Assembly: GCF_900178525.1 (NCBI RefSeq)
Contig: NZ_FXDJ01000009.1
Span: 1,262,263 to 1,326,262, forward strand
Origin: Massilibacteroides vaginae
GTDB lineage: Bacteria; Bacteroidota; Bacteroidia; Bacteroidales; Tannerellaceae
Direction of reading: 5' to 3'
Length of the DNA: 64,000 bases
Part shown: positions 1 to 64,000 of the stretch, piece after piece
Position numbering within the stretch: position 1 is the first letter of the stretch
Layout: each line of letters opens with the position of its first letter
Position numbers and translations under genes: made by a program
The notes under the pieces: generated by a model
Seen by the model: the letters and a program-made list of their open reading frames with translations, nothing else
Told to the model about the DNA's origin: nothing
Databases searched by the model: none

Positions 1-1
1 G

Positions 2-1306
<1,305 letters not shown>

Positions 1307-1332
1307 GAAAAACGAATATAAAACAAGAAAAG

Positions 1333-2604
1333 ATGAAGTTGTTACTATTAGGATCGGGAGGTCGTGAGCATGCATTAGCTTGGAAAATCGCGCAAAGCCC
1401 GAAAATTGAAAAGTTATTTATTGCTCCGGGCAATGCCGGTACGGAATTGGTAGGAGAAAATGTTTCTATCAGCGCGACCGACTTTCCTGCAATCAAATCT
1501 TTCGTTCTTGACAAAGGGATCGACATGGTCGTTGTCGGGCCGGAAGACCCGTTGGTAAAGGGTGTGTATGACTTTTTCAATACCGACACTTCATTAAAAC
1601 ATATTCCGGTGATAGGGCCATCGAAAGAAGGCGCTCAGTTGGAAGGAAGCAAAGACTTTGCCAAAGCGTTTATGATGCGTCATCATATTCCAACGGCTGG
1701 CTATAAAAGCATAACGGCAAACAATCTTGAAGAAGGATATGCTTTCTTAGATTCTCTGCAACCACCTTATGTGTTAAAAGCAGATGGACTTGCGGCCGGT
1801 AAGGGCGTGTTGATCATCGATACAAAAGAGGAAGCTAAAAAGGAACTTGCTGATATGCTTGGTGGCATGTTTGGCGATGCAAGCAAAACGGTAGTGATCG
1901 AAGAATTCCTTGATGGAATTGAATGTTCTGTCTTTGTTATGACTGATGGAAACGATTATAAAGTGTTGCCCGTAGCCAAAGATTACAAACGTATCGGTGA
2001 GGGTAATACCGGCTTGAATACCGGAGGAATGGGTGCTGTATCGCCGGTTTCTTTTGCCGATGAAGCTTTTATGCAGAAGGTAGACGAACGTATTATCCGG
2101 CCGACGGTAGAGGGCTTGAAAGCGGAAGGAATCGATTACAAAGGCTTTATCTTTTTAGGTCTTATCCGTGTGAATGGAGAGCCGATGGTTATCGAATATA
2201 ACTGTCGTATGGGTGATCCGGAAACAGAGGCTGTTATGCTACGTGTGGAAAGTGACTTTGTAGAACTGCTGGAAGGTATAGCTGAGGGCAACTTGGCTTC
2301 ACGCATCTTGACCGAAGATTCTCGTTCGGCGGTAACCGTAATGCTTGTAAGCGGCGGCTATCCCGAAGCGTATGAAAAGGGAAAGGTGATTACCGGAATT
2401 GATGCTGTAAGCAAAGACAGCATTGTTTTCCATGCCGGAACAAAAAAGGACAACGACCGTATACTGACTAATGGTGGACGTGTAATTGCTGTCAGCTCAT
2501 ACGGTAGAGATAAAGAAGAAGCGCTTGCACATTCGTTTGCCGGAGCAAAAAAGATTGATTTCGATAAAAAATATTTCCGTAGCGATATCGGATTTGATTT
2601 ATAA
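1333..2604 (+). CDS. purD: phosphoribosylamine--glycine ligase (GAR synthetase)
   Basis: This enzyme joins phosphoribosylamine and glycine with ATP, the second step of de novo purine synthesis, in the cytosol. The 423-residue length is normal. The N-terminal domain begins with [12 protein letters not shown]. The ATP-grasp part shows [11 protein letters not shown] (about residue 149), [10 protein letters not shown] (about 230) and the metal-binding [13 protein letters not shown] (about 288). The frame stays open upstream to 1183 inside the peptidase gene, but the conserved N-terminus [10 protein letters not shown] fixes the start at 1333. It lies 26 nt after the peptidase and 8 nt before the next gene, so probably in one transcript. 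Confidence 0.97.
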
Positions 2605-2612
2605 AAAAGAGA

Positions 2613-3623
2613 ATGGAGAGTAGGTATACAGGTTATGCTCAGGTAAGAAATGTATATTCTCCCTTGCTTTTGGTGGGAATAGCATTTGTTAGCCTTGGAT
2701 CATGGCTGATCGGGTATCTGTTCTCCATTGGTTTCCCCGTTTACGGAGGAGTGAGTGCCGCACCGTTTTGGAATATGTTTTGTCAGATCCTTACGATAAA
2801 AGAAATCACTTATCTGATGGGTTTTCTGCTTATGCTTGGTGGCGCCTTTTTATTGCAGAAGTCCAATTATGAATTGGGTCTTATTCGCGAAAAGACGCTA
2901 TTGCCACTCTTCCTCAACCTGTTTCTGATCAGTACCAACCTCAACTTCTTTCCTTTGAACCCGGCTTCTTTCGGTGTGTTTTTTCTGATAGTCGCGATTT
3001 GCAATCTTTTTATGGGATACCATAATGAGGATGCCCGGGGTACAGCCTATAATAGCACTTTGATTGTTTCTTTAGGTAGTTTGCTTTGGATACATATTCT
3101 GTGGTTTATTCCTTTACTTTGGCATGGTATGTTCCGGTTCCGAATGCTGACGATCCGTACCTTCCTTGCTTCGTTAATGGGTTTGGCAACTATTTATTGG
3201 TTTCTGCTGGGTTGGTGTGTCTGGACGCACGATTTCTCTCCATTCAGTATTTTCCCCTCTTTATTTAAGATTCAGCTATTATCATTAGGGTATACCGACT
3301 GGGTTAACTGGGTAGGTATTCTTTGGGTAGTAATTATTACATTGATTGCTGTTGTGAATATTATTTCACATGATTCAGACGATATTCAGCGTACGCGTCA
3401 ATACCTATATCACCTGATCCTGTTTGGTTTCTGGTCGTTAAGCTTAGCTGTTCTGTTCGCACAGTCGGCAAACGAGTTTTTGCAGGTTGCCTGCATTCCA
3501 TCGTCGCTTCTGACAGCTCATTTTTTTACATTGGTGCGGCATCGTTTTGTACGCTGGTTACTTTATTTTACCTTCATTTTATTTGTAGCACTTTTATCCT
3601 TTAGACTATGGAATTTCTTATAG
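2613..3623 (+). CDS. polytopic membrane protein, DUF6427-like
   Basis: The 336-residue protein is almost entirely hydrophobic, with about nine to ten membrane segments and no soluble domain. I see no catalytic motif. The sequence and its position after purD resemble the Bacteroidota-specific DUF6427 membrane family, whose function is unknown; that assignment is from memory and moderate. Its 3' end overlaps the next gene by 16 nt, which suggests translational coupling with the YqaA/DedA-type protein. Confidence 0.75.
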   Translation: MESRYTGYAQVRNVYSPLLLVGIAFVSLGSWLIGYLFSIGFPVYGGVSAAPFWNMFCQILTIKEITYLMGFLLMLGGAFLLQKSNYELGLIREKTLLPLFLNLFLISTNLNFFPLNPASFGVFFLIVAICNLFMGYHNEDARGTAYNSTLIVSLGSLLWIHILWFIPLLWHGMFRFRMLTIRTFLASLMGLATIYWFLLGWCVWTHDFSPFSIFPSLFKIQLLSLGYTDWVNWVGILWVVIITLIAVVNIISHDSDDIQRTRQYLYHLILFGFWSLSLAVLFAQSANEFLQVACIPSSLLTAHFFTLVRHRFVRWLLYFTFILFVALLSFRLWNFL

Positions 3624-4057
3624 AGTACGGCTATATGGGTGTTTTCATCGCCTCTTTTCTTGCCGCCACGGTGCTTCCGTTCAGTAGTGAAGTTGTACTT
3701 ACCGGTGTTTTACTGGCCGGAGCCTCTTATTGGCCTTGTATGGTTGCCGCTTCGATAGGTAATTTTCTCGGTGGAATGAGTTGTTATTGGCTGGGTATGC
3801 TTGGTAAGATCGAATGGATCGAGAAATACCTGAAAATGGATAGGGTGAAGATCGACAAAACACAAGAATGGATCAAGAACAAAGGTTCTTGGATGGCTTT
3901 CTTTGTTTTCCTTCCCGGGATAGGAGACTTTATTGCGGTTGCTCTTGGTTACCTGCGTGCGAATATATGGATCGTTGCCATATCCATGTTCTTAGGTAAA
4001 GCCTTACGTTACTGGATATGGATGGAATTTGTCTATAAAGTACAGGGAATGTTCTGA
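3608..4057 (+). CDS. YqaA/DedA-family (SNARE-associated) small membrane protein
   Basis: At 149 residues it has the length of the short YqaA branch of the DedA/VTT superfamily. It shows an N-terminal re-entrant-like hydrophobic segment (FIASFLAATVLPFSSEVVL), a glycine-rich membrane segment (SIGNFLGGMSCYWLG) and the FLPGIGDFIAVALGYLR stretch near the family's conserved Arg. DedA relatives act in membrane homeostasis and lipid-carrier recycling; no substrate can be read here. The start lies within the end of the preceding gene. Three nucleotides separate its stop from the stop of the convergent peptidase gene. Confidence 0.85.
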   Translation: MEFLIEYGYMGVFIASFLAATVLPFSSEVVLTGVLLAGASYWPCMVAASIGNFLGGMSCYWLGMLGKIEWIEKYLKMDRVKIDKTQEWIKNKGSWMAFFVFLPGIGDFIAVALGYLRANIWIVAISMFLGKALRYWIWMEFVYKVQGMF

Positions 4058-4059
4058 TC

Positions 4060-5343
4060 TTATTCGGCTAACCATTGATTGATCTGTCCGATAATCTTTA
4101 TTTGCATTTCTTCGGGCATTGTGCCGATACGAGCTCTGTGGCTACCCCGTGGCTGAATATAAATCTGAAAATTCTTTTTCCCTTCTAAATCCGGAACGCG
4201 TGTTGCGCTCCAAGGGTCTATCTCTCCATAAATGAAGATCATTTTGGGATCATTCTGTTCCCAGAAGGTTTTAACCTTGTTATATAAGGTAGGGTCAAAG
4301 TTGGTTTCAACTCCTTTCGGGAGCATGATGCGGTTAAAGTATCCTTCGGCGCTTTTAATGCTAAGCAACTTGCGTAAAGGAGCTGTGTCGTAGCCGTAAT
4401 AGCCAAGTTCTCGCGAGGCTTGTACATTAAACGACCTGAACGACTGATTCTCCGCAAAATAGTCAGGACCGCTGATGTCCATCAAATGATCGAATAACAT
4501 CTGTGTATTTGACGAGCGACCGGGGATTACGGAGATCTCCGTGCCCCATTGCCAGAACGCGAAAGGGTATTCCAACACAGCAAAGTCGAGCACCTCGTTC
4601 ATAGAAACACGGAATTCAAGTCCTTTTTCCTTGCAATAAGCCTCTAATAAGGGAAGTATATCTTTTCTCTTTTTAAGAATAACTTTCTGAAACGCCTCAA
4701 TCCGTTTGCGTTCTTTCTTTGTACCTACCTGCTGAAGGAATACTTCATGTCTGCCGTCTTCCAACGCTTTGTTCCATGGTGCTACGTAGGGAACAGAGAA
4801 ATCCACATCATCCGGGAAATAAGAACGATAAAGAAGGGTTGTTTGTCCTCCTTTACTGATGCCCGTACTGATCCATTTCTCAGGATAAATTGTTTTTAGT
4901 AAGGTAACAATATGATGCAGGTCGTAGGCTGAATTTTCGGCTGTAAGATAATCCCAATTCAACGGATCGGGAGTAGACTCGAGGAAGTAACGATGCTCTA
5001 CTGTGATAACATTCGTGTTAAATAAGCGGGAAAGCTCTTCCTGATAATTTTCTCTTAAAGCGTAAGCCGCTCCGTATCCTTCGGTAACAAGCACTGTAGG
5101 ACGATCAAAGCCGACATGATTGATGATTACGCGTTGGGTAAATGAACCAGCAGAACTGTCTTTCGGATTGAGGAACTGCTTAATTTTAACCACATATTTA
5201 CCTGTATAAATAGTTGAATGCAATTGCTCTATTTCGCTGATTGCATCGATTGACTGTAGTTTCTTTCCCAGCTCTCCGGAAGTAGCGAATACATGAAGCG
5301 TAGATAGAAAGACGACGAGTAACAGGGTAATAAGCCGTTTCAT
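4060..5343 (-). CDS. secreted serine peptidase, S37 (PS-10)-like
   Basis: The 427-residue protein starts with a clear Sec signal peptide (MKRLITLLLVVFLSTLHVFA). The frame stays open 26 codons upstream, but only this start gives a signal peptide. The hydrolase core has a nucleophile elbow GISKGGQTT, an acid in YGEIDPWSA and a late histidine in GSHRARI. This matches the S37 family of secreted tripeptidyl/prolyl aminopeptidases found in Bacteroidota and Streptomyces. It is last of a three-gene minus-strand run, 13 nt after the deacetylase. S28 peptidases are a related alternative. Confidence 0.8.
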   Translation of the reverse strand: MKRLITLLLVVFLSTLHVFATSGELGKKLQSIDAISEIEQLHSTIYTGKYVVKIKQFLNPKDSSAGSFTQRVIINHVGFDRPTVLVTEGYGAAYALRENYQEELSRLFNTNVITVEHRYFLESTPDPLNWDYLTAENSAYDLHHIVTLLKTIYPEKWISTGISKGGQTTLLYRSYFPDDVDFSVPYVAPWNKALEDGRHEVFLQQVGTKKERKRIEAFQKVILKKRKDILPLLEAYCKEKGLEFRVSMNEVLDFAVLEYPFAFWQWGTEISVIPGRSSNTQMLFDHLMDISGPDYFAENQSFRSFNVQASRELGYYGYDTAPLRKLLSIKSAEGYFNRIMLPKGVETNFDPTLYNKVKTFWEQNDPKMIFIYGEIDPWSATRVPDLEGKKNFQIYIQPRGSHRARIGTMPEEMQIKIIGQINQWLAE

Positions 5344-5356
5344 AAGCGATTTGTTT

Positions 5357-5968
5357 TTAATCAAAAAGTTTAAAAGTATAGCCTTGCTCTTGCAACCATT
5401 CAATTGCTTTAGGCAGCGCACCCCGGATATTACGTTCGGCTTTTACCGAGTCATGAAACACGATGATTGATCCATTCCGCGTGTAGTTCTTCACTACATT
5501 AAATACTCCTTTTGAAGTCATGTGCGGACTGTAATCTCTGGTAACGACATCCCACATGATGATTCTGTATTTCTTTCTCAGCCTAAAAACCTGAGGTCTG
5601 CGCATGTGTCCGTGTGGAGGTCTGAACAAATCACTTTGAATCACTTCAGCCGCTTTTTCCACGTTGGCCATATAATTTTTTGTCCAGTATTGAATTCCTT
5701 GTATATGGTTATACGTATGATTACCTATCCGGTGTCCTCTTTCTAAAATCATACGGAAGACTTCCGGGTATTTTCTTACATTATCCCCTACACAAAAAAA
5801 CGTTGCCTTTACATTATATTTTTCGAGTACGTCCAATACCCATGGAGTAATTCCGGGTATTGGCCCATCATCGAACGTCAGGTATACACATTTCTCTTTT
5901 CCCGGTATTCGCCAAATAGTTCCGGGAAATAATGCCCGATAAAACCAGGGAGGTTGCTCAATAAACAT
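5357..5968 (-). CDS. polysaccharide deacetylase family protein (NodB homology, CE4)
   Basis: The 203-residue protein is essentially one NodB domain. It shows motif 1 YLTFDDGP with the catalytic and metal-binding Asp pair, motif 2 GNHTYNH with metal His residues, motif 3 RPPHG and motif 5 SIIVFHDS. Such enzymes remove N-acetyl groups from peptidoglycan or other GlcNAc polymers. No convincing signal peptide is visible, so it may be anchored or cytoplasmic. Two nucleotides separate it from the DUF2723 gene upstream. The substrate is unknown. Confidence 0.92.
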   Translation of the reverse strand: MFIEQPPWFYRALFPGTIWRIPGKEKCVYLTFDDGPIPGITPWVLDVLEKYNVKATFFCVGDNVRKYPEVFRMILERGHRIGNHTYNHIQGIQYWTKNYMANVEKAAEVIQSDLFRPPHGHMRRPQVFRLRKKYRIIMWDVVTRDYSPHMTSKGVFNVVKNYTRNGSIIVFHDSVKAERNIRGALPKAIEWLQEQGYTFKLFD

Positions 5969-5970
5969 AA

Positions 5971-8900
5971 TTACTTACCACGATTCGGAGAATAAGCCAT
6001 ACGGAAGTTGTCAAACGTTTCCTGATACTTATCCACTAACTTAGAATTATTTTGTTTAGCAATCCGCAATACCTCATTTAAAATGCCCAGTTCCTGTCTT
6101 AAATCACTTTCCACAGAAGCCAATTGTCTTGGTTGAAGACGGAAGAACCAGTTGATATTCGTTACGGAATTGGTAGCGATCTGATCCAGCACATCATCTC
6201 CTTTCTCCGTTTCACCCAAAGCGTGATATAATTCTCCGAGAGAAAGCGCCGAATAGTCCATCGGTACATTTTCCGGAGGCAACACTTTCATGCCTCTATC
6301 CAATACCTCAATTGCTCTTTCCGTATCTCCTTCATTCGCAAGCGTCGCTGCTAATCTGCCGAACAAGATCATCCGGTAACTTCTGCACATGCGTAAAGAG
6401 TTTTCATCCAAATAAATGCCGGGTTTATCAACGCCACCCCATTTGAATTTATTCATTACGTTGTCATACATTCTTTCCGAATTTACAGCCAGATCAGAAT
6501 CTTTAGTTGCTAACGGAACGATCTGGTTTGCCAATCCGGTTTGCTGGAAGTAGCCATCCAGATTAACATACTGATCAGAACTTACGGTCACCGCATAATA
6601 AATAGGGCGTTCCCAATTGTTCGTTTGCAACATATCCAGAATAATCAGTTCGTGCTTGCCTAACGCGTTTTTGTTCGTCAGGTCTATCTTCAATTCCGGA
6701 AGCATATAAGGCACATGGTTCGATGACAGTACCTGGTTCTCTACAATCTGGTTGGAGTCAACTTTTAATGTCAATATGTTTGATGGAATAAAATCCAGCA
6801 CCTGATCTACTCCGGGTATCTTTTTAAATTTCGGGTCGTTGCTTTGAACAAAGCTTAAAGCAGTTCCCAAATCAATGGATTGTTCCGTTATGGGGTATAT
6901 ATAAGCCACATCACGTGTTCCCTGTACGTAATCCGCGCGATTCCACGATATGGGTAATGGCTCCGAATCGTAGGCCTGACGCTTCATCTGATCAATATAC
7001 CAGTCCGTTTGCAGATAGCTGGTGTTACATACACGTACGTCCGTACGGATGCCTTCTACTTCCTGCGCATACCAAAGCGGGAAAGTATCGTTATCTCCGT
7101 TTGTGAATATCACCGAATTCGGCTCGCATGACTCTAAGTAGTTATGACCAAAATCTCTTGCTAAATAACGACCTGAACGATCATGATCGTCCCAGTTCTG
7201 ACCGGCCATTTGCACCGGAACAAACAACGCTGCGAGCGTAGCCGTTGCCGCTGCCGCTACAGCCGGAAGTTTGGCGTATCGTTCTAATCCCTTTGCTAAC
7301 GCCGCTACTCCGAATCCGACCCATATACAGAATGCATAGAATGAGCCGGCATAGGCATAGTCTCGTTCACGCGGTTGATAAGGTGTTTGATTCAAATACA
7401 ATACGATCGCGATTCCCGTCATAAAGAACAGGAAGAATGTGATCCAGAAAGACTGAATGCCCTTCTTGCCTGAATAAGCCTGAAAGAATATGCCGATCAA
7501 TCCAAGTAAAAGCGGGAGCATATAATAAACGTTATGTCCTTTATTATTTGCGATATCAACGTGCATATTATCCTGCGGGCCTACTAATGTGTTATCTATG
7601 AATTTAATACCAGTTACCCAGTTGCCGTTCAATACTTCGCCATGTCCCTGTATGTCGTTCTGTCGTCCCGAGAAGTTCCACATAAAGTAACGCCAGTACA
7701 TAAAGTTCAGCTGATAGGAGAAGAAGAAGCGAATGTTTTCCGCAAATGTTGGTTTCATCACTGTAACCTGCTCTCCGCATCGGTCATACTTTACAGGCGT
7801 GCCTTTAAAATTAGACCATTCTTTGTAGGCTCCAATGTGCGACTCCTGACTGCTGTGCATGCGTGGGAAAAGCATATCCAACTCGCCGGCATATTTATAC
7901 TCAGTGTCGTAGCGTGAGATGTAATATTTATCTTTTTCGTTCTTGTCTTTTTTAATCACGCGGCTCCAGGTAGGCGCACCTTCTTCAGATACAGCTACAC
8001 AATTATTTCCTTGTCTTTCGCGTTTCACTTCCGAAACAAAAGTCTGTCCGTAGATCAGCGGAGTTCTTCCGTATTGTTCGCGGGCAAGATAAGTACGCAG
8101 CGTGAAAATATCTTTCGGTGAGTTCTGATCCATCGGAGTGCCCGCTTCTGAACGTACCATAATTAAAGCATACGAGGAATAACCAACCACAATAACCATT
8201 AAGGAAACAAGAATCGTGTTCAGCGTTTTGATGTTTACCTTCTTGCTCCTGAAAAGGAAGAACGTAAGTCCTGCGATCAGGATAACACCCACTACATAGC
8301 CATCCCCGATAAAAGGGATACCCAACAGAATAATGGATAATATAAACGCTACCTTCAGTCTCGGTTCGTTCACCTCATCGCGCATTGTTTCATAAATAGA
8401 CCACCCCAGTAGTCCCAACAAGATGATCAGGTAGGCAAATACTCCCGAATTATAGCCCATGCCGAACGTGTTGACAAATAAAAGTTCGAACCAACCGCAA
8501 ACTTCCACCAATCCTTGCACCACACCATACATCATCAATCCTACAATAGCGAAAGAAATAAGCAATGCTATGATGGTTCCTTTCATGGTAGGATTGTCAA
8601 ATTTCTTATAGTAGTAAACCAAAACAATGGCCGGGATACACAAAAGGTTTAGCAGGTGGACTCCGATACTTAACCCCATAAGATAAGCGATCAATACGAT
8701 CCAACGATCTGCATGAGGGCGATCCGCGGCGTCTTCCCATTTAAGGATAAGCCAGAAAACAACAGCGGTAAACAAGGATGAATAGGCATATACTTCACCT
8801 TCTACGGCACTAAACCAGAAGGTATCACTGAATGTGTATACCAAAGCACCAACCAACCCGCTACCCATGATCGTGATCAGCTGAGCAGTTGTCATCTCCT

Positions 8901-9228
8901 GTTCATTTTTCACTACCACTTTGCGGGCCAGGTGCGTAATACTCCAGAAGAGGAATAAAATAGTTAGTCCGCTGAATAATGCCGACATCGTATTCACCAT
9001 CAGTGCTACCTGAGACGGGTCAGAAGCAAGCTGCGTGAACAGGTTGGCTGTCAACATGAAGAATGGCGCTCCGGGAGGATGCCCTACTTCTAATTTATAT
9101 GCTGATGAAATAAACTCTCCGCAGTCCCAAAAGCTGGCTGTCGGTTCCATTGTCATTAAATACACACAGGAAGCGATCAAAAACGAAAGCCATCCCAGTG
9201 TATTATTAATCAGTTTATACTTTCCCAT
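5971..9228 (-). CDS. large multi-spanning DUF2723 protein, TMEM260/O-glycosyltransferase-like
   Basis: The 1085-residue protein has an N-terminal polytopic region with TASFWDCGEFISSAYKLEVG followed by HPPGAP, the DUF2723 hallmark. More membrane spans, a large periplasmic part and a helical TPR-like C-terminus follow. The family is related to eukaryotic TMEM260 and is linked to protein O-glycosylation in Bacteroidota; acceptor and sugar cannot be read here. I chose the start at 9228 (MGKYKLINNTLGW) over an in-frame start 22 codons upstream because the usual cytoplasmic head of the first span begins there. It is first in its operon and has a -7 box at 9292-9299. Confidence 0.88.
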   Translation of the reverse strand: MGKYKLINNTLGWLSFLIASCVYLMTMEPTASFWDCGEFISSAYKLEVGHPPGAPFFMLTANLFTQLASDPSQVALMVNTMSALFSGLTILFLFWSITHLARKVVVKNEQEMTTAQLITIMGSGLVGALVYTFSDTFWFSAVEGEVYAYSSLFTAVVFWLILKWEDAADRPHADRWIVLIAYLMGLSIGVHLLNLLCIPAIVLVYYYKKFDNPTMKGTIIALLISFAIVGLMMYGVVQGLVEVCGWFELLFVNTFGMGYNSGVFAYLIILLGLLGWSIYETMRDEVNEPRLKVAFILSIILLGIPFIGDGYVVGVILIAGLTFFLFRSKKVNIKTLNTILVSLMVIVVGYSSYALIMVRSEAGTPMDQNSPKDIFTLRTYLAREQYGRTPLIYGQTFVSEVKRERQGNNCVAVSEEGAPTWSRVIKKDKNEKDKYYISRYDTEYKYAGELDMLFPRMHSSQESHIGAYKEWSNFKGTPVKYDRCGEQVTVMKPTFAENIRFFFSYQLNFMYWRYFMWNFSGRQNDIQGHGEVLNGNWVTGIKFIDNTLVGPQDNMHVDIANNKGHNVYYMLPLLLGLIGIFFQAYSGKKGIQSFWITFFLFFMTGIAIVLYLNQTPYQPRERDYAYAGSFYAFCIWVGFGVAALAKGLERYAKLPAVAAAATATLAALFVPVQMAGQNWDDHDRSGRYLARDFGHNYLESCEPNSVIFTNGDNDTFPLWYAQEVEGIRTDVRVCNTSYLQTDWYIDQMKRQAYDSEPLPISWNRADYVQGTRDVAYIYPITEQSIDLGTALSFVQSNDPKFKKIPGVDQVLDFIPSNILTLKVDSNQIVENQVLSSNHVPYMLPELKIDLTNKNALGKHELIILDMLQTNNWERPIYYAVTVSSDQYVNLDGYFQQTGLANQIVPLATKDSDLAVNSERMYDNVMNKFKWGGVDKPGIYLDENSLRMCRSYRMILFGRLAATLANEGDTERAIEVLDRGMKVLPPENVPMDYSALSLGELYHALGETEKGDDVLDQIATNSVTNINWFFRLQPRQLASVESDLRQELGILNEVLRIAKQNNSKLVDKYQETFDNFRMAYSPNRGK

Positions 9229-9291
9229 AAAATTGTATAAAGTGGTAATTAGTTGCTTGTTAATTATAGCTAAGAATAATAAATTCGAACG

Positions 9292-9299
9292 CAAAGGTA
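9292..9299 (-). promoter_or_regulatory. -7 box for the DUF2723 operon
   Basis: The minus strand reads TACCTTTG, a perfect TAnnTTTG Bacteroidota -7 element, 63 nt upstream of the chosen start. No clear -33 TTG is seen at the expected spacing. Confidence 0.6.
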
Positions 9300-9436
9300 A
9301 TACTTACGCGTTAATTCTAACGGTTGTAACGGTTATAAATTGTATTACGCCTTTTGGATTCACCTGAAAAATAAACTTTTTTAATGTTTGAAGGGGTAAA
9401 TGGTTTTTTAAGTGAGGGATAATGTGGTTTTCTCCT

Positions 9437-9591
9437 TGTCATCCCGACCTCTCTCCCTGTCATCCCGACCGTAGTGGAGGGATCTCTGCATGGGGCTTCG
9501 TTTAATAATAGTCAGACGGTATGAGATGCTTCGACAGGCTCAGCATGACAGTGTGTTGGTATGAGATGCTTCGACAAGCTCAGCATGACAG
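9437..9591. repeat. interspersed GC-richer repeat with two direct copies and inverted ends
   Basis: Two 13-bp copies of TGTCATCCCGACC occur at 9437-9449 and 9459-9471. Two 34-bp copies differing at one base occur at 9518-9551 and 9558-9591; they contain GAGATGCTTCGACA and end in GCATGACAG. The CTGTCAT on the left and ATGACAG on the right are inverted, so the block can fold. It lies between an operon promoter and an operon terminator and has no open frame. This looks like the dispersed REP-like repeats seen in many Bacteroidota intergenic regions. Confidence 0.7.
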
Positions 9592-9671
9592 CGGTTAGCG
9601 GTTTGATTATTTGGTGGTTTTTGTGTATCTCTGAATTGGGCGATTTTTTATAATACTATATGAAAAAAAAG

Positions 9672-9734
9672 ATATCCTTTATTTTTCAAAAAATATCCTT
9701 TATTTTTCGAAAAATAACCTTTATGTTTTTGGGT
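9672..9734. repeat. three tandem 21-bp AT-rich repeats
   Basis: Units begin at 9672, 9693 and 9714. The first two are ATATCCTTTATTTTTC plus an A-run and are nearly identical; the third is degenerate. The core ATATCCTTTATTTT also forms the ends of the large palindrome at 60298-60395. Apart from this, the previous repeat block, the promoter and the terminator, I see nothing in the 624-bp gap 9229-9852. Confidence 0.7.
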
Positions 9735-9785
9735 GTGTAGAATAGGTTGATTACCAGATAGATATAGAAAGGCGAAAAATGGGTG

Positions 9786-9833
9786 TCAACCGACTGATTT
9801 TAACTTAAAAAAGGGGGGGGATCAGCCGGTTGA
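9786..9833 (-). terminator. probable terminator of the RND efflux operon
   Basis: Thirteen-nt arms at 9786-9798 and 9821-9833 pair fully in minus-strand RNA with one G-U wobble. The loop contains eight consecutive C residues (a G8 run on the plus strand). It starts about 20 nt beyond the stop of the last gene in the operon. There is no strong U-tract, as is common in this phylum. Confidence 0.6.
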
Positions 9834-9852
9834 TCGGGTGTCTTTTTTGGGG

Positions 9853-10578
9853 TTATTCGTTGATCAATTTATTAGTCCAACCTGCGGAACTTTTGATAAT
9901 AAGAACGCCCTTAGGGAAAGATTTTGTATTGAGCGTCTCTTCCGTGTTTTTCTTTTGGAAGGATGCTACGATCTGTCCGGTTATTGAGTAGACGGTAATT
10001 GTTTCGTTTGAATTGTTCGTTGAGATAAACAGCGTGTTGTTTGTGATGTAGGTTTTATTAGCCTGAACAGTGATTGTTTCGTTTGAAACGGGGCGGTCTG
10101 CTATATCTAAAAACTCAAGTAAAAGCGCCGGTTTGTTTCGAGCACAATCAAAGGCGATAATCTCTTCGGGGTGCTCCGGGTCAATGATGTAGGTTATGGG
10201 CAGGATTTTCCCTACAATACTATCTAAAACCGCTTCGTAATAATAGCGTCCTTCTGCCAATTGATTGGTCTTGGTGTAATCCAAATCAATATACCATGGT
10301 ATATAACTATCTTCGATTATGGATTGGACCTCTACTGTTTGAATAGCTTTAAGCGCTGATTTGCAGCTGGCACAGGTAGGTCTTCCGGCAAATAAAAACA
10401 CATACTTCCCTTCCGTTTTTGCCTGTTCAAAAGCATCTGCCTTTGATTTGTGAAAATCGTTGAGTAATTCATCGTAAGTAGGTTCTTCAATAGGGGGAAT
10501 TTCCGCATGTAAAACAGAACTTGACAATAGTAGAAAAATGGCGGTTAACACCGTAAATGAATAAATAGTAGTCTTCAT
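9853..10578 (-). CDS. secreted thioredoxin-like protein with T9SS type A sorting domain
   Basis: The 241 residues start with a Sec signal peptide ending near VLHA. A thioredoxin-like segment (about 35-150) contains RPTCASCKSALK, a CxxC redox motif. A linker leads to a C-terminal type A sorting domain (about 190-241) with ITVYSITGQIVASF and a late GVLIIK strand. Such domains direct export through the type IX system and surface attachment or release. The gene lies 33 nt after the second RND gene on the same strand, before the terminator, so it may belong to the efflux operon. Substrates of the redox domain are unknown. Confidence 0.8.
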   Translation of the reverse strand: MKTTIYSFTVLTAIFLLLSSSVLHAEIPPIEEPTYDELLNDFHKSKADAFEQAKTEGKYVFLFAGRPTCASCKSALKAIQTVEVQSIIEDSYIPWYIDLDYTKTNQLAEGRYYYEAVLDSIVGKILPITYIIDPEHPEEIIAFDCARNKPALLLEFLDIADRPVSNETITVQANKTYITNNTLFISTNNSNETITVYSITGQIVASFQKKNTEETLNTKSFPKGVLIIKSSAGWTNKLINE

Positions 10579-10611
10579 TAAAGTAGATTTTAGAAATACA
10601 GTAGAACAATA

Positions 10612-13600
10612 TTAGCGTTTTTTTCGCTTCAAAGCAAATATAGGTAAGTAAAAAAACACACCGGCTACCGACATAATCAGCCCACCGATGGTGCCGGCGG
10701 CAAGTGGAAACCAAAAGGCTTCTTTATCTGTACCGACCATGAAGGGGATAAAACCAAGTATCGTGGAAATAACCGTCAGGAAAATGGGAATGATCTTGGC
10801 GTTCCAGGCTTTTAGGTAAGCACGGTAGGGGGATATTCGCGGATTTTGTTTCAATAGCTGATTGAATTCATATAAAATATAGATGCTCGCATTTACCGTA
10901 ACACCGCATAAAAGGATAAAGGAGGCAAACCCGCCCTGATCAAAGTTGAGCTTGAACCAGTAAAAGGTGAGGAACACACCGATATACGACACGGGAATAA
11001 CGAAGATCACCGCTAAGGGCTGTCTGAGCGAATTGAACAATACGCTGGAGGTAATGAAAATGATTACAATAATGAGGAAGAGCAGCAAGTATTGTTTGTT
11101 GTCTTTCTTGTTCCACGACCAGTAATAGGTAGTTGCTTGTGCTGTATAGCCCATGGGCAACATAGCGTTGAACTCTTTTAATATTCTTTCCTGTATTTTT
11201 TGTCCTTGGTTGGATGCACCGATATATTCGTATTGTAGACAGAGCCGGTATTGTTGGTTCACTTTGGCTACCTTTTGCGGAGCTTGTCCTTTTCCTACTG
11301 TGGCCAGTTCGGCCAACTTGTAGGGTACGCCTTTTATTTGTTGCGGCACGTATTGCATGCTCCAGATATCGTATTCCTGCGATTGTCGGGAGTTGAGCTT
11401 CAGTTTTTCTATTTCGTTATCTACGATGATATTTCCCGTATAAATATCTTTTCCGAAGACGGGCCTGAGTGATGTGAAAAGTTCGACAGGCAGGATGCCT
11501 TCTTCCGCCATACGCCTTTTGTTCAGGTCGAAATAATATTCCTGATAATCATCTTTCCACCACGAAAATTCGGAATTGATCAGCACTTCCTTGATGCGGC
11601 GGTAGGTAAGTAACCGTTCTTTCAGGTCTTCCGCCCACCCATATAATTCGTCATAGTTGTAGCCATACATTTCAATACGGAACGATCCGGCATTTTCCCG
11701 CACATCGTTGCTGAATCCCTGATCTTGCAATCCCCATACTCCCCAGCTACCTCCGCCTAATTCGAGTGCTTTACTGATAATGTTGCTCTTAAGCGAGTAG
11801 GGGAATCCGCTTCGCTCGCTATCCTTGGTAAAATAAATGCGAATACCGGCCTGACGCGCATTGTAAATATTCGTTTGAAACTGGCGTATCTCTTTGAATG
11901 TGCTCAGGTAGGACTCCATACGCGAGATCAGGTGGTTCATCTGCTCTAATGTAGCACCATTGGGCAACGTGGCGGAAACAGACAATACGGTTTCATCATT
12001 ACGGGTGAAGTAGCTGCCGTCATAAACTTTCTGCACAAACAACCGCAGCGTTCCACCGAACACCTTGTCTGTTACCGGCTTGATCTTTTCTTTGTAGATC
12101 GGCTTGGCAACAAGTTCATTATACTTCTCGATAAAAACGGAATCCCGTTGAGCGTATTCCTTCTTCGTATCGTATTCTATTTTTTCCGGCAAGAGAAAGA
12201 GCGGAATCCCGAAAGCGAACAACAGAACAATACAAGCCGATTTCTTCCAGTTGCAGAAGAAGATAATTTGCCGCTCGTACAAGCGTGTGAAGTAAACAGC
12301 AAATCGCCGCGTCCAACTTCTGGGATGCTTGATAAAACGGTTTGCTTTCCTTTGTTTTACTGCCGGAGCTTTTCTGTCCAATCCCAAACGTTCGATCAGG
12401 GCGGGAACAAAAAAGAGCGCCATAAGCAAAGAGATAGAAAGGTTAATAATCACAACCGCCGCAAAATCCTGTAAGTTCAGGCGTATCTTTTCATCGAGGA
12501 AGAAGATAATCATCAGTGCGCCGATCGTGGTTACCGTAGCTGTTACAATAGAAAGTGCTGCTCCCATATTGTGCCGGTTGCGGATATGGTCGGTCATGAC
12601 AATCGTATTGTCGATGATGAGACTGAGCGAAATCGTGATTCCTGCCAAAGAATAAAGCTGCATTTCCAGTCCGAAGAAATAGTAAAAGATCACATCAATA
12701 CATAAACCTACCACCAAGCTTGCCATAATCAGGAATAAATAGCGCAAACTGCGTGTAATCAGAAGAACGAAAGAGAGGAGAATCAAAATGGTGAGTCCCG
12801 TACGGAAATAGATTTTGTTCAGTTCGTTCTGAATATATTCGGTTGCGTCATAGCTTGTATGTACTTCATAACCGGGCGGCAGAGAAGCCTGCATCGCTTC
12901 CATCTCTTCTTTCACCAACTTAGCCAGATGAAGCTGGTTGGCTGTTTCTTCCGCGCGGATGGAAAGATAGATCGAGTTCAGTCCATTGATCCGGTAATAG
13001 TTCTGGGGTTCTTCTTCTTGTCGAGTTACGCGCAGTAGCTGATCTAACCGGATCAGTGTTCCGTTTTTGTCGGCCAGCGTTATTCTTGCCGGTTCGAAGC
13101 CACCTTGTTCTCCTTCGGGCATAAGCACCAGACGTATCCAGCCTGAAGCATCGCCGGTAAGCGACATTTCTACGTCTGCTGTTCCTAAAAACTCCTTGTT
13201 GTAATACTGGCTGATTGCTGTCTGTATATCGTTTAGTGTAATGCCCAATGCGGTTAACCGGCGACTGTCGTATTCCAACCGCCACTCCATAGGAGTAGCG
13301 CCACTTATATCGATTCGATAAATACCCGGTATTCCGGATAGGCGGGGCTTTATCTGGTTTTCGGCATACCGCTGAATAAGGATGGGCGTCGCTGCGGCGT
13401 TGAGCGTGTAAGTCATGAAGGGCGTGTCATCCTTATCGTCCGGGCGGGTCATGCTCAGCGCCGGATAGCTCAATCCATCCGGTAATTGAGGCCATGTTTG
13501 CCTGATAATGGTCGACGCTTCGAAGCGTGCGGCATCGATATCCGTATGCTTATCCAACTCTATTGTCACATATCCCCACCCGTTACCGGAAGTAGAGTTG

Positions 13601-13833
13601 ATCTCCCTGATCCCTTTTATCCGGGCCAACATGGATTCAAGCCGGGAGGTAACTTCCATTTCAATTACGCGAGCCGAATTGCCGGGCATAGTGTAGTTTA
13701 CCGTCAGTCGCGGCAAGGTGCGCGAAGGAGATAGCTTTATGGGCAAGAGCGGAATAAACGCTATGCCGGCCAAGGCCACACAAACAAAGATGACGATGAT
13801 GGTAAACGATGATATGCGCGGTTTTGTACCCAT
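10612..13833 (-). CDS. RND efflux permease (HAE1/MMPL-like), second pump of the operon
   Basis: The 1073-residue protein has RND architecture: a first span, a large periplasmic porter domain (about 40-330), a bundle of spans (about 345-490), a second porter domain and a final bundle ending in basic residues. The fourth-helix motif is SLIIDNTIVMTDHI, with one Asp where E. coli AcrB has Asp-Asp, as in many Bacteroidota RND proteins. The N-terminal sequence is diverged from the first pump in this operon (15322-18429). Its start is 3 nt after the TolC gene. Whether the two pumps form one heteromeric trimer, as MdtB/MdtC do, or work separately cannot be told. Substrate unknown. Confidence 0.92.
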   Translation of the reverse strand: MGTKPRISSFTIIVIFVCVALAGIAFIPLLPIKLSPSRTLPRLTVNYTMPGNSARVIEMEVTSRLESMLARIKGIREINSTSGNGWGYVTIELDKHTDIDAARFEASTIIRQTWPQLPDGLSYPALSMTRPDDKDDTPFMTYTLNAAATPILIQRYAENQIKPRLSGIPGIYRIDISGATPMEWRLEYDSRRLTALGITLNDIQTAISQYYNKEFLGTADVEMSLTGDASGWIRLVLMPEGEQGGFEPARITLADKNGTLIRLDQLLRVTRQEEEPQNYYRINGLNSIYLSIRAEETANQLHLAKLVKEEMEAMQASLPPGYEVHTSYDATEYIQNELNKIYFRTGLTILILLSFVLLITRSLRYLFLIMASLVVGLCIDVIFYYFFGLEMQLYSLAGITISLSLIIDNTIVMTDHIRNRHNMGAALSIVTATVTTIGALMIIFFLDEKIRLNLQDFAAVVIINLSISLLMALFFVPALIERLGLDRKAPAVKQRKANRFIKHPRSWTRRFAVYFTRLYERQIIFFCNWKKSACIVLLFAFGIPLFLLPEKIEYDTKKEYAQRDSVFIEKYNELVAKPIYKEKIKPVTDKVFGGTLRLFVQKVYDGSYFTRNDETVLSVSATLPNGATLEQMNHLISRMESYLSTFKEIRQFQTNIYNARQAGIRIYFTKDSERSGFPYSLKSNIISKALELGGGSWGVWGLQDQGFSNDVRENAGSFRIEMYGYNYDELYGWAEDLKERLLTYRRIKEVLINSEFSWWKDDYQEYYFDLNKRRMAEEGILPVELFTSLRPVFGKDIYTGNIIVDNEIEKLKLNSRQSQEYDIWSMQYVPQQIKGVPYKLAELATVGKGQAPQKVAKVNQQYRLCLQYEYIGASNQGQKIQERILKEFNAMLPMGYTAQATTYYWSWNKKDNKQYLLLFLIIVIIFITSSVLFNSLRQPLAVIFVIPVSYIGVFLTFYWFKLNFDQGGFASFILLCGVTVNASIYILYEFNQLLKQNPRISPYRAYLKAWNAKIIPIFLTVISTILGFIPFMVGTDKEAFWFPLAAGTIGGLIMSVAGVFFYLPIFALKRKKR

Positions 13834-13836
13834 TCG

Positions 13837-15315
13837 TTATAACCCCTGTTTATAATCAAACGTTGAAGAAAGTGAGATGCCGGTCTCAAAATCGTGCAAG
13901 GTAAGTTTGCGTATTTTGAAATAACTCAGCCAATAGTTCTGCAAAGCCGTTATATAATTGCGTTGCGCGGCTTGTTGACGGTTCAGCGAAAGCGTCAGAC
14001 TATTGATATCTGCTTTCCCAATCATAAAACGTTGCTTCGTTTCGGCATAAGCCATCTGTGCTAAATCGAGCGCCTCTTCGGCACTTAAGATCAGTGCTTG
14101 CTGCACATTAAAATCGCTTACAGTCATAATTACATCTTCCTCAATCGTAATCTCTTTTTGCCGGGAAGAGATCTCCGTTACATTCAGGTTGTTTTTTGCC
14201 ACATTATGTTTACCCTTACGCACGCCCCAGTCAACTAAAGGAATGGACACGGAAACGGAAACAACATCCTGCTGTAGCGGATCACGGTAGGCGTTTTTTA
14301 ACGTTTCCGCTACCTGATTGAAACCTATACTGGCACGGAAAGAGGCGTTCATAAGCGCTTCTTTTTTAGTTCGGTCTACTTCCTGTTCGGCCTCAAGAAT
14401 TTGCTGACGCAGTTCCAGAAAGCCGGGATTATTTTCACGGGATAAAGCTAATGCCTCATCTGCTGATATTTCCATGGCACGCGGACGACCGGGTAAGCGG
14501 AGTTGTATTTCAGTATTCTTGTCTAAATTCAAATACGACGCCAGATTAAACATGGCTCGTTTAAGCGCTATGTCTGCATTCTGTAAGGTGTTTTTGGCGT
14601 TGACGGCATCCAGCTTTAGAGTAAGCAGATCAGCCTGACTGATTGACGCGATCTTATGGCGCTGTAGTCCCGTGCGATACAACGTGTCGGTTGAGGTAAC
14701 GTTTTCCCGTGCCAGATCGTACTCTGCCTGTGCCATCGCTAAGTTAAAGAATTGATCCGTTACTTCCACACTGATGTTTTCGTGGTTATAAAGCAATTCT
14801 TTTTTTGCTTTTTCGTATTTAAGCGGTTCTATCTTGCGTTGCCACCGGAAAGGATTATAGCCAAGTAAGTCTTGAGAGTAACCGATACGTATTGGTACGG
14901 TAGAGTATTGGGTGTACGTGTTGTTACCAAAGTTACGCATATAGTCCAACGATGAATTCAGGAAGAAACTACCGCCAAGCAAGTCGAAGTTCTGGTTCAC
15001 CTGAAGTTGTCCGCCGGAATAAAACGATTGTTGTTCCCGGTAAACGTCTATATCGTTTTCAGAATCATAACGCCGGATTATGTCGCGATAATATTGTGCC
15101 GGGGTAAGATTTAAAGTCAGGCTCGGTAGTCTATCTGCCTTGTACGAGCGGTATTGCCAGTAATTCGCCAGATACATATTTTTGCTTCTGAAAGCCTCAA
15201 GCGAACTTTCGGATGCTAATTCTATCGTTCGCTCCAACGTAAGTATCAGTTGCTGTGCCGACAGACTTGCCATGACAAGCAAAAAGGAAAGGATGAGTAT
15301 ATTCAGTCGTTTCAT
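13837..15315 (-). CDS. TolC-family outer-membrane channel protein
   Basis: The 492 residues start with a signal peptide (cleavage near MASLSAQ). The rest is long, Ala/Leu/Gln-rich and helical with two related halves, as in outer membrane factors. Typical stretches are ELASESSLEAFRSKN near the start and RFMIGKADINSLTLSLNRQQ near the C-terminus, the latter close to the family's helical hairpin. It would form the outer-membrane duct for one or both RND pumps around it. Gaps to both neighbours are 3-6 nt, so cotranscription is very likely. Confidence 0.93.
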   Translation of the reverse strand: MKRLNILILSFLLVMASLSAQQLILTLERTIELASESSLEAFRSKNMYLANYWQYRSYKADRLPSLTLNLTPAQYYRDIIRRYDSENDIDVYREQQSFYSGGQLQVNQNFDLLGGSFFLNSSLDYMRNFGNNTYTQYSTVPIRIGYSQDLLGYNPFRWQRKIEPLKYEKAKKELLYNHENISVEVTDQFFNLAMAQAEYDLARENVTSTDTLYRTGLQRHKIASISQADLLTLKLDAVNAKNTLQNADIALKRAMFNLASYLNLDKNTEIQLRLPGRPRAMEISADEALALSRENNPGFLELRQQILEAEQEVDRTKKEALMNASFRASIGFNQVAETLKNAYRDPLQQDVVSVSVSIPLVDWGVRKGKHNVAKNNLNVTEISSRQKEITIEEDVIMTVSDFNVQQALILSAEEALDLAQMAYAETKQRFMIGKADINSLTLSLNRQQAAQRNYITALQNYWLSYFKIRKLTLHDFETGISLSSTFDYKQGL

Positions 15316-15321
15316 ATCCGG

Positions 15322-18300
15322 TCAATCTTTAATTTCTGTTGCTAATTTTACATCATGCCTCCGGTAGATATACCAGTACACTAACGGTATAATAAAAAGG
15401 CTGATGACCGTACCAATAATCATAGCGGAGATCATGGCTATTGCCAGTGGCTTTTGTAATTCACTACCCATCTGACTTGAAAAAACAAGCGGAGCCATCC
15501 CGAAAATACTGGTCAGTGCTGTCATTAAAATAGGGCGAAGTCTGCGTCGTCCTCCTTCGTGTATGGCCTCCATTACCGGCATACCGCCTTTCCGTAAATT
15601 GTTGATCACATCAATCTTCAGAATGGAATCGTTAATGATAATACCGCACGTAACAACAATACCAATGGCACTCATCAGATTTAAAGTATGGCCGCATAGC
15701 CAAAGAACAAATAATGACGCGGCGATAGCGATCGGTATTTCAAGCAGAATAATCAATGGTTGCAGAAAGCTTTCAAATTCGGCCGACAGAATAAAATACA
15801 TCAGCAAAAGAGAGATCATTAAAATGGCAATTAACTCCGCCAGCATTTTTTGATTAGAAAAGAAGCTGCCGGAGAAATCAATATCCCAAAATGTTTTAGG
15901 TACGTTTATCTTTGCCTGTGCGGTTTTATCTACGTCTTCTACTAAGCGGTTTCCGTTTTTAACATCGTAAAAACTGAAAGGAACAAACTCCCCATTCTTT
16001 CCGGCAGTGATTGTTTTCAGGTCTTCGCCCGGTGTGATGCGCACCAATGCCTGCAAAGGAATCTGGTTGATCTTTCCATGCTTATCCGGCAGGGTGTGGA
16101 CGAGTGTGTTTCTTAATACTTTATCTACGGTTTCACCTTGTCCGGCCAATGTGATCGGCAGATATTGCTGGTAGGAGCGAAGTGTGGCAACTTCGTTTTC
16201 CTTGAATGCTGTTTTAAGTATGCGGTAGATTTCGTTATAATCCACATTATAAAGTAAAAGCCGCTGTCTGTCAATAGATATGTTCAGCTGATTCTCAAAA
16301 GCGATACCTGTCGGTGTATATCCGGTTCCATCCCTTATGTCTGTAATCATTTGCTGAAGCGTTGAGGCTTCGGGTGCTTCCGCTTTGTTTCGGGAATAAA
16401 ATTCGGCTACAACATCCGCCTCTCCGGTTACGAATAGCTTTTCGTAGACAGTCTCCGGCGGCGCGTAGGTATAAACCGCCTTCGGATAATTCTTCTGTAT
16501 CCAGTTGATTAATGCCTTCTGTACGTCCGGTAGTTGCTTTGCTGTGGTAGTTTTGAAATACAATTCCACTTCGGAGGTGGAAAGCTCCTTTTCCTTGTTC
16601 AGCAAAAACTGTTGCTGACCAATATAGGCCGTATGCTCGATAACCAGACCATCTACTTCCGCAAGAAGCGTATTGATACGTTTGCGGCTTTCGTCTACAT
16701 GTATATTCTCATTCCATTCCACATGAAACAACAACTCGTTTTGGTCGATGACCGGCATACGGGTTTTGGGAATGATATAGAATAGGGCTACTACACAAGG
16801 AAGCGTCATAAGCAGGAGGAGAAGGCTGCTTTTTCTGTGACTGAACACATAGTCTATCCCTTTGTCGTAAAAGCGATACAGGTCTTCATCTTTAAAGAAA
16901 CTGCGGAACTTGATGTTAAGAACGTTCTTCTTAATCTCCGGAATGCTATAGATCAGTTTGTAAAGTACAGGCAACAACATGATCCCTGTGCAATAGGAAA
17001 CCAACAACCCCACCGTTACGGCAAAGGCCTGATCGTAAAAGATAGCTCCCGCTATTCCACTCATGAAAACCAACGGGGCAAACACGGCGATGGTCGTGAA
17101 CGTAGAACTCAGCATCGGCGCGATTACTTCTGTGGTTCCCTTGGCGCACGAATCCTCTAAAGAGAAGCCCCTCATACGGTATTGCGTAATATTTTCGGTC
17201 ACCACAATGGAACTATCCACCATCATTCCCAAAGCAAGGATCAATCCTGATAGCGAAATAATATTCAGCGACATGTTGAACACATAGAAAAAGGTAAGAC
17301 TGGTTACGATGCTGGTAAACATACTCAATCCGATCACTCCCGGTATTTTTACATCACCAAGGAAAAGAATGGCGGTGATACATATAAAAATAAATCCCAG
17401 GATCAGGTTTTCTTTTAGGTCGGAGATGGTATAATCTAATAGCTCCGTTTGATTCCGGCTGATGCTGAATGCTATATCCGGATAAATAGAAGAAAAGTAA
17501 TCCGTTGTTTCACCCAACGTTTCTTTCATATTGTTCATGTTCTCATCCGCCTGCTTGATGATGGCTAATGTAACAGCTCTTTTACCTCCGGCTATGGATG
17601 CTCCGGTTTCTTTCTCGGGAACAATGCTCACCGCTGAAAGATCTTTTAGTTGAAACAGCCGGTTGTTTTTCCGAATATAAATGTTTTCGACATCTTCTTT
17701 TGTGCGTAAAAGGGTAGAGAATTTGATGTTGTATTCGTAGTATCCGTCACGAACGGTCATGCTTCCCGGTTCAATATTGTTTGAAGTTAAGGCATACTCG
17801 ATATCAGAAAGCGTAAGTCCCGCCATTTCTAATTTAAGCATATCCGGAACGATCTGTACCTGTCGTTTCAGAATTCCCGTAATATCTACCATTGCTACTT
17901 CGGGTAATTGTTCAATGCGGCGTTTGATCACCGTTTCGGCAAATTCGCAAAGTTCGAGAAAAGCCTCTTGTCCGGATTCGGAATAAGGCTCGTCGCTTTT
18001 CAGGGTAAGGTTCAAACAGAATACCGGAATATCCGTGGCACTTGCTTTAATTACACGGGGGCGCTCTATCTCCCGGGGCAGATAACTCATGGCCGCGTCT
18101 ATCTTTTCATTCACTTCAATAAACGCTAAGTCGATGTTTGTACCGAAATCGAAATTCAGACGGATAATTCCCGCTCCGTCTCGTGTTTCACTGTGGATGT
18201 CCCGCAGTTTTCCAACCTGCATCAGTTGTTGGCGTATAGGCTTCACCACCGTATTCTCCAATTCACGCGCGGAAGTATTTATACCGGACACCTGCACCGT

Positions 18301-18429
18301 AATTTCGGGTATGGCAATATCCGGCAGCAAAGATACGGGCAGTGCGAAATAAGTGGTCAACCCGATAATAAAACAGGCCGTAAACGCCATAAATACAGCA
18401 ATAGGCCGTTGGAGTAGGAATTTAACCAT
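15322..18429 (-). CDS. RND efflux permease (AcrB/MexB-like), first pump of the operon
   Basis: The 1035-residue protein begins MVKFLLQRPIAVFMAF and continues SLLPDIAIPEITVQV, the classic RND start. The first porter domain runs to about 330 and the first span bundle follows. The fourth-helix motif is LALGMMVDSSIVVTENI, with a single Asp in the proton-relay position. The second half ends in GMAPLVFSSQMGSELQKPLA and a final span. It exchanges protons for export of drugs, lipids or other amphiphiles. Ten nt separate it from the adaptor gene and 6 nt from the channel gene. Confidence 0.95.
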   Translation of the reverse strand: MVKFLLQRPIAVFMAFTACFIIGLTTYFALPVSLLPDIAIPEITVQVSGINTSARELENTVVKPIRQQLMQVGKLRDIHSETRDGAGIIRLNFDFGTNIDLAFIEVNEKIDAAMSYLPREIERPRVIKASATDIPVFCLNLTLKSDEPYSESGQEAFLELCEFAETVIKRRIEQLPEVAMVDITGILKRQVQIVPDMLKLEMAGLTLSDIEYALTSNNIEPGSMTVRDGYYEYNIKFSTLLRTKEDVENIYIRKNNRLFQLKDLSAVSIVPEKETGASIAGGKRAVTLAIIKQADENMNNMKETLGETTDYFSSIYPDIAFSISRNQTELLDYTISDLKENLILGFIFICITAILFLGDVKIPGVIGLSMFTSIVTSLTFFYVFNMSLNIISLSGLILALGMMVDSSIVVTENITQYRMRGFSLEDSCAKGTTEVIAPMLSSTFTTIAVFAPLVFMSGIAGAIFYDQAFAVTVGLLVSYCTGIMLLPVLYKLIYSIPEIKKNVLNIKFRSFFKDEDLYRFYDKGIDYVFSHRKSSLLLLLMTLPCVVALFYIIPKTRMPVIDQNELLFHVEWNENIHVDESRKRINTLLAEVDGLVIEHTAYIGQQQFLLNKEKELSTSEVELYFKTTTAKQLPDVQKALINWIQKNYPKAVYTYAPPETVYEKLFVTGEADVVAEFYSRNKAEAPEASTLQQMITDIRDGTGYTPTGIAFENQLNISIDRQRLLLYNVDYNEIYRILKTAFKENEVATLRSYQQYLPITLAGQGETVDKVLRNTLVHTLPDKHGKINQIPLQALVRITPGEDLKTITAGKNGEFVPFSFYDVKNGNRLVEDVDKTAQAKINVPKTFWDIDFSGSFFSNQKMLAELIAILMISLLLMYFILSAEFESFLQPLIILLEIPIAIAASLFVLWLCGHTLNLMSAIGIVVTCGIIINDSILKIDVINNLRKGGMPVMEAIHEGGRRRLRPILMTALTSIFGMAPLVFSSQMGSELQKPLAIAMISAMIIGTVISLFIIPLVYWYIYRRHDVKLATEIKD

Positions 18430-18439
18430 AAGTCTGTAT

Positions 18440-19507
18440 TTATTCGTTCGTTTGTATGACTTTCACCGGTGATTCGTGTGCCAGATTTATATTGCCGCTT
18501 GTAATCACCGCATCTCCCTCTTTCAATCCTTCCGTGATCGTAAAGAAACCGGCGTTTTCTAACCCCGTTGTTACATAATTCCAATACGATTTGCCTTCCA
18601 CCAGCGTAAACACAACTTGTTTGCCCGAACGAAGTACTAAGGCCTCTTTCGGAATAACCAATTGCTCACCCAGCGAACGCTGTATGCTTACGCGCGCATT
18701 CATTCCTTCAAATAACTTTCCGTTGTTGCTGACTGCCGCTTTAGCCTGAACCATCCCCTCCGCGCTAACCAATGGATTAATTTCGGTGATTTGTCCGATT
18801 GTTTTCGTGTCGTTCAACGCAAAAGGCGTTACCTCTACTTTGTCTCCAATGCGTATTAATGGTAGTTCGCTTTCCAATACCGTAAAAGAGACTTCAAAAC
18901 TGGCGGGATTGATAATCACACAAAAAGCCTCCGAAACAGAAGCCGTATTGAACTGTTTGGCAAACAGATTCGCTACAATACCATCATAAGGAGCGCGTAA
19001 TACAGCCTGCTCCTCCTCGTATTTTGCCAAATTATACTGTGCCAGCGCCTGAGTGTATCCGCTTCTTATTCCGGCCAACCGGCGAATATCTGCCGGCACT
19101 TTCGCAGAATCCTCCGGTGCGTAACCTTGTCCGATCAATACATCCTGATATTCCAGGCTGTTCTGTTCGAGTGTGTTTTTTGCTTGTTGCAGTTTATTCT
19201 GTATACGAAAGGTCGCTAATTCGGCTAATTTCTGTCCTTTGCTAACCCGATCACCATTCTTTACATGTATTGCAGCGATAGGCTCGGCCGATTCAAAACG
19301 CAGTTCGGCGAATTGGCGGGCAGTTAATTTCCCATTACTGATCAGCTCATGATTAAAATCGATCCGTTTCAAAGGAACTACACTCACCTCGTTTGATTCT
19401 TCCGGTAAAATGGTCTCAACAGACCCTTCCGGTTTCTCTTTGTTTTCTACGGAACAAGCAATACATCCGAGGATAAGAGTTAAGCAAAGGTAGTAATGGT
19501 ATTTCAT
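18440..19507 (-). CDS. RND periplasmic adaptor (membrane fusion) lipoprotein
   Basis: The 355 residues start with a lipoprotein signal with a lipobox at LGCIAC. A biotinyl-lipoyl half (AAIHVKNGDRVSKGQKLAE), an alpha-hairpin (about 105-165), the second lipoyl half (VLRAPYDGIVANLF), a beta-barrel and a membrane-proximal domain follow. It couples the RND pumps to the TolC-type channel. It is first in the operon, with its own promoter region at 19545-19615. Confidence 0.95.
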   Translation of the reverse strand: MKYHYYLCLTLILGCIACSVENKEKPEGSVETILPEESNEVSVVPLKRIDFNHELISNGKLTARQFAELRFESAEPIAAIHVKNGDRVSKGQKLAELATFRIQNKLQQAKNTLEQNSLEYQDVLIGQGYAPEDSAKVPADIRRLAGIRSGYTQALAQYNLAKYEEEQAVLRAPYDGIVANLFAKQFNTASVSEAFCVIINPASFEVSFTVLESELPLIRIGDKVEVTPFALNDTKTIGQITEINPLVSAEGMVQAKAAVSNNGKLFEGMNARVSIQRSLGEQLVIPKEALVLRSGKQVVFTLVEGKSYWNYVTTGLENAGFFTITEGLKEGDAVITSGNINLAHESPVKVIQTNE

Positions 19508-19544
19508 GGTGCTACATCTTTATGATTAACAGAAACAATATCGG

Positions 19545-19579
19545 CAAATATAATTAAAAAGAAATACGAACTATTCGTA
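19545..19579 (-). promoter_or_regulatory. promoter and palindromic operator of the efflux operon
   Basis: The minus strand has a perfect -7 box TATATTTG at 19545-19552. A palindrome TACGAA-CTA-TTCGTA lies at 19565-19579, where the -33 contact would be. Its 6-bp arms and short spacer suit a dimeric repressor. No matching regulator gene is adjacent. Confidence 0.6.
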
Positions 19580-19595
19580 ATTCCTTTATTTCTTG

Positions 19596-19615
19596 CTTAT
19601 ATTTAACTTATATTT
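19596..19615 (-). promoter_or_regulatory. 11-bp-phased direct repeats upstream of the efflux promoter
   Basis: Two perfect copies of AAATATAAG (minus strand) occupy 19607-19615 and 19596-19604, exactly 11 bp apart. Weaker units fit the same phase on both sides (TGATGTAAGA and GAAATAAAGG). The unit is the same as in the array at 22574-22616 near the membrane winged-helix regulator. Confidence 0.6.
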
Positions 19616-19642
19616 TTCTTACATCAACCGAAAAACACGATT

Positions 19643-20911
19643 TTACCGCTGGTAGTCTGTAGCAGACATGTCGAATCGGGAGCTGAAATAATCAATCTCC
19701 GATTTAGGCAACTGAAGTTTTATTGCTAATGGCCTCCATTTGGAAACAGCTTCTACCACTTCATCGATGATTCGGGCTGCTGTTTTATTCTCTATGAAAT
19801 ATTCTTCTGCAGCCTTGAATAGTTGTTTGATATCTGATTTGTTTGAAGAAGAAGAAATCAGCAGACTTTGAAAAGTATCCAAAGTAGGATTAAGGTCGTA
19901 TGCCGGAGATAAAGTCCATCCTTTTGCTGTCAACAGGAAGGCATGATTACGGAAATGATCATCTGTATTACCGACACATATATTGAATGCTACTCTTCGG
20001 TAGAGTTCTTCGAGATTAGATTCAACGTCTGTGCAACTTTGTATAATAAAATCAACGATATCCAGATATCCATGTCCCGTTCCTGCGTTATCTCCGTCTT
20101 GAAGACCAAGCATAGACATGGCTGACGCAAAATGAATACGTCTATGCTCATCTGTACGGTCAAAACGCTTGGATAATAAAATGTGAAATTTACTTTCGGT
20201 AGCTAAAGCTTTGGTTTCAGCTACGTTAATACCAGCTGAACGAGCCAGTAAATGACAATGATGTTCCCATAGTCCGATGTTGTAAGTGTCTTTGCCGGAA
20301 GGAAACTTAGCGATATACATTTCCCCCTTTTCATCAATTACATTAGCCTTTGGACGTGCTCCACCTAAAGATGTTCCCGGCTGAGTTAGTTGAATGATCC
20401 ATTTTTTCTCAGGAAGAATATTCTCCTCGTCACTCTTTTCTATCTCCTGACTGGCATACATTAACTCCCGAATACTGGTTAAAGGAGGAATACAAATGGA
20501 AGTGCTCGTATTAATAAATTCACCTTCAATATCTATCTTAAACCGAAATCCACCCATTCTGGAGAGGTCGTCAATTCCTGTCAGATAATCAAAGGAAGAC
20601 ATTCTCCGAACAGGTCTATTCTCTTCAAAAGCGAATATCCGTTCCCGCTTATCAAGCAACATACGCCCCCAACGATCAGGAAGTGCATCCGAAAAACATC
20701 CGAAAATATCTTTTCCGGGCTGTGTATATTGTTGCCCGGGATAATTGTTTATATCATTACTTAAATATAGGTCTGCATGCTTTTTCAACCATTCATCTGC
20801 ATATTTAAATCCAAATGTTTCCGAACCGCGAAGATTTTCGTAGCTTAACTCTCCGATCAGTTCTATTTCTTTTAACCAATCAAAGTCTGCATAAACGCCT
20901 AATTTTTTCAT
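19643..20911 (-). CDS. hipA: HipA-family serine/threonine kinase toxin
   Basis: The 422-residue length suits HipA. An N-terminal HipA domain (about 1-120) precedes the kinase core. SLGGARPK (about 180) is the phosphate-binding loop region. NTDDHFRNHAFL (about 314) carries the catalytic Asp and metal-binding Asn. LSPAYDLNPT (about 335) holds the metal-binding Asp of the DFG-like motif. HipA of E. coli phosphorylates glutamyl-tRNA synthetase; the target here is not known. The antitoxin gene precedes it by 3 nt. All key kinase residues are present, so it is probably active. Confidence 0.92.
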   Translation of the reverse strand: MKKLGVYADFDWLKEIELIGELSYENLRGSETFGFKYADEWLKKHADLYLSNDINNYPGQQYTQPGKDIFGCFSDALPDRWGRMLLDKRERIFAFEENRPVRRMSSFDYLTGIDDLSRMGGFRFKIDIEGEFINTSTSICIPPLTSIRELMYASQEIEKSDEENILPEKKWIIQLTQPGTSLGGARPKANVIDEKGEMYIAKFPSGKDTYNIGLWEHHCHLLARSAGINVAETKALATESKFHILLSKRFDRTDEHRRIHFASAMSMLGLQDGDNAGTGHGYLDIVDFIIQSCTDVESNLEELYRRVAFNICVGNTDDHFRNHAFLLTAKGWTLSPAYDLNPTLDTFQSLLISSSSNKSDIKQLFKAAEEYFIENKTAARIIDEVVEAVSKWRPLAIKLQLPKSEIDYFSSRFDMSATDYQR

Positions 20912-20914
20912 TAG

Positions 20915-21235
20915 TTATTCCTTTTTTGATGCTCGTGTTCGTTGTTTCAAACTTAAATCCTGTAATGCTTTTCCAATTGGGTCTTCTTTTGCTAATAAAA
21001 GAATATCGTCATCAAGTTGCAGGGCGTACAATATCCTTAAATAGATGCCGATAGATACTGTAGGCAGCCCTTTTTCGGCACGAATTACGGATAAATCGGA
21101 AACCGTAGCCCGTTCGGCTATTTGTGAAATACTCAGATTTCTTCTGAGCCTCGCCAGCCGGATTTGCTCACCTGTAATCTGCAGCTTTTGTCCCAGTTTA
21201 CGAGGCAGATTTGTTCCCATTGTGTTCTTTGCCAT
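20915..21235 (-). CDS. hipB: HipB-like XRE antitoxin/repressor
   Basis: The 106-residue protein has one helix-turn-helix of the XRE type (about 24-80; RNLSISQIAERATVSDLSVI) and a basic tail. Its place directly before hipA, with a 3-nt gap, makes it the antitoxin and autorepressor of the pair. A second possible start is Met-6 (21220). The palindromic promoter at 21245-21292 is the likely operator. Confidence 0.9.
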   Translation of the reverse strand: MAKNTMGTNLPRKLGQKLQITGEQIRLARLRRNLSISQIAERATVSDLSVIRAEKGLPTVSIGIYLRILYALQLDDDILLLAKEDPIGKALQDLSLKQRTRASKKE

Positions 21236-21244
21236 ATTTTTAAT

Positions 21245-21292
21245 CTATCATATAGGATACAAATATAGTATTTTATCTATATTATATGATAG
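21245..21292 (-). promoter_or_regulatory. hipBA promoter with flanking inverted operator
   Basis: Ten-bp perfect inverted arms CTATCATATA (21245-21254) and TATATGATAG (21283-21292) flank a -7 box, TATATTTG on the minus strand (21260-21267). The arms contain TATC...GATA elements reminiscent of the TATCC-N8-GGATA operators of E. coli HipB. A dimer on each arm would cover the start-proximal and -33 regions, so autorepression is likely. Confidence 0.6.
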
Positions 21293-21390
21293 GTTGTGGT
21301 TTTTTAGCGCGTTGCGTTGTTTGCGAACGCTTTGTTATTATAAAGAATATAATTTTTGTTATATACTATATAAATCCAGACACATTGGTA

Positions 21391-21540
21391 TATTTCTCTT
21401 TTTCTATAGCTGTAGTAAAGTTTTTCCACAACTGTAGAACAGTTTTTCCATATATATAGAAAAAGCGTTCTACAGATGTGGAAAAAGAAAAACATAGTAA
21501 TTTCTATAGAAAAACATAGTATTTCCGGCAGAAAAATATA
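21391..21540. repeat. AT-rich palindromic repeat block
   Basis: Positions 21421-21486 form a 66-bp palindrome in which 29 of 33 base pairs match; inner arms are CTGTAGAAC and GTTCTACAG. On the minus strand two 22-bp units share GGAAAAACT and CTACAG and are followed by CTATAGAAAAAG. These match the unit found twice at 60325-60368. Small further GAAAAACATAGTA repeats follow to 21540. I see no gene in 21236-21555 apart from this block and the hipBA operator. Confidence 0.7.
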
Positions 21541-21555
21541 GGAATTAATCGGGTT

Positions 21556-22545
21556 TTATTTGCGTATAGCTATCCGGTATCCCGTTCCGCGGATGGATTC
21601 GATTTCCAATTCGGGTATAATAGATAAGGTATTCCGTAGGCGGTTTATCGTTTGTGAAATTCGGTTTGAAGAATCCTCTAAATCTCCCCATAATTCATTT
21701 ACGATTTCCTCTTTGGTCAGAAAGAAATCCGTTTTGTTTAAGAAAAGAGAAACCAATTGAGCAAGCGTAGGAGGTAATTTAATTTCTTGATTTCTATATT
21801 GAATCCCGGTTTTTTCCATATTAAACCGTAGCATTTCCCTGATTCTGTCAGCATCAGTAAGCTTGGCTTCTGCCCGTTTTTTCTTAACTGCTTTATACAA
21901 AAACATAATGTATAGGCAAATCAAAACCAGCCATATAAAAAGAGGGATAAACAAACGGGCGCCTGCTTTCCCAACTACGGTAGTAAAAGGCACTTTCACA
22001 TAAGCCTGAACAGCAATTTCATTGAAAATCCCTGTTTTATATTCTTTTAGAGGATAGGCTGATGCAAAGAAAGTGGTGTCGTTTCCACTGTATTGCGTCT
22101 TATTATTTTCTACCTCGGTATAACGAATACCGGTAGATAGGAATAAACCTCTGTTCTGAAGAGTTTGTTGGAAACAGCTCTTTAGGGTGTCGGGATTGAT
22201 AGGGTGTTTACCCACTAAAAGAGTTTCCCTAATAATTTTCAACTTCTCCTCTTCCGGCAAAGCACGAATTGAATCAATATTATCCTGAACCCGTTCTCCT
22301 TTTTCTGTTGTAAATACTATTTTTTCTTTAGGCCAATTGTTGTCTATTTGATGAGAATAATAAGAAAAATCTAGATAGCTTAATCGTTGATTATGGTCTT
22401 GTAATATCGCTTGTTTAAATAAGAAATCAGAATGGGATACAATACTTTTTTTACTTGTTGAAAATTTATCACTCACAAGAATACTTGTAAGTATTGTGAA
22501 TAGAAGAATGAAAATAGTTGAAATATATATCCGGATATTTTTCAT
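21556..22545 (-). CDS. membrane-anchored winged-helix (OmpR/PhoB-type) transcriptional regulator
   Basis: The 329-residue protein has an N-terminal membrane segment (about 5-24), an extracytoplasmic domain (about 25-190), a second membrane segment (about 195-218) and a cytoplasmic winged-helix domain (about 235-329). The DNA-binding part shows LTKEEIVNELWGD, NRISQTINRLRNTL and a wing ending IRGTGYRIA. There is no receiver domain, so signal and DNA binding are in one chain, as in ToxR/CadC but with reversed order. It is divergent from the NVEALA peptide operon, with 11-bp direct repeats in the shared region, the type of site PhoB-like domains bind. I chose MKNIRIYI as start over a start 7 codons upstream. 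Confidence 0.85.
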   Translation of the reverse strand: MKNIRIYISTIFILLFTILTSILVSDKFSTSKKSIVSHSDFLFKQAILQDHNQRLSYLDFSYYSHQIDNNWPKEKIVFTTEKGERVQDNIDSIRALPEEEKLKIIRETLLVGKHPINPDTLKSCFQQTLQNRGLFLSTGIRYTEVENNKTQYSGNDTTFFASAYPLKEYKTGIFNEIAVQAYVKVPFTTVVGKAGARLFIPLFIWLVLICLYIMFLYKAVKKKRAEAKLTDADRIREMLRFNMEKTGIQYRNQEIKLPPTLAQLVSLFLNKTDFFLTKEEIVNELWGDLEDSSNRISQTINRLRNTLSIIPELEIESIRGTGYRIAIRK

Positions 22546-22572
22546 TTTAAAGCAGCAATAGTACAATAATTA

Positions 22573-22580
22573 CAAATATA
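22573..22580 (-). promoter_or_regulatory. -7 box of the membrane regulator gene
   Basis: The minus strand reads TATATTTG, 28 nt upstream of the chosen start. It overlaps the first unit of the direct-repeat array, so binding there would be expected to repress the regulator's own gene. Confidence 0.55.
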
Positions 22581-22616
22581 AGGTAAATATAAGGAAGATA
22601 TAAGTAAAATATAAGG
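22574..22616 (+). promoter_or_regulatory. array of four 11-bp-phased direct repeats
   Basis: AAATATAAGG occurs at 22574, 22585 and 22607, with a variant AGATATAAGT at 22596; all starts are exactly 11 bp apart. One helical turn per unit is the layout recognised by PhoB-type winged helices. The array ends about 32 bp upstream of the -7 box of the peptide operon, which lacks a clear -33 TTG. That arrangement fits activation of the peptide operon. Confidence 0.7.
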
Positions 22617-22647
22617 AACTTTTTTCCCTGAATACTAACCCAACTCT

Positions 22648-22655
22648 TATTTTTG
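22648..22655 (+). promoter_or_regulatory. -7 box of the first NVEALA operon
   Basis: TATTTTTG fits TAnnTTTG and lies 51 nt upstream of the ATG. No -33 TTG is visible at 19-21 bp; the repeat array lies just upstream instead. Confidence 0.55.
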
Positions 22656-22705
22656 TGATTATAGAAGAAACGTGGAATATATAAACCTTACTAACTTTAA
22701 TTATT

Positions 22706-22951
22706 ATGAATACTAAAATCAAGACAGGTATTGTTGGAATTGTATGTCTTATTGGGGGAACACTTCTAGTACATACAGCAAGAAATAGTTCAGAAATAAA
22801 TCCCAATGTTTATTTACAGTTAGATAATATAAATGCATTAGCTTCTAATGAAGGAGGTAAAAATTATTGTTCTGGTTCTGGTTCCATAGATTGTAACGGA
22901 CAGAAAGTAGAGCAAAAAATATCAACATTTGGTCTCCCCATATATAAATAA
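22706..22951 (+). CDS. NVEALA-like small secreted peptide 1
   Basis: The 81-residue peptide has a Sec-type hydrophobic N-terminus (about 7-23). The region LDNINALASNEGG corresponds to the NVEALA motif region of the family. The tail after Gly-Gly has two Cys residues (KNYCSGSGSIDCNG). It is more diverged from the other two peptides in this island than they are from each other. Function is not known for the family. It is 3 nt from the thioredoxin/DUF1573 lipoprotein gene, so the two are coexpressed. Confidence 0.75.
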   Translation: MNTKIKTGIVGIVCLIGGTLLVHTARNSSEINPNVYLQLDNINALASNEGGKNYCSGSGSIDCNGQKVEQKISTFGLPIYK

Positions 22952-22954
22952 CAA

Positions 22955-23818
22955 ATGCAGACAAAATTTCGTCTATTATCTATACTATGCTTAACTATTT
23001 TGTTTGGTTGTAAGGAAACAGACAAAGAGCGTTTGACACGGTTAGTCACAGAATGGCAGGGGAAAGAGATCATTTTTCCTGAAAACCCTGTTTTCACCGT
23101 CTTCTTGACAGATACGGTTGAATACAATATTCCGTCTGCTGGTCATAAAGTGTTGGTCTATGTAGATTCATTAGGTTGTACAAGTTGTAAGCTTCAATTG
23201 GATAGGTGGAAGCAGTTTATCAGTTATACTGATTCGGTTACAAACCGAACAGTTTCGTTTCTGTTTTTCATTCATGCCAAAGATTACAAGGAAATCCGTT
23301 ATCTGCTAAAACGGGACGGTTTTAATTATCCGGTATGTCTGGATATAGATGATAGCCTGAATAAATTAAACCAATTCCCTTCGGAAATGACGTTTCAAAC
23401 ATTTCTGTTAAATGAGAAAAATGAAGTGGAAGTGATCGGGAATCCAATTCATAATTTGGCGGTAAAAGAATTGTATCTGAAACAGATTACCGGAGAGACC
23501 GAAGAAAAGGCAATTCAAACAACGGCAGAAGCAACCCCGATGGAGATTAATTTTGGAACTTTTGAGAAATCGGAAACAAAAGAAGCCGTTTTTACCGTAA
23601 AAAATACGGGAACGCAACCTTTGGTAATTATTGATGTGGCTACAACTTGCGGCTGCGCTTCACCTACCTTTGAGAAACATCCGGCTAATCCGGGAGAAGA
23701 ATTAAAGGTAACAGTTAAAATGCAACCCAAAGACGATGGATTCTTTAATGAGACAATTACCGTAAAATGTAATACAGATAAACAAATCAAGCTAATAATC
23801 AGGGGACAGGTTATCTAA
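22955..23818 (+). CDS. lipoprotein with thioredoxin-like and DUF1573 domains
   Basis: The 287 residues start with a lipoprotein signal (lipobox near LFGC, Cys-19). A thioredoxin-like part (about 45-170) carries GCTSCKLQLDRW, a CxxC motif. The C-terminal part (about 195-287) is a DUF1573 Ig-like domain (FGTFEKSETKEAVFTVKNTG and TTCGCASPTF). It is probably periplasmic or surface-exposed and could act on disulfides of the Cys-containing peptides encoded next to it; that link is inference. It is cotranscribed with peptide 1. A 266-bp duplicated leader starts at its stop codon. Confidence 0.85.
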   Translation: MQTKFRLLSILCLTILFGCKETDKERLTRLVTEWQGKEIIFPENPVFTVFLTDTVEYNIPSAGHKVLVYVDSLGCTSCKLQLDRWKQFISYTDSVTNRTVSFLFFIHAKDYKEIRYLLKRDGFNYPVCLDIDDSLNKLNQFPSEMTFQTFLLNEKNEVEVIGNPIHNLAVKELYLKQITGETEEKAIQTTAEATPMEINFGTFEKSETKEAVFTVKNTGTQPLVIIDVATTCGCASPTFEKHPANPGEELKVTVKMQPKDDGFFNETITVKCNTDKQIKLIIRGQVI

Positions 23819-24083
23819 AAGGAAGGGGAGATTGCCGATACTGTTTTGCATAGAAAAGCAATAACTCCCCTTGCCGTCCCCTCCTAAACAGAAAGGAGGC
23901 GATCAAACACCAAATGTAAAAATTAAAATCGGAAGCTAATAGCTTTAGGCTGTTGAAAGGATAGAGACAGCAAGAAATTAAATTAATAAAATCAAAAGAA
24001 ATAAATCATGAAAAAGAAACTATTATCAATTGTAGCTGTTGCGGCAGTAGCTGTTGCAGCAGCTTGGGGTTTTAATCAATCAA
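23818..24083 (+). repeat. duplicated leader, copy 1 (non-coding leader plus peptide 2 signal region)
   Basis: This 266-bp block recurs at 25753-26018 with only two mismatches and no gaps. The first 190 bp are untranslated and fold into three hairpins. The largest pairs AAGGGGAG-ATTGC (23823-23835) with GCAAT-AA-CTCCCCTT (23858-23872). The second pairs CCTCCT with AGGAGG (23880-23899). The third pairs AAGCT with AGCTT (23933-23945). The only untranslated difference (C23867 to T) keeps the stem as a G-U pair. A regulatory or stabilising RNA leader is likely; no known riboswitch was recognised. Confidence 0.8.
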
Positions 24084-24247
24084 GTAATGACGTGGCTTTA
24101 GCTAATGTTGCCTTGAGTAATGTCGAGGCGTTGGCTAGTGGAGAGTCTGGAGGAAAAGGGACTTTGTATGGTAATTCTTCAGGTACAAGTTTCTGCTGTT
24201 GTCCAGGGAGTAATAGTTGTAGTGCATCCGCATGTTCGGGCTGTTAA
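24008..24247 (+). CDS. NVEALA family small secreted peptide 2 (Cys-rich tail)
   Basis: The 79-residue peptide begins MKKKLLSIVAVAAVAVAAAW, a Sec-type signal. The family motif is LSNVEALASGESGG. The tail after Gly-Gly is short and Cys-rich: six Cys fall within 18 residues (CCC, then C, C and C at the end). The first 26 residues are identical to peptide 3 while the tail is unrelated. The NVEALA family is known only as short secreted proteins of Bacteroidales. A hairpin follows 31 nt after the stop. Confidence 0.88.
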   Translation: MKKKLLSIVAVAAVAVAAAWGFNQSSNDVALANVALSNVEALASGESGGKGTLYGNSSGTSFCCCPGSNSCSASACSGC

Positions 24248-24277
24248 TTCTCTTAAATTTAGAGTGATAAAAATTAA

Positions 24278-24307
24278 ATTCAGGGAGTCTATCGTGACTC
24301 TCTGAAT
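24278..24307 (+). terminator. hairpin after NVEALA peptide 2
   Basis: Twelve-nt arms at 24278-24289 and 24296-24307 pair with one G-U wobble around a 6-nt loop TATCGT. No U-tract follows, so it may end or protect a short peptide mRNA. The remaining gap to 24506 shows nothing else clear. Confidence 0.6.
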
Positions 24308-24506
24308 AGGTGAAATAAATTCATTGCTGTTCATTAAAGTCGCAAAGAGCAATGTGACCTAAATGCTCCAAGTTTAATTTAATTTGTGATTGTGTCCCAA
24401 TTTTAATGGGAGATTAATGAAATAGGCTGGAGTTTTTATCCGGCAAGGATAATAATTTACTGTTTGTTAATTCTTCTGTATTCTCATTATCTGAAATGTA
24501 ATTTAT

Positions 24507-25658
24507 ATGAAAAGACAAGATGTTTTATTTATTGTAATAGCTTCTTTGTTCATTGGATGTCAAGAGCAAAGAAAGCAAAGTGGTATTGAAACCATTGAAG
24601 TTCACTTGAATAAGAATGAGATAAGAACCTCCGCTATTTTTTCTGATGTTGAGTTAATTCAATTAGAAACAAATGACAACTCCTTATTAAGTAATATTTC
24701 TAAGTCTTATCTCGGCGATGACCACCTCTTTATAAAAAGTTCTCATGAATTGTTCCTCTTTAACAAGACCGGAGAATTTGTACTTAAAATTAGTGATATG
24801 GGTAATGGTCCCAATGAATACACTCGTCTTTCAGATTTTGATGTAGATGAAACCATGAAAGAAATACATATTCTGGATAAAGCTCAAAAAAAGGTGCTTG
24901 TCTATAATTACCGAGGAGAATGTCTTAGATCTTTCCCGTTTGATTTTTGGGCAATTAAACTAATAATGGGCGAAAATGAAAAGACCTATTTATACAGTGG
25001 GAATGAAGATAGTCCATCAAACAAATATAAAATAAATGTAGCTACAGCATCATCTTTTGGTGATAGACTATTTCAAATAGATAGCCGAAAGAAAGGATAT
25101 TTACACGTTAATAGTGCTCAAAACTTTTATTGGAGAAATGGCGCAATCTATTTTTATGAAGCATTTAATGATACGATTTATAGCCTGACTGAAGGAGTTC
25201 CTCAATATTATATAAACTATGACCAAGCGATTTCTAGTTCTTTTTTTGACAGAGACTTTCAAAATATAATGTCTTTCTTTCAGGAGTTTAACAAAGAAGG
25301 CTTTGTTAACTCAACCCATAATGCTTTTGAGAGCGACAACAATCTTTTCTTCTCTTGTTTTCATGGAGGAACTAAATATTTCAATGTTTATGATAAAAAT
25401 AGCAAGACTTGTTTTTCTTATAATAATATCATTGAAGACCAGTTGTTCCGTGATTACGAAATACCTTTTGTTGATGACGATTTTGAATTTTGGATAAACA
25501 GAGAAAACGAAATAACGTATTATATTCCCGCACAGCGAATAAAGGAAAATTTAGATAACTTACAAGATCAAAAGTTACGTGAAACGATTTCTTCTATAAA
25601 TGACGATGATAATCCTGTAATAATATATTGTAAAATAAAATCAATGAATGGAGTGTAG
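24507..25658 (+). CDS. 6-bladed beta-propeller-type lipoprotein
   Basis: The 383-residue protein has a lipobox at SLFIGC (Cys-18). The body alternates strands and turns without catalytic residues; ELFLFNKTGEFVLKISDMGNGPNEY (given here as a region, about residues 80-105) has the GxGPxEY signature of Bacteroidota 6-bladed beta-propeller lipoproteins. Such proteins recur next to NVEALA genes, role unknown; binding or recognition is plausible. A truncated copy of its 5' end lies at 35336-35467. Confidence 0.82.
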   Translation: MKRQDVLFIVIASLFIGCQEQRKQSGIETIEVHLNKNEIRTSAIFSDVELIQLETNDNSLLSNISKSYLGDDHLFIKSSHELFLFNKTGEFVLKISDMGNGPNEYTRLSDFDVDETMKEIHILDKAQKKVLVYNYRGECLRSFPFDFWAIKLIMGENEKTYLYSGNEDSPSNKYKINVATASSFGDRLFQIDSRKKGYLHVNSAQNFYWRNGAIYFYEAFNDTIYSLTEGVPQYYINYDQAISSSFFDRDFQNIMSFFQEFNKEGFVNSTHNAFESDNNLFFSCFHGGTKYFNVYDKNSKTCFSYNNIIEDQLFRDYEIPFVDDDFEFWINRENEITYYIPAQRIKENLDNLQDQKLRETISSINDDDNPVIIYCKIKSMNGV

Positions 25659-25693
25659 GAATATATGAGTCGCATTTTAGAAGTGTTAACTTT

Positions 25694-25732
25694 ATATCAT
25701 TTATTTATCTTACTCAGATAAATAAATGATAT
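25694..25732 (+). terminator. hairpin terminator after the propeller gene
   Basis: Perfect 16-bp arms at 25694-25709 and 25717-25732 enclose a 7-nt loop TTACTCA. It lies 36 nt after the stop and 20 nt before the second leader copy, so it separates two transcription units. Confidence 0.7.
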
Positions 25733-25752
25733 GTATGAAAATTTTGATACAT

Positions 25753-26018
25753 AAAGGAAGGGGAGATTGCCGATACTGTTTTGCATAGAAAAGCAATAAC
25801 TTCCCTTGCCGTCCCCTCCTAAACAGAAAGGAGGCGATCAAACACCAAATGTAAAAATTAAAATCGGAAGCTAATAGCTTTAGGCTGTTGAAAGGATAGA
25901 GACAGCAAGAAATTAAATTAATAAAATCAAAAGAAATAAATCATGAAAAAGAAACTATTATCAATTGTAGCTGTTGCGGCAGTAGCTGTTGCAGCGGCTT
26001 GGGGTTTTAATCAATCAA
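25753..26018 (+). repeat. duplicated leader, copy 2
   Basis: Copy of 23818-24083. It has the same three hairpins; position 25802 is T where copy 1 has C, a G-C to G-U change in the first stem. The copies diverge within the peptide codons after 26018, so the mature parts differ while leader and signal region are kept. Confidence 0.8.
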
Positions 26019-26161
26019 ATAATGAAGTCGCTTTAACAGACGTGACTTTGAGTAATGTTGAGGCGTTGGCTGGAGGCGAATCTGGAGGTACATGTTATTA
26101 TAACTATGGGGCTGCAGATTGTAACGATGTTGAAGGAGATTTATACTGTGCTTGTATTTAA
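25943..26161 (+). CDS. NVEALA family small secreted peptide 3
   Basis: The 72-residue peptide shares the first 26 residues with peptide 2 and has the motif LSNVEALAGGESGG. The tail differs completely: TCYYNYGAADCNDVEGDLYC followed by ACI, with four Cys. The Sec-type signal predicts export. Leader and signal are duplicated, the tail diversified. A perfect hairpin follows 10 nt after the stop. Confidence 0.88.
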   Translation: MKKKLLSIVAVAAVAVAAAWGFNQSNNEVALTDVTLSNVEALAGGESGGTCYYNYGAADCNDVEGDLYCACI

Positions 26162-26171
26162 ATATTAAATC

Positions 26172-26214
26172 AAGGATTGATTGTTTTGGTGTTTACCATT
26201 AACAATCAATCCTT
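26172..26214 (+). terminator. perfect hairpin after NVEALA peptide 3
   Basis: Fourteen-bp perfect arms AAGGATTGATTGTT and AACAATCAATCCTT enclose a loop that itself pairs GGT with ACC. It sits between peptide 3 and the DUF4221-type lipoprotein gene (start 26227). It could attenuate readthrough so that peptide exceeds lipoprotein. Confidence 0.7.
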
Positions 26215-26226
26215 AAAACGACAATT

Positions 26227-27369
26227 ATGAAGTGTTTTTATTTTTTTAGTCTATATGTTATTTTCTTGTGCGGCTGTACAGGGAAAAATAATCGAACTGC
26301 GCTAACTCTCAATGCAACAGGAGAGACTATTTCTTTCTCTATTGATGAAAATGTAAAAACAAAAATTCTTTGTTCACAATTGTATACTGACAAAGAAACG
26401 GGTAGAGAATATTTTACCTTCCAGAATCAGTCAAGAAACGAAATTTTGTTTTATGGAATTGATTCGCAAGAGTTAGAATTTAATATAAGACCAGAGATTA
26501 ATGGAGCAAGTGGCATCGGGTTTCTACGTGGCTATATAATCAAAAATCTAGATAGTATATTTGTTGGAACACAAGGGCAGACAAAAATAATACTGATTAA
26601 TAAAGAAGGAGAGTTGAAAGATAAATTTTCCTATGATGTTGCAGAGGATGGTAAAGCGTTATTGTATAGTTCGTTATTGAGTTTCAGAGATAGACCCGTC
26701 ACTTTTATAGCAGACAAAATGTATCCTATCACGACTTGTGACCGCCGGGCAGAAAAGAACCCCGTATCTTTTGCTATAGATATGAAAGATAAATCCGTTC
26801 GGGCTTTGTATGGGTTTCAATATCCTTCTTTTCCAAAAACAAATAATAAAGCAAAAAAGTCCGGAAAAGAATCTGATTTTAGTCGTTGTTTTGATGGACA
26901 GAGATTTGTATATTCATTCTATTTTAGTGAAGATATTTATACCTGTGATATTGACCATGTAGAAGTAAAAAGAATTGCAGCGAAAAGTAAATATATTGAT
27001 GAAATAGGATTTACTGATGATTATGGGAATCTCACGCCTAAGGATATTGCGGAAAATCCTAATTATGGAAATCTTATTTTCGATCCATATAGAGACGTCT
27101 ATTATCGCATTGCTTATCCTAAAGTAGTAATTGAACAAGGAGTTAATAGTTTGGAACTTCTGGAATATGGGGGGAAACGCTTTTCTATTATAATTTTAGA
27201 TAAGGGTTTCAACATTATAGGAGAAACTCTATTCCCTGATTATACTTATAATTCCAGAATCATGTTTGTTCGTAAAGATGGGTTATATATTTCTTCAAGC
27301 CATTTTATGAATTCAAACTACAGTGACGACATTCTTTGTTTTCAACGATTTGATTTAGTTGAGAATTAA
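26227..27369 (+). CDS. DUF4221-type lipoprotein
   Basis: The 380-residue protein has a lipobox at FLCGC (Cys-17). The rest is beta-rich, probably propeller-like, with DDILCFQRFDLV at the C-terminus. The layout resembles DUF4221 lipoproteins of Bacteroidales, which often sit near NVEALA genes; function unknown. It follows peptide 3 after the hairpin and may depend on readthrough from the second leader. About 200 bp of AT-rich sequence without a recognisable feature separates it from the next gene. Confidence 0.75.
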   Translation: MKCFYFFSLYVIFLCGCTGKNNRTALTLNATGETISFSIDENVKTKILCSQLYTDKETGREYFTFQNQSRNEILFYGIDSQELEFNIRPEINGASGIGFLRGYIIKNLDSIFVGTQGQTKIILINKEGELKDKFSYDVAEDGKALLYSSLLSFRDRPVTFIADKMYPITTCDRRAEKNPVSFAIDMKDKSVRALYGFQYPSFPKTNNKAKKSGKESDFSRCFDGQRFVYSFYFSEDIYTCDIDHVEVKRIAAKSKYIDEIGFTDDYGNLTPKDIAENPNYGNLIFDPYRDVYYRIAYPKVVIEQGVNSLELLEYGGKRFSIIILDKGFNIIGETLFPDYTYNSRIMFVRKDGLYISSSHFMNSNYSDDILCFQRFDLVEN

Positions 27370-27572
27370 TAAATAAAATTATTAAAAGCAGTTGTCCAGA
27401 AGGAAAAATATACTAATCTGAGACTTATAGATAATGATGATAGAATATCTGATTACCACCATAAATTTTAGATTTCTGGTTTGGAGAAATCAACTGTAAG
27501 GCAAGAGTATTATGTAAAAACACATATTAATATATTTACAAAAAAGCATAGCGGGAAAATTCTATATTGTCT

Positions 27573-29513
27573 ATGATACACATAATGTCATATATTATTC
27601 TGTTACTATCTTGTATTGCATGTTCATCAGTTGACGACAGACAACTAGAGTTTGCGTTACAATTCGCCGGAAAAAACAGACACGAACTTGAAAGAGTTCT
27701 AGAATATTATAAGAAAGAGCCACAAAAGCTTGCTGCAGCTCGTTTTCTGATAAAAGATATGCCTGGCTTGTATTCTTATAAATGCTCTCAGGTTGATTCG
27801 GTCAAATCTGTCTTAACAAAAGAAATGGAGGCTGGGACTACTTATGGACTACAGTCTATAATAATAGACGATGGGCTAATAAAGAAGTGGAAAAATACAT
27901 CTTTAGAGAATTGCGAAAAAGTATTTGATGCGCATATTATCACATCAGATTATTTAATTGAAAATATTGATTTGTCTTTTGAGGTTTGGAATAAATATTC
28001 ATGGAATAAAGCTCTTTGTTTTGAGGATTTTTGTGAATTAATTCTTCCATATAGACTTGGGAATGAACCTTTGGAAAGTTGGAGAAAACATTATTATGAA
28101 TATTATTCTTCTTTGTTAGATTCTGTTTATAAGGGCGATAATTTGATTAAAGCTTGTGATACGGTTGCTAAGATTATAAATGATGAGGGATTCTTTCTCT
28201 GTACTGATTTTAATTTACCCAACCTGGGTGCACTTTATTTAAAAGAGAATAGAATCGGCTATTGTCGTGATGCCTGTGACTTTATCCTTTATGTTATGCG
28301 CTCAATAGGTATCCCAACCGCTACGGATTTCTATCATTATTCACCAGACAATCGGTTAGGGCATAGTTGGAATGTTGTGAGAGACACAACTGGGGTTTAT
28401 TTACAGTGTGGATATACTGTTTTTGGAACAGAAACAAACGTGAGGGATGACGGGCGTAAAAAAGGAAAAGTGTATAGGTTTTGTTATGGGAGTCAGGAAA
28501 AGTACTTCAAAGGCTCCTCTTACGACAATTCTTTGCCTGAGTTATTCAAGAACAGGAAAATAAAAGATGTTACCGCTGATTACTTTGGACAGAATAAGGT
28601 TTCCATACCTATTAGTCAGCACGAAGATGATCATGCTTTTCTCGGTGTTTTCACAATTAAAGGATGGATCCCTATTGGTGTTGGCAGAGTAGAGAATGAC
28701 ACTGCCGTTTTTAATAATTTGGAACCGAATGTTATTTTTCAGACACTATTGAATATAAACGGACATTTACATCCTGAAAATTATCCTTTTACCTATACGG
28801 GAGAGAAAATGCACTATTATATTCCTGATCTACGGCAAATGGAAGATGCTTTTTTAACAAGGAAGTATCCCATTCGTTTCTACACCGTTAACAGTTTGAA
28901 CAGAAATGTAAGAGGCGCTAAAATCTTAGGATCTTTGCATAAGAACTTTTCTTATTACGAAATCATTTATGAGATAAAAGATACAGTAACAACAAATAGA
29001 AATATAATCAACTTTACAGAGCCATTGAATTATAGGTATATACGTTATGTCTCGCCAAAAGATAAACCTCTCGAATTGGCAGAATTTAGTGTCTATGGCA
29101 AAAGTGACATCCCCATACCTCTACACATAATAGATAGCATTATTCCTGTACATACAAACAACAAGTTTAGAGTCGATCATATTATTGATAATGATCCGTT
29201 AACGTTTACATTGTCAAAAGACTCCACAACGTTTATAACTTTTGACATAGGGAAAGTGGCAGAAATAGAAAAATTATTGTTTATCCCTCGCAATGATGAG
29301 AATTTCATACATGTAGGGGATATGTATGAACTGTTTTACAATAACGGAGTAAATGGTTGGTCATCGCTGGGTAAACAAATTGCAGAAAGTAATATTTTAA
29401 AATATAAAGTTCCCAAAGGAGCTTTATTGTGGCTTCGAAATTTGACGAAAGGGCAAGAGGAACATGTTTTTTATATGAGAAATGACAAACAGATATTTGC
29501 AGCAGACTTATAA
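27573..29513 (+). CDS. transglutaminase-like lipoprotein 1 with C-terminal discoidin-like domain
   Basis: The 646-residue protein has a lipobox in LLSCIAC. A helical N-terminal region (about 20-200) precedes a transglutaminase-like core. The apparent Cys-His-Asp triad is C231 in GYCRDACDF, H264 in GHSWN and D271 in VRDTTG. A C-terminal beta-sandwich resembling F5/8 type C domains (about 490-640) has IDNDPLTF and TFDIGK. Such cores act as proteases, amidases or cross-linkers; which one is unknown. I chose the ATG at 27573; 27585 is also possible. It is a tandem paralogue of the next gene. Confidence 0.8.
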   Translation: MIHIMSYIILLLSCIACSSVDDRQLEFALQFAGKNRHELERVLEYYKKEPQKLAAARFLIKDMPGLYSYKCSQVDSVKSVLTKEMEAGTTYGLQSIIIDDGLIKKWKNTSLENCEKVFDAHIITSDYLIENIDLSFEVWNKYSWNKALCFEDFCELILPYRLGNEPLESWRKHYYEYYSSLLDSVYKGDNLIKACDTVAKIINDEGFFLCTDFNLPNLGALYLKENRIGYCRDACDFILYVMRSIGIPTATDFYHYSPDNRLGHSWNVVRDTTGVYLQCGYTVFGTETNVRDDGRKKGKVYRFCYGSQEKYFKGSSYDNSLPELFKNRKIKDVTADYFGQNKVSIPISQHEDDHAFLGVFTIKGWIPIGVGRVENDTAVFNNLEPNVIFQTLLNINGHLHPENYPFTYTGEKMHYYIPDLRQMEDAFLTRKYPIRFYTVNSLNRNVRGAKILGSLHKNFSYYEIIYEIKDTVTTNRNIINFTEPLNYRYIRYVSPKDKPLELAEFSVYGKSDIPIPLHIIDSIIPVHTNNKFRVDHIIDNDPLTFTLSKDSTTFITFDIGKVAEIEKLLFIPRNDENFIHVGDMYELFYNNGVNGWSSLGKQIAESNILKYKVPKGALLWLRNLTKGQEEHVFYMRNDKQIFAADL

Positions 29514-29541
29514 TAAATTTGACAACCTAAGGATTGTAATT

Positions 29542-31563
29542 ATGAAGATAAAGATAGTAAATGAAATGTTAAAAAACGATTGTGTTCAAAAGATGGACAT
29601 CCTGTGTGTTGTGTTTACTTGTCTGTCATTTTTTATAAGTTTCAGTTGTAGCTTTAATGCGAAAGATACTAAATTGGATAACGCCTTTTCTCTTGCAGGC
29701 AAAAATAGAGAGGAATTAGAAAAAGTATTACTACATTATCAACAGAACGACAATGATTCATTAAAATACAAAGCCGCCTGCTTTCTGATTGAAAATATTG
29801 CATATCATTACTCTTATGAGAATGAAGTGTTTGAAGAATATAAAAATTCTCTTAAACAGATTATTTGTTTAGCGGATACATTGAAATATAAAACGATGAT
29901 GGATAATTTTCTGAAAGATACAATTGCTCACATTAATCAGGTACAATTCTCAAAAAAGAAAAGTAAACCAATCTGTGACCTGGAAACGATCTCTGCAGAA
30001 TATCTGATAGCAAACATTGATCATGCATTTATGGTTTGGGAGAAGCAGCCATGGGGTAAGCATATTTCGTTCGACTTGTTTTGCCATGAGATACTTCCTT
30101 ACCGTATTGTAGATGAGCCAATCGAAGAATGGAGACAGGCCTATTATGATTATTTTCAGCCTGTATTAGATTCTTTGTTGACAGATGATAGTCCGATAAC
30201 GGCTTGTCAGCTTGTTTATGACACAATTGTGAAAATGAAATGGCATTTTATTCCTGACTTACCCGTTCCCCATTTAGGAGGGAAAATACTATTAGACTAT
30301 CGTTTAGAAAATTGCCGTGAGTACAGTGATTTTGCATTATATGTCATGAGGGCATTAGGGATCTGCGGAGGGGTAGATCTACTGATCCAGAATCCGGATT
30401 ATAACTTTACGTACCATTACTGGAATTATGTACGGGACATTACAGGTCAAATAAAAGAATTTGAATTATATGCCATGCGCCCGGATAGTGTCAGAGAGGA
30501 TGTTCGGATGAAAGGAGTTGTATATCGACAGAACTTTTGCATACAGAAAGAATCACTCCGTTTCTTATATCCTGACAAGGATATTCCTCCAACACTCGTT
30601 ACTCCCTTTTTATCGAATGTTTCGGATGATTATTTTAAAGGGTATGACATAAATATACCTGCTTCAAAAATAGAAGAGTTACTTTATTTATATGTGTTCG
30701 ACAATAAAGAATGGAGGCCTATAATCTGGTCTGACATAAAAAAAGGGGGCGCGAATTTCCACAGCCTTGAGCCTGGAATCGCATTTTTCCCCGGTCACTA
30801 TGAAGGAGGTAAGTTTGAACCGGTATCAGATCCTTTTATTTTGGCAAAAGATAAATCTGCAAAGTTCTTTACTCCGGATACGGTAAAAAGAGTAGACCTT
30901 GTGCTCAGACGGAAATTCCGAAAAAGGAGTCATTTGATGGACCGCTATGCTAAAAGGACCTATCAGGGACAATTTGAAGGTGCTAACAGACCGGATTTTA
31001 AAGAGGGAGAGAGTTTATTTCCGGTGTACAATATAGAGGAACCGGAATATTACGAAAGAGAATTAGCTCTTGACCGAAAATTCAGATATATCAGATATCT
31101 TTCTCGTGATACATTATGTTGTAATATGGCAGAATTGGAGTTTTTAGGTATAGGAGATACGTTAATAGATGGAGATATAATTGGTTCGGAATGTTTATTT
31201 GGAGAGAATACTAAATACAGTAATAAGACTGTGTTTGATAGAGATCCGCTTACTTTTTTTCATGCTAAAGATACGACGGAAGGATGGGTCGGAATGGATT
31301 TTGGGAGTCCTCAAAGAATAGAGAAAATACGTTTTCTTTTCCGCAATGATGATAATAATATACGGGAGGGAGATATCTACGAACTGTTTTACTACACAAA
31401 GGATGGGTATAAAAAGTCATTAGGTAAACAAACCGGCAACAGAGAGCAATGTCTCACTTTCAGAAACTGTCCTTCCAATGCTTTGTATCTTTTACATGAT
31501 CATACGAGGGGACGGGAACAACGCATTTTCTCGTATGAAGATGGTAAACAAATCTGGTGGTGA
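29542..31563 (+). CDS. transglutaminase-like lipoprotein 2 with C-terminal discoidin-like domain
   Basis: The 673-residue paralogue of the preceding protein shares the order helical region, transglutaminase-like core, discoidin-like end. The triad is C258 (ENCREYSDF), H292 (YHYWN) and D299 (VRDITG). The C-terminal domain shows FDRDPLTFF and GMDFGSPQRIEKI. The start at 29542 gives a long N-terminus before the hydrophobic signal (lipobox SFSC); Met at 29593 would give a tighter signal. It lies 28 nt after its paralogue and abuts the signal peptidase gene. Confidence 0.8.
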   Translation: MKIKIVNEMLKNDCVQKMDILCVVFTCLSFFISFSCSFNAKDTKLDNAFSLAGKNREELEKVLLHYQQNDNDSLKYKAACFLIENIAYHYSYENEVFEEYKNSLKQIICLADTLKYKTMMDNFLKDTIAHINQVQFSKKKSKPICDLETISAEYLIANIDHAFMVWEKQPWGKHISFDLFCHEILPYRIVDEPIEEWRQAYYDYFQPVLDSLLTDDSPITACQLVYDTIVKMKWHFIPDLPVPHLGGKILLDYRLENCREYSDFALYVMRALGICGGVDLLIQNPDYNFTYHYWNYVRDITGQIKEFELYAMRPDSVREDVRMKGVVYRQNFCIQKESLRFLYPDKDIPPTLVTPFLSNVSDDYFKGYDINIPASKIEELLYLYVFDNKEWRPIIWSDIKKGGANFHSLEPGIAFFPGHYEGGKFEPVSDPFILAKDKSAKFFTPDTVKRVDLVLRRKFRKRSHLMDRYAKRTYQGQFEGANRPDFKEGESLFPVYNIEEPEYYERELALDRKFRYIRYLSRDTLCCNMAELEFLGIGDTLIDGDIIGSECLFGENTKYSNKTVFDRDPLTFFHAKDTTEGWVGMDFGSPQRIEKIRFLFRNDDNNIREGDIYELFYYTKDGYKKSLGKQTGNREQCLTFRNCPSNALYLLHDHTRGREQRIFSYEDGKQIWW

Positions 31564-31571
31564 AGGTGAGA

Positions 31572-32438
31572 ATGAGAATAAATATCAAACATATTACTTC
31601 CTTAATCATAAACACCCTATTCTACCTCTGCATGGTCGGAATAGTGTGGGTATTTTGTCAGATATTTCTTATATCCTCCTTCAAAATACCCAGCGACTCT
31701 ATGGCTCCGGAAGTTGTAGCAGGTGATCATGTGCTTGTGTTAAAACCGCTGATTGGAGCCCGGCTGTTTAATCTTACCGATAAGCAACCGGACGTCTATC
31801 GTTTGCCTGGTCTGAGCCCAATCAGCCGGAATGATATACTGGTGTTTAATTTTCCTTGTCCTAAGGATTGGAGCCGGGTTGAAATGGATATGATGAGTTA
31901 TTATATCAAGCGATGCGTAGGGATGCCTGGAGATTCGCTTCGTATTTCAAATGGCCTCTATCTGGTAAATGGTGTCGATACCCCTTTAGGTAATATAGTT
32001 TCTCAACAGATATTTAGTAAAAGGAAGAATAATACATTTGACGATGGTGTTTTCAGAAGTTTTCCTTATGATTCCATAATGAACTGGAATATCAAGGATT
32101 TTGGTCCTCTTTATATACCGAAGAAAGGAGCGATAATTCCTATGGACAGGACTAATAGTGTGCTTTACAAAAAAGTAATTGAATGGGAACAGCAGCAAGA
32201 ACTTCACATTGCAAATGATTCGACGATACATCTTGGCACTGAGGTAATCTATTCTTATTGTTTCCGGAAGAACTACTATTTTATGGCTGGCGATCGTGTA
32301 GAAGATTCGCAAGACTCGCGTTATTGGGGATTGCTACCGGAGGAATATATTGTAGGAAAGGCATGGCTTGTATGGAAGTCTATTGATCCTTATACGGATA
32401 AATTCCGGTGGAATAGGTTTTTGAAACGGATTAGATAA
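31572..32438 (+). CDS. signal peptidase I (S26), divergent with large insert
   Basis: The 288-residue protein has a single N-terminal membrane anchor, catalytic Ser43 in PSDSMAPEVVAGDHVLV and the general-base Lys113 in YYIKRCVGMPGDSLRI. The last box is MAGDRVEDSQDSRYWGLLP. An insert of about 120 residues separates the Lys box from the last box, as in other Bacteroidota enzymes. It is in the peptide island, probably cotranscribed with the transglutaminase-like genes. A GTG at 31560 would overlap the upstream stop as GTGA; the ATG at 31572 is preferred. It may process the island's own exported peptides. Confidence 0.88.
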   Translation: MRINIKHITSLIINTLFYLCMVGIVWVFCQIFLISSFKIPSDSMAPEVVAGDHVLVLKPLIGARLFNLTDKQPDVYRLPGLSPISRNDILVFNFPCPKDWSRVEMDMMSYYIKRCVGMPGDSLRISNGLYLVNGVDTPLGNIVSQQIFSKRKNNTFDDGVFRSFPYDSIMNWNIKDFGPLYIPKKGAIIPMDRTNSVLYKKVIEWEQQQELHIANDSTIHLGTEVIYSYCFRKNYYFMAGDRVEDSQDSRYWGLLPEEYIVGKAWLVWKSIDPYTDKFRWNRFLKRIR

Positions 32439-32445
32439 GAGACGT

Positions 32446-34254
32446 ATGGAGAAGTGGAGATACTATATTGGTTATTCTTTAGTAGCGATTACAGGTGTAT
32501 TGATATTGTGCACTGTTTTTGAGGGTGACAACGCATTGGTAAACGGACTTGTGATGGGGAAAGTCTGCTGGGCGCAGCGGATTGTTCCTTTCTTTTGTCT
32601 TGCGGTATTACTTGGAGTATTGTTCAAAGGGGGAAGTTGCTTTTTTTTATCCTTTGCTGATCTTGCTTTATTAGCGTTTGTTGGTATTACGTATTTGTTT
32701 TATGATAAAAGCCTTAATCCAGAACCGGAGAAATTATTTTTTGAGGGACAGTTATTGCTTCTATGGTTTGCTCTTCGTATCGCACTGTCTACTTATCCCG
32801 GTCTGAAAAACTTTTTTATATTATTATTCCTTTTCATTGGTGGTGTTGAAGTAGTTACCGGGTTGCTGCAGTTATATGGTATGCAAAGTTCTAATCACCA
32901 CCTGTTTCGACTAACGGGTTCGTTCTATAATCCGGGACCGTATTCCGGTTTTCTGTCTATGCTGCTTCCTCTTTCCCTTTTTATGGCATTGAAAACAAAG
33001 AAGATTGCTGACAGACGAGGGCGGTTTTTATATAAGTTTCTCCATTATTCTGCCTGGCTAGTCGTAGCTCTTATTTTCATTGTATTACCTTCGGGGATGA
33101 GTAGAGCGGCCTGGATTGCGGCTACCATTTCTTCAGGCTGGGTATATTGGATACAGGAGATAGGGTTACAAAAAAGTAAGTGCTGGATCACAGAACATAA
33201 GAAATCAGCTATCGCTTTGTCTGTTGCTTTTTTTGTTTTGTTTATAACGTTCTCTGCGGGAATCTACCTTTTGAAGAAAGATTCTGCAAATGGACGTCTT
33301 TTGCTTTGGAAGATTACGTCCATGGCTATAACAGAACAACCTTTTACAGGAACCGGAGTAGGCGGTTTTCCCGCTACTTACGGCAAACAACAAGCTGCTT
33401 ATTTTGCATCAGGCAACTATTCGCAGACGGAAGCGTTAGTTGCTGGTGCGCCGGAGTATGCGTTCAACGAATTTCTTCAGATCGGTGTTGAACGTGGAAT
33501 ATTAGTCTTACTAATTTTCTTTTCTTTTCTTGGAATCAGTATATATAAAGGTGTGAAAAACCGGAAGTATGGAACTGTAGGTGGTATATTTGCATTGTGT
33601 GTGTTTTCGTTAGCCTCCTATCCTCTACAACTGCCGGATTTTCCAATCGTTCTGGTTTTTCTTTCTGCTATTTCTGTTACCGGAAGAGAATATGGAAAAT
33701 CGGCAAGTAGTTTTTTTATTCTAATACCTACTTTTATTTTCTCTGCTGTCATTTATAATGCTCAACAGGATACAGGGAAACAATATAGAGAATGGAGTAG
33801 ACTACAACAACTTTATAATAGTAAGGCGTATGAGGTTGCTTTACCATACTACGAGGCACTGTATCCTTCTCTTAAACACAAACCGGAGTTCCTGTTTGAA
33901 ATGGGACAATGTCAAAGCAAAACCGGACAGTATGATGGTGCGGTTGTAACGCTAAAGAGAGCTTCCTTGTTGAGCGCTGACCCAATGATTCACTATATGA
34001 TCGCCAAGAATGAACAACAAAGAGGGAACTATGAAGAAGCGGAACAGATTCTTATTCATGCGATAAATATTCTACCTGAACGTATTTATCCTTATTACTT
34101 ATTGGTGTATCTTTACAATGAACCGGGCTTTTATCAGGAAGATAAACTTAAAGCCTCGGCTAACGCCGTACTTACAAAAGAACCGAAAGTTCTATCCTCG
34201 GCAATACAAGAAATGAGAGAAGAAACCCGAAAAATAATATCAAATGTATTATGA
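32446..34254 (+). CDS. Wzy/O-antigen ligase-like membrane protein with C-terminal TPRs
   Basis: The 602-residue protein has about ten membrane spans (about 5-430). The region GRLLLWKITSMAI and the large extracytoplasmic loop (about 285-345), with GTGVGGFP and EYAFNEFLQIGVERG, match the Wzy_C/WaaL ligase-polymerase fold. A C-terminal TPR region (about 455-590) follows. Such proteins transfer glycan chains onto lipid or protein. Its substrate in this island is unknown; glycosylation of exported products is one possibility. Seven nt after the signal peptidase; ATGA overlap with the next gene. Confidence 0.82.
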   Translation: MEKWRYYIGYSLVAITGVLILCTVFEGDNALVNGLVMGKVCWAQRIVPFFCLAVLLGVLFKGGSCFFLSFADLALLAFVGITYLFYDKSLNPEPEKLFFEGQLLLLWFALRIALSTYPGLKNFFILLFLFIGGVEVVTGLLQLYGMQSSNHHLFRLTGSFYNPGPYSGFLSMLLPLSLFMALKTKKIADRRGRFLYKFLHYSAWLVVALIFIVLPSGMSRAAWIAATISSGWVYWIQEIGLQKSKCWITEHKKSAIALSVAFFVLFITFSAGIYLLKKDSANGRLLLWKITSMAITEQPFTGTGVGGFPATYGKQQAAYFASGNYSQTEALVAGAPEYAFNEFLQIGVERGILVLLIFFSFLGISIYKGVKNRKYGTVGGIFALCVFSLASYPLQLPDFPIVLVFLSAISVTGREYGKSASSFFILIPTFIFSAVIYNAQQDTGKQYREWSRLQQLYNSKAYEVALPYYEALYPSLKHKPEFLFEMGQCQSKTGQYDGAVVTLKRASLLSADPMIHYMIAKNEQQRGNYEEAEQILIHAINILPERIYPYYLLVYLYNEPGFYQEDKLKASANAVLTKEPKVLSSAIQEMREETRKIISNVL

Positions 34255-35306
34255 GATCACTATTCGCTTTATGTATATTACTGTTGTTAATTAGCTGCAA
34301 TAGAGGTTCAAAAGAGAAATATTCTCGATATTCATCTTTTGAGACATCAGAATCAATATATGCGGAAGATATTGAGTTAGATACTATTTTATTCCGTTAT
34401 CCATTTCGTATATCGGTTCATGAAAATATCGCTGTAGTTTTGGACTTACATCATGTGGATCATTTCCTTCATGCTTTCTCTTATCCCGAGTGGAAACATC
34501 TTGTTTCATTTGGGCGGCGAGGACAAGCTCCGGAGGAAATGTTGTCCGCTGAAACAATCCGTGTTTCTTCTTCTGATTCGATCTGGACTTTGGATGCGAA
34601 TAAAATGGAAATTACCCGCTGGAGTATAGACATAATACAGAAAACAGCCACTCGGGAAGAAGCAATTCCTCTAGACAAGCAGCTTATTCGAACGTTGGAT
34701 TTTTGTTTGACTGATTCGGGCTTTATCGTACCCGATTATACCGGTGAATACAGATATAGCTGTATTGATCCGGCAGGCAGCCTGCTCCAGTCTTATGAAC
34801 CTATACCTACAGAAGAATCTTATGCGGATATTGCCCGACCGGCTCTGGCACAAGCCTGGCGAAGTTTTATAGATTATCTTCCCGGCAAACAACTGTTGGT
34901 GATGGCAACTCAATTAGGAGAGGTGCTTGAGATCTACAATCTCGAAAAAGGAACAAAGAAAGTACTCTATGGTCCTAATGGAGAACCGAAATTCCAAATA
35001 CATGCAGGTGAAGGTATTCCCACAGGTATAATGGGTTTCAGCGATGTAAAGATAACAGAGAAATATATTTTTGCCGTCTTCCATGGACGATCATTTAAAG
35101 AAATAGCACAAATGTATGATAGAGGAGAAAATCCAGAAGACGGAGGTCGCTACCTTTGTGTTTTTGATCATGAAGGAATTCCAATTAGAAAATACATGTT
35201 AGATCACGCGATCTACGGCATAAGTATAGATGAATCCCAAGGAACCATTATTGCCACCGATGTAAATCGTGATGACCCGATAATTGCATATAAGATTCCT
35301 CTATAA
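34251..35306 (+). CDS. BF3164-family beta-propeller lipoprotein
   Basis: The 351-residue protein has a lipobox at LLISC (Cys-16). The propeller-like body includes LVSFGRRGQAPEEM, typical of the BF3164/TolB-like family of Bacteroidales. No enzyme motif is seen. Its ATG overlaps the upstream stop (ATGA), so translational coupling is likely. It is the last intact gene of the island operon. Confidence 0.8.
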   Translation: MRSLFALCILLLLISCNRGSKEKYSRYSSFETSESIYAEDIELDTILFRYPFRISVHENIAVVLDLHHVDHFLHAFSYPEWKHLVSFGRRGQAPEEMLSAETIRVSSSDSIWTLDANKMEITRWSIDIIQKTATREEAIPLDKQLIRTLDFCLTDSGFIVPDYTGEYRYSCIDPAGSLLQSYEPIPTEESYADIARPALAQAWRSFIDYLPGKQLLVMATQLGEVLEIYNLEKGTKKVLYGPNGEPKFQIHAGEGIPTGIMGFSDVKITEKYIFAVFHGRSFKEIAQMYDRGENPEDGGRYLCVFDHEGIPIRKYMLDHAIYGISIDESQGTIIATDVNRDDPIIAYKIPL

Positions 35307-35335
35307 ATAAGAACCATGAAGAATAAGGTGATTTT

Positions 35336-35467
35336 ATGAAAAGACAAGATGTTTTATTTATTATAATAGTTTCTTTGTTCTTTGGATGTCAAGAACAAAG
35401 AAAGCAAAGTGGTATTGAAACTATTGAAGTTCATTTGAATAAGCATGAGATAAGTTCTCTCTTTTAA
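35336..35467 (+). pseudogene. truncated 5' copy of the propeller lipoprotein gene at 24507
   Basis: The first 39-40 codons match the gene at 24507-25658 (MKRQDVLFI, lipobox GCQEQRKQ, IETIEVHLNK), then identity ends and the frame stops after 43 codons. It has a signal and lipobox but no propeller, so it is a remnant rather than a gene. It marks the right edge of the island. The rest of the gap to 35746 shows only the rpoN promoter. Confidence 0.85.
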
Positions 35468-35711
35468 CTTTGGTTGGCGTGTGTGTTGATCTAAATAAAT
35501 TAACAATTCAAATTTATTCTTAAAACAGAGCCTTATTCTCATAGATATGAGTATGTTTTTATGGTTCTGCGGGCAAGTGTTCTTCCGGGCATCATTTCAT
35601 ATTCCTTTTGTGTCTTTGGAGCCAACGATCTTGATTGTTTGTAAAGATTGACAAAAACAGGAGATCAACGACTATTAACGTTTTTCTATGTCGTAATAGA
35701 TCATAAAAGTT

Positions 35712-35719
35712 TATATTTG
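35712..35719 (+). promoter_or_regulatory. -7 box of rpoN
   Basis: TATATTTG fits TAnnTTTG, 27 nt upstream of the rpoN start. No clear -33 TTG at standard spacing. Confidence 0.6.
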
Positions 35720-35746
35720 CATAAATAAACCAGATGGTTTGGAGTT

Positions 35747-37201
35747 ATGCTAAGGCAACATTTACAACAGAAATTACAACAAAAACTTTCGCCGCAACAG
35801 ATTCAGTTAATCCGGTTGCTGGAACTTCCTACAATAGAATTAGAAGAACGTATTAAGCATGAATTGGAGGAGAATCCGGCTCTTGAAGAGGGTGCCGATC
35901 CTGTTGAGGATTTTGACGTGAACGATGACGCCGGTGCAGATGAGGTGGCAATTGGTGACTCGGATCTGGACATCTCGTTGGGAGATTATCTTACGGAAGA
36001 TGATATTCCCGATTATAAGTTAAGGGAAATGCACGAACGAACTGAACAGAAAGAGGATATACCTTTTTCGGTTAGTCAGTCGTTGAATGAGAGTTTGCTT
36101 CAGCAGCTTGGATTGCGTGATCTTTCGGAGAAAAATATGAAGATAGCCGAATATGTTATCGGCAATATAGATGATGACGGTTATTTAAGACGCGATTTGA
36201 GTGCGATTGCGGACGACCTGATTTTTCAGGAGGGGCAAGATGTAGACGAGAAAGAAGTGGAGGAGATGGTCCATGTTATTCAGGACTTTGAACCGGTAGG
36301 CGTTGCCGCTCGTTCCTTACAGGAGTGTCTGCTGATTCAATTGGAAAAGAAGGAACCTACACCTGTTACTGAACTGGCGATACTGGTGTTGAAAGCGTAT
36401 TTTGATGAGTTTACCCGTAAACATTATGATAAAATACTTCGCGCGCTGTCTATAGACGAAGAAACATTAAAGAAAATAATTCACGAAATCACATTACTAA
36501 ACCCGAAGCCCGGAAGTTTTCTGGGAGGAGCAATGGAAACAGCAATGAGTCGTGTTACGCCGGACTTTCTGGTTGAGGCGATTAATGGTGAGCTTTTTTT
36601 GTCGATGAACAACCGGGGAGTTCCTGAGATGCGTGTAAATCGTGAGTACTCGGAAATGTTTCAGGATTATGTGTCCAACAAGGTGAATCAAACTTCAGAG
36701 ATGAAGGAGGCTGTTTTGTTTGTAAAACAGAAATTAGATTCCGCGCAATGGTTTATCGAGGCCATTAAGCAAAGGAATGATACGCTGAGAAGAACGATGG
36801 AAACGATCATGATCTTGCAGAGAGACTTTTTACTGACCGGTGATGAAGCATCTCTTCGCCCCATGATATTGAAAGATGTGGCCGAAAGAGCCGGTTACGA
36901 TATCTCAACTATTTCACGTGTGAGCAACAGTAAATACGTACAGACGAATTTTGGTATTTACCCGTTGAAATACTTCTTTTCCGAATCCATGCAGACGGAT
37001 ACCGGCGAGGAGATTTCTACCCGTGAAGTGAAGAAAATAATGAAAGAACATATTGACGCAGAAAATAAACGTAAACCGCTTACCGACGAAGAAATTACAA
37101 CCATACTGAAAGAGAATGGTTATGTGATTGCTCGCCGTACGGTTGCTAAATATCGTGAGCAGATGGATATTCCGGTTGCCCGCCTGCGCAAAGAAATTTA
37201 A
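35747..37201 (+). CDS. rpoN: RNA polymerase sigma-54 factor
   Basis: The 484-residue protein has the three RpoN regions. Region I is the Gln/Leu-rich start (LQQKLSPQQIQLIRLLELP). An acidic region II follows, then the core-binding domain, and the RpoN box ARRTVAKYRE near the C-terminus, which binds the -24 element. It directs enhancer-dependent transcription with AAA activators. Length is normal. It starts a plus-strand run of nine genes, several of them unrelated in function. Confidence 0.96.
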   Translation: MLRQHLQQKLQQKLSPQQIQLIRLLELPTIELEERIKHELEENPALEEGADPVEDFDVNDDAGADEVAIGDSDLDISLGDYLTEDDIPDYKLREMHERTEQKEDIPFSVSQSLNESLLQQLGLRDLSEKNMKIAEYVIGNIDDDGYLRRDLSAIADDLIFQEGQDVDEKEVEEMVHVIQDFEPVGVAARSLQECLLIQLEKKEPTPVTELAILVLKAYFDEFTRKHYDKILRALSIDEETLKKIIHEITLLNPKPGSFLGGAMETAMSRVTPDFLVEAINGELFLSMNNRGVPEMRVNREYSEMFQDYVSNKVNQTSEMKEAVLFVKQKLDSAQWFIEAIKQRNDTLRRTMETIMILQRDFLLTGDEASLRPMILKDVAERAGYDISTISRVSNSKYVQTNFGIYPLKYFFSESMQTDTGEEISTREVKKIMKEHIDAENKRKPLTDEEITTILKENGYVIARRTVAKYREQMDIPVARLRKEI

Positions 37202-37206
37202 AACGT

Positions 37207-37827
37207 ATGAAAATAGTTGCCAATATTGTGTCTGTCCTGTTTCATCCTTTGTTGATGGTTACTTACGGGATGATTCTGACTCTTTTATATACCTATCTGG
37301 CCATTTACCCCACTAATCTGAAACTAATTATTGTTGGCGGGGCTTTTGTTTGTACGGCAGTTATCCCCGGGTTGTTTATTCTTCTGCTGAAGTTTAGCGG
37401 GAGTATATCTGATCTGGAACTGACGGATAGGAGAGAGCGAGTACTTCCTTTTCTGATTATGATCTTTTCGGTCATGATTTTTATTTTTTTTATCCGTAGG
37501 ATGCAGGTGCCATTCTGGCTAACAGGGCTTCTGGTTGGTAGCGCGCTGTGTTTGTTGCTGACTATGGTAATCAATTTTTACTGGAAGATTAGTGTTCATG
37601 GAATAGGAATAGGGTGTCTGATTGGCGCTGTTATGGGGATTGCCCGTATACACATGATGAATGCCTATTGGTTGTTTATCGTGTTGATCTTGGCCGCGGG
37701 TTTAGTTGCCTCTGCCCGGATCATGTTAAATAAGCATACACCTATGCAGATGTATAGCGGCATTTGTTTGGGATTTATATGTACATTTGTTGCATCGATA
37801 TTAAGTTATTTATATTTATTAATCTAA
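37207..37827 (+). CDS. PAP2-like membrane protein
   Basis: The 206-residue protein has about six membrane spans. The pattern KISVHGIGIG followed by a later RIMLNKHTPMQMYSG resembles the phosphatase motifs of PAP2 enzymes, but the first motif is not evident and the last lacks the usual Asp, so activity is uncertain. Its gene begins 5 nt after rpoN. Confidence 0.7.
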   Translation: MKIVANIVSVLFHPLLMVTYGMILTLLYTYLAIYPTNLKLIIVGGAFVCTAVIPGLFILLLKFSGSISDLELTDRRERVLPFLIMIFSVMIFIFFIRRMQVPFWLTGLLVGSALCLLLTMVINFYWKISVHGIGIGCLIGAVMGIARIHMMNAYWLFIVLILAAGLVASARIMLNKHTPMQMYSGICLGFICTFVASILSYLYLLI

Positions 37828-37845
37828 TTTAAAAACACTGAGATT

Positions 37846-38226
37846 ATGAATTTTCCTCCTGAATTAAAGTACACGAAAGACCACGAATGGATTCGCGTGG
37901 AAGGTGATGTGGCTTACATCGGTATTACAGATTATGCACAAAGCGAATTGGGTGAAATCGTTTATGTCGATATTACAACCGAAGGCGAAACTGTGGCAAA
38001 AGAAGAAGTGTTCGGTACAATCGAAGCCGTTAAAACTGTTTCTGATCTGTTTATGCCTATAAGCGGAGAGGTTCTTGAAGTAAACGCGGCGCTTGAAGAC
38101 AAACCTGAATTAGTGAATGAAGATGCGTATGGAAATGGCTGGTTAATTAAAATAGCCATAAAAGACGCGGCAGATCTGAATGAATTGCTTTCTGCCGACG
38201 ATTATAAAGCATTGATCGCGAAATAA
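37846..38226 (+). CDS. gcvH: glycine cleavage system H protein
   Basis: The 126-residue length is normal. The lipoyl-lysine lies in [16 protein letters not shown] (the K of EAVK). It carries the aminomethyl group between the P, T and L proteins of the glycine cleavage complex. gcvP, gcvT and lpd are not in the window. Confidence 0.97.
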
Positions 38227-38286
38227 AATATTGTGAGGGCGTATATAATACGCCCTTTCTATTTCTACATTCTTTATACAAAAACA

Positions 38287-38793
38287 ATGACTCCGATAGT
38301 AAGTATTATTATGGGCAGTACTTCAGATCTGCCTGTTATGGAAAAAGCGGCTAAGCTGCTTGATGAAATGGAAATTCCGTTCGAAATTCATGCATTGTCC
38401 GCTCATCGCACACCTGCGGAGGTAGAAGTATTTGCCAAAGAAGCAAAGGGGCGTGGCATCAAGGTGATTATCGCGGCTGCAGGTATGGCGGCTCATTTAT
38501 GCGGTGTGATTGCTTCGATGACTACATTGCCAGTAATAGGTGTTCCTATTAACGCTTCGCTTGACGGAATGGACGCTTTGTTGGCAATCGTACAGATGCC
38601 TCCGGGTATTCCTGTAGCTACAGTGGGAATCAACGGAGCTTTAAACGCGGCAATCCTGGCCGTGCAGATTCTCTCCACCGGAGATGAACAATTGCAGGAA
38701 AAGCTTGTTCTTTACAAAGAAGATCTAAAGAAAAAGATCGTAAAGGCTAATGAAGAGTTAGCAACTGTAAAGTTCAAGTATAAAACCAATTGA
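38287..38793 (+). CDS. purE: N5-carboxyaminoimidazole ribonucleotide mutase
   Basis: The 168-residue class I PurE shows IIMGSTSDLPVMEKA at the start, ALSAHRTP with the catalytic His, and AAGMAAHLCGVIA. It moves the carboxylate of N5-CAIR to C4 in purine synthesis. The upstream in-frame codons to 38233 lie before the conserved start MTPIVSIIMG and are rejected. Confidence 0.97.
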   Translation: MTPIVSIIMGSTSDLPVMEKAAKLLDEMEIPFEIHALSAHRTPAEVEVFAKEAKGRGIKVIIAAAGMAAHLCGVIASMTTLPVIGVPINASLDGMDALLAIVQMPPGIPVATVGINGALNAAILAVQILSTGDEQLQEKLVLYKEDLKKKIVKANEELATVKFKYKTN

Positions 38794-38808
38794 TAGCTGA
38801 TTTCCTCT

Positions 38809-40644
38809 ATGGATTATTTCAATTATAAACGTCGTGTATCTTCTGTGACTCACATAGGGGATACACCTCTTGGTGGTGAAAACCCCGTTCGAGTTCAGTC
38901 TATGGCAAGTGTATCTACAATGGATACGGATGCCGCGGTTCAACAAGCTATACGTATTATTGATGCCGGAGCGGACTATGTTCGCTTTACAGCCCAGGGC
39001 GAACGTGAATCGCGCAATCTGGGCGTAATTCGTCAGCTGCTGAACGAAAAGAATTATCGTACGCCATTGGTGGCGGATATTCATTTTAATCCCCGTGCGG
39101 CCGATGTAGCTGCTACCACAGTAGAAAAAGTACGTGTTAATCCGGGAAATTATGTGGATAAGCAGAAGACGTTTAGTCATATTGAATATACCGATGAGGA
39201 ATATGCGGCTGAATTAGAAAAAATCCGGACGCGTTTTGTGCCTTTTCTGAATGTTTGTAAAGAACATAACACGGCTGTGCGTATCGGCGTGAACCACGGT
39301 TCTTTGTCTGATCGCATCATGAGCCGTTATGGTGATACACCGGAAGGTATGGTTGCTTCTTGTCTGGAATTCCTGCGGATATGCCGTGAGGAAAACTTTC
39401 ATGATGTCGCTATTTCCATGAAAGCGTCAAATACTGTGTTGATGGTTCGGGTGGTTCGCTTGCTGGTTCGCACAATGGAGGCAGAAGGGATGAATTATCC
39501 TTTACATTTAGGAGTGACGGAAGCCGGTGACGGTGAAGACGGGCGTATTAAAAGCGCGGTAGGTATCGGTACATTACTGGCTGATGGTATTGGAGATACA
39601 ATACGAGTTTCTTTGAGTGAAGAACCGGAAGTGGAAGTGCCGGTAGGAAGAAAACTGCTTGCTTATATAGAACGAAGGAAAGAACATACGCCAATCCGGG
39701 CGGAATCCGCGCCGGGCTTTGATCCGGTCACTGCCGAACGTAGGCAATCACGTGTTGTTGAAGGTATCGGCTATCCACATCCTCCCGTCGTAATTTCGGA
39801 TCGTAGGAATGGAAATTATTCGATTGACAAGAATGCTGTTCCTGATTACTTCTATACCGGGAAAACAATCCCTGAAAACCTTCCTCAAGGAGTAAAAGTG
39901 ATTGTCGATTCATGTGCTTGGAACGGTAATAAGGAAACTTATCCTTATTTTACAATTTCCGAGTTAAATAGTGCTATTTCATGTAATGCTGAACTAAAGT
40001 TTATCCGGCTTTCTTTTGATGATATGAAGGATGAGGTTATCTCTTTCCTGAAAGAAGATAAGGCGATAGTCGTTATTTTGGAAACGAACCATGCGAACGG
40101 CTTAGGTCATCAACGTGCGGCCATGCATAAACTTTTGTCTGCCGGGTGTGATGTGCCTGTGATTTTGAACCGGGAATATGCAGAAGCGGATAAGGAATCA
40201 TTGCAGTTGGAATCAGCGTCAGACTTTGGTGCGCTTTTCCTGGATGGCTTTGGTGATGGTATCCTGCTGCAAGATGAAAAGCTGGATTCTGTAGTGATAG
40301 ACAACTGCATGTTCGGTATTCTTCAGGCTACCCGCACGAGAATCAGTAAAACCGAATTTATATCCTGTCCCGGCTGCGGACGTACATTATATAATCTGCA
40401 ATCTACTATTGCACGTGTAAAGGCGGCAACTTCTCATCTGAAAGGTTTGAAGATCGGGATAATGGGCTGTATCGTGAATGGTCCGGGTGAAATGGCAGAT
40501 GCGGATTATGGTTATGTAGGTGCGGGAAAAGGAAAGATCAGCTTGTATAAAGGTAAAACCTGTATTGTAAACAGTGTGCCTGAAGACGACGCCGTTGAAC
40601 GTCTGGTTCAGTTAATAAAAGAGAACGGAGACTGGCAAAACTAG
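38809..40644 (+). CDS. ispG: 4-hydroxy-3-methylbut-2-enyl-diphosphate synthase, long form
   Basis: At 611 residues this is the long IspG form with an extra domain between the TIM barrel (1-290) and the Fe-S domain, as in other Bacteroidota, Chlamydiae and plants. Fe-S cluster cysteines are visible in [11 protein letters not shown] and [17 protein letters not shown]. It makes HMBPP in the MEP isoprenoid pathway. Fifteen nt after purE. Confidence 0.96.
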
Positions 40645-40652
40645 AATATTAT

Positions 40653-40660
40653 TATCTTTG
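40653..40660 (+). promoter_or_regulatory. -7 box of dut
   Basis: TATCTTTG fits TAnnTTTG, 30 nt upstream of the dut start and just after the ispG stop. It suggests an internal promoter in the run. Confidence 0.5.
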
Positions 40661-40690
40661 TCTATATATTATAGAAAAGATAATAATCCG

Positions 40691-41125
40691 ATGAAAGTAA
40701 AGATCATAAATAAATCTCATCATCCGCTACCTCATTATGCGACTCCTTTGTCTGCAGGGATGGATATACGGGCGTTTCTTACAACGCCGGTTGAACTCAA
40801 ACCTTTGGAAAGAAAGTTAATCCCGACAGGATTATATATTGCTTTGCCGGAAGGCTTTGAAGCACAAATGCGTCCAAGGAGTGGTTTGGCTATTAAGCAT
40901 GGGATTTCTTTATTAAATACCCCGGGTACGATTGACGCGGACTATCGTGGTGAAATCGGAATTATCCTGATCAATCTTTCCAATGAACCTTTTGTGGTTA
41001 ACGACGGCGAACGAATTTGTCAGATGGTTATTACGGCGCACAGCCAGGTTGAATGGCAGCCGGAAGAATCTTTGGACGAGACGGAGCGCGGAGCCGGAGG
41101 CTTTGGACATACAGGTAAGCAATAA
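40691..41125 (+). CDS. dut: dUTP diphosphatase
   Basis: The 144-residue trimeric dUTPase shows its five motifs: [26 protein letters not shown] with the catalytic Asp, ERICQMVI and [10 protein letters not shown]. It hydrolyses dUTP to dUMP and limits uracil in DNA. The start at 40691 (MKVKIINKS) is chosen over an in-frame upstream codon. Confidence 0.97.
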
Positions 41126-41138
41126 AACAAACAGCACT

Positions 41139-42899
41139 ATGCAGAGACAACAGATATATCGCTTCCTGCTTTTCTTATTTACTTTTGTGGTTTTTCCCGT
41201 TGGGTTTTCTTATGCGGATAATATAAAATCCGTATCCTTGAAGAAAGAACTAAGTGAGGCGGAAAAGCGAAAGTTTGATTACTTCTATTATGAGGGCTTG
41301 AACCTGAAGCAAGCCGGAAAGTTTGACGCTTCTTATGAAGCTTTTACGCATTGCCTGGCTATTGATTCTACAGCCGCTCCGGTTTTGTTTGAACTATCTA
41401 CGTTCTACTTGCAGCTTAATCGACCCGAAAAGGCGTTGGATTTGCTAAAACGGGCTGTCGCGAATAGTGATAACAACTTCACCTACAGAATGACATTGGC
41501 TTCACTTTCCCGTAATTTGGGATTGTATGGAGAAGCGGCTGAAGAGTTTGAGGAATTAGTGAAAGATTATCCGGATAAAGCGGATCTGAATTATTATCTG
41601 GCTGAGGCTTTGACGCAGAAAGGGGAAATAGGCAAGGCGATTGAGGCTTTTGATGCATTAGAGTCTGTTATTGGAATGAATGAGGCGCTGTCTATGCAGA
41701 AATACAAATTGTATAATACATTGGATCAGCCTGTGGAGGCTTTTAATGAGATAGAGAAACTATCGCTAAAGTATCCTATGGAAGCCCGTTATCAGATTAT
41801 AATGGGCGACTTACGTTTGGAAAAGGGCGAGCTGGAAAAAGCGTTGGAACACTACACGAAGGCAAAAGCAATTGATCCCGAGAATCCGTATTATATCGTT
41901 TCCATGGCTAATTATTACGAAGCGAAAGGGGATAAAGAAGCAGCGGAAACCCAAATTAATAATGCCTTAATTAATGAAAAATTGGATGTGGATGTGAAAG
42001 TCAGCATTCTTTCCAGATATATCCTTAAACTGAGTCAGGTAGATAAAGGCTCGGAACGTGCCAATTCTTTATTCCAGACGCTTTTGGAACAACATCCGGA
42101 AGAGACGGAGATCAAAATTATGTATGCCGGACTTTTAGTTGCTCAAAACAAACTCGACGAAGCGAAGTTTCAAATACAGCTTGTAACGGAAATGGAACCG
42201 GATAACGCAGGTGCATGGCAGCAACTGTTGAATCTTTCGCTTAGATCTGAAGATATACCCGAAGTAATTCGTATCTGTAACCGGGGGATGGAACTGTTTC
42301 CGGAAGCACCGGAGTATTATTTCTATTTGGGTATTGCCCATTACCAGCAAAAAGAGTACGAAAAAGCATTAGAAACCTATAAAGCCGGAATTGATATTAT
42401 TCCGGCCGAAAATATGCCCTTGAAATCTGATTTCTATGGACAAATAGGTGATATATATTATCAGATGGATCAGATGGATAATGCTTATGCCGCATACGAC
42501 GAAGCACTGAAGTACAACGATAAGAATGTAATGGTGTTAAATAATTACAGCTATTTTCTTTCACTTGCGAAAAAAGACCTCAAAAAGGCTGAACGCATGA
42601 GTGCTCAGTGTATTAAGCTGGAGCCGGATAACGCAACTTATTTAGATACATACGCCTGGATATTCTTTATGCAAGGAAATTATTCTTTGGCAAAGATTTA
42701 CATAGAAAGCGCGTTGGGTAAAGATAAAACCAACAGTTCGGAATTGGTGGATCATTATGGCGATATTCTTTATATGTCCGGCGAAAAGGAAAAAGCGATC
42801 GAACAATGGCAAAAAGCGAAGGAACTGGGAAAGGAAAGTCCGGTTTTGGAGCGTAAAATCAGTGAAGGAATTTACATTGAAGACGAAAACCCGAAATGA
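41139..42899 (+). CDS. tetratricopeptide repeat protein, exported
   Basis: The 586 residues start with a signal peptide (cleavage near FSYA). The rest is a chain of TPRs, for example at about 43-170, 200-310 and 380-560 (AKAIDPENPYYIVSMANYYE and YYFYLGIAHYQQKEYEKAL). No catalytic domain. It is probably an outer-envelope scaffold; the DUF4292 lipoprotein and EnvC-like gene follow directly. Upstream in-frame codons to 40983 overlap dut and are rejected. Confidence 0.88.
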   Translation: MQRQQIYRFLLFLFTFVVFPVGFSYADNIKSVSLKKELSEAEKRKFDYFYYEGLNLKQAGKFDASYEAFTHCLAIDSTAAPVLFELSTFYLQLNRPEKALDLLKRAVANSDNNFTYRMTLASLSRNLGLYGEAAEEFEELVKDYPDKADLNYYLAEALTQKGEIGKAIEAFDALESVIGMNEALSMQKYKLYNTLDQPVEAFNEIEKLSLKYPMEARYQIIMGDLRLEKGELEKALEHYTKAKAIDPENPYYIVSMANYYEAKGDKEAAETQINNALINEKLDVDVKVSILSRYILKLSQVDKGSERANSLFQTLLEQHPEETEIKIMYAGLLVAQNKLDEAKFQIQLVTEMEPDNAGAWQQLLNLSLRSEDIPEVIRICNRGMELFPEAPEYYFYLGIAHYQQKEYEKALETYKAGIDIIPAENMPLKSDFYGQIGDIYYQMDQMDNAYAAYDEALKYNDKNVMVLNNYSYFLSLAKKDLKKAERMSAQCIKLEPDNATYLDTYAWIFFMQGNYSLAKIYIESALGKDKTNSSELVDHYGDILYMSGEKEKAIEQWQKAKELGKESPVLERKISEGIYIEDENPK

Positions 42900-43744
42900 T
42901 GAAGAGTACTGTAGTTAAATTGTCCGGCGTGTTTTTAGTGTTTGTCTTATTGCTTAGCGGTTGTAAGACCGTAAAGAAAGTTGGAACAGTTGAAGCCGGT
43001 GAGGCGAAGGAACATCGGGTGTTTTTTGATTCAATGAAAGAACAGGCCTTTCATTATTCAACTTTGTCTGCTCGCTTGAACGCGGAAATTATTACGCCGG
43101 AAAAAGAGTTGAGCTCACGTGTTGACCTGAAAATGGTTAAAGACAGTGCTTTTCAGCTTTCGATCGTACCTGTGTTGGGAATTGAAATATTCCGGATAGA
43201 ATTCAGTCGTGATAGTGTGAAGGTGTTGGATCGTCTGAATAAGCGATATGTTGCTGAGGGATATGAAGGAATGAAAGGTAAACTGCCTGTTGATTTTAAT
43301 TTTTATAATTTGCAGGCGTTGTTCACGAATCGGATTTTTCTGCCGGGAGAACAAGAAATAGATCCTAAAAAATATAATCGGTTTAAGCTTTCTCAGGATG
43401 GACCGAAAGCGATAGCGAAAACACGTGATGTACTGGATTTGCTTTATACATTTATAGCCGACGGGGAAGAAAAGCTTTTATCATTGCATGTCACGGATAA
43501 GAGTGAACAATATAATTTGTATTGGGATTATAAGGATTTCAGAATTGTGGAAAAGCAGGTATTTCCTATGCTGATGGATATACGTGTAGTTGCAGATAAT
43601 AAGCAGACAGGCAAGGTTGTGCTGGCCTACGGTCGTGTAGAACCGGATGTTCCTGTAAAATTGGAATTCGCTATACCAACAAAATATAAACGTATTACCT
43701 TTGCACAGGTATTAAAAGGTTTGAGTGATAGTAAAAAGGAGTAA
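42896..43744 (+). CDS. DUF4292 lipoprotein
   Basis: The 282-residue protein has a lipobox at LLLSGCK. The body resembles the LolA/LolB-like DUF4292 family of Bacteroidota. ATGATG gives two start choices; the first overlaps the TPR stop (ATGA). It is directly followed by the EnvC-like gene with no gap. Confidence 0.82.
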   Translation: MMKSTVVKLSGVFLVFVLLLSGCKTVKKVGTVEAGEAKEHRVFFDSMKEQAFHYSTLSARLNAEIITPEKELSSRVDLKMVKDSAFQLSIVPVLGIEIFRIEFSRDSVKVLDRLNKRYVAEGYEGMKGKLPVDFNFYNLQALFTNRIFLPGEQEIDPKKYNRFKLSQDGPKAIAKTRDVLDLLYTFIADGEEKLLSLHVTDKSEQYNLYWDYKDFRIVEKQVFPMLMDIRVVADNKQTGKVVLAYGRVEPDVPVKLEFAIPTKYKRITFAQVLKGLSDSKKE

Positions 43745-45034
43745 ATGAGATATTTCTGTTTGAGCATACTTTTGTTGTTTACGTTGTCTGTTGCTGCCCA
43801 GAATTCAGCCCGGGTGAAGCAACTGGAAAGACAACGCAAGGAAGCATTGGCAGAAATCGAAGAAACCAACAAGTTGCTGAAAGAAACTACCCGTACGGCA
43901 AAGAATTCGCTGAGCCGACTGAATCTTCTTTCCAACCAACTTCTGAACCGTAAGAAAGTATTAAGTATTCTGACGCAGGAAATGGACGCGTTAGATAAAC
44001 AGATTGAAACTACCCGTAGTGAAATCAAGACCTTGGAAAATGAACTCAATACCAAACGGGAAAATTATAAAAAATCCATACAAACCATACATAAGCGGAG
44101 AACATCACAAGATAAATTGTTGTTTATTCTATCCGCCGAAAATTTCGCTCAATCCATGCGACGGATGCGTTATCTCCGTGAATATGGTAACTGGCAAAAG
44201 AAGCAAGCTGTTGAAATAATAGAGAAACAGAAAGAAATAGAGCTGAAACAAAAAGAATTACAAAAAACACGTTCTGAAAAACAAACGTTAGCGCAGGTGC
44301 GTGAGCAGGAAAAAAATAAACTCCAACAAGAGGAGTCAAGCCAGAAAGTGGAAGTGCAGCAGCTCAATAAGAAACAAAAAGAACTGCAGGCAGAACTTCG
44401 TAAAAAGAGACAGCAAGCCGCCGCATTGAATAAGCAAATAGAGAAGCTGATTGCGGAAGAAATCGCACGTGCGGAAGAGGCAGCCAGAAAGGCTGAACGC
44501 GAACGACAAGCGGCCGCTGCCAAAGGGGATAAAAAAGATCCGGCTAAAGACGCTGAAAAGCGTGTGGCGGAAACGAAAGGTGGCTATGCCATGACTCAGG
44601 CAGAGCAAAAACTGTCTTCAGACTTCGCAAGCAACAGAGGTCGCCTACCTGCTCCGGTGAACAGGAAATATACGATCGTGGCATTCTTTGGAGAACAACA
44701 ACACCAGGAATTAAAAAATGTACGTACCAATAATAACGGTATAGACCTGCAAGTTACTCCGGGCACAGACGCTCAGGCCGTATTTAATGGCGAAGTAACC
44801 CGTGTATTTGTAGTGCCCGGATATAATAACTCGGTCATAGTTCGTCATGGTAACTACCTTACGGTATATAGTAATCTGAGCCAAGTTTATGTAAAACAAG
44901 GAGACAAAGTTTCTACGCGTCAGGCTTTAGGAAAGATCTTTACCGATACCGAAGATAGCAACTCAACCATTCTCCACTTCCAACTTTGGAAAGAAAGAAC
45001 CAAGCTTAATCCCGCTCCGTGGATCAGCCGGTAA
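43745..45034 (+). CDS. EnvC-like murein hydrolase activator with degenerate LytM (M23) domain
   Basis: The 429 residues start with a signal peptide (cleavage near VAAQ), then a long coiled coil (about 20-270) and a LytM domain (about 300-429). The first zinc ligand site reads NNGIDL, with Asn where active enzymes have His, and the last reads TILHFQL, lacking the first His of HxH. So it is probably an inactive activator of cell-wall amidases, as in E. coli EnvC. Confidence 0.9.
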   Translation: MRYFCLSILLLFTLSVAAQNSARVKQLERQRKEALAEIEETNKLLKETTRTAKNSLSRLNLLSNQLLNRKKVLSILTQEMDALDKQIETTRSEIKTLENELNTKRENYKKSIQTIHKRRTSQDKLLFILSAENFAQSMRRMRYLREYGNWQKKQAVEIIEKQKEIELKQKELQKTRSEKQTLAQVREQEKNKLQQEESSQKVEVQQLNKKQKELQAELRKKRQQAAALNKQIEKLIAEEIARAEEAARKAERERQAAAAKGDKKDPAKDAEKRVAETKGGYAMTQAEQKLSSDFASNRGRLPAPVNRKYTIVAFFGEQQHQELKNVRTNNNGIDLQVTPGTDAQAVFNGEVTRVFVVPGYNNSVIVRHGNYLTVYSNLSQVYVKQGDKVSTRQALGKIFTDTEDSNSTILHFQLWKERTKLNPAPWISR

Positions 45035-45066
45035 TTTCTTGTGGATTCATTCCGGTTTAATAATCT

Positions 45067-45852
45067 TTATTTTTGGTTGAACATCCAGCTCACAAAATCA
45101 GGTTCCGCGAAAGCGTTGACCCAGCTGTTGTGGTTAACTCCCGGATATTCTTTATAGCTTACTTTTGCACCTGCCTTTTGCAATGCGGCGTGAGCGTCAC
45201 GCGAGAATTGCGCATCTACAACTGAGTCTTCATCACCATGGAAAATGCGGAAAACGGTTTTGCCTTTGAATCTTTCTGCTCGTTGTGTATTTACACCTCC
45301 GCAAATTGGGGTTGCGGTTACAAACATATCCGGATAACGAAAAACAAGGTCGAATGTTGCGATTCCTCCCATGGAAAGTCCTGTTATATGCATGTTGCTT
45401 TTATCAATAAGACCTTTGCTGATATAGCTGTCTACTAACTCCTTGACTGCTGCTAAGGGTTTTGTAATGGCATTACTCGGATAGAAATAGCGCTTTTCTC
45501 CTTCTGCATTTGGGCGTACATAATCTACCCAATAGATTTCGGCCGGACATTGAGGTGCTATAATTATGGCCGGATAATTTGTTCTGTTTTCGTGCGAAGC
45601 AAACAAGTTGCCCCCGTGAAACAGCTGAGCCTCATTGTCATTTCCCCTTTCGCCCGCACCATGCAGAAAAAGAATTAGCGGGTATTGTTTGTCCGGCTCA
45701 TAATCTGCCGGATAAAGTACCCTATAGTTTAATTTATATCCGGAGTTGGTGGTGAATTGCTTTTTAAGAAAGCTTAATTTATCGCCGGAATAAGCCGGTG
45801 CGGTTAATAATAAACAAAAAAATACGATTAGTGTTTTTAATGGTGTTTTCAT
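45067..45852 (-). CDS. secreted alpha/beta-hydrolase (esterase/PHB-depolymerase-like)
   Basis: The 261-residue protein has a signal peptide (near APAYS). The nucleophile is in GLSMGG, the acid in GDEDSV and the His in GVNHNSW. An oxyanion region FLHGAGERG is visible. It fits small secreted carboxylesterases/feruloyl esterase-like enzymes; substrate unknown. Nine nt after the T9SS protease gene. Confidence 0.82.
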   Translation of the reverse strand: MKTPLKTLIVFFCLLLTAPAYSGDKLSFLKKQFTTNSGYKLNYRVLYPADYEPDKQYPLILFLHGAGERGNDNEAQLFHGGNLFASHENRTNYPAIIIAPQCPAEIYWVDYVRPNAEGEKRYFYPSNAITKPLAAVKELVDSYISKGLIDKSNMHITGLSMGGIATFDLVFRYPDMFVTATPICGGVNTQRAERFKGKTVFRIFHGDEDSVVDAQFSRDAHAALQKAGAKVSYKEYPGVNHNSWVNAFAEPDFVSWMFNQK

Positions 45853-45861
45853 GGTGTTAAG

Positions 45862-48663
45862 TTATTTTTTGATTGTTTGAATCGTTTTTATTTCATCTTT
45901 CAGATATAGTCTGAAAAAATAAATTCCCGGACTGAGGGAGTTGGTGTTTATAACCTCGTCCGGTTGATTGATTTGACTAACCAACAGTCCGCTTACGGTA
46001 TATATCTCAAGGCGGTTCACCTGATAAGCATTTCTTATCCTGACCTGTTCTTTGAATACTGTCGGATATAATGAAACCTGATTTTCTTTAATTTCAATGT
46101 TAGAAACACTGATGTCGGAAGATAATACCTGTTCGCTTTCTCCACCGGCATAAACAGTTGATACACCATAAGTATATGTTCCATCTGAAGCCCGGTTAGT
46201 GTACCGAAGTTGATCGATTGGTGGTGTTGTCAGCAACGTTCCATTACGATATACATTATATCCCTTTATCTCCGGAAATGCTGTCGGATATTGAAACTGA
46301 GTAGCTCGTGTTGAAAACGATTTTAACGTAGTCCCCTGATATGGCATCTTATGCAGTACAGAAGGATATTTCGCCATAACCTCTTTTCCATCTGTAGTAG
46401 CAGCAGTCATTCGCTGAGTTGTTCCCTTTTCAGAGCTTACGATTGCAGCCAGATAGAGGTTATAATTTAGGTTGTCTTCTTCTGTTGTCGTTCCTTCATT
46501 TCCATCGTATAAAACAAACCATTCTTTGGCATCTTCGGAAATGATATTCCCTTTGCCTATCATTGCCGGTCCTTCGTCAATAGCGATTGTGCCTTCTGTC
46601 GGATCCGGATCGGAAACGTAAATTACGACAAATAAATCTTTACTTGCGTCGATTACAAAAGGAGTCGTTAACGCGGCAGTAATGATGCCGGGAGATTGCG
46701 GAGAACTAATCGCCTGAGTATAACGATTGCTTCCCTGAATGAGTAGGAGGGAATAAGTAGCCTTATTCGTGGCATACAGTTCAATCGCAGTTATTGTATT
46801 GTTTGCGATGCTTGCCAATTCGGCCGGCTCCCAGTAATGCCCGAAATAAAGAGGTGCATTAATCCTAAGTAATCCATATAGGGTGTTGGCAGACCAGGAT
46901 ATGGCTTGTGTATAAACCGGTGCTTTCCAATTGAGAGTCACAATTGAATTATCTACGCTTAACGCTAAATCTGTGGGAGCTTTAAAATCCTGAATAACGA
47001 TCGAGCCTTTTATCGGATATGATTCACTTTTGTCTGCATATTCCGCCGTGACGGCATAGAAAACCTCACCCAGTAAGCTTGGATTGAGATCTGTATAGCT
47101 CGTTGTGCGCGTAGTGCCTATCAATTGATTTGTTCTGTATACATTATAGTGAGTTGGTTTTTTGGTCGCTGTTGGAGCCGTCCAGCTGAGTGTAACGCTT
47201 TTGTTCTTGTATTCCAGATTTAGTCCTGTTGGTTCGGGCTTGGGTGTTGCGCGAGACAGGCCGTTCAACGTCTCTACACCGGTAGTTTTCGGATCGAGCC
47301 ATACAGCCATACGAGATGAATCGGCATCACCGTGTTTATCCCAGTTGTAATAAAGCTTAGCATACAGGTTATTTCCGGTAGGATTGGAACAAGAGGAATT
47401 ACCACCAGACAGTGTTCCGGCAACCAGATGATCCTGATTAAATAACGGAGAACCGGAAGATCCGCCTTCGGTTATACCATGTCCATTTTCAGTTTGTGCG
47501 AATATCACATTCCAATGCGCGCTTCTGGCACCCGTTGAAGAGTCAGTGCCATACCATGTCGTATTCGCCGGCTTTTGGGTATAGGTGGAGATCTTCTTGT
47601 AATCGCCTTCCGGATGATGAATGCCGACGCCTGATAATGGGGCTGTGTTTGATCTGTCCCATCCGTTATAATACACATTGTAGCTTACGGGTATTTCCTG
47701 ATCCAATAGAACTAATAATCCGTCTCCTCCCTTATCTATCGGAGTAGAGGCGACTTTTGTGCAGCCTGTCATTGTGCGTTTAACCGTTGGAGATGAAGCT
47801 GAGCAACCTTGTCTTTCATAATTGAAATAGAACATCCATTGCTTCATATCTTCCGGTGTACTAACAGTCTTCCGTGCTCGTGTTGATATGGATTCCATGC
47901 AATGGTAGGCCATCAATACATACGGCTTGAAATCCAGTGCGGTGTTGTTTACAAGTGAGCCCGTGCAGATGTACGTTTTGTCTCCTATCTTTTGTATCGT
48001 ATGGCAAACACCGGCCTTCTCTTTTTGCCAGGCAGCTCCTTCCGGACAATTAATATTGACTTCGCAAGCGGCACTACTTCGCAGATTATTTCCCATCAGG
48101 ATATTAAGGTGATTATAGCCGTATCCTATTTCTTCTATTTCAATATGCGGAAGATTCCCTGAAGGTGCGGAAACATATTCCAGTATCAGGTCATCTCCTG
48201 CAACAAATTCTGTAGCGAACCGTCCGCCCCGGGGATTTGTGCGGTGTGTATAGGCACCGAGAATATGGGTTTTGTCTGCATTATAGAGGAACAGTTTTCC
48301 TCCTTCTGGTATCTCAAATGTTTTATAGTAAAGCATTAGAGCGATTGCGTCTTTTGCCTGGATCCGAAGTTGCCAGATTTTTTCTCCTCCGGGCAGCGTG
48401 AGCCATTGTCCGGAATTGGACGTATTGAGATCTGCCTGAATAGACGTGGCGACAGCCAATGGCGATCCGTTGGCAACTTGCCATTCGTCTACAAGCAACA
48501 AATCTTCCACATTAAAGAGAACGGGAATATCCGTCAAGGCAACAGTGCTGCGAAGAGACGTTCCGTATTGAAAACTTGGAGGAGTGCCCCCTTCGCTGAT
48601 TTGCGCTTCTGCGTGGCAGAAAGCTAATAATGTTGACAGTAAAATAGCAATCCACCTGTTCAT
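45862..48663 (-). CDS. T9SS-sorted trypsin-like (lysyl endopeptidase-like) serine protease
   Basis: The 933-residue protein has a signal peptide, a prodomain, a trypsin-like domain (about 205-475), two fibronectin-III-like domains and a type A sorting domain (about 860-933). The triad is His in MAYHC, Asp in DGLLVLLD and Ser in GGSSGSPLF. The C-terminus shows LEIYTVSGLLVSQ and SPGIYFFRL. The fold resembles Achromobacter/Lys-C type proteases. It is surface-exported and may process envelope proteins. Confidence 0.9.
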   Translation of the reverse strand: MNRWIAILLSTLLAFCHAEAQISEGGTPPSFQYGTSLRSTVALTDIPVLFNVEDLLLVDEWQVANGSPLAVATSIQADLNTSNSGQWLTLPGGEKIWQLRIQAKDAIALMLYYKTFEIPEGGKLFLYNADKTHILGAYTHRTNPRGGRFATEFVAGDDLILEYVSAPSGNLPHIEIEEIGYGYNHLNILMGNNLRSSAACEVNINCPEGAAWQKEKAGVCHTIQKIGDKTYICTGSLVNNTALDFKPYVLMAYHCMESISTRARKTVSTPEDMKQWMFYFNYERQGCSASSPTVKRTMTGCTKVASTPIDKGGDGLLVLLDQEIPVSYNVYYNGWDRSNTAPLSGVGIHHPEGDYKKISTYTQKPANTTWYGTDSSTGARSAHWNVIFAQTENGHGITEGGSSGSPLFNQDHLVAGTLSGGNSSCSNPTGNNLYAKLYYNWDKHGDADSSRMAVWLDPKTTGVETLNGLSRATPKPEPTGLNLEYKNKSVTLSWTAPTATKKPTHYNVYRTNQLIGTTRTTSYTDLNPSLLGEVFYAVTAEYADKSESYPIKGSIVIQDFKAPTDLALSVDNSIVTLNWKAPVYTQAISWSANTLYGLLRINAPLYFGHYWEPAELASIANNTITAIELYATNKATYSLLLIQGSNRYTQAISSPQSPGIITAALTTPFVIDASKDLFVVIYVSDPDPTEGTIAIDEGPAMIGKGNIISEDAKEWFVLYDGNEGTTTEEDNLNYNLYLAAIVSSEKGTTQRMTAATTDGKEVMAKYPSVLHKMPYQGTTLKSFSTRATQFQYPTAFPEIKGYNVYRNGTLLTTPPIDQLRYTNRASDGTYTYGVSTVYAGGESEQVLSSDISVSNIEIKENQVSLYPTVFKEQVRIRNAYQVNRLEIYTVSGLLVSQINQPDEVINTNSLSPGIYFFRLYLKDEIKTIQTIKK

Positions 48664-48667
48664 ACGT

Positions 48668-49771
48668 CTATAGTTTTATATAGATTTGTTTTTTATATAA
48701 CAAATAGCCGGGAATCCAGTTCACTGCAACAAAGAAAAGAGCCCAGGCTAAAGAGCCTCCGTAGTTGCCTAATACAGGTGTGAATACAGAGTTGTACATA
48801 AAGGATGAAAAACCGGTCAGCGAGAAGATCGTTGTCAATATAGCCGCCTGAACATATAAGTAAAGCGGATTAATGCCAAATGCTTCAAAGAATTTAGACC
48901 AACTTTTCTTTCCGTTGATATCGATGATCCAGATCAGTAAAGCAAGCAATAAAGAACCGAATCCGCAAGTGGTAAGAACAAACGTGCTGCTCCATATTTT
49001 TTTGTTGATAGGACAGCCGTAATGGAATAATAATCCGGCAAAGGTGAGTATCGTTCCCAGTATAAACAGATTACGGATAATAAGTTCGTTATTCTTTTTA
49101 GCATCAAGAATTAACTTACCGGCGTAGAATCCGATCAGTACGTGGGCTATACTGCCGATTGTGCTAAGAAATCCTTCGGGATCGAAAGCAATACGCGTTC
49201 CATCTGCTAAAGAGTCTTTGTACATGTGTGTTTCCCCAAACAACGTCCGGTCTACAATCGCGATTATATTATCCGCAGACATTGTGGTGCTGCCCGTAAA
49301 ACCGAGCAAGGCAGCATAGAACAGCAATACCCCGAGTGCCGTATGCAGAATGTATTTATGATTAACGGCCAAGCCAATTAACGATCCGGCTCCATAAGCC
49401 AATGCAAGTCGTTGCATCACGCCTAAAACGCGTAGGTTCTCAAAATGCTCGAAACCATTGCGGCAGATATGTCCGAAAAGGTTTAATCCGAACCCGACTA
49501 AGAAAATCAGGACTGTTCTTTTCAATATTTTGCCAACGCTTTCTTTAGAGAATTTGAATCCGTATTTCCGAAGCGAAAAAAACATGGAGACACCCATGAT
49601 AAACATAAAGAAAGGAAAGACTAAGTCGGTCGGTGTAAGACCGTCCCATTGAGCATGCCCAAGCGGAGTATACACGTATTGCCAACTTCCGGGGTTATTG
49701 ACCATGATCATTCCTGCAATAGTTATTCCTCGCATAACGTCAAGCGAGAGTAGTCTTCCTGATTCCGCCAT
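48668..49771 (-). CDS. NagX/HGSNAT-like membrane acetyltransferase (DUF5009)
   Basis: The 367-residue protein has about ten spans and begins SGRLLSLDVMRGITIAGMI, the signature of the heparan-alpha-glucosaminide N-acetyltransferase-like family. PTDLVFPFFMFIMGVSM follows. Members acetylate amino sugars across the membrane; substrate here is unknown. Four nt before the protease gene in transcription order. Confidence 0.87.
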   Translation of the reverse strand: MAESGRLLSLDVMRGITIAGMIMVNNPGSWQYVYTPLGHAQWDGLTPTDLVFPFFMFIMGVSMFFSLRKYGFKFSKESVGKILKRTVLIFLVGFGLNLFGHICRNGFEHFENLRVLGVMQRLALAYGAGSLIGLAVNHKYILHTALGVLLFYAALLGFTGSTTMSADNIIAIVDRTLFGETHMYKDSLADGTRIAFDPEGFLSTIGSIAHVLIGFYAGKLILDAKKNNELIIRNLFILGTILTFAGLLFHYGCPINKKIWSSTFVLTTCGFGSLLLALLIWIIDINGKKSWSKFFEAFGINPLYLYVQAAILTTIFSLTGFSSFMYNSVFTPVLGNYGGSLAWALFFVAVNWIPGYLLYKKQIYIKL

Positions 49772-49786
49772 TTTGTATTTTAGTTT

Positions 49787-51475
49787 TTATTGGTTTTTCT
49801 GTTCGTTTACATAATCTGTCGCTTTTGCCACTGCTTCGCTGATGTGGCTGCATATATTCTCTACACCGATCGTATCCTTGAATCCGGTTTTGATAAACAC
49901 TTCCCTTACGCGTTCATTTACGCCGGAAAGGATAAGCCTTATATTCTCTTTTTGGGATAGACGATATAAACTACCTAAGTTGTGTAGGCCGGTAGAGTCG
50001 ATGAATGAGACCTTACGCATCCGGATTATACGTACTTTGGGTTTATCTCCCAACGTTTGCATTACACCATCGAACTTGTTGGCAATACCGAAAAAGAACG
50101 GTCCGTCTATTTCATACACTTCAACTCCTTTAGGCAATATAAGTATCTCTTCTTCACTGTTATCACTTCCGTCCGACAAATTGATCTCATCTGTCGTTAC
50201 AGATACTTGTGTGGTTTCGGCTACACGTTTCATGAAGAGGAACATAGCGATCAATAATCCCACCTCGATTGCGATTGTCAGGTCGAAAATTACAGTAAGG
50301 AAGAACGTTACTAATAATACGGCGATGTCGCTTGGCGGATTTTTCAGTAAAGAACGGAAGGTACGCCATTCACTCATGTTGTACGAAACGATGATAAGCA
50401 CACCTGCCAGGCACGCCATTGGAATGTGCTTTGTTAAAGGGCCTAAGAATAGCAGGATCAGCAGTAGAACTACAGCGTGAATGATTCCGGCTACGGGTGT
50501 TCTACCCCCATTGTTAATATTTGTCATTGTGCGGGCTATGGCTCCTGTTACCGGAATACCGCCAAAGATGGGAACTATGATATTCGCGGCTCCCTGAGCG
50601 ATTAATTCTGTATTTGAATTGTGTTTTTTCCCAATTACCCCATCCGCAACAGTAGCCGATAACAACGATTCTATCGCACCCAGCATAGCTATTGTAAAGG
50701 CCGACGGTAGCAGCAGATTAATCGTTTGTATATTAAAACTTATCGGTTCGGGTTGAGGTAATGTCGGGTCGATTGTGAATCTGTCTCCAATCGTTTCAAT
50801 TTGTGTGATACCCAGGTAATGACGTAATATATAAACAATAATCGTCATTGCGATGATCGCAATCAGTGAACCGGGAATTTTCTTCGTCACACGGGGAGAG
50901 TAAATGATGATAATTAAACTAAGCACACCGATAAGGAACGGCCAGAAATTGAATGTGTGTATGTGCTGGAAATAAACAATCCATTTGCTGAGAAAGTCGG
51001 CCGGCGTATTCTCAATCGTCAGTCCGAACCAATCTTTTATCTGGGTGGTGAAAATCGTAACCGCAATTCCGCTTGTAAAGCCTACAATGATTGGATAAGG
51101 AATGAATTTTATTACTGTCCCCAGCTTCAGTAGGCCCATGATCAATAACATCACACCGGCAACAACTGTAGCGATAGCCAGCCCTTCGATTCCGAAATTC
51201 TGAACAATTCCGTATACGATTACGATAAAGGCTCCGGTCGGACCTCCGATCTGTACAGAGCTTCCTCCAAGGAACGAAACAATAAAACCTCCGATAATGG
51301 CTGTTATTATCCCTTTTTCCGGACTCACACCCGAAGCAATACCGAAGGCAATTGCCAGGGGTAACGCAACAACACCTACAATGATGCCCGCCATTAGGTC
51401 AGACATAAACTTTTCTTTAGAATAGGTCTTTAATGACTGGAATAAAGCAGGATAAAAATCAAATCTGTTTTTCAT
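49787..51475 (-). CDS. SulP family anion transporter with STAS domain
   Basis: The 562-residue protein has about twelve spans and a C-terminal STAS domain (about 430-550; SFIDSTGLHNLGSLYRLS). The signature GIVVGVVALPLAIAFGIASG is present. It transports sulfate, bicarbonate or similar anions. The start is the ATG at 51475; a TTG 6 nt upstream is less likely. Probably cotranscribed with the upstream glycosyltransferase. Confidence 0.93.
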   Translation of the reverse strand: MKNRFDFYPALFQSLKTYSKEKFMSDLMAGIIVGVVALPLAIAFGIASGVSPEKGIITAIIGGFIVSFLGGSSVQIGGPTGAFIVIVYGIVQNFGIEGLAIATVVAGVMLLIMGLLKLGTVIKFIPYPIIVGFTSGIAVTIFTTQIKDWFGLTIENTPADFLSKWIVYFQHIHTFNFWPFLIGVLSLIIIIYSPRVTKKIPGSLIAIIAMTIIVYILRHYLGITQIETIGDRFTIDPTLPQPEPISFNIQTINLLLPSAFTIAMLGAIESLLSATVADGVIGKKHNSNTELIAQGAANIIVPIFGGIPVTGAIARTMTNINNGGRTPVAGIIHAVVLLLILLFLGPLTKHIPMACLAGVLIIVSYNMSEWRTFRSLLKNPPSDIAVLLVTFFLTVIFDLTIAIEVGLLIAMFLFMKRVAETTQVSVTTDEINLSDGSDNSEEEILILPKGVEVYEIDGPFFFGIANKFDGVMQTLGDKPKVRIIRMRKVSFIDSTGLHNLGSLYRLSQKENIRLILSGVNERVREVFIKTGFKDTIGVENICSHISEAVAKATDYVNEQKNQ

Positions 51476-51511
51476 GTTCAAAAATAAATAAACTGCGGTA
51501 GATACCTGATT

Positions 51512-52471
51512 TTACTGTTGTTTCACAATCAGTTTTCTCCAAACTGCAGAAATAAAACCTGTACCATACCCGGTTAGTTGCACAAAAGAAGCGGGCACAG
51601 AAAGCAGGGCAACCTTAAGGCTTCTGTTTTTAATTAGTGAATCTATAAATAAAGCAACCATATAGATGAGCGGTAGAAGGAGAAGGGGCGGGTAAACTAT
51701 CGCAAGGATTAGTATGATCGCTAACCCGATTGTAAATACCGCCGGCAGACAATGTACGATCTTTAGTGATTCCGGATATTTTAGATACAGATCTATCCGG
51801 GCTTTGCCGGAATGATTAACCTGACGGAAAAATTGTCTGAAGTCGGTTCTTCTTTTGTGGTATACCCAGGCATTGGAAAAATAGTAGCAAGCATAACCGC
51901 CCTTGAATATCCGGATACTGAAATCTATATCTTCGCCATAACGCATCTTGGAAAATCCTCCCAACGTTTCATAAACAGACTTTCGTAGGCCCATATTGAA
52001 GCTGCGTGGATAGAACTTGTCTAATTTCTTTTCACTTCCGCGAATGCCGCCTGTCGTGAAAAAAGAGGTCATCGCGTAATTAACAGCTTTCTGGGTGGCA
52101 GAGAAGTCTGCGTGCGCACGGTCTGCGCCACCAAAAGCATCTGCGTTGTAATGTCTGAATGAATGATCTACCTGTTTGAGGTAGGAGGGGGGGAGGATGC
52201 AATCGGAGTCAAGAATGATCACATATTTACCCCGGCTTTGACCGACGCCATAATTTCTTGCCGGACCAGGTCCCGAGTTTTCTATAATGTAATAATGTAT
52301 ACTTAGCTGATCCTTGTATTTGTCGACAATGTCTTTGCAGGGAACCTTTGAGCCGTCTTCTACAATGACCACCTCAAAATTTGAAAAAGATTGTTCTTTC
52401 AAACTTTGCAATAGCTCGTCCACTTCGTCTGGACGGTTATATACCGGAACTACGATAGAATACGTACACAT
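51512..52471 (-). CDS. family 2 glycosyltransferase
   Basis: The 319-residue protein begins YSIVVPVYNRPDEV, with ILDSDCILPPS as the DxD-like site and MRYGEDIDFSIRI as the acceptor-side ED motif. A C-terminal hydrophobic part (about 240-300) anchors it. It transfers a sugar to an unknown acceptor. First of a five-gene run. Confidence 0.92.
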   Translation of the reverse strand: MCTYSIVVPVYNRPDEVDELLQSLKEQSFSNFEVVIVEDGSKVPCKDIVDKYKDQLSIHYYIIENSGPGPARNYGVGQSRGKYVIILDSDCILPPSYLKQVDHSFRHYNADAFGGADRAHADFSATQKAVNYAMTSFFTTGGIRGSEKKLDKFYPRSFNMGLRKSVYETLGGFSKMRYGEDIDFSIRIFKGGYACYYFSNAWVYHKRRTDFRQFFRQVNHSGKARIDLYLKYPESLKIVHCLPAVFTIGLAIILILAIVYPPLLLLPLIYMVALFIDSLIKNRSLKVALLSVPASFVQLTGYGTGFISAVWRKLIVKQQ

Positions 52472-52532
52472 AATAATATAACTCCTGGTTGTTTCACTAA
52501 GAACAGCAGCACAATGCTGTGGTCTTCCGGTA

Positions 52533-52540
52533 CAAAGATA
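52533..52540 (-). promoter_or_regulatory. -7 box of the glycosyltransferase operon
   Basis: The minus strand reads TATCTTTG, 61 nt upstream of the start, just beyond the ahcY terminator hairpin. Confidence 0.5.
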
Positions 52541-52552
52541 CTATAAATTTGT

Positions 52553-52581
52553 AGGTGTGTCAAAAATAGATTGACACACCT
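52553..52581 (-). terminator. ahcY terminator hairpin
   Basis: Perfect 11-bp arms AGGTGTGTCAA and TTGACACACCT enclose a 7-nt loop, 7 nt beyond the ahcY stop. Confidence 0.65.
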
Positions 52582-52588
52582 TATTGTA

Positions 52589-54007
52589 TTAGTATCTGTA
52601 GTGATCTGCTTTATAAGGGCCGTCAACCGAGACTCCGATATAGTCTGCTTGTTCTTTTGTAAGCTTTGTCAGTGTAACACCGATACGCTCAAGATGCAAA
52701 CGCGCTACTTCTTCATCCAAATGCTTGGGCAGACGATATACGCCTACTTCATAATTGTTTTCCCACAAGTCGATCTGAGCTAAAACCTGATTAGTAAATG
52801 AATTGCTCATTACAAATGATGGGTGACCCGTGGCACAACCTAAGTTTACTAAGCGTCCTTCGGCTAATAAGAAGATTGAATTTCCGGTAGGGAATGTGTA
52901 TTTATCAACCTGAGGTTTGATGTTAACGTGTTTGATTCCCGGATAAGTAACTAATTTGTGAACCTGTATTTCGTTGTCGAAGTGCCCAATGTTACAAACA
53001 ATCGCCTGATCTTTCATCGCGGCTATATGTTCAATCGTAATGATGTCTCGGTTTCCGGTTGTCGTAACAAAAATATTGCCTTCTTTGACGGCTTCTTCCA
53101 TTGTTGTTACCTCAAAGCCTTCCATTGCTGCCTGAAGCGCGCAAATAGGATCTATTTCTGTTACCAGCACACGGGCGCCGTATGAGCGCATAGAATGTGA
53201 GCAACCTTTACCCACATCACCGTAACCGGCCACCACAACAACCTTTCCGGCAATCATCACATCCGTGGCACGTTTGATACCGTCTGCCAAAGATTCACGG
53301 CAACCATATAGATTGTCAAATTTTGATTTCGTAACCGAGTCGTTTACGTTGATAGCAGGAACAAGCAGTTCGCCTCTCTCCATCATCTGATACAAACGGT
53401 GAACTCCAGTTGTTGTTTCTTCAGACACCCCTTTCATTTCGGCAACTGTACGATGCCAACGACCGTTGTCTTCTTTCAGAATACGGTTTAACGTATCTAA
53501 AATAACCTGCTCCTCGTGATTGCCACCTTTGCGATTGATTGTTTCCGCATTGTTTTCAGCAGCATATCCCCAATGAACTAACAAAGAAGCATCGCCTCCA
53601 TCATCCACTATCATCTGAGGGCCTTTTCCCTCCGGGAAACGCATAGCCATATCCGTACACCACCAGTATTCTTCCAGTGTTTCACCCTTCCAGGCAAAAA
53701 CCGGAACTCCTGCTGCCGCGATAGCCGCTGCCGCATGATTCTGGGTGGAGAAAATGTTACAACTGGCCCAACGTACGTCAGCGCCTAAGTCAACTAATGT
53801 TTCGATCAACACTGCCGTTTGAATAGTCATGTGCAGTGAACCGGTGATACGTACTCCTTTCAGTGGCTTTTTTGCACCATACTTAGCACGTAGTGCCATC
53901 AAACCCGGCATTTCGTGTTCGGCTATTTCGATTTCTTTGCGACCGAAATCAGCCAAACTTATATCTGCTACTTTGTAAGGCAGATTAGTTGGAAATAATT
54001 CTGGCAT
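52589..54007 (-). CDS. ahcY: adenosylhomocysteinase
   Basis: The 472-residue enzyme splits S-adenosylhomocysteine into adenosine and homocysteine. Visible motifs are [16 protein letters not shown], the NAD-binding [17 protein letters not shown] and the C-terminal [11 protein letters not shown] with the cofactor Lys and Tyr. I chose the ATG at 54007; an upstream in-frame TTG at 54013 is less likely. It has its own promoter and terminator. Confidence 0.97.
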
Positions 54008-54012
54008 AATCA

Positions 54013-54070
54013 ATTAATTAAGTAAAAATATTATGCCGCAAAGGTAAGGTTTTATTTTTACTTAATTAAT
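54013..54070 (-). promoter_or_regulatory. ahcY promoter within an 18-bp inverted repeat
   Basis: Eighteen-bp perfect inverted arms lie at 54013-54030 and 54053-54070 (outer part ATTAATTAAGT). The 22-bp spacer holds the -7 box TACCTTTG (minus strand, 54039-54046). The arms flank the promoter, so they are likely an operator or a 5' RNA hairpin. No SAH/SAM riboswitch was recognised. Confidence 0.6.
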
Positions 54071-54105
54071 CGGGTTGCAAAGGAAGAATATTCTCTTTTA
54101 GGATG

Positions 54106-55758
54106 TTAAACAGGTATAATATTCTGTTTTTCGAGCAATTCTAATGAAAGGTCTTTCAGTTTGTACTTCTGTATCTTGCCGCTTCCGGTCATTGGGAATG
54201 AGTCTACAAAGAATACGTATTTAGGAATTTTATAACGGGATATTTTCCCCCTGCAAAAGTCTCGTACCTCTTCTTCAGTCAGGCAACAGCCATCATGACA
54301 GATGATAAAGGCACCTACCTCTTCACCGTATTTTTTGGAGGGAACAGCCGCTACCTGTACATCTTTCACGCCTTTCAGATGATAGAGAAATTCCTCTATT
54401 TCGCGAGGATAAATGTTCTCTCCTCCGCGAATGATCATGTCTTTAATACGTCCGGTGATGCGGTAATAACCATTTTCATCTTTAATGCCGAGGTCTCCAC
54501 TATGCAGCCAGCCATCTTTGTCGATAACCTCTGCGGTGGCTTGCGGATTCTTATAATAGCCCTTCATTACTAAATAGCCGCGACAGCAAACTTCGCCTTG
54601 TTCGCCGACAGCACATTCTGCACCGGTTTCCGGGTTTAATATTTTAACTTCGGTAAACGGATACTCTTTCCCAACCGTTGTGCATCTGTTTTCAAAGGTG
54701 TCGCTTAGTACCGTATGCGTCATACCGGGAGAACTTTCCGTTAGTCCGTATACACTTGTGATATGAGTTACATGCATTTTTTCGGTTACCGCTCGCATTA
54801 ACTCGATTGGGCAAAGAGCTCCTGCCATGATTCCCGTACGAAGCGAAGTGAGATCAAACATATCGAACATGGGGTGGTTCATCTCTGCGATAAACATGGT
54901 TGGTACGCCATGCAACATGGTGCATCTTTCCTTATGAACAGAAGCGAGTACAACAAGCGGGTTGAAACGCTCAACCATTACTTGCGTACAACCATGGGTG
55001 AGACAGCTCATGGTTGCTAACACTACTCCGAAGCAATGAAACAAGGGTACGCAGCAACAAAGTTTATCCTCTGCCGTTACGTTCATTCCTTCACCGGTAA
55101 AATAACCGTTGTTCGTTATGTTGTGATGGGTTAGCATTACCCCTTTAGGGAAGCCGGTAGTTCCGGATGTGTATTGCATATTAACCACGTCCTGACAGGA
55201 AACCTGGTCTTTTGCCTCCTGAAGAACGATGTCGTCTATGTTTTCTCCGAGAAGAAGTATTTCAGGTGTATTATACATGCCTCTGAATTTCTCTTGGCCG
55301 ATATAAACAACATTTTTCATTTTGGGGAAACGTTTGCTTTTCAAGAAGCCGCGCTGGCTTGTTCTCAACTCAGGCAGCATTGTATAGACCATATCTACAT
55401 AATTACTGTCAAAAATCCCTTCGGTAATACAAAGCGTATGTATATCCGCATTTTCCGTCAGATATTCCAGTTCATGTTGTTTGTAATTCGTATTTATGGT
55501 AACAAGTATCGCACCGATTTTGGCTCCGGCATAAAGAAATGTAAGCCAATCGGGCACATTGGTTGCCCAGATGCCTACATGGGTTCCTTTTTTAACGCCG
55601 ACAGATAGTAAACCTTTAGCCATTTTATCTACCCGGTCGTTCAGGGTTTCCCAGGTAAAGCGGAGATCCCTGTCCGAATAAACGATACTTTCTTTTTCAG
55701 GTGTATGTTCAGCCCAATGCTCAATCCATTCTCCGATAGTTTTATGCTGTAATTCCAT
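54106..55758 (-). CDS. AMP-forming acyl-CoA synthetase family protein
   Basis: The 550-residue ANL-family protein shows the P-loop-like [18 protein letters not shown], the adenine-binding [32 protein letters not shown] and the C-terminal SGKIQKYKL with the catalytic Lys. It activates a fatty or other carboxylic acid to its CoA ester; the substrate is not readable. The ATG at 55758 is used; a TTG 12 nt upstream overlaps the regulator. Eight nt after the XRE-cupin gene. Confidence 0.92.
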
Positions 55759-55766
55759 AGCTTTTC

Positions 55767-56348
55767 TCAATAAGGAGTATAAATAACACCCAGAATGCGA
55801 GCTTTACCACCATTGGCGGCATGCACATGATGAGCAACAATTGAGTCGTAATAAATACTGTCTCCTTCTTCGAGAATGTATGTTTTCTTACCGTAGTTAA
55901 TTTCGATAATTCCGTGCAAAACATAGATGAACTCTTCGCCTTCATGAGTCGATGTAATAAAGTCAGCGCCTTCAGACGATTCGATATCAATCAGGAACGG
56001 TTCCATGTGACGGCCGGATTTGTCTTGCGAAAGAGATTGATAAGACATGTGTTTCCGATTTTGCATCGCGTTATTCGAAAAACTGATCCCTGAGGCATCA
56101 TCGGCTATTTTTTTACGCGAAATGACCGGGCCTAATTCCGTCTGATCGTCGAGGAAGGTGCCCAGACGAACACCTAATACACGAGCAATTTTGATAAGCG
56201 GAGCTAATGATGGGAAGTCTGTGTTGTTTTCTATGCGTTGAATTTGTTCCCTATTCAGACCCGTACGTTCGGCTACTTCTTCAACGGTTAACTGTTGCGA
56301 CTCACGGATATTCTTGATCTTCTCTCCGATAATTTTATTCTGTCCCAT
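55767..56348 (-). CDS. XRE-family regulator with C-terminal cupin
   Basis: The 193-residue protein has an N-terminal helix-turn-helix (about 8-65; [20 protein letters not shown]) and a C-terminal cupin (about 115-193; [27 protein letters not shown]). It is a one-component regulator that probably controls the acyl-CoA synthetase gene that follows 8 nt later. Confidence 0.9.
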
Positions 56349-56403
56349 GTTGTTATTTGTTTCTTTTCTTCGTATATATTCTCTCTTCTATAAGTATGAT
56401 AGG

Positions 56404-56432
56404 CAAAAATACATTAATTTGTTATATTTCAA
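56404..56432 (-). promoter_or_regulatory. promoter of the XRE-cupin/acyl-CoA synthetase operon
   Basis: Minus strand -7 box TATTTTTG at 56404-56411, with TTG at 56430-56432, 18 bp upstream; close to the standard spacing. Confidence 0.55.
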
Positions 56433-56486
56433 AAAAAAGAAAGCCCCTAACTTTCTCCGGATTATGCAAACCGAGCACATGTTCTG

Positions 56487-56516
56487 TTGTTAGGTTCGAA
56501 AACTTTATTACTTTTG
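56487..56516 (+). promoter_or_regulatory. promoter of frr
   Basis: TTG at 56487-56489, a 19-bp spacer and TACTTTTG at 56509-56516 match the Bacteroidota -33/-7 pair. The start codon is 39 nt downstream. Confidence 0.65.
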
Positions 56517-56555
56517 TTAAACAAATGGAAATGTGAATACAAAATACGATCAATC

Positions 56556-57116
56556 ATGGTAGATACGAAACAAAATGTAAAAGCAGCAGAAGAAAAAATG
56601 TCATCTGCAATAGAATTTCTTGACGAACAGCTGGCTCGTATACGTGCGGGAAAAGCTAATCCGAAAATTCTTGACGGTATTAAAGTTCCGTATTATGGAA
56701 GTCCGGTTCCTTTAACCAACGTAGCAACTGTTACGACTCCTGATGCGAAAACGATAATCATTACTCCTTGGGAGAAAAACCTGATTCGTGACATAGAAAA
56801 AGCAATTATGGATTCTGACGTAGGTATTACTCCGGAAAATAATGGCGAGATCATCCGTTTGGGAATTCCTCCTTTGACCGAAGAACGTCGTCGGGCTTTG
56901 GCAAAACAATCCAAACAAGAGGCCGAAAACGCGAAGATAAGCGTTCGCAACGCACGAAGAGACGCTATTGAAGCAATCAAGAAAAGTGTGAAAGAAGGCG
57001 TCGGAGAAGATTTAGCAAAAGATGCTGAAGCTGAAGTGCAAAAAGTACATGATAAGTTTATCAAAAAAGTAGACGAGTTGTACGCGGCGAAAGAAAAAGA
57101 AATAATGACCGTATAG
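56556..57116 (+). CDS. frr: ribosome recycling factor
   Basis: The 186-residue length is normal. The three-helix part shows [17 protein letters not shown] and the second domain [19 protein letters not shown] splits post-termination ribosomes with EF-G. The start at 56556 is the conserved family start; upstream in-frame codons are rejected. Confidence 0.97.
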
Positions 57117-57123
57117 TAGAGAA

Positions 57124-57150
57124 GCACGGTCGTGCGTCTTACGACCGTGC
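57124..57150. terminator. 9-bp hairpin between frr and rsgA
   Basis: Arms GCACGGTCG and CGACCGTGC enclose a 9-nt loop. No T-run follows, so rsgA may still be read through. The GC-rich sequence resembles a dispersed Bacteroidota repeat. Confidence 0.5.
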
Positions 57151-57192
57151 ATCCCCACCAATAACGGATTGCGCGTCTATACAAAAAATCGA

Positions 57193-58125
57193 ATGAAAGG
57201 ATTAGTCATTAAGAACACGGGTAGTTGGTATACCGTTCGTACGGAAGACCGGCGAGACATCGAGTCTAAAATCAAAGGGAATTTCCGTCTTAAAAATATA
57301 CGTACAACTAATCCTATTGCGGTAGGAGACCGTGTGAAAGTTGATATAAACAACGAAGGGACAGCTTTTATTACCGAAATAGAAGAGCGAAGAAATTACA
57401 TTATCCGCCGTGCTTCCAATCTCTCCAAACAAGCGCATATTATCGCGGCCAACTTAGATCAGGCCATACTGATCGTGACTGTTAATTACCCCATTACTAC
57501 CACCATTTTTATCGATCGCTTTTTGGCAACAGCCGAGGCCTATTCTATTCCTGTAAAAATTGTATTCAACAAAATTGATCGTTATCACGACCATGATGTA
57601 GCTGTAATGGAGTCGCTGATCAAAATATACACGGCTATAGGCTATCACTGTGAGAAGATTTGTGCGCTCACCGATGAGGGAATAGGTGGGTTTAAAGAAC
57701 TTTTAAAAAATAAAATCTCCTTATTGTCCGGTCATTCCGGAGTCGGTAAATCAACCATTATAAACCGTATCCTGCCTGAGCTTAATCTGAAAACAGGTCT
57801 GATTTCCGAATACCACAATAAAGGGATGCATACCACTACCTTTTCCGAAATGATTGAGTTGCCCGAAGGAGGATACATTATTGATACCCCGGGAATAAAA
57901 GGTTTCGGTACCATTGAAATGGAAGAAGCTGAAATCTCTCATTATTTCCCCGAGATATTTCGCCTTTCGGAGGGTTGCCGTTTCAGCAACTGTACGCATC
58001 GACACGAGCCGGGTTGTGTAGTTTTGGAAGCGGTACACGAAAAAAGGATAGCCGAATCACGGTATAAAAGCTACCTTAGTATCCTGAAAGACAAAGAAGA
58101 AAGTAAATACCGCGAGGAATACTGA
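57193..58125 (+). CDS. rsgA: ribosome small subunit-dependent GTPase A
   Basis: The 310-residue circularly permuted GTPase has an N-terminal OB domain, the G4 FNKID, G1 [10 protein letters not shown]3 DTPGIKGFG and the C-terminal zinc site [14 protein letters not shown]. It matures the 30S subunit. Start [10 protein letters not shown] at 57193. It ends directly against the convergent dNTPase gene. Confidence 0.96.
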
Positions 58126-59454
58126 TCAGACAGCAGGCAGCCCCATACCGGTTATTTTGCGATAAAGATCGAGCGCGTACACATCCGTCATTCCCGAAAT
58201 ATAATCCAATACACATTGAATCTTTCCGTACGTAGTAGGCACATTCGTGTCGTATTGATCCGGAATACGCTGAAGCAACAGTTTGCTGTAGGCATGCTCC
58301 TGATTCATTACCGCTTCGGTCAGGCAGTCGATCAGATGACTGAAAATATGGTATCCGGCCAATTCAATATCTAATACTTCTTTAGCCTTATAAATCTTTC
58401 TATACGCCATCATGGAACAGTTTACATAGGCCTGACGGGCATGTGGTTCAATATGTTCAATCAGCGGACCCTGAAATGTGCCGCTAAGGAATTCATCTTC
58501 CCGTTCAATGAAAACACGCGAACATTCATCTACCAATAAACCGATAATGGATGAGCGGAGATAGCCGATTTGCTCATTTACATCATCTACCATACGCATA
58601 ATACGCGTGATGCGATCTAATTTTTCTCCTTCAAAATAACCCAGAAGCAGACTGATAGCCTCTTCGCTGGTGAGGATATGTAACTTGTGCGCATCTTCAA
58701 TGTCCATGATCTGATAGCAGATATCATCTGCCGCTTCGACAAGATAAACCAAAGGGTGACGGGCATAACGGTCTGCTGCATCATCTATTTTAAGGATGCC
58801 AAGCTCTTCAACAATGCGCTTGTAAGTTTCCTCTTCCGACTGAAAGAAGCCGAATTTATTCTTTTTTACCGATTGTGTTGACGGATAAGGATACTTAACA
58901 ATAGAAGCAAGCGTACTATAAGTAAGTGCAAATCCCCCTTTTCTGCGCCCGATAAACTGATGTGTCAACAGACGTATCGCATTCGCATTGCCTTCGAAAT
59001 GAACAAAGTCTTCCCAGCGACCTCCTTCCTCACGTACTTGTTGTTCGTACTTCATGCCTTTGCCTTCGAAGAAATAAGCGGAAATAGCGCGTTCACCGGA
59101 ATGACCAAAAGGCGGATTTCCCATATCATGAGCCAGGCAGGCCGCGGAAACAATCGATCCGAATTCAGCGAAATTAGCTGTTTCCGCACCATACTTACGA
59201 CTAAGTACTCGCCCTACATTATTTCCCAATGAGCGACCCACACAAGAAACTTCCAGACTATGCGTTAACCGGTTGTGTACGAATATACTTCCGGGAAGAG
59301 GAAACACCTGTGTTTTGTTCTGTAACCGACGGAAGGGCGACGAGAATATAAGGCGATCATAATCCCTTTGGAAATCTGTACGTTCGTGATGACGACCATC
59401 GTGATACTCCTCCATCCCTAAACGCTTGTCGGAGATAAGCTGTGTCCAGTTCAT
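58126..59454 (-). CDS. dgt: deoxyguanosinetriphosphate triphosphohydrolase family protein
   Basis: The 442-residue HD-domain protein shows RRLQNKTQVFPLP, VHNRLTHSLEV and CLAHDMGNPPFGHSGE, the metal His/Asp sites. It hydrolyses dNTPs to nucleosides and triphosphate. Three nt after the sirtuin gene, so cotranscribed. Confidence 0.92.
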   Translation of the reverse strand: MNWTQLISDKRLGMEEYHDGRHHERTDFQRDYDRLIFSSPFRRLQNKTQVFPLPGSIFVHNRLTHSLEVSCVGRSLGNNVGRVLSRKYGAETANFAEFGSIVSAACLAHDMGNPPFGHSGERAISAYFFEGKGMKYEQQVREEGGRWEDFVHFEGNANAIRLLTHQFIGRRKGGFALTYSTLASIVKYPYPSTQSVKKNKFGFFQSEEETYKRIVEELGILKIDDAADRYARHPLVYLVEAADDICYQIMDIEDAHKLHILTSEEAISLLLGYFEGEKLDRITRIMRMVDDVNEQIGYLRSSIIGLLVDECSRVFIEREDEFLSGTFQGPLIEHIEPHARQAYVNCSMMAYRKIYKAKEVLDIELAGYHIFSHLIDCLTEAVMNQEHAYSKLLLQRIPDQYDTNVPTTYGKIQCVLDYISGMTDVYALDLYRKITGMGLPAV

Positions 59455-59457
59455 GCT

Positions 59458-60150
59458 TTATTTAATTTGCTTTACCAGTTCTGTTAATCGTTTTACCCCT
59501 TTCGAGGCATTTGCTTTAATAATATGAATATCATTACGTTGTGTTTTTACATCTTTAGGATCGATCAGGTAAACCGGACTTCCTTTATGCACATAGGATA
59601 TAAGGCCGGCCGCGGGGTATACATTCAACGATGTGCCGATGATAACAAAAATATCCGCTTCCCTCACCCAATCAATGGCCGGTTCAATCATCGGAACCGG
59701 TTCGCCAAACCAGACAATAAACGGACGACGTTGTGCACCGTCAGGTGCTTTGTCTCCAACCTGCAGATCTGGATTCTCAGGAGACAGGTCATAAGCGAGG
59801 TTTAGATTCTTTATAGAACAATACTTCATCAATTCTCCATGCAGATGGATTACTTTACTACTACCTGCCTGTTCGTGTAAATTATCAATATTCTGAGTAA
59901 TAATCCGCACATCAAAATACTTTTCGAGCGCAACAAGCCCTGAATGACCCATGTTTGGCTTACACTCCAACAATTGCCGGCGCCGTTGATTATAAAAATC
60001 CAGCACAAGCGCGGGATTCGCTTCAAAGCCTTCAGGCGTAGCAACATCTTCCACGCGATAACGCTCCCACAAACCATCCGAATCCCGGAAAGTAGAAATG
60101 CCGCTTTCCGCACTCATACCTGCTCCCGAAAGCACAACCAATTTTTTCAT
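59458..60150 (-). CDS. cobB: class III sirtuin without zinc cysteines
   Basis: The 230-residue protein shows GAGMSAESGISTFRD, TQNIDNLHEQAG and HLHGE with the catalytic His. FYNQRR matches the YxxR of class III sirtuins (desuccinylase type). The four zinc Cys of most sirtuins are absent; only one Cys occurs in that region. It probably removes acyl groups from lysines. Substrate unknown. Confidence 0.9.
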   Translation of the reverse strand: MKKLVVLSGAGMSAESGISTFRDSDGLWERYRVEDVATPEGFEANPALVLDFYNQRRRQLLECKPNMGHSGLVALEKYFDVRIITQNIDNLHEQAGSSKVIHLHGELMKYCSIKNLNLAYDLSPENPDLQVGDKAPDGAQRRPFIVWFGEPVPMIEPAIDWVREADIFVIIGTSLNVYPAAGLISYVHKGSPVYLIDPKDVKTQRNDIHIIKANASKGVKRLTELVKQIK

Positions 60151-60170
60151 AAGCCAATCATTTATTGATA

Positions 60171-60178
60171 CAAACCTA
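60171..60178 (-). promoter_or_regulatory. -7 box of the sirtuin/dNTPase operon
   Basis: The minus strand reads TAGGTTTG, 20 nt upstream of the sirtuin start. No clear -33. Confidence 0.5.
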
Positions 60179-60297
60179 CTAAAAATAATGGATTAAGAGA
60201 GATTTCCGATCACCTAAACTAACAGGAAGTAGCAATAAACTCCCCTTCAATGTCAATATACTAACCATTTTTTATTAATTAGGATTGATTTTATTTT

Positions 60298-60395
60298 ATA
60301 TCCTTTATTTTCCTTTTTCTATATATATAGAAAAACTTTACTACAGATATAGAAAAACTTTACCACAGATATAGAAAAAGGAAAATAAAGGATAT
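60298..60395. repeat. 98-bp palindromic AT-rich repeat with internal 22-bp units
   Basis: Perfect 27-bp inverted arms lie at 60298-60324 and 60369-60395. Between them are two 22-bp direct units, ATATAGAAAAACTTTACTAC-AG and a copy with one change, at 60325-60346 and 60347-60368. The same unit family is at 21391-21540; the ATATCCTTTATTTT ends also occur at 9672-9734. The rest of 60151-60503 holds only promoters. Confidence 0.75.
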
Positions 60396-60475
60396 GCAGG
60401 AAGAAATATAGTGATATCAACGAAAAAAGATAAGGAACTTTTTATGGTGATTCAACTATCCTATTTTTTTATATT

Positions 60476-60483
60476 TACCTTTG
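60476..60483 (+). promoter_or_regulatory. -7 box of the ATPase operon
   Basis: TACCTTTG lies 20 nt upstream of the chosen ATG at 60504 and supports that start. The palindrome lies 80 bp upstream. Confidence 0.6.
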
Positions 60484-60503
60484 TATTTAAACATTTGCAT
60501 AGC

Positions 60504-61751
60504 ATGAGACACTTAGTGATAAAAAACATAGGTTCTATTATTGAGGTTGATATTGAATTAAGCAAGCTGAATCTTTTTATTGGACCTCAAAGTAGTGGTA
60601 AAAGTACAATTACCAAAATAGCATGTTATTGTTCCTGGGTAGAAAAGAGAACGGCTATACTCAATTCCAATCAAGAATCACTGAGCGAGAAAGGTGTTTT
60701 TGCAAAAGAACTTATTCGCTTTCATAAACTTTCGGGTTATTTAAATAATAATAGCTCTATTTTTTATGAGAGTGATATTCTTACTATATCATATAGTCAT
60801 AACGAAGGAGTGCCTGTCTTTAAATGGAAAAACAGATTTAACTATAAAAGAGGAAAAATATCTTATATTCCTTCGGAGCGTAACATTGTGGCAGCAATAC
60901 CGAATTGGATAAATATAAAATTTACAGATAATAATATCCGTAGTTTTATGTCGGATTGGGATGAGGCACGCAGTTCCTGTCAAAAGGAGAATCCATTCAA
61001 TATTTTGAATATAGGTGCAAAATATTTTTTCGATGGAGAGCGTGATAAGGTTATCGTTGATCAAACAAACAGAATGCTGGAGCTGACTGATACATCAAGT
61101 GGAATGCAGTCGCTAATACCTTTGTTGGTTCATCTGAATTATATTTATTACTCTATATACCATACTGAAAGTCCGGAAAGTGTGGAAGATCTCTACATTA
61201 AAAGGACTATAAATTCGGATTTGATGTTAGATGTTTTTGGAACAAATGAACCTCGTCAGATATTTAAATTACTGGAACAAAGACAAAAAGGAGGTGATGA
61301 TGTTGATGGGCTTTTGAGTAAGTTTGAAAAATTTGAAACGCTGGTTAAACACTTTAGTCAAACACATTTCACGAATACTTATCTTGAAGAGCCGGAACAA
61401 AATCTTTTTCCCGAAACACAACGTGATCTTGTTGGAGAATTAGTTCGTCTTCATAATTTGAATGAAGATCATTCTCTTACAATAACCACACATAGTCCCT
61501 ATGTTTTATCATCCATAAATAATCTGATCTATGCTCATGAGGTAGGGGAGAAAGATCGAGGCAAAGTAAACGCTATAATTCCGGAACAGAGCTGGATTGA
61601 TTTTAGTAAAGTGAGGGTATATTTTGTTGATAAAGGAACTGTTTCCTGTTTATTGGACCATGAAATAAAACAGATAAAGGTAGAAGCAATAGATGAGGTA
61701 TCTAATATCTTAAATAGGGAATATGACGATTTATTAGCTATCGAAAATTAG
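60504..61751 (+). CDS. AAA15/OLD-like ATPase
   Basis: The 415-residue protein begins MRHLVIKNIGSIIEVDIELS, with Walker A GPQSSGKST (27-35), a Walker B-like TYLEEPEQNLFPE (about 291) and the late THSPYVLSSINNL (about 328). This is the SMC/OLD-like head of many anti-phage ATPases. No nuclease or TOPRIM domain is fused; the next gene, 6 nt downstream, has an ExK motif. The open frame starts 31 codons earlier, but the -7 box lies within that extension. Defence role is inference. Confidence 0.85.
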   Translation: MRHLVIKNIGSIIEVDIELSKLNLFIGPQSSGKSTITKIACYCSWVEKRTAILNSNQESLSEKGVFAKELIRFHKLSGYLNNNSSIFYESDILTISYSHNEGVPVFKWKNRFNYKRGKISYIPSERNIVAAIPNWINIKFTDNNIRSFMSDWDEARSSCQKENPFNILNIGAKYFFDGERDKVIVDQTNRMLELTDTSSGMQSLIPLLVHLNYIYYSIYHTESPESVEDLYIKRTINSDLMLDVFGTNEPRQIFKLLEQRQKGGDDVDGLLSKFEKFETLVKHFSQTHFTNTYLEEPEQNLFPETQRDLVGELVRLHNLNEDHSLTITTHSPYVLSSINNLIYAHEVGEKDRGKVNAIIPEQSWIDFSKVRVYFVDKGTVSCLLDHEIKQIKVEAIDEVSNILNREYDDLLAIEN

Positions 61752-61757
61752 AAAAAG

Positions 61758-62210
61758 ATGACTTTTGATAAAAAATACCAAAACCCTTTATTTATTATTT
61801 CTGACGACACTCGTGCTGTTATAACATTAAAAGATAAGAGAGAGCCCAGAAAGTACATAGGTAATAATAATCAGAAAAAACAAATTACAGTTTATCAGAT
61901 TGATAATGGTATTCTCAAAGATGGTGAGAAATGTGACTTTGGGTTATACTTGCCAGATCAAAATGAATTATTTCTTATCGAGTTGAAAGGGGGTGATTTT
62001 ACAAAAGCGTTATCTCAGATTCATTCAACCATAAACGTATTGCTTGTTAAGGCATGCGTAGATACATCTAAAGTGCATGCTCGGATTGTTCTTTCCAGAG
62101 TTTGTGTTCCTAATATTAAATCTGCTGCAGAAATTAAACTTTTGAAATTACTTAAAGAACTAAACGGTACATTAAAAAAAGAGAGTCAAGTAATGGTGGA
62201 AAACTTGTGA
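61758..62210 (+). CDS. small ExK-motif protein paired with the ATPase
   Basis: The 150-residue protein has D60 in CDFGLYL and E75-x-K77 in LFLIELKGGDF, the D-(n)-ExK spacing of PD-(D/E)xK nucleases. It has no signal or membrane segment. I do not recognise the family. The 6-nt gap to the ATPase gene means the two are coexpressed; a nuclease effector is plausible. Confidence 0.7.
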   Translation: MTFDKKYQNPLFIISDDTRAVITLKDKREPRKYIGNNNQKKQITVYQIDNGILKDGEKCDFGLYLPDQNELFLIELKGGDFTKALSQIHSTINVLLVKACVDTSKVHARIVLSRVCVPNIKSAAEIKLLKLLKELNGTLKKESQVMVENL

Positions 62211-62268
62211 TTTCAGACTATAAATCAATTGTGCATTGTTGTGAAAACGCTGGTTTTTCTGCTGATAG

Positions 62269-62301
62269 TTTGCGTTATCTGCTGACTTTTAACTACTTTT
62301 G
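62269..62301 (+). promoter_or_regulatory. promoter of the TPR/AraC-type regulator
   Basis: TTTG at 62269-62272 (TTG from 62270) and TACTTTTG at 62294-62301, 21 bp apart; start codon 52 nt downstream. Confidence 0.6.
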
Positions 62302-62353
62302 AATTATTAAAACCGGATAGCAGCTTTGCGTTGCTTATTGTTATACTAAATCT

Positions 62354-64000
62354 ATGCTTGATAACTATTTGAGGAAGTCTGTGCTGTTTTTGTTGTTTTG
62401 GAGTTTCTGTCCTTTGTGGGTATTCTGTGCTTTTATGAAGCCTGACGGACCAGCTGCTCAGGAAGTTATTCCAACTTTGGTAATTCCGGATGAACTGACG
62501 GGATATTCCGACCTTGATTGCTATTATTCCCAATTGCAAAAAAATAATCGTAGAGAGATTGAAGTTAGAAGACGTTTCTTGTTGGAAACGACATCAATCA
62601 CGCAATTCTTTAATAATTATATAGAACGAGGAATTGATGTTGTGCGCGATACGGCTTCGGTTTTTGAACTTATTGACGACTATTATTATACTACCGAACA
62701 GCGGCAAATGATCTTAAGTCAATTTTATGAAACGGCGCTTCAACGCAAAAGTGAATCACTGAAACGGATGGCGGATCTGCTTCAGGGACGGTTGATTGAT
62801 TCTTCCGATGAAAAAATTAACTGGTTTGAAGAGCTGATTAGTCGATGCCACAAGGCGGGCGACAGGGATTTGGAAGCTCTTGTGTTGAATGAGTTGAGGT
62901 TCCACTGTTTTGAGAATGAAAACCAGGCAAACGGGTTTCATTATGTACAACGGTTGGTGGATCTGCTGGAAAAAACCGGAAACGATTATCCTTTAAAGGG
63001 ACAGTTCTATAGTTGGATCGGAACGAATTATTATAGGTTTAAAGATTATGACCGGGCACTTTATTTTCTGCATAAAGGGCTTTCTTATAGGGGGCATTAT
63101 GATATACGTTCTTATGTACGCACCTGTTTGACCGCATGGAATCATCTGGCTACCTATTATCAGACTTTGGGAGAGGTTGACTCGACGGTCTATTATAATC
63201 GCACCATACTGCTGAGTACGGAAGGTACGGCCGATTATCCGATACATATAAGTATTGCCTTATGTAATTTGGCGCGGATCGAGATGGCTAATGGGAATTA
63301 TGATGCCGCTATTGCCATGCTTCAGGCCGGACTGATCAATATTGAAGATGAGCCTACGGCTTGGGATTTTCATATTGGCATCTATTTGTCATTGGGTGAA
63401 TGTATGCTTGTTAAAGAAAATCTGCCGGCTGTAGTTGGATATATGGATAAAATCAGAGACGCGCTCCCCGATTTCCCCGAAAGTACTCAAATGTATAGGT
63501 TCAAAGATCTGTTTGCTTTGGAAAGTAAGTATTACTCTCGCTTAGGACAGTATGACAAGGCTGCCGTAAGTCTTGACTCCGCACAGTTTTGCGCACAGCG
63601 ATACGAGCAATTGACCGGACAGCATTTTATCGTGATCGGTGAACAGCAACTGAAGGAGGTTGAACTACTTCTGAAAAATGCACAGATTGCCAAACAAAAG
63701 AACATTATCTTTTTTACGTTGCTGATTATGGGCTTGATCAGCACTGGTCTGTTTGTGATTGCGCGACTTTACCGGAAGAAAAACGCAGCATACAAAGAGT
63801 TGGTCAGGAAGGCCAATACGTGGGCGTATGAAGATAAGACTTCCTTAACATTGAAGATACAAGAAAAGGAGGATAATAATGATCCCATTACGGATGAAGA
63901 GATTTGCATTATGGAACGTATTGATGCGGAAATGATATCGCATCATCTTTATCGTGAAACAGGGCTTACCGCCGAATCACTGGCGGAGCGTATGGGTATA
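62354..64000 (+). CDS. membrane-anchored TPR regulator with AraC-type HTH, partial
   Basis: The frame is open from the ATG to the window end (549 codons) and has no stop. It has a signal-like N-terminus, a TPR region (about 100-440), a membrane segment (about 455-475) and the beginning of an AraC-type helix-turn-helix (HHLYRETGLTAESLAERMGI). This is the Bacteroidota TPR/AraC regulator layout, which senses in the periplasm and binds DNA in the cytoplasm. The rest lies outside the window. Its targets are unknown. Confidence 0.85.
   Translation, partial: MLDNYLRKSVLFLLFWSFCPLWVFCAFMKPDGPAAQEVIPTLVIPDELTGYSDLDCYYSQLQKNNRREIEVRRRFLLETTSITQFFNNYIERGIDVVRDTASVFELIDDYYYTTEQRQMILSQFYETALQRKSESLKRMADLLQGRLIDSSDEKINWFEELISRCHKAGDRDLEALVLNELRFHCFENENQANGFHYVQRLVDLLEKTGNDYPLKGQFYSWIGTNYYRFKDYDRALYFLHKGLSYRGHYDIRSYVRTCLTAWNHLATYYQTLGEVDSTVYYNRTILLSTEGTADYPIHISIALCNLARIEMANGNYDAAIAMLQAGLINIEDEPTAWDFHIGIYLSLGECMLVKENLPAVVGYMDKIRDALPDFPESTQMYRFKDLFALESKYYSRLGQYDKAAVSLDSAQFCAQRYEQLTGQHFIVIGEQQLKEVELLLKNAQIAKQKNIIFFTLLIMGLISTGLFVIARLYRKKNAAYKELVRKANTWAYEDKTSLTLKIQEKEDNNDPITDEEICIMERIDAEMISHHLYRETGLTAESLAERMGI

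Follow-up and report, generated by a model that had tools for sequence, protein, structure and literature searches.

A recurrent island of NVEALA peptide genes in Massilibacteroides vaginae and other Bacteroidales: a candidate system for peptide maturation and export

The window analysed here is a 64,000-nt stretch of the Massilibacteroides vaginae genome that contains a dense island around three NVEALA peptide genes (Table 1). The first-pass annotation had placed this island at 21556–35467 and named its partners, and all of the named parts are found. The three peptide ORFs exceed the PF14055 cut-off of 27 bits, the winged-helix regulator matches Trans_reg_C with 42.9 bits (cut-off 26.2) and is membrane-anchored as read from sequence and model, and the redox and propeller-type lipoproteins are the CxxC/DUF1573, DUF5128, DUF4221 and TolB_like proteins. 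Two transglutaminase-like lipoproteins, a dedicated signal peptidase I and a Wzy-like protein (Wzy_C plus TPR) are also present, and housekeeping genes start directly after the island, with sigma-54 at 35747. While the content of that interval stands, its left edge does not; the system is larger than described and reaches 10612, with an hlyD–RND–OMF–RND operon (10612–19507, minus strand) outside the earlier coordinates. The earlier description lacked this operon as well as the operator repeats and the predicted small RNA (sRNA) genes on the opposite strand. A 300-nt repeat of 96% identity is common to NVEALA genes 2 and 3. HipA (19643–20911) was considered as a component and rejected, as it occurs in 0 of 59 NVEALA stretches.

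Table 1. Genes and other features of the NVEALA island, in window coordinates
Feature	Position	Strand	Basis or remark
RND permease 2, last gene of hlyD operon	10612–13833	-	Distinct ortholog group
Outer-membrane factor (OMF, TolC family)	13837–15315	-	OMF in 21/79 signal-peptidase loci
RND permease 1	15322–18429	-	RND in 14/59 NVEALA stretches vs 2/40 controls
HlyD / RND periplasmic adaptor	18440–19507	-	TIGR01730 141.5 bits vs 94.9
Operator-like repeats upstream of hlyD	19579–19629	.	TATAAG N5 TATAAG at 19596–19612; 4/5 genome-wide matches in island
Membrane-anchored one-component regulator, PhoB/ToxR-type winged helix (predicted topology)	21556–22545	-	PF00486; fold matches
Four direct repeats, 11-bp spacing, divergent regulator/NVEALA-1 promoter	22576–22621	.	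Repeat analysis
NVEALA peptide 1, regulator-adjacent kind, core CSGSGSIDCNG	22706–22951	+	PF14055 31.0 bits
CxxC plus DUF1573 lipoprotein	22955–23818	+	DUF1573 90.4; Cys75, Cys78 each 47/50
Predicted sRNA gene, copy 1	23816–23904	-	-7 box 23911–23918, CCUCCUUU stretch, terminator hairpin 23821–23875; ends approximate
NVEALA peptide 2	24008–24247	+	PF14055 41.7 bits
DUF5128 six-bladed propeller lipoprotein	24507–25658	+	148.5 bits; PDB relative 4raa
Predicted sRNA gene, copy 2	25751–25839	-	189-nt region 99% identical to copy 1
NVEALA peptide 3	25943–26161	+	PF14055 41.8 bits
DUF4221 propeller-type lipoprotein	26227–27369	+	134.5 bits; PDB relative 3s9j
Transglutaminase-like lipoprotein, copy 1, C-terminal F5/8-type domain (weak matches)	27567–29513	+	Fold search, conserved Cys/His
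Transglutaminase-like lipoprotein, copy 2	29539–31563	+	Assigned from its similarity to copy 1; Pfam gives no transglutaminase match
Dedicated signal peptidase I (S26)	31557–32438	+	TIGR02227 94.7 bits vs 47; Ser48/Lys118
Wzy / O-antigen-ligase-like membrane protein, C-terminal TPR	32446–34254	+	PF04932 53.6 bits
TolB-like (BF3164-type) six-bladed propeller lipoprotein	34251–35306	+	PF15869 291.4 bits
Truncated remnant of second DUF5128 gene	35332–35454	+	93% identity to 24503–24625 (DUF5128 gene start)

The NVEALA precursors combine a conserved leader, LSDLALxNVEALAxxE, with a variable core. Among 238 unique sequences the leader columns are conserved at N94 E94 A93 L96 A97 ... E92 percent, and the core is conserved mainly in Cys and Gly. 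Of 162 thinned cores, 139 have an even number of Cys (p = 2e-21). The core CxGxG[SND]x[DE]C marks a distinct peptide kind: 18 of the 20 peptides that carry it stand first after the divergent regulator, and regulator-adjacent peptides number 31 in all. The A-L-A site lies 18–28 residues past the hydrophobic core of the precursor, farther away than the usual signal-peptidase site, and a strict AxA adjoins the hydrophobic core in 69 of 188 precursors. A search of the open-access literature found no paper with the word NVEALA.

The CxxC N-terminus of the DUF1573 protein weakly resembles the oxidoreductase StoA (31.7 bits, under the model cut-off), and Pfam did not confirm a thioredoxin fold in two small CxxC accessory proteins. 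The two transglutaminase-like copies are 32% identical to each other, and the Pfam Transglut_core match of copy 1 is weak and under the cut-off (E 0.12). Cys233 and His266 are each kept in 45 of 46 sequences. Fold searches match FXIIIa with E 1.6e-4 but a TM of 0.18, and 3isr (E 4.6e-3) and TgpA 6g4h (E 9.6e-3), both with prob 1.00 and rmsd ~4.2 over 121–130 columns. The conserved residues and the modelled fold support a Cys-His active site of the transglutaminase-like superfamily in a papain-like fold. The Ser48/Lys118 dyad of the signal peptidase is present in all 31 sequences (31/31). The same genome has another signal peptidase, at C2:875456.

The ATG of the regulator is at 22545; the profile search used 21556–22542, without the Met. 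Its model (pLDDT 88) gives fold matches that include the DNA-binding domains of SaeR, PhoB, ToxR (8b4d) and CadC (5ju7). As in ToxR and CadC, a PhoB-type winged helix appears to be joined to a membrane anchor and an extracytoplasmic domain, judging from sequence and model. In the island regulator, however, the winged helix is C-terminal and follows two predicted hydrophobic segments, and the operator repeats vary between loci. The four 11-bp direct repeats are those expected of a PhoB-type operator, which the regulator would bind. The operator pattern has five matches genome-wide, only one of them outside the island, and the reversed pattern has two. Strict 11-bp repeats occur in 8 of 34 regulator promoters versus 1 of 118 control intergenic regions, the other 26/34 being below the strict threshold. 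Iron regulation of the corresponding Bacteroides thetaiotaomicron genes is not supported: in tables of PMC10434189, the second-column values listed for BT0662, BT0664, BT0667 and BT0669 (O-antigen ligase, propeller, signal peptidase and RND adaptor) are 0.113 to 0.353, which we read as not significant.

By gene order and families, the adaptor, RND permeases and OMF form a tripartite pump in one predicted operon. RND permease 2 has a single ortholog in 16/16 genomes examined, with 36–77% identity outside its own genome, while the next best RND protein reaches 23–27%. An NVEALA gene is found no farther than ~14 kb from it in 13 of these genomes, some of which were chosen for having the pump. The operon is found without any NVEALA match in G180, is unlinked in G350, and lies ~30 kb away in G420.

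The proposal that these genes act as a system was examined by counting partners around NVEALA genes elsewhere, and it survived (59 test versus 40 control stretches). The test stretches surround PF14055 matches in 45 genomes, 20 of them outside the family of the window; the presence of NVEALA is by design, several genomes contribute more than one stretch, and L073, a weak fourth PF14055 match in the same genome, was excluded. The controls were taken at round positions in 11 genomes. Every partner is commoner in NVEALA stretches (of 59) than in controls (of 40): TolB 53 versus 3, DUF1573 46 versus 0, transglutaminase-like 37 versus 2, regulator 35 versus 1, DUF5128 35 versus 4, Wzy 29 versus 1 and signal peptidase 28 versus 0. 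The weakest are HlyD (18 versus 3, p 0.005), RND (p 0.011) and DUF4221 (13 versus 2, p 0.017), with p-values that ignore relatedness. Some stretches are cut by contig ends, and the signal peptidase is seen in only the 28 given above. The reverse search started from the signal peptidase and kept 79 distinct loci of 393 relatives, in a set that overlaps the forward one (e.g. Parabacteroides acidifaciens). NVEALA genes occur in 51 of the 79, propellers in 66 and Wzy in 65; no NVEALA gene was detected in 15 of 58 such loci of at least 12 kb. Both searches reject a chance assembly of the gene set.

Gene order recurs as well: the regulator, then n units of NVEALA plus propeller lipoprotein, then transglutaminase-like – signal peptidase – Wzy-TPR – HlyD–RND–OMF–RND. 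In 119 of 133 cases a propeller lipoprotein gene is the next labelled one after NVEALA on the same strand, and the labelled divergent neighbour of the regulator is NVEALA in 31 of 36. Adjacency is counted 17 times for transglutaminase-like to signal peptidase, 18 for signal peptidase to Wzy, 8 for Wzy to HlyD and 14 for HlyD to RND. The cluster occurs in Bacteroides, Phocaeicola, Parabacteroides, Tannerella and relatives.

Many NVEALA genes other than the first bear a candidate sRNA gene on the opposite strand, with a −7 box, a ACCUCCUUU stretch and a covarying terminator hairpin. The boxes follow the −7/−33 promoter consensus of Bacteroides, and the stretch resembles the 3′ tail of 16S rRNA. 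The hairpin element lies a median of 117 nt upstream of NVEALA starts and also folds stably on the NVEALA strand, as a leader RNA of the NVEALA mRNA would. We regard that reading as very unlikely, since three features indicate the opposite strand. Stem mismatches are A.C in 23 cases versus G.T in 3 (p 9e-5), an A-run precedes the 5′ arm on the NVEALA strand, the U-tract side of an opposite transcript, in 31/42 versus 1/42, and the −7/−33 boxes, including the TANNTTTG box, are reversed. The −7 box is present in 30 of 36 versus a background of 1 of 37. The 30-sequence set used for the −33 box, the p 9e-5 and the leader-complementarity tests consists of those of 31 picked with AGGAGG and the −7 box, and the −33 result is conditional on that choice. 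These orientation tests support the predicted sRNA gene structure.

The stem analysis started from 67 model hits (the two of the window included, L183 and one antisense duplicate excluded); thinning left 44, and stems were obtained for 42 of them. When 37 sequences were aligned with plain MAFFT, RNAalifold gave no pairs, as the arms differ in register, so covariation was counted on 8 hand-picked alignable sequences out of 59; there, 8 of the 11 pairs in the stem show two-sided changes. Of the five covariation measures, one (further pair types, 9 versus 13.2 in shuffles) gives the stem no support. Outside the window, at E < 0.1, 58 of 67 element matches have NVEALA as their next gene; 8 of these matches are sequences on which the model was trained, each of them at NVEALA, and overlap of the locus sets makes some sites appear twice. 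The 40 control stretches contain no match. In one element scan 150 of 618 candidates were scored, and the two copies of the window were absent from its list. Neither the window element nor those of six further loci match Rfam.

Pairing of the sRNA with its own divergent NVEALA leader through UCCUUUC:GAAAGGA is not supported as a rule; at least 7 bp occur in 17 of 30 units versus 11.7 expected (median z −0.29), and complementarity is not significant across the 30 units. A micro-ORF behind AGGAGG, which visual inspection showed in only some of the leaders, is likewise unsupported, and so is a structure common to leaders in general on the NVEALA strand. The median z is −1.01 for the first 60 NVEALA leaders, −0.94 for DUF5128 leaders, and −1.38 for TolB leaders, with 15 of 46 below −3; because these are comparable, NVEALA leaders are not exceptional as a class, and the signal sits in the element. 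The Bacteroides sRNA FopS, as described in PMC11697453, also has a 5′ single-stranded stretch followed by a terminator hairpin. Compared with that description, the predicted sRNA differs in its tie to NVEALA clusters, its 5′ ACCUCCUUU and its lack of an Rfam match.

We consider it probable that the locus is a regulated system for making, maturing and exporting small membrane-anchored, disulfide-bonded peptides, each usually paired with a propeller lipoprotein. Co-occurrence supports the earlier view of a joint system, which had put forward peptide maturation, surface display or signalling with the same reserve. We infer peptide export, cleavage site, sRNA target and purpose along the following lines. 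The membrane-anchored sensor would bind the 11-bp repeats, which are located at the promoter of hlyD as well as at the sensor's own divergent promoter, and switch on the peptide genes together with the export pump. The precursors would enter the Sec pathway and be anchored by their N-terminal hydrophobic segment, and the CxxC-bearing lipoproteins may help disulfide formation, as the CxxC motifs and Cys parity suggest. The dedicated signal peptidase would cut after A-L-A of NVEALA and release the core; the precursors are its only evident clients in the window cluster because the remaining soluble proteins exported from it resemble lipoproteins. The linkage of the genes and their common operator suggest that HlyD–RND–OMF–RND carries the peptide across the outer membrane, and the pump may also move a glycan added by the Wzy-like protein. 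The propeller lipoprotein that usually follows each peptide gene could be its partner, as immunity, receptor or carrier. The divergent sRNA, with its 16S-tail-like stretch and predicted Rho-independent terminator, probably adds post-transcriptional control. The likeliest purpose would be competition between relatives, or signalling among them. A wider claim we put forward tentatively: that this is an undescribed, order-wide and plasmid-borne Bacteroidales peptide secretion system, with an RND pump and private signal peptidase, propeller-paired disulfide-rich peptides, and system-specific divergent sRNAs that mimic the 16S tail and control the peptide genes or the cluster.

It is possible, though doubtful, that the peptides are bacteriocin-like and kill or inhibit relatives, with the propeller lipoprotein as cognate immunity and tandem duplication as an arms race. 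Peptide-plus-propeller units are repeated in tandem in L061, L103 and L108, decayed units are seen in the window (the remnant in Table 1) and in L222, clusters are plasmid-borne in Phocaeicola dorei and P. vulgatus, and the cores vary while the leader is conserved. The core also co-varies with the following TolB propeller within loci, the observed correlation being reached by 0 of 500 within-locus permutations, whereas for the leader it is reached by 77 of 500. However, unit duplication alone could produce this co-variation, and it is not found for DUF5128 (59 of 500). Peptide bacteriocins of the C39-ABC type have a leader that ends in double glycine. The NVEALA leader has no such end but A-L-A x x E, at >90% in each of four columns (238 sequences), and no C39 peptidase-ABC exporter is present among the window genes scanned.

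A signalling role, with NVEALA-1 sensed by or controlling the membrane regulator and the other peptides read by lipoprotein receptors, is unlikely. The distinct peptide kind first after the regulator and the locus-specific operator repeats would fit it, and in some loci a histidine kinase and response regulator replace the regulator. Coevolution of regulator and peptide is weak, however; the partial correlation between sensor and NVEALA-1 core falls to 0.19 after accounting for signal peptidase distances (n = 25). Quite unlikely is a surface structure built from assembled or cross-linked peptides and lipoproteins, with another substrate for the pump: the transglutaminase-like fold with its Cys and His, the weak F5/8-type matches, the O-antigen-ligase-like protein, the many lipoproteins and the G350 pump operon adjoining Wzy without NVEALA favour it, but the cores vary freely apart from Cys, unlike structural subunits, and the transglutaminase-like gene was not seen in 22 of 59 stretches.

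The cluster seems to be undescribed as a system and so far named gene by gene. Bacteroidales are among the dominant human gut bacteria. If the locus is a peptide secretion system, an RND pump with a private signal peptidase would be a new export route, the NVEALA, DUF1573, DUF5128, DUF4221 and TolB_like families would gain a functional context, and a large set of variable secreted peptides for activity tests would come with a system-bound sRNA family. Should the pairs be toxin and immunity, this would be a new competition system; should they be signals, a new communication system.

Several known systems are comparable. The C39-ABC bacteriocin and microcin clusters share a conserved leader, a variable Cys-rich core, a processing peptidase and export of their own, candidate partner genes nearby and tandem variable units, whereas here the exporter's place is taken by a signal peptidase I and an RND pump. 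The maps show a single ABC-ATPase cluster, found in 1 of 59 test versus 3 of 20 control stretches. A lone C39-like domain occurs in the second locus of the same genome; its first catalytic-type Cys looks replaced, relative to the C39 catalytic motif. SipW-TasA and pilus SipA are dedicated signal peptidases of biofilm fibres and pili. Like them, the island enzyme would be a signal peptidase I specialised through operon membership for small surface or secreted clients, but its putative clients are Cys-rich and carry their A-L-A motif well away from the hydrophobic core, and no pilin or TasA relatives were found among the window proteins scanned. Small molecules are the better-known cargo of RND pumps, which speaks against a peptide cargo. 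MdtABC is a two-permease tripartite RND efflux pump. The island operon likewise has HlyD, two RND permeases and an OMF; it differs from MdtABC-type pumps in that permease 2 forms a separate ortholog group, often linked to peptide genes, and in that pump and peptide genes have a common operator in the window.

All the genes that the first-pass annotation had named for the peptide island are present in the window, and housekeeping genes do begin right after the island. The pump operon falls outside the interval given for the island (21556-35467). Gene set, gene order and catalytic residues are observed directly. The HipA-type kinase gene and the Xre-like regulator possibly form a toxin-antitoxin pair; HipA is found in 0 of 59 related stretches. 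The palindrome is near-perfect, with 33-nt arms that are 88% complementary, and is perhaps a bidirectional terminator.

Features of the NVEALA island and its flanks (window coordinates)
Feature	Coordinates	Strand	Position
Protein with weak thioredoxin-like match and type IX secretion sorting tail	9853-10578		directly downstream of pump operon
Pump operon, HlyD-RND-OMF-RND	10612-19507		HipA/Xre between it and regulator
TATAAGN5TATAAG site	19596-19612		hlyD promoter
HipA-type kinase gene and Xre-like regulator	19643-21235		between pump operon and regulator
Palindrome	21421-21486		between Xre and regulator gene
Membrane winged-helix regulator	21556-22545	minus	divergent
NVEALA-1, then CxxC/DUF1573 lipoprotein			first genes after divergent regulator
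NVEALA-2, then DUF5128 propeller			after CxxC/DUF1573 lipoprotein
NVEALA-3, then DUF4221 propeller			after DUF5128 propeller
Two transglutaminase-like lipoproteins			after DUF4221 propeller
Signal peptidase I			after second transglutaminase-like lipoprotein
Wzy/O-antigen-ligase-like protein with TPR			after signal peptidase I
TolB-like propeller			after Wzy-like protein
DUF5128 remnant, truncated	35332-35454		last piece of island
Sigma-54 gene	35747		right after island

The proposed association recurs in other Bacteroidales. We took the DNA surrounding PF14055 (NVEALA) matches, 59 stretches none longer than 20 kb, from 45 genomes (25 inside the window's family, 20 elsewhere in the order). These were compared with 40 control stretches cut at fixed positions from 11 genomes, and both sets were scanned with profiles made from window proteins and their matches. 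The partners are commoner around NVEALA genes than in controls: regulator 35/59 versus 1/40, DUF1573 46/59 versus 0/40, TolB-like 53/59 versus 3/40, DUF5128 35/59 versus 4/40, transglutaminase-like 37/59 versus 2/40, signal peptidase 28/59 versus 0/40 and Wzy 29/59 versus 1/40. Enrichment is only modest for HlyD (18/59 versus 3/40, p 0.005), RND (14/59 versus 2/40, p 0.011) and DUF4221 (13/59 versus 2/40, p 0.017), all three p values ignoring relatedness. Among the 20 genomes outside the family, DUF1573 occurs in 15, signal peptidase in 9 and the regulator in 6. PF14055 has a patchy distribution: a sample of 392 genomes of the order gave matches in 29, and 61 of 123 genomes of the family have one.

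The association also holds in reverse. The only query used to find relatives in named genomes was a profile built from 27 signal peptidases of the clusters; it gave 393 relatives, from which 79 distinct loci were kept, and 51 of these contain NVEALA genes. They also hold propeller (66), Wzy (65), DUF1573 (53), transglutaminase-like (52), regulator (32), HlyD (27), RND (25) and OMF (21) genes, and come from Parabacteroides, Bacteroides, Phocaeicola, Tannerella, Proteiniphilum and MAGs, some labelled Dysgonamonadaceae or Prevotellaceae. The set includes 58 loci of 12 kb or more, 15 of them with no detected NVEALA gene, and a relaxed motif search of all 28 NVEALA-less loci added one locus (controls 0/20).

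The recurrent order is a regulator, n units of NVEALA plus lipoprotein, then transglutaminase-like, signal peptidase, Wzy, HlyD, RND, OMF and RND genes, with many variations among loci. A propeller is the next labelled gene after NVEALA in 119 of 133 cases. RND permease 2 of the pump operon forms a separate ortholog group present in 16/16 genomes examined; in 13 of them an NVEALA gene lies no more than about 14 kb away, in G420 the distance is about 30 kb and in G350 the two are unlinked. Genome G180 has this permease and no PF14055 match. The peptide may be the pump substrate. Two loci in two genomes (L196, L198) carry a second Wzy-like gene after RND permease 2, and a tandem array (L061, G316:C6) packs seven NVEALA genes with propellers inside 20 kb.

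NVEALA clusters lie on a 95-kb plasmid of Phocaeicola dorei CL06T03C03 (L200) and a 93-kb plasmid of P. vulgatus CL10T00C06 (L201), and the system can thus be carried by mobile DNA. Both records name NVEALA, propeller, signal peptidase, O-antigen ligase and transglutaminase genes in proximity, and one names a redoxin gene nearby. The window's own genome has a second, small locus (L073, about C2:506500-511660), near genes resembling tuf and ribosomal protein genes, with DUF1573, NVEALA, TolB, a glycosyltransferase (UDPGT/EryCIII-like), a C39-like domain and a 54% identical signal peptidase.

The regulator is predicted (pLDDT 88) to have a DNA-binding domain of the PhoB/SaeR/ToxR/CadC type, and in some loci a histidine kinase and response regulator replace it. 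Four TATAAG repeats with 11-bp spacing occupy the regulator/NVEALA-1 promoter. TATAAGN5TATAAG has five matches in the 3.71-Mb genome, three at this promoter, one at the hlyD promoter and one elsewhere; the reversed pattern has two. Other regulator promoters carry different repeat sequences, again spaced by 11 bp. Strict 11-bp repeats occur in 8/34 regulator promoters versus 1/118 control intergenics (Fisher 2e-5; mean 0.0 over five shuffles). The operator placement is plain, and the regulator probably binds these repeats.

Peptide anatomy is equally evident. Across 238 unique sequences the leader L-S-D-L-A-L-x-N-[VI]-E-A-L-A-x-x-E is conserved (N94, E94, A93, L96, A97 and E92 percent), and in the core mainly cysteines and some glycine stay conserved. 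The Cys count is even in 139/162 thinned cores (p = 2e-21), and the cores would form disulfides. In 188 precursors the A-L-A end lies 18-28 residues (median 24) beyond the hydrophobic segment; a strict AxA adjoins that segment in 69 and a lipobox-like motif occurs in 8. Cleavage may follow A-L-A. Peptides of a separate kind, with CxGxG[SND]x[DE]C as core, number 20 among 148, and 18 of the 20 stand first after a divergent regulator. Small accessory genes encoding CxxC motifs are found repeatedly, in 11 and 8 loci; neither of the two such proteins tested had a thioredoxin match in Pfam. Within loci, peptide core and following TolB propeller correlate (r 0.258 versus 0.183 ± 0.023 permuted, n = 93), exceeding every one of 500 permutations. 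No correlation beyond permutations is found for leader and TolB propeller (77/500 reach the observed value) or for cores in DUF5128 pairs (59/500, n = 44). Unit duplication could be a partial source of the core-TolB correlation; propeller lipoproteins may act as peptide partners.

We regard the cluster as a new system, because it lacks two features that define classic peptide bacteriocin clusters and, to our knowledge, no other kind of system fits. If it had killing and immunity activity, it would be a new variant of bacteriocin systems. In a set of 5.39 million papers with open access the word NVEALA does not occur, and searches there on the partner families gave no recognised description of the gene set. 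One study lists B. thetaiotaomicron genes of an apparent such cluster singly (PMC10434189).

Upstream gaps of NVEALA genes are long (median 219 nt; at least 120 nt in 133/166), and medians for other cluster genes are 0-79 nt. AGGAGG[TC] occurs in 75 of 196 unique NVEALA leaders, none of the 75 directly after the regulator, with a hairpin upstream whose sequence varies between species. Folding z is below −2 in 42/59 elements versus 9/60 control intergenics. Among eight sequences that can be aligned, two-sided changes affect 8 of the 11 stem pairs, and pairing holds in 94.3% of stem cells (80.3% in shuffles, at most 51.1% in slid controls); further pair types, one covariation measure, are not above shuffles. 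A model built from these eight gave 67 matches (E < 0.1) outside the window in NVEALA and signal-peptidase loci, training sequences included and overlapping loci counted twice, and 0 in 40 control stretches. The gene that follows is NVEALA in 58. Of the nine exceptions, L100 has an NVEALA ORF that the gene caller missed and another is a palindrome antisense. E is 0.014 and 0.071 for the two copies in the window.

Seven whole Bacteroides genomes (about 38 Mb) gave 24 matches at E ≤ 0.05, one antisense duplicate dropped; a PF14055 match lies 92-218 nt downstream of 14 and an NVEALA ORF at one more. All 19 with E < 1e-4 adjoin genes of the system, 13 immediately before NVEALA; the rest either precede a propeller, DUF1573 or transglutaminase-like gene or belong to a decayed cluster. 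Four of the five weaker matches were inspected: two precede NVEALA and two lie elsewhere (L226, L227). The best match in the window's genome is upstream of a fourth NVEALA gene.

Three tests place the element RNA on the strand opposite NVEALA. Stem mismatches are A·C in 23 and G·T in 3 (p 9e-5, relatedness ignored). A-runs, which read as a U-tract on the opposite strand, stand before the 5' arm in 31/42, and T-runs follow the 3' arm in 1/42. The Bacteroides −7 box has the consensus TANNTTTG; CAAANNTA, its complement, follows AGGAGG in 30/36 versus 1/37 in the adjacent interval, and a −33-like CAA peak lies at 19-20 nt in 13/30. The predicted small RNA gene therefore has a promoter, a 5' ACCUCCUUU stretch, resembling the 16S 3' tail, and a Rho-independent terminator. 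The RNA would be expressed and act on a target. Pairing with a divergent NVEALA leader as target failed its control. Rfam gave no match at the element. FopS small RNAs of Bacteroides, as described in PMC11697453, share its plan. One decayed NVEALA cluster (L222, G512:C4), with regulator and TolB pieces, retains the element.
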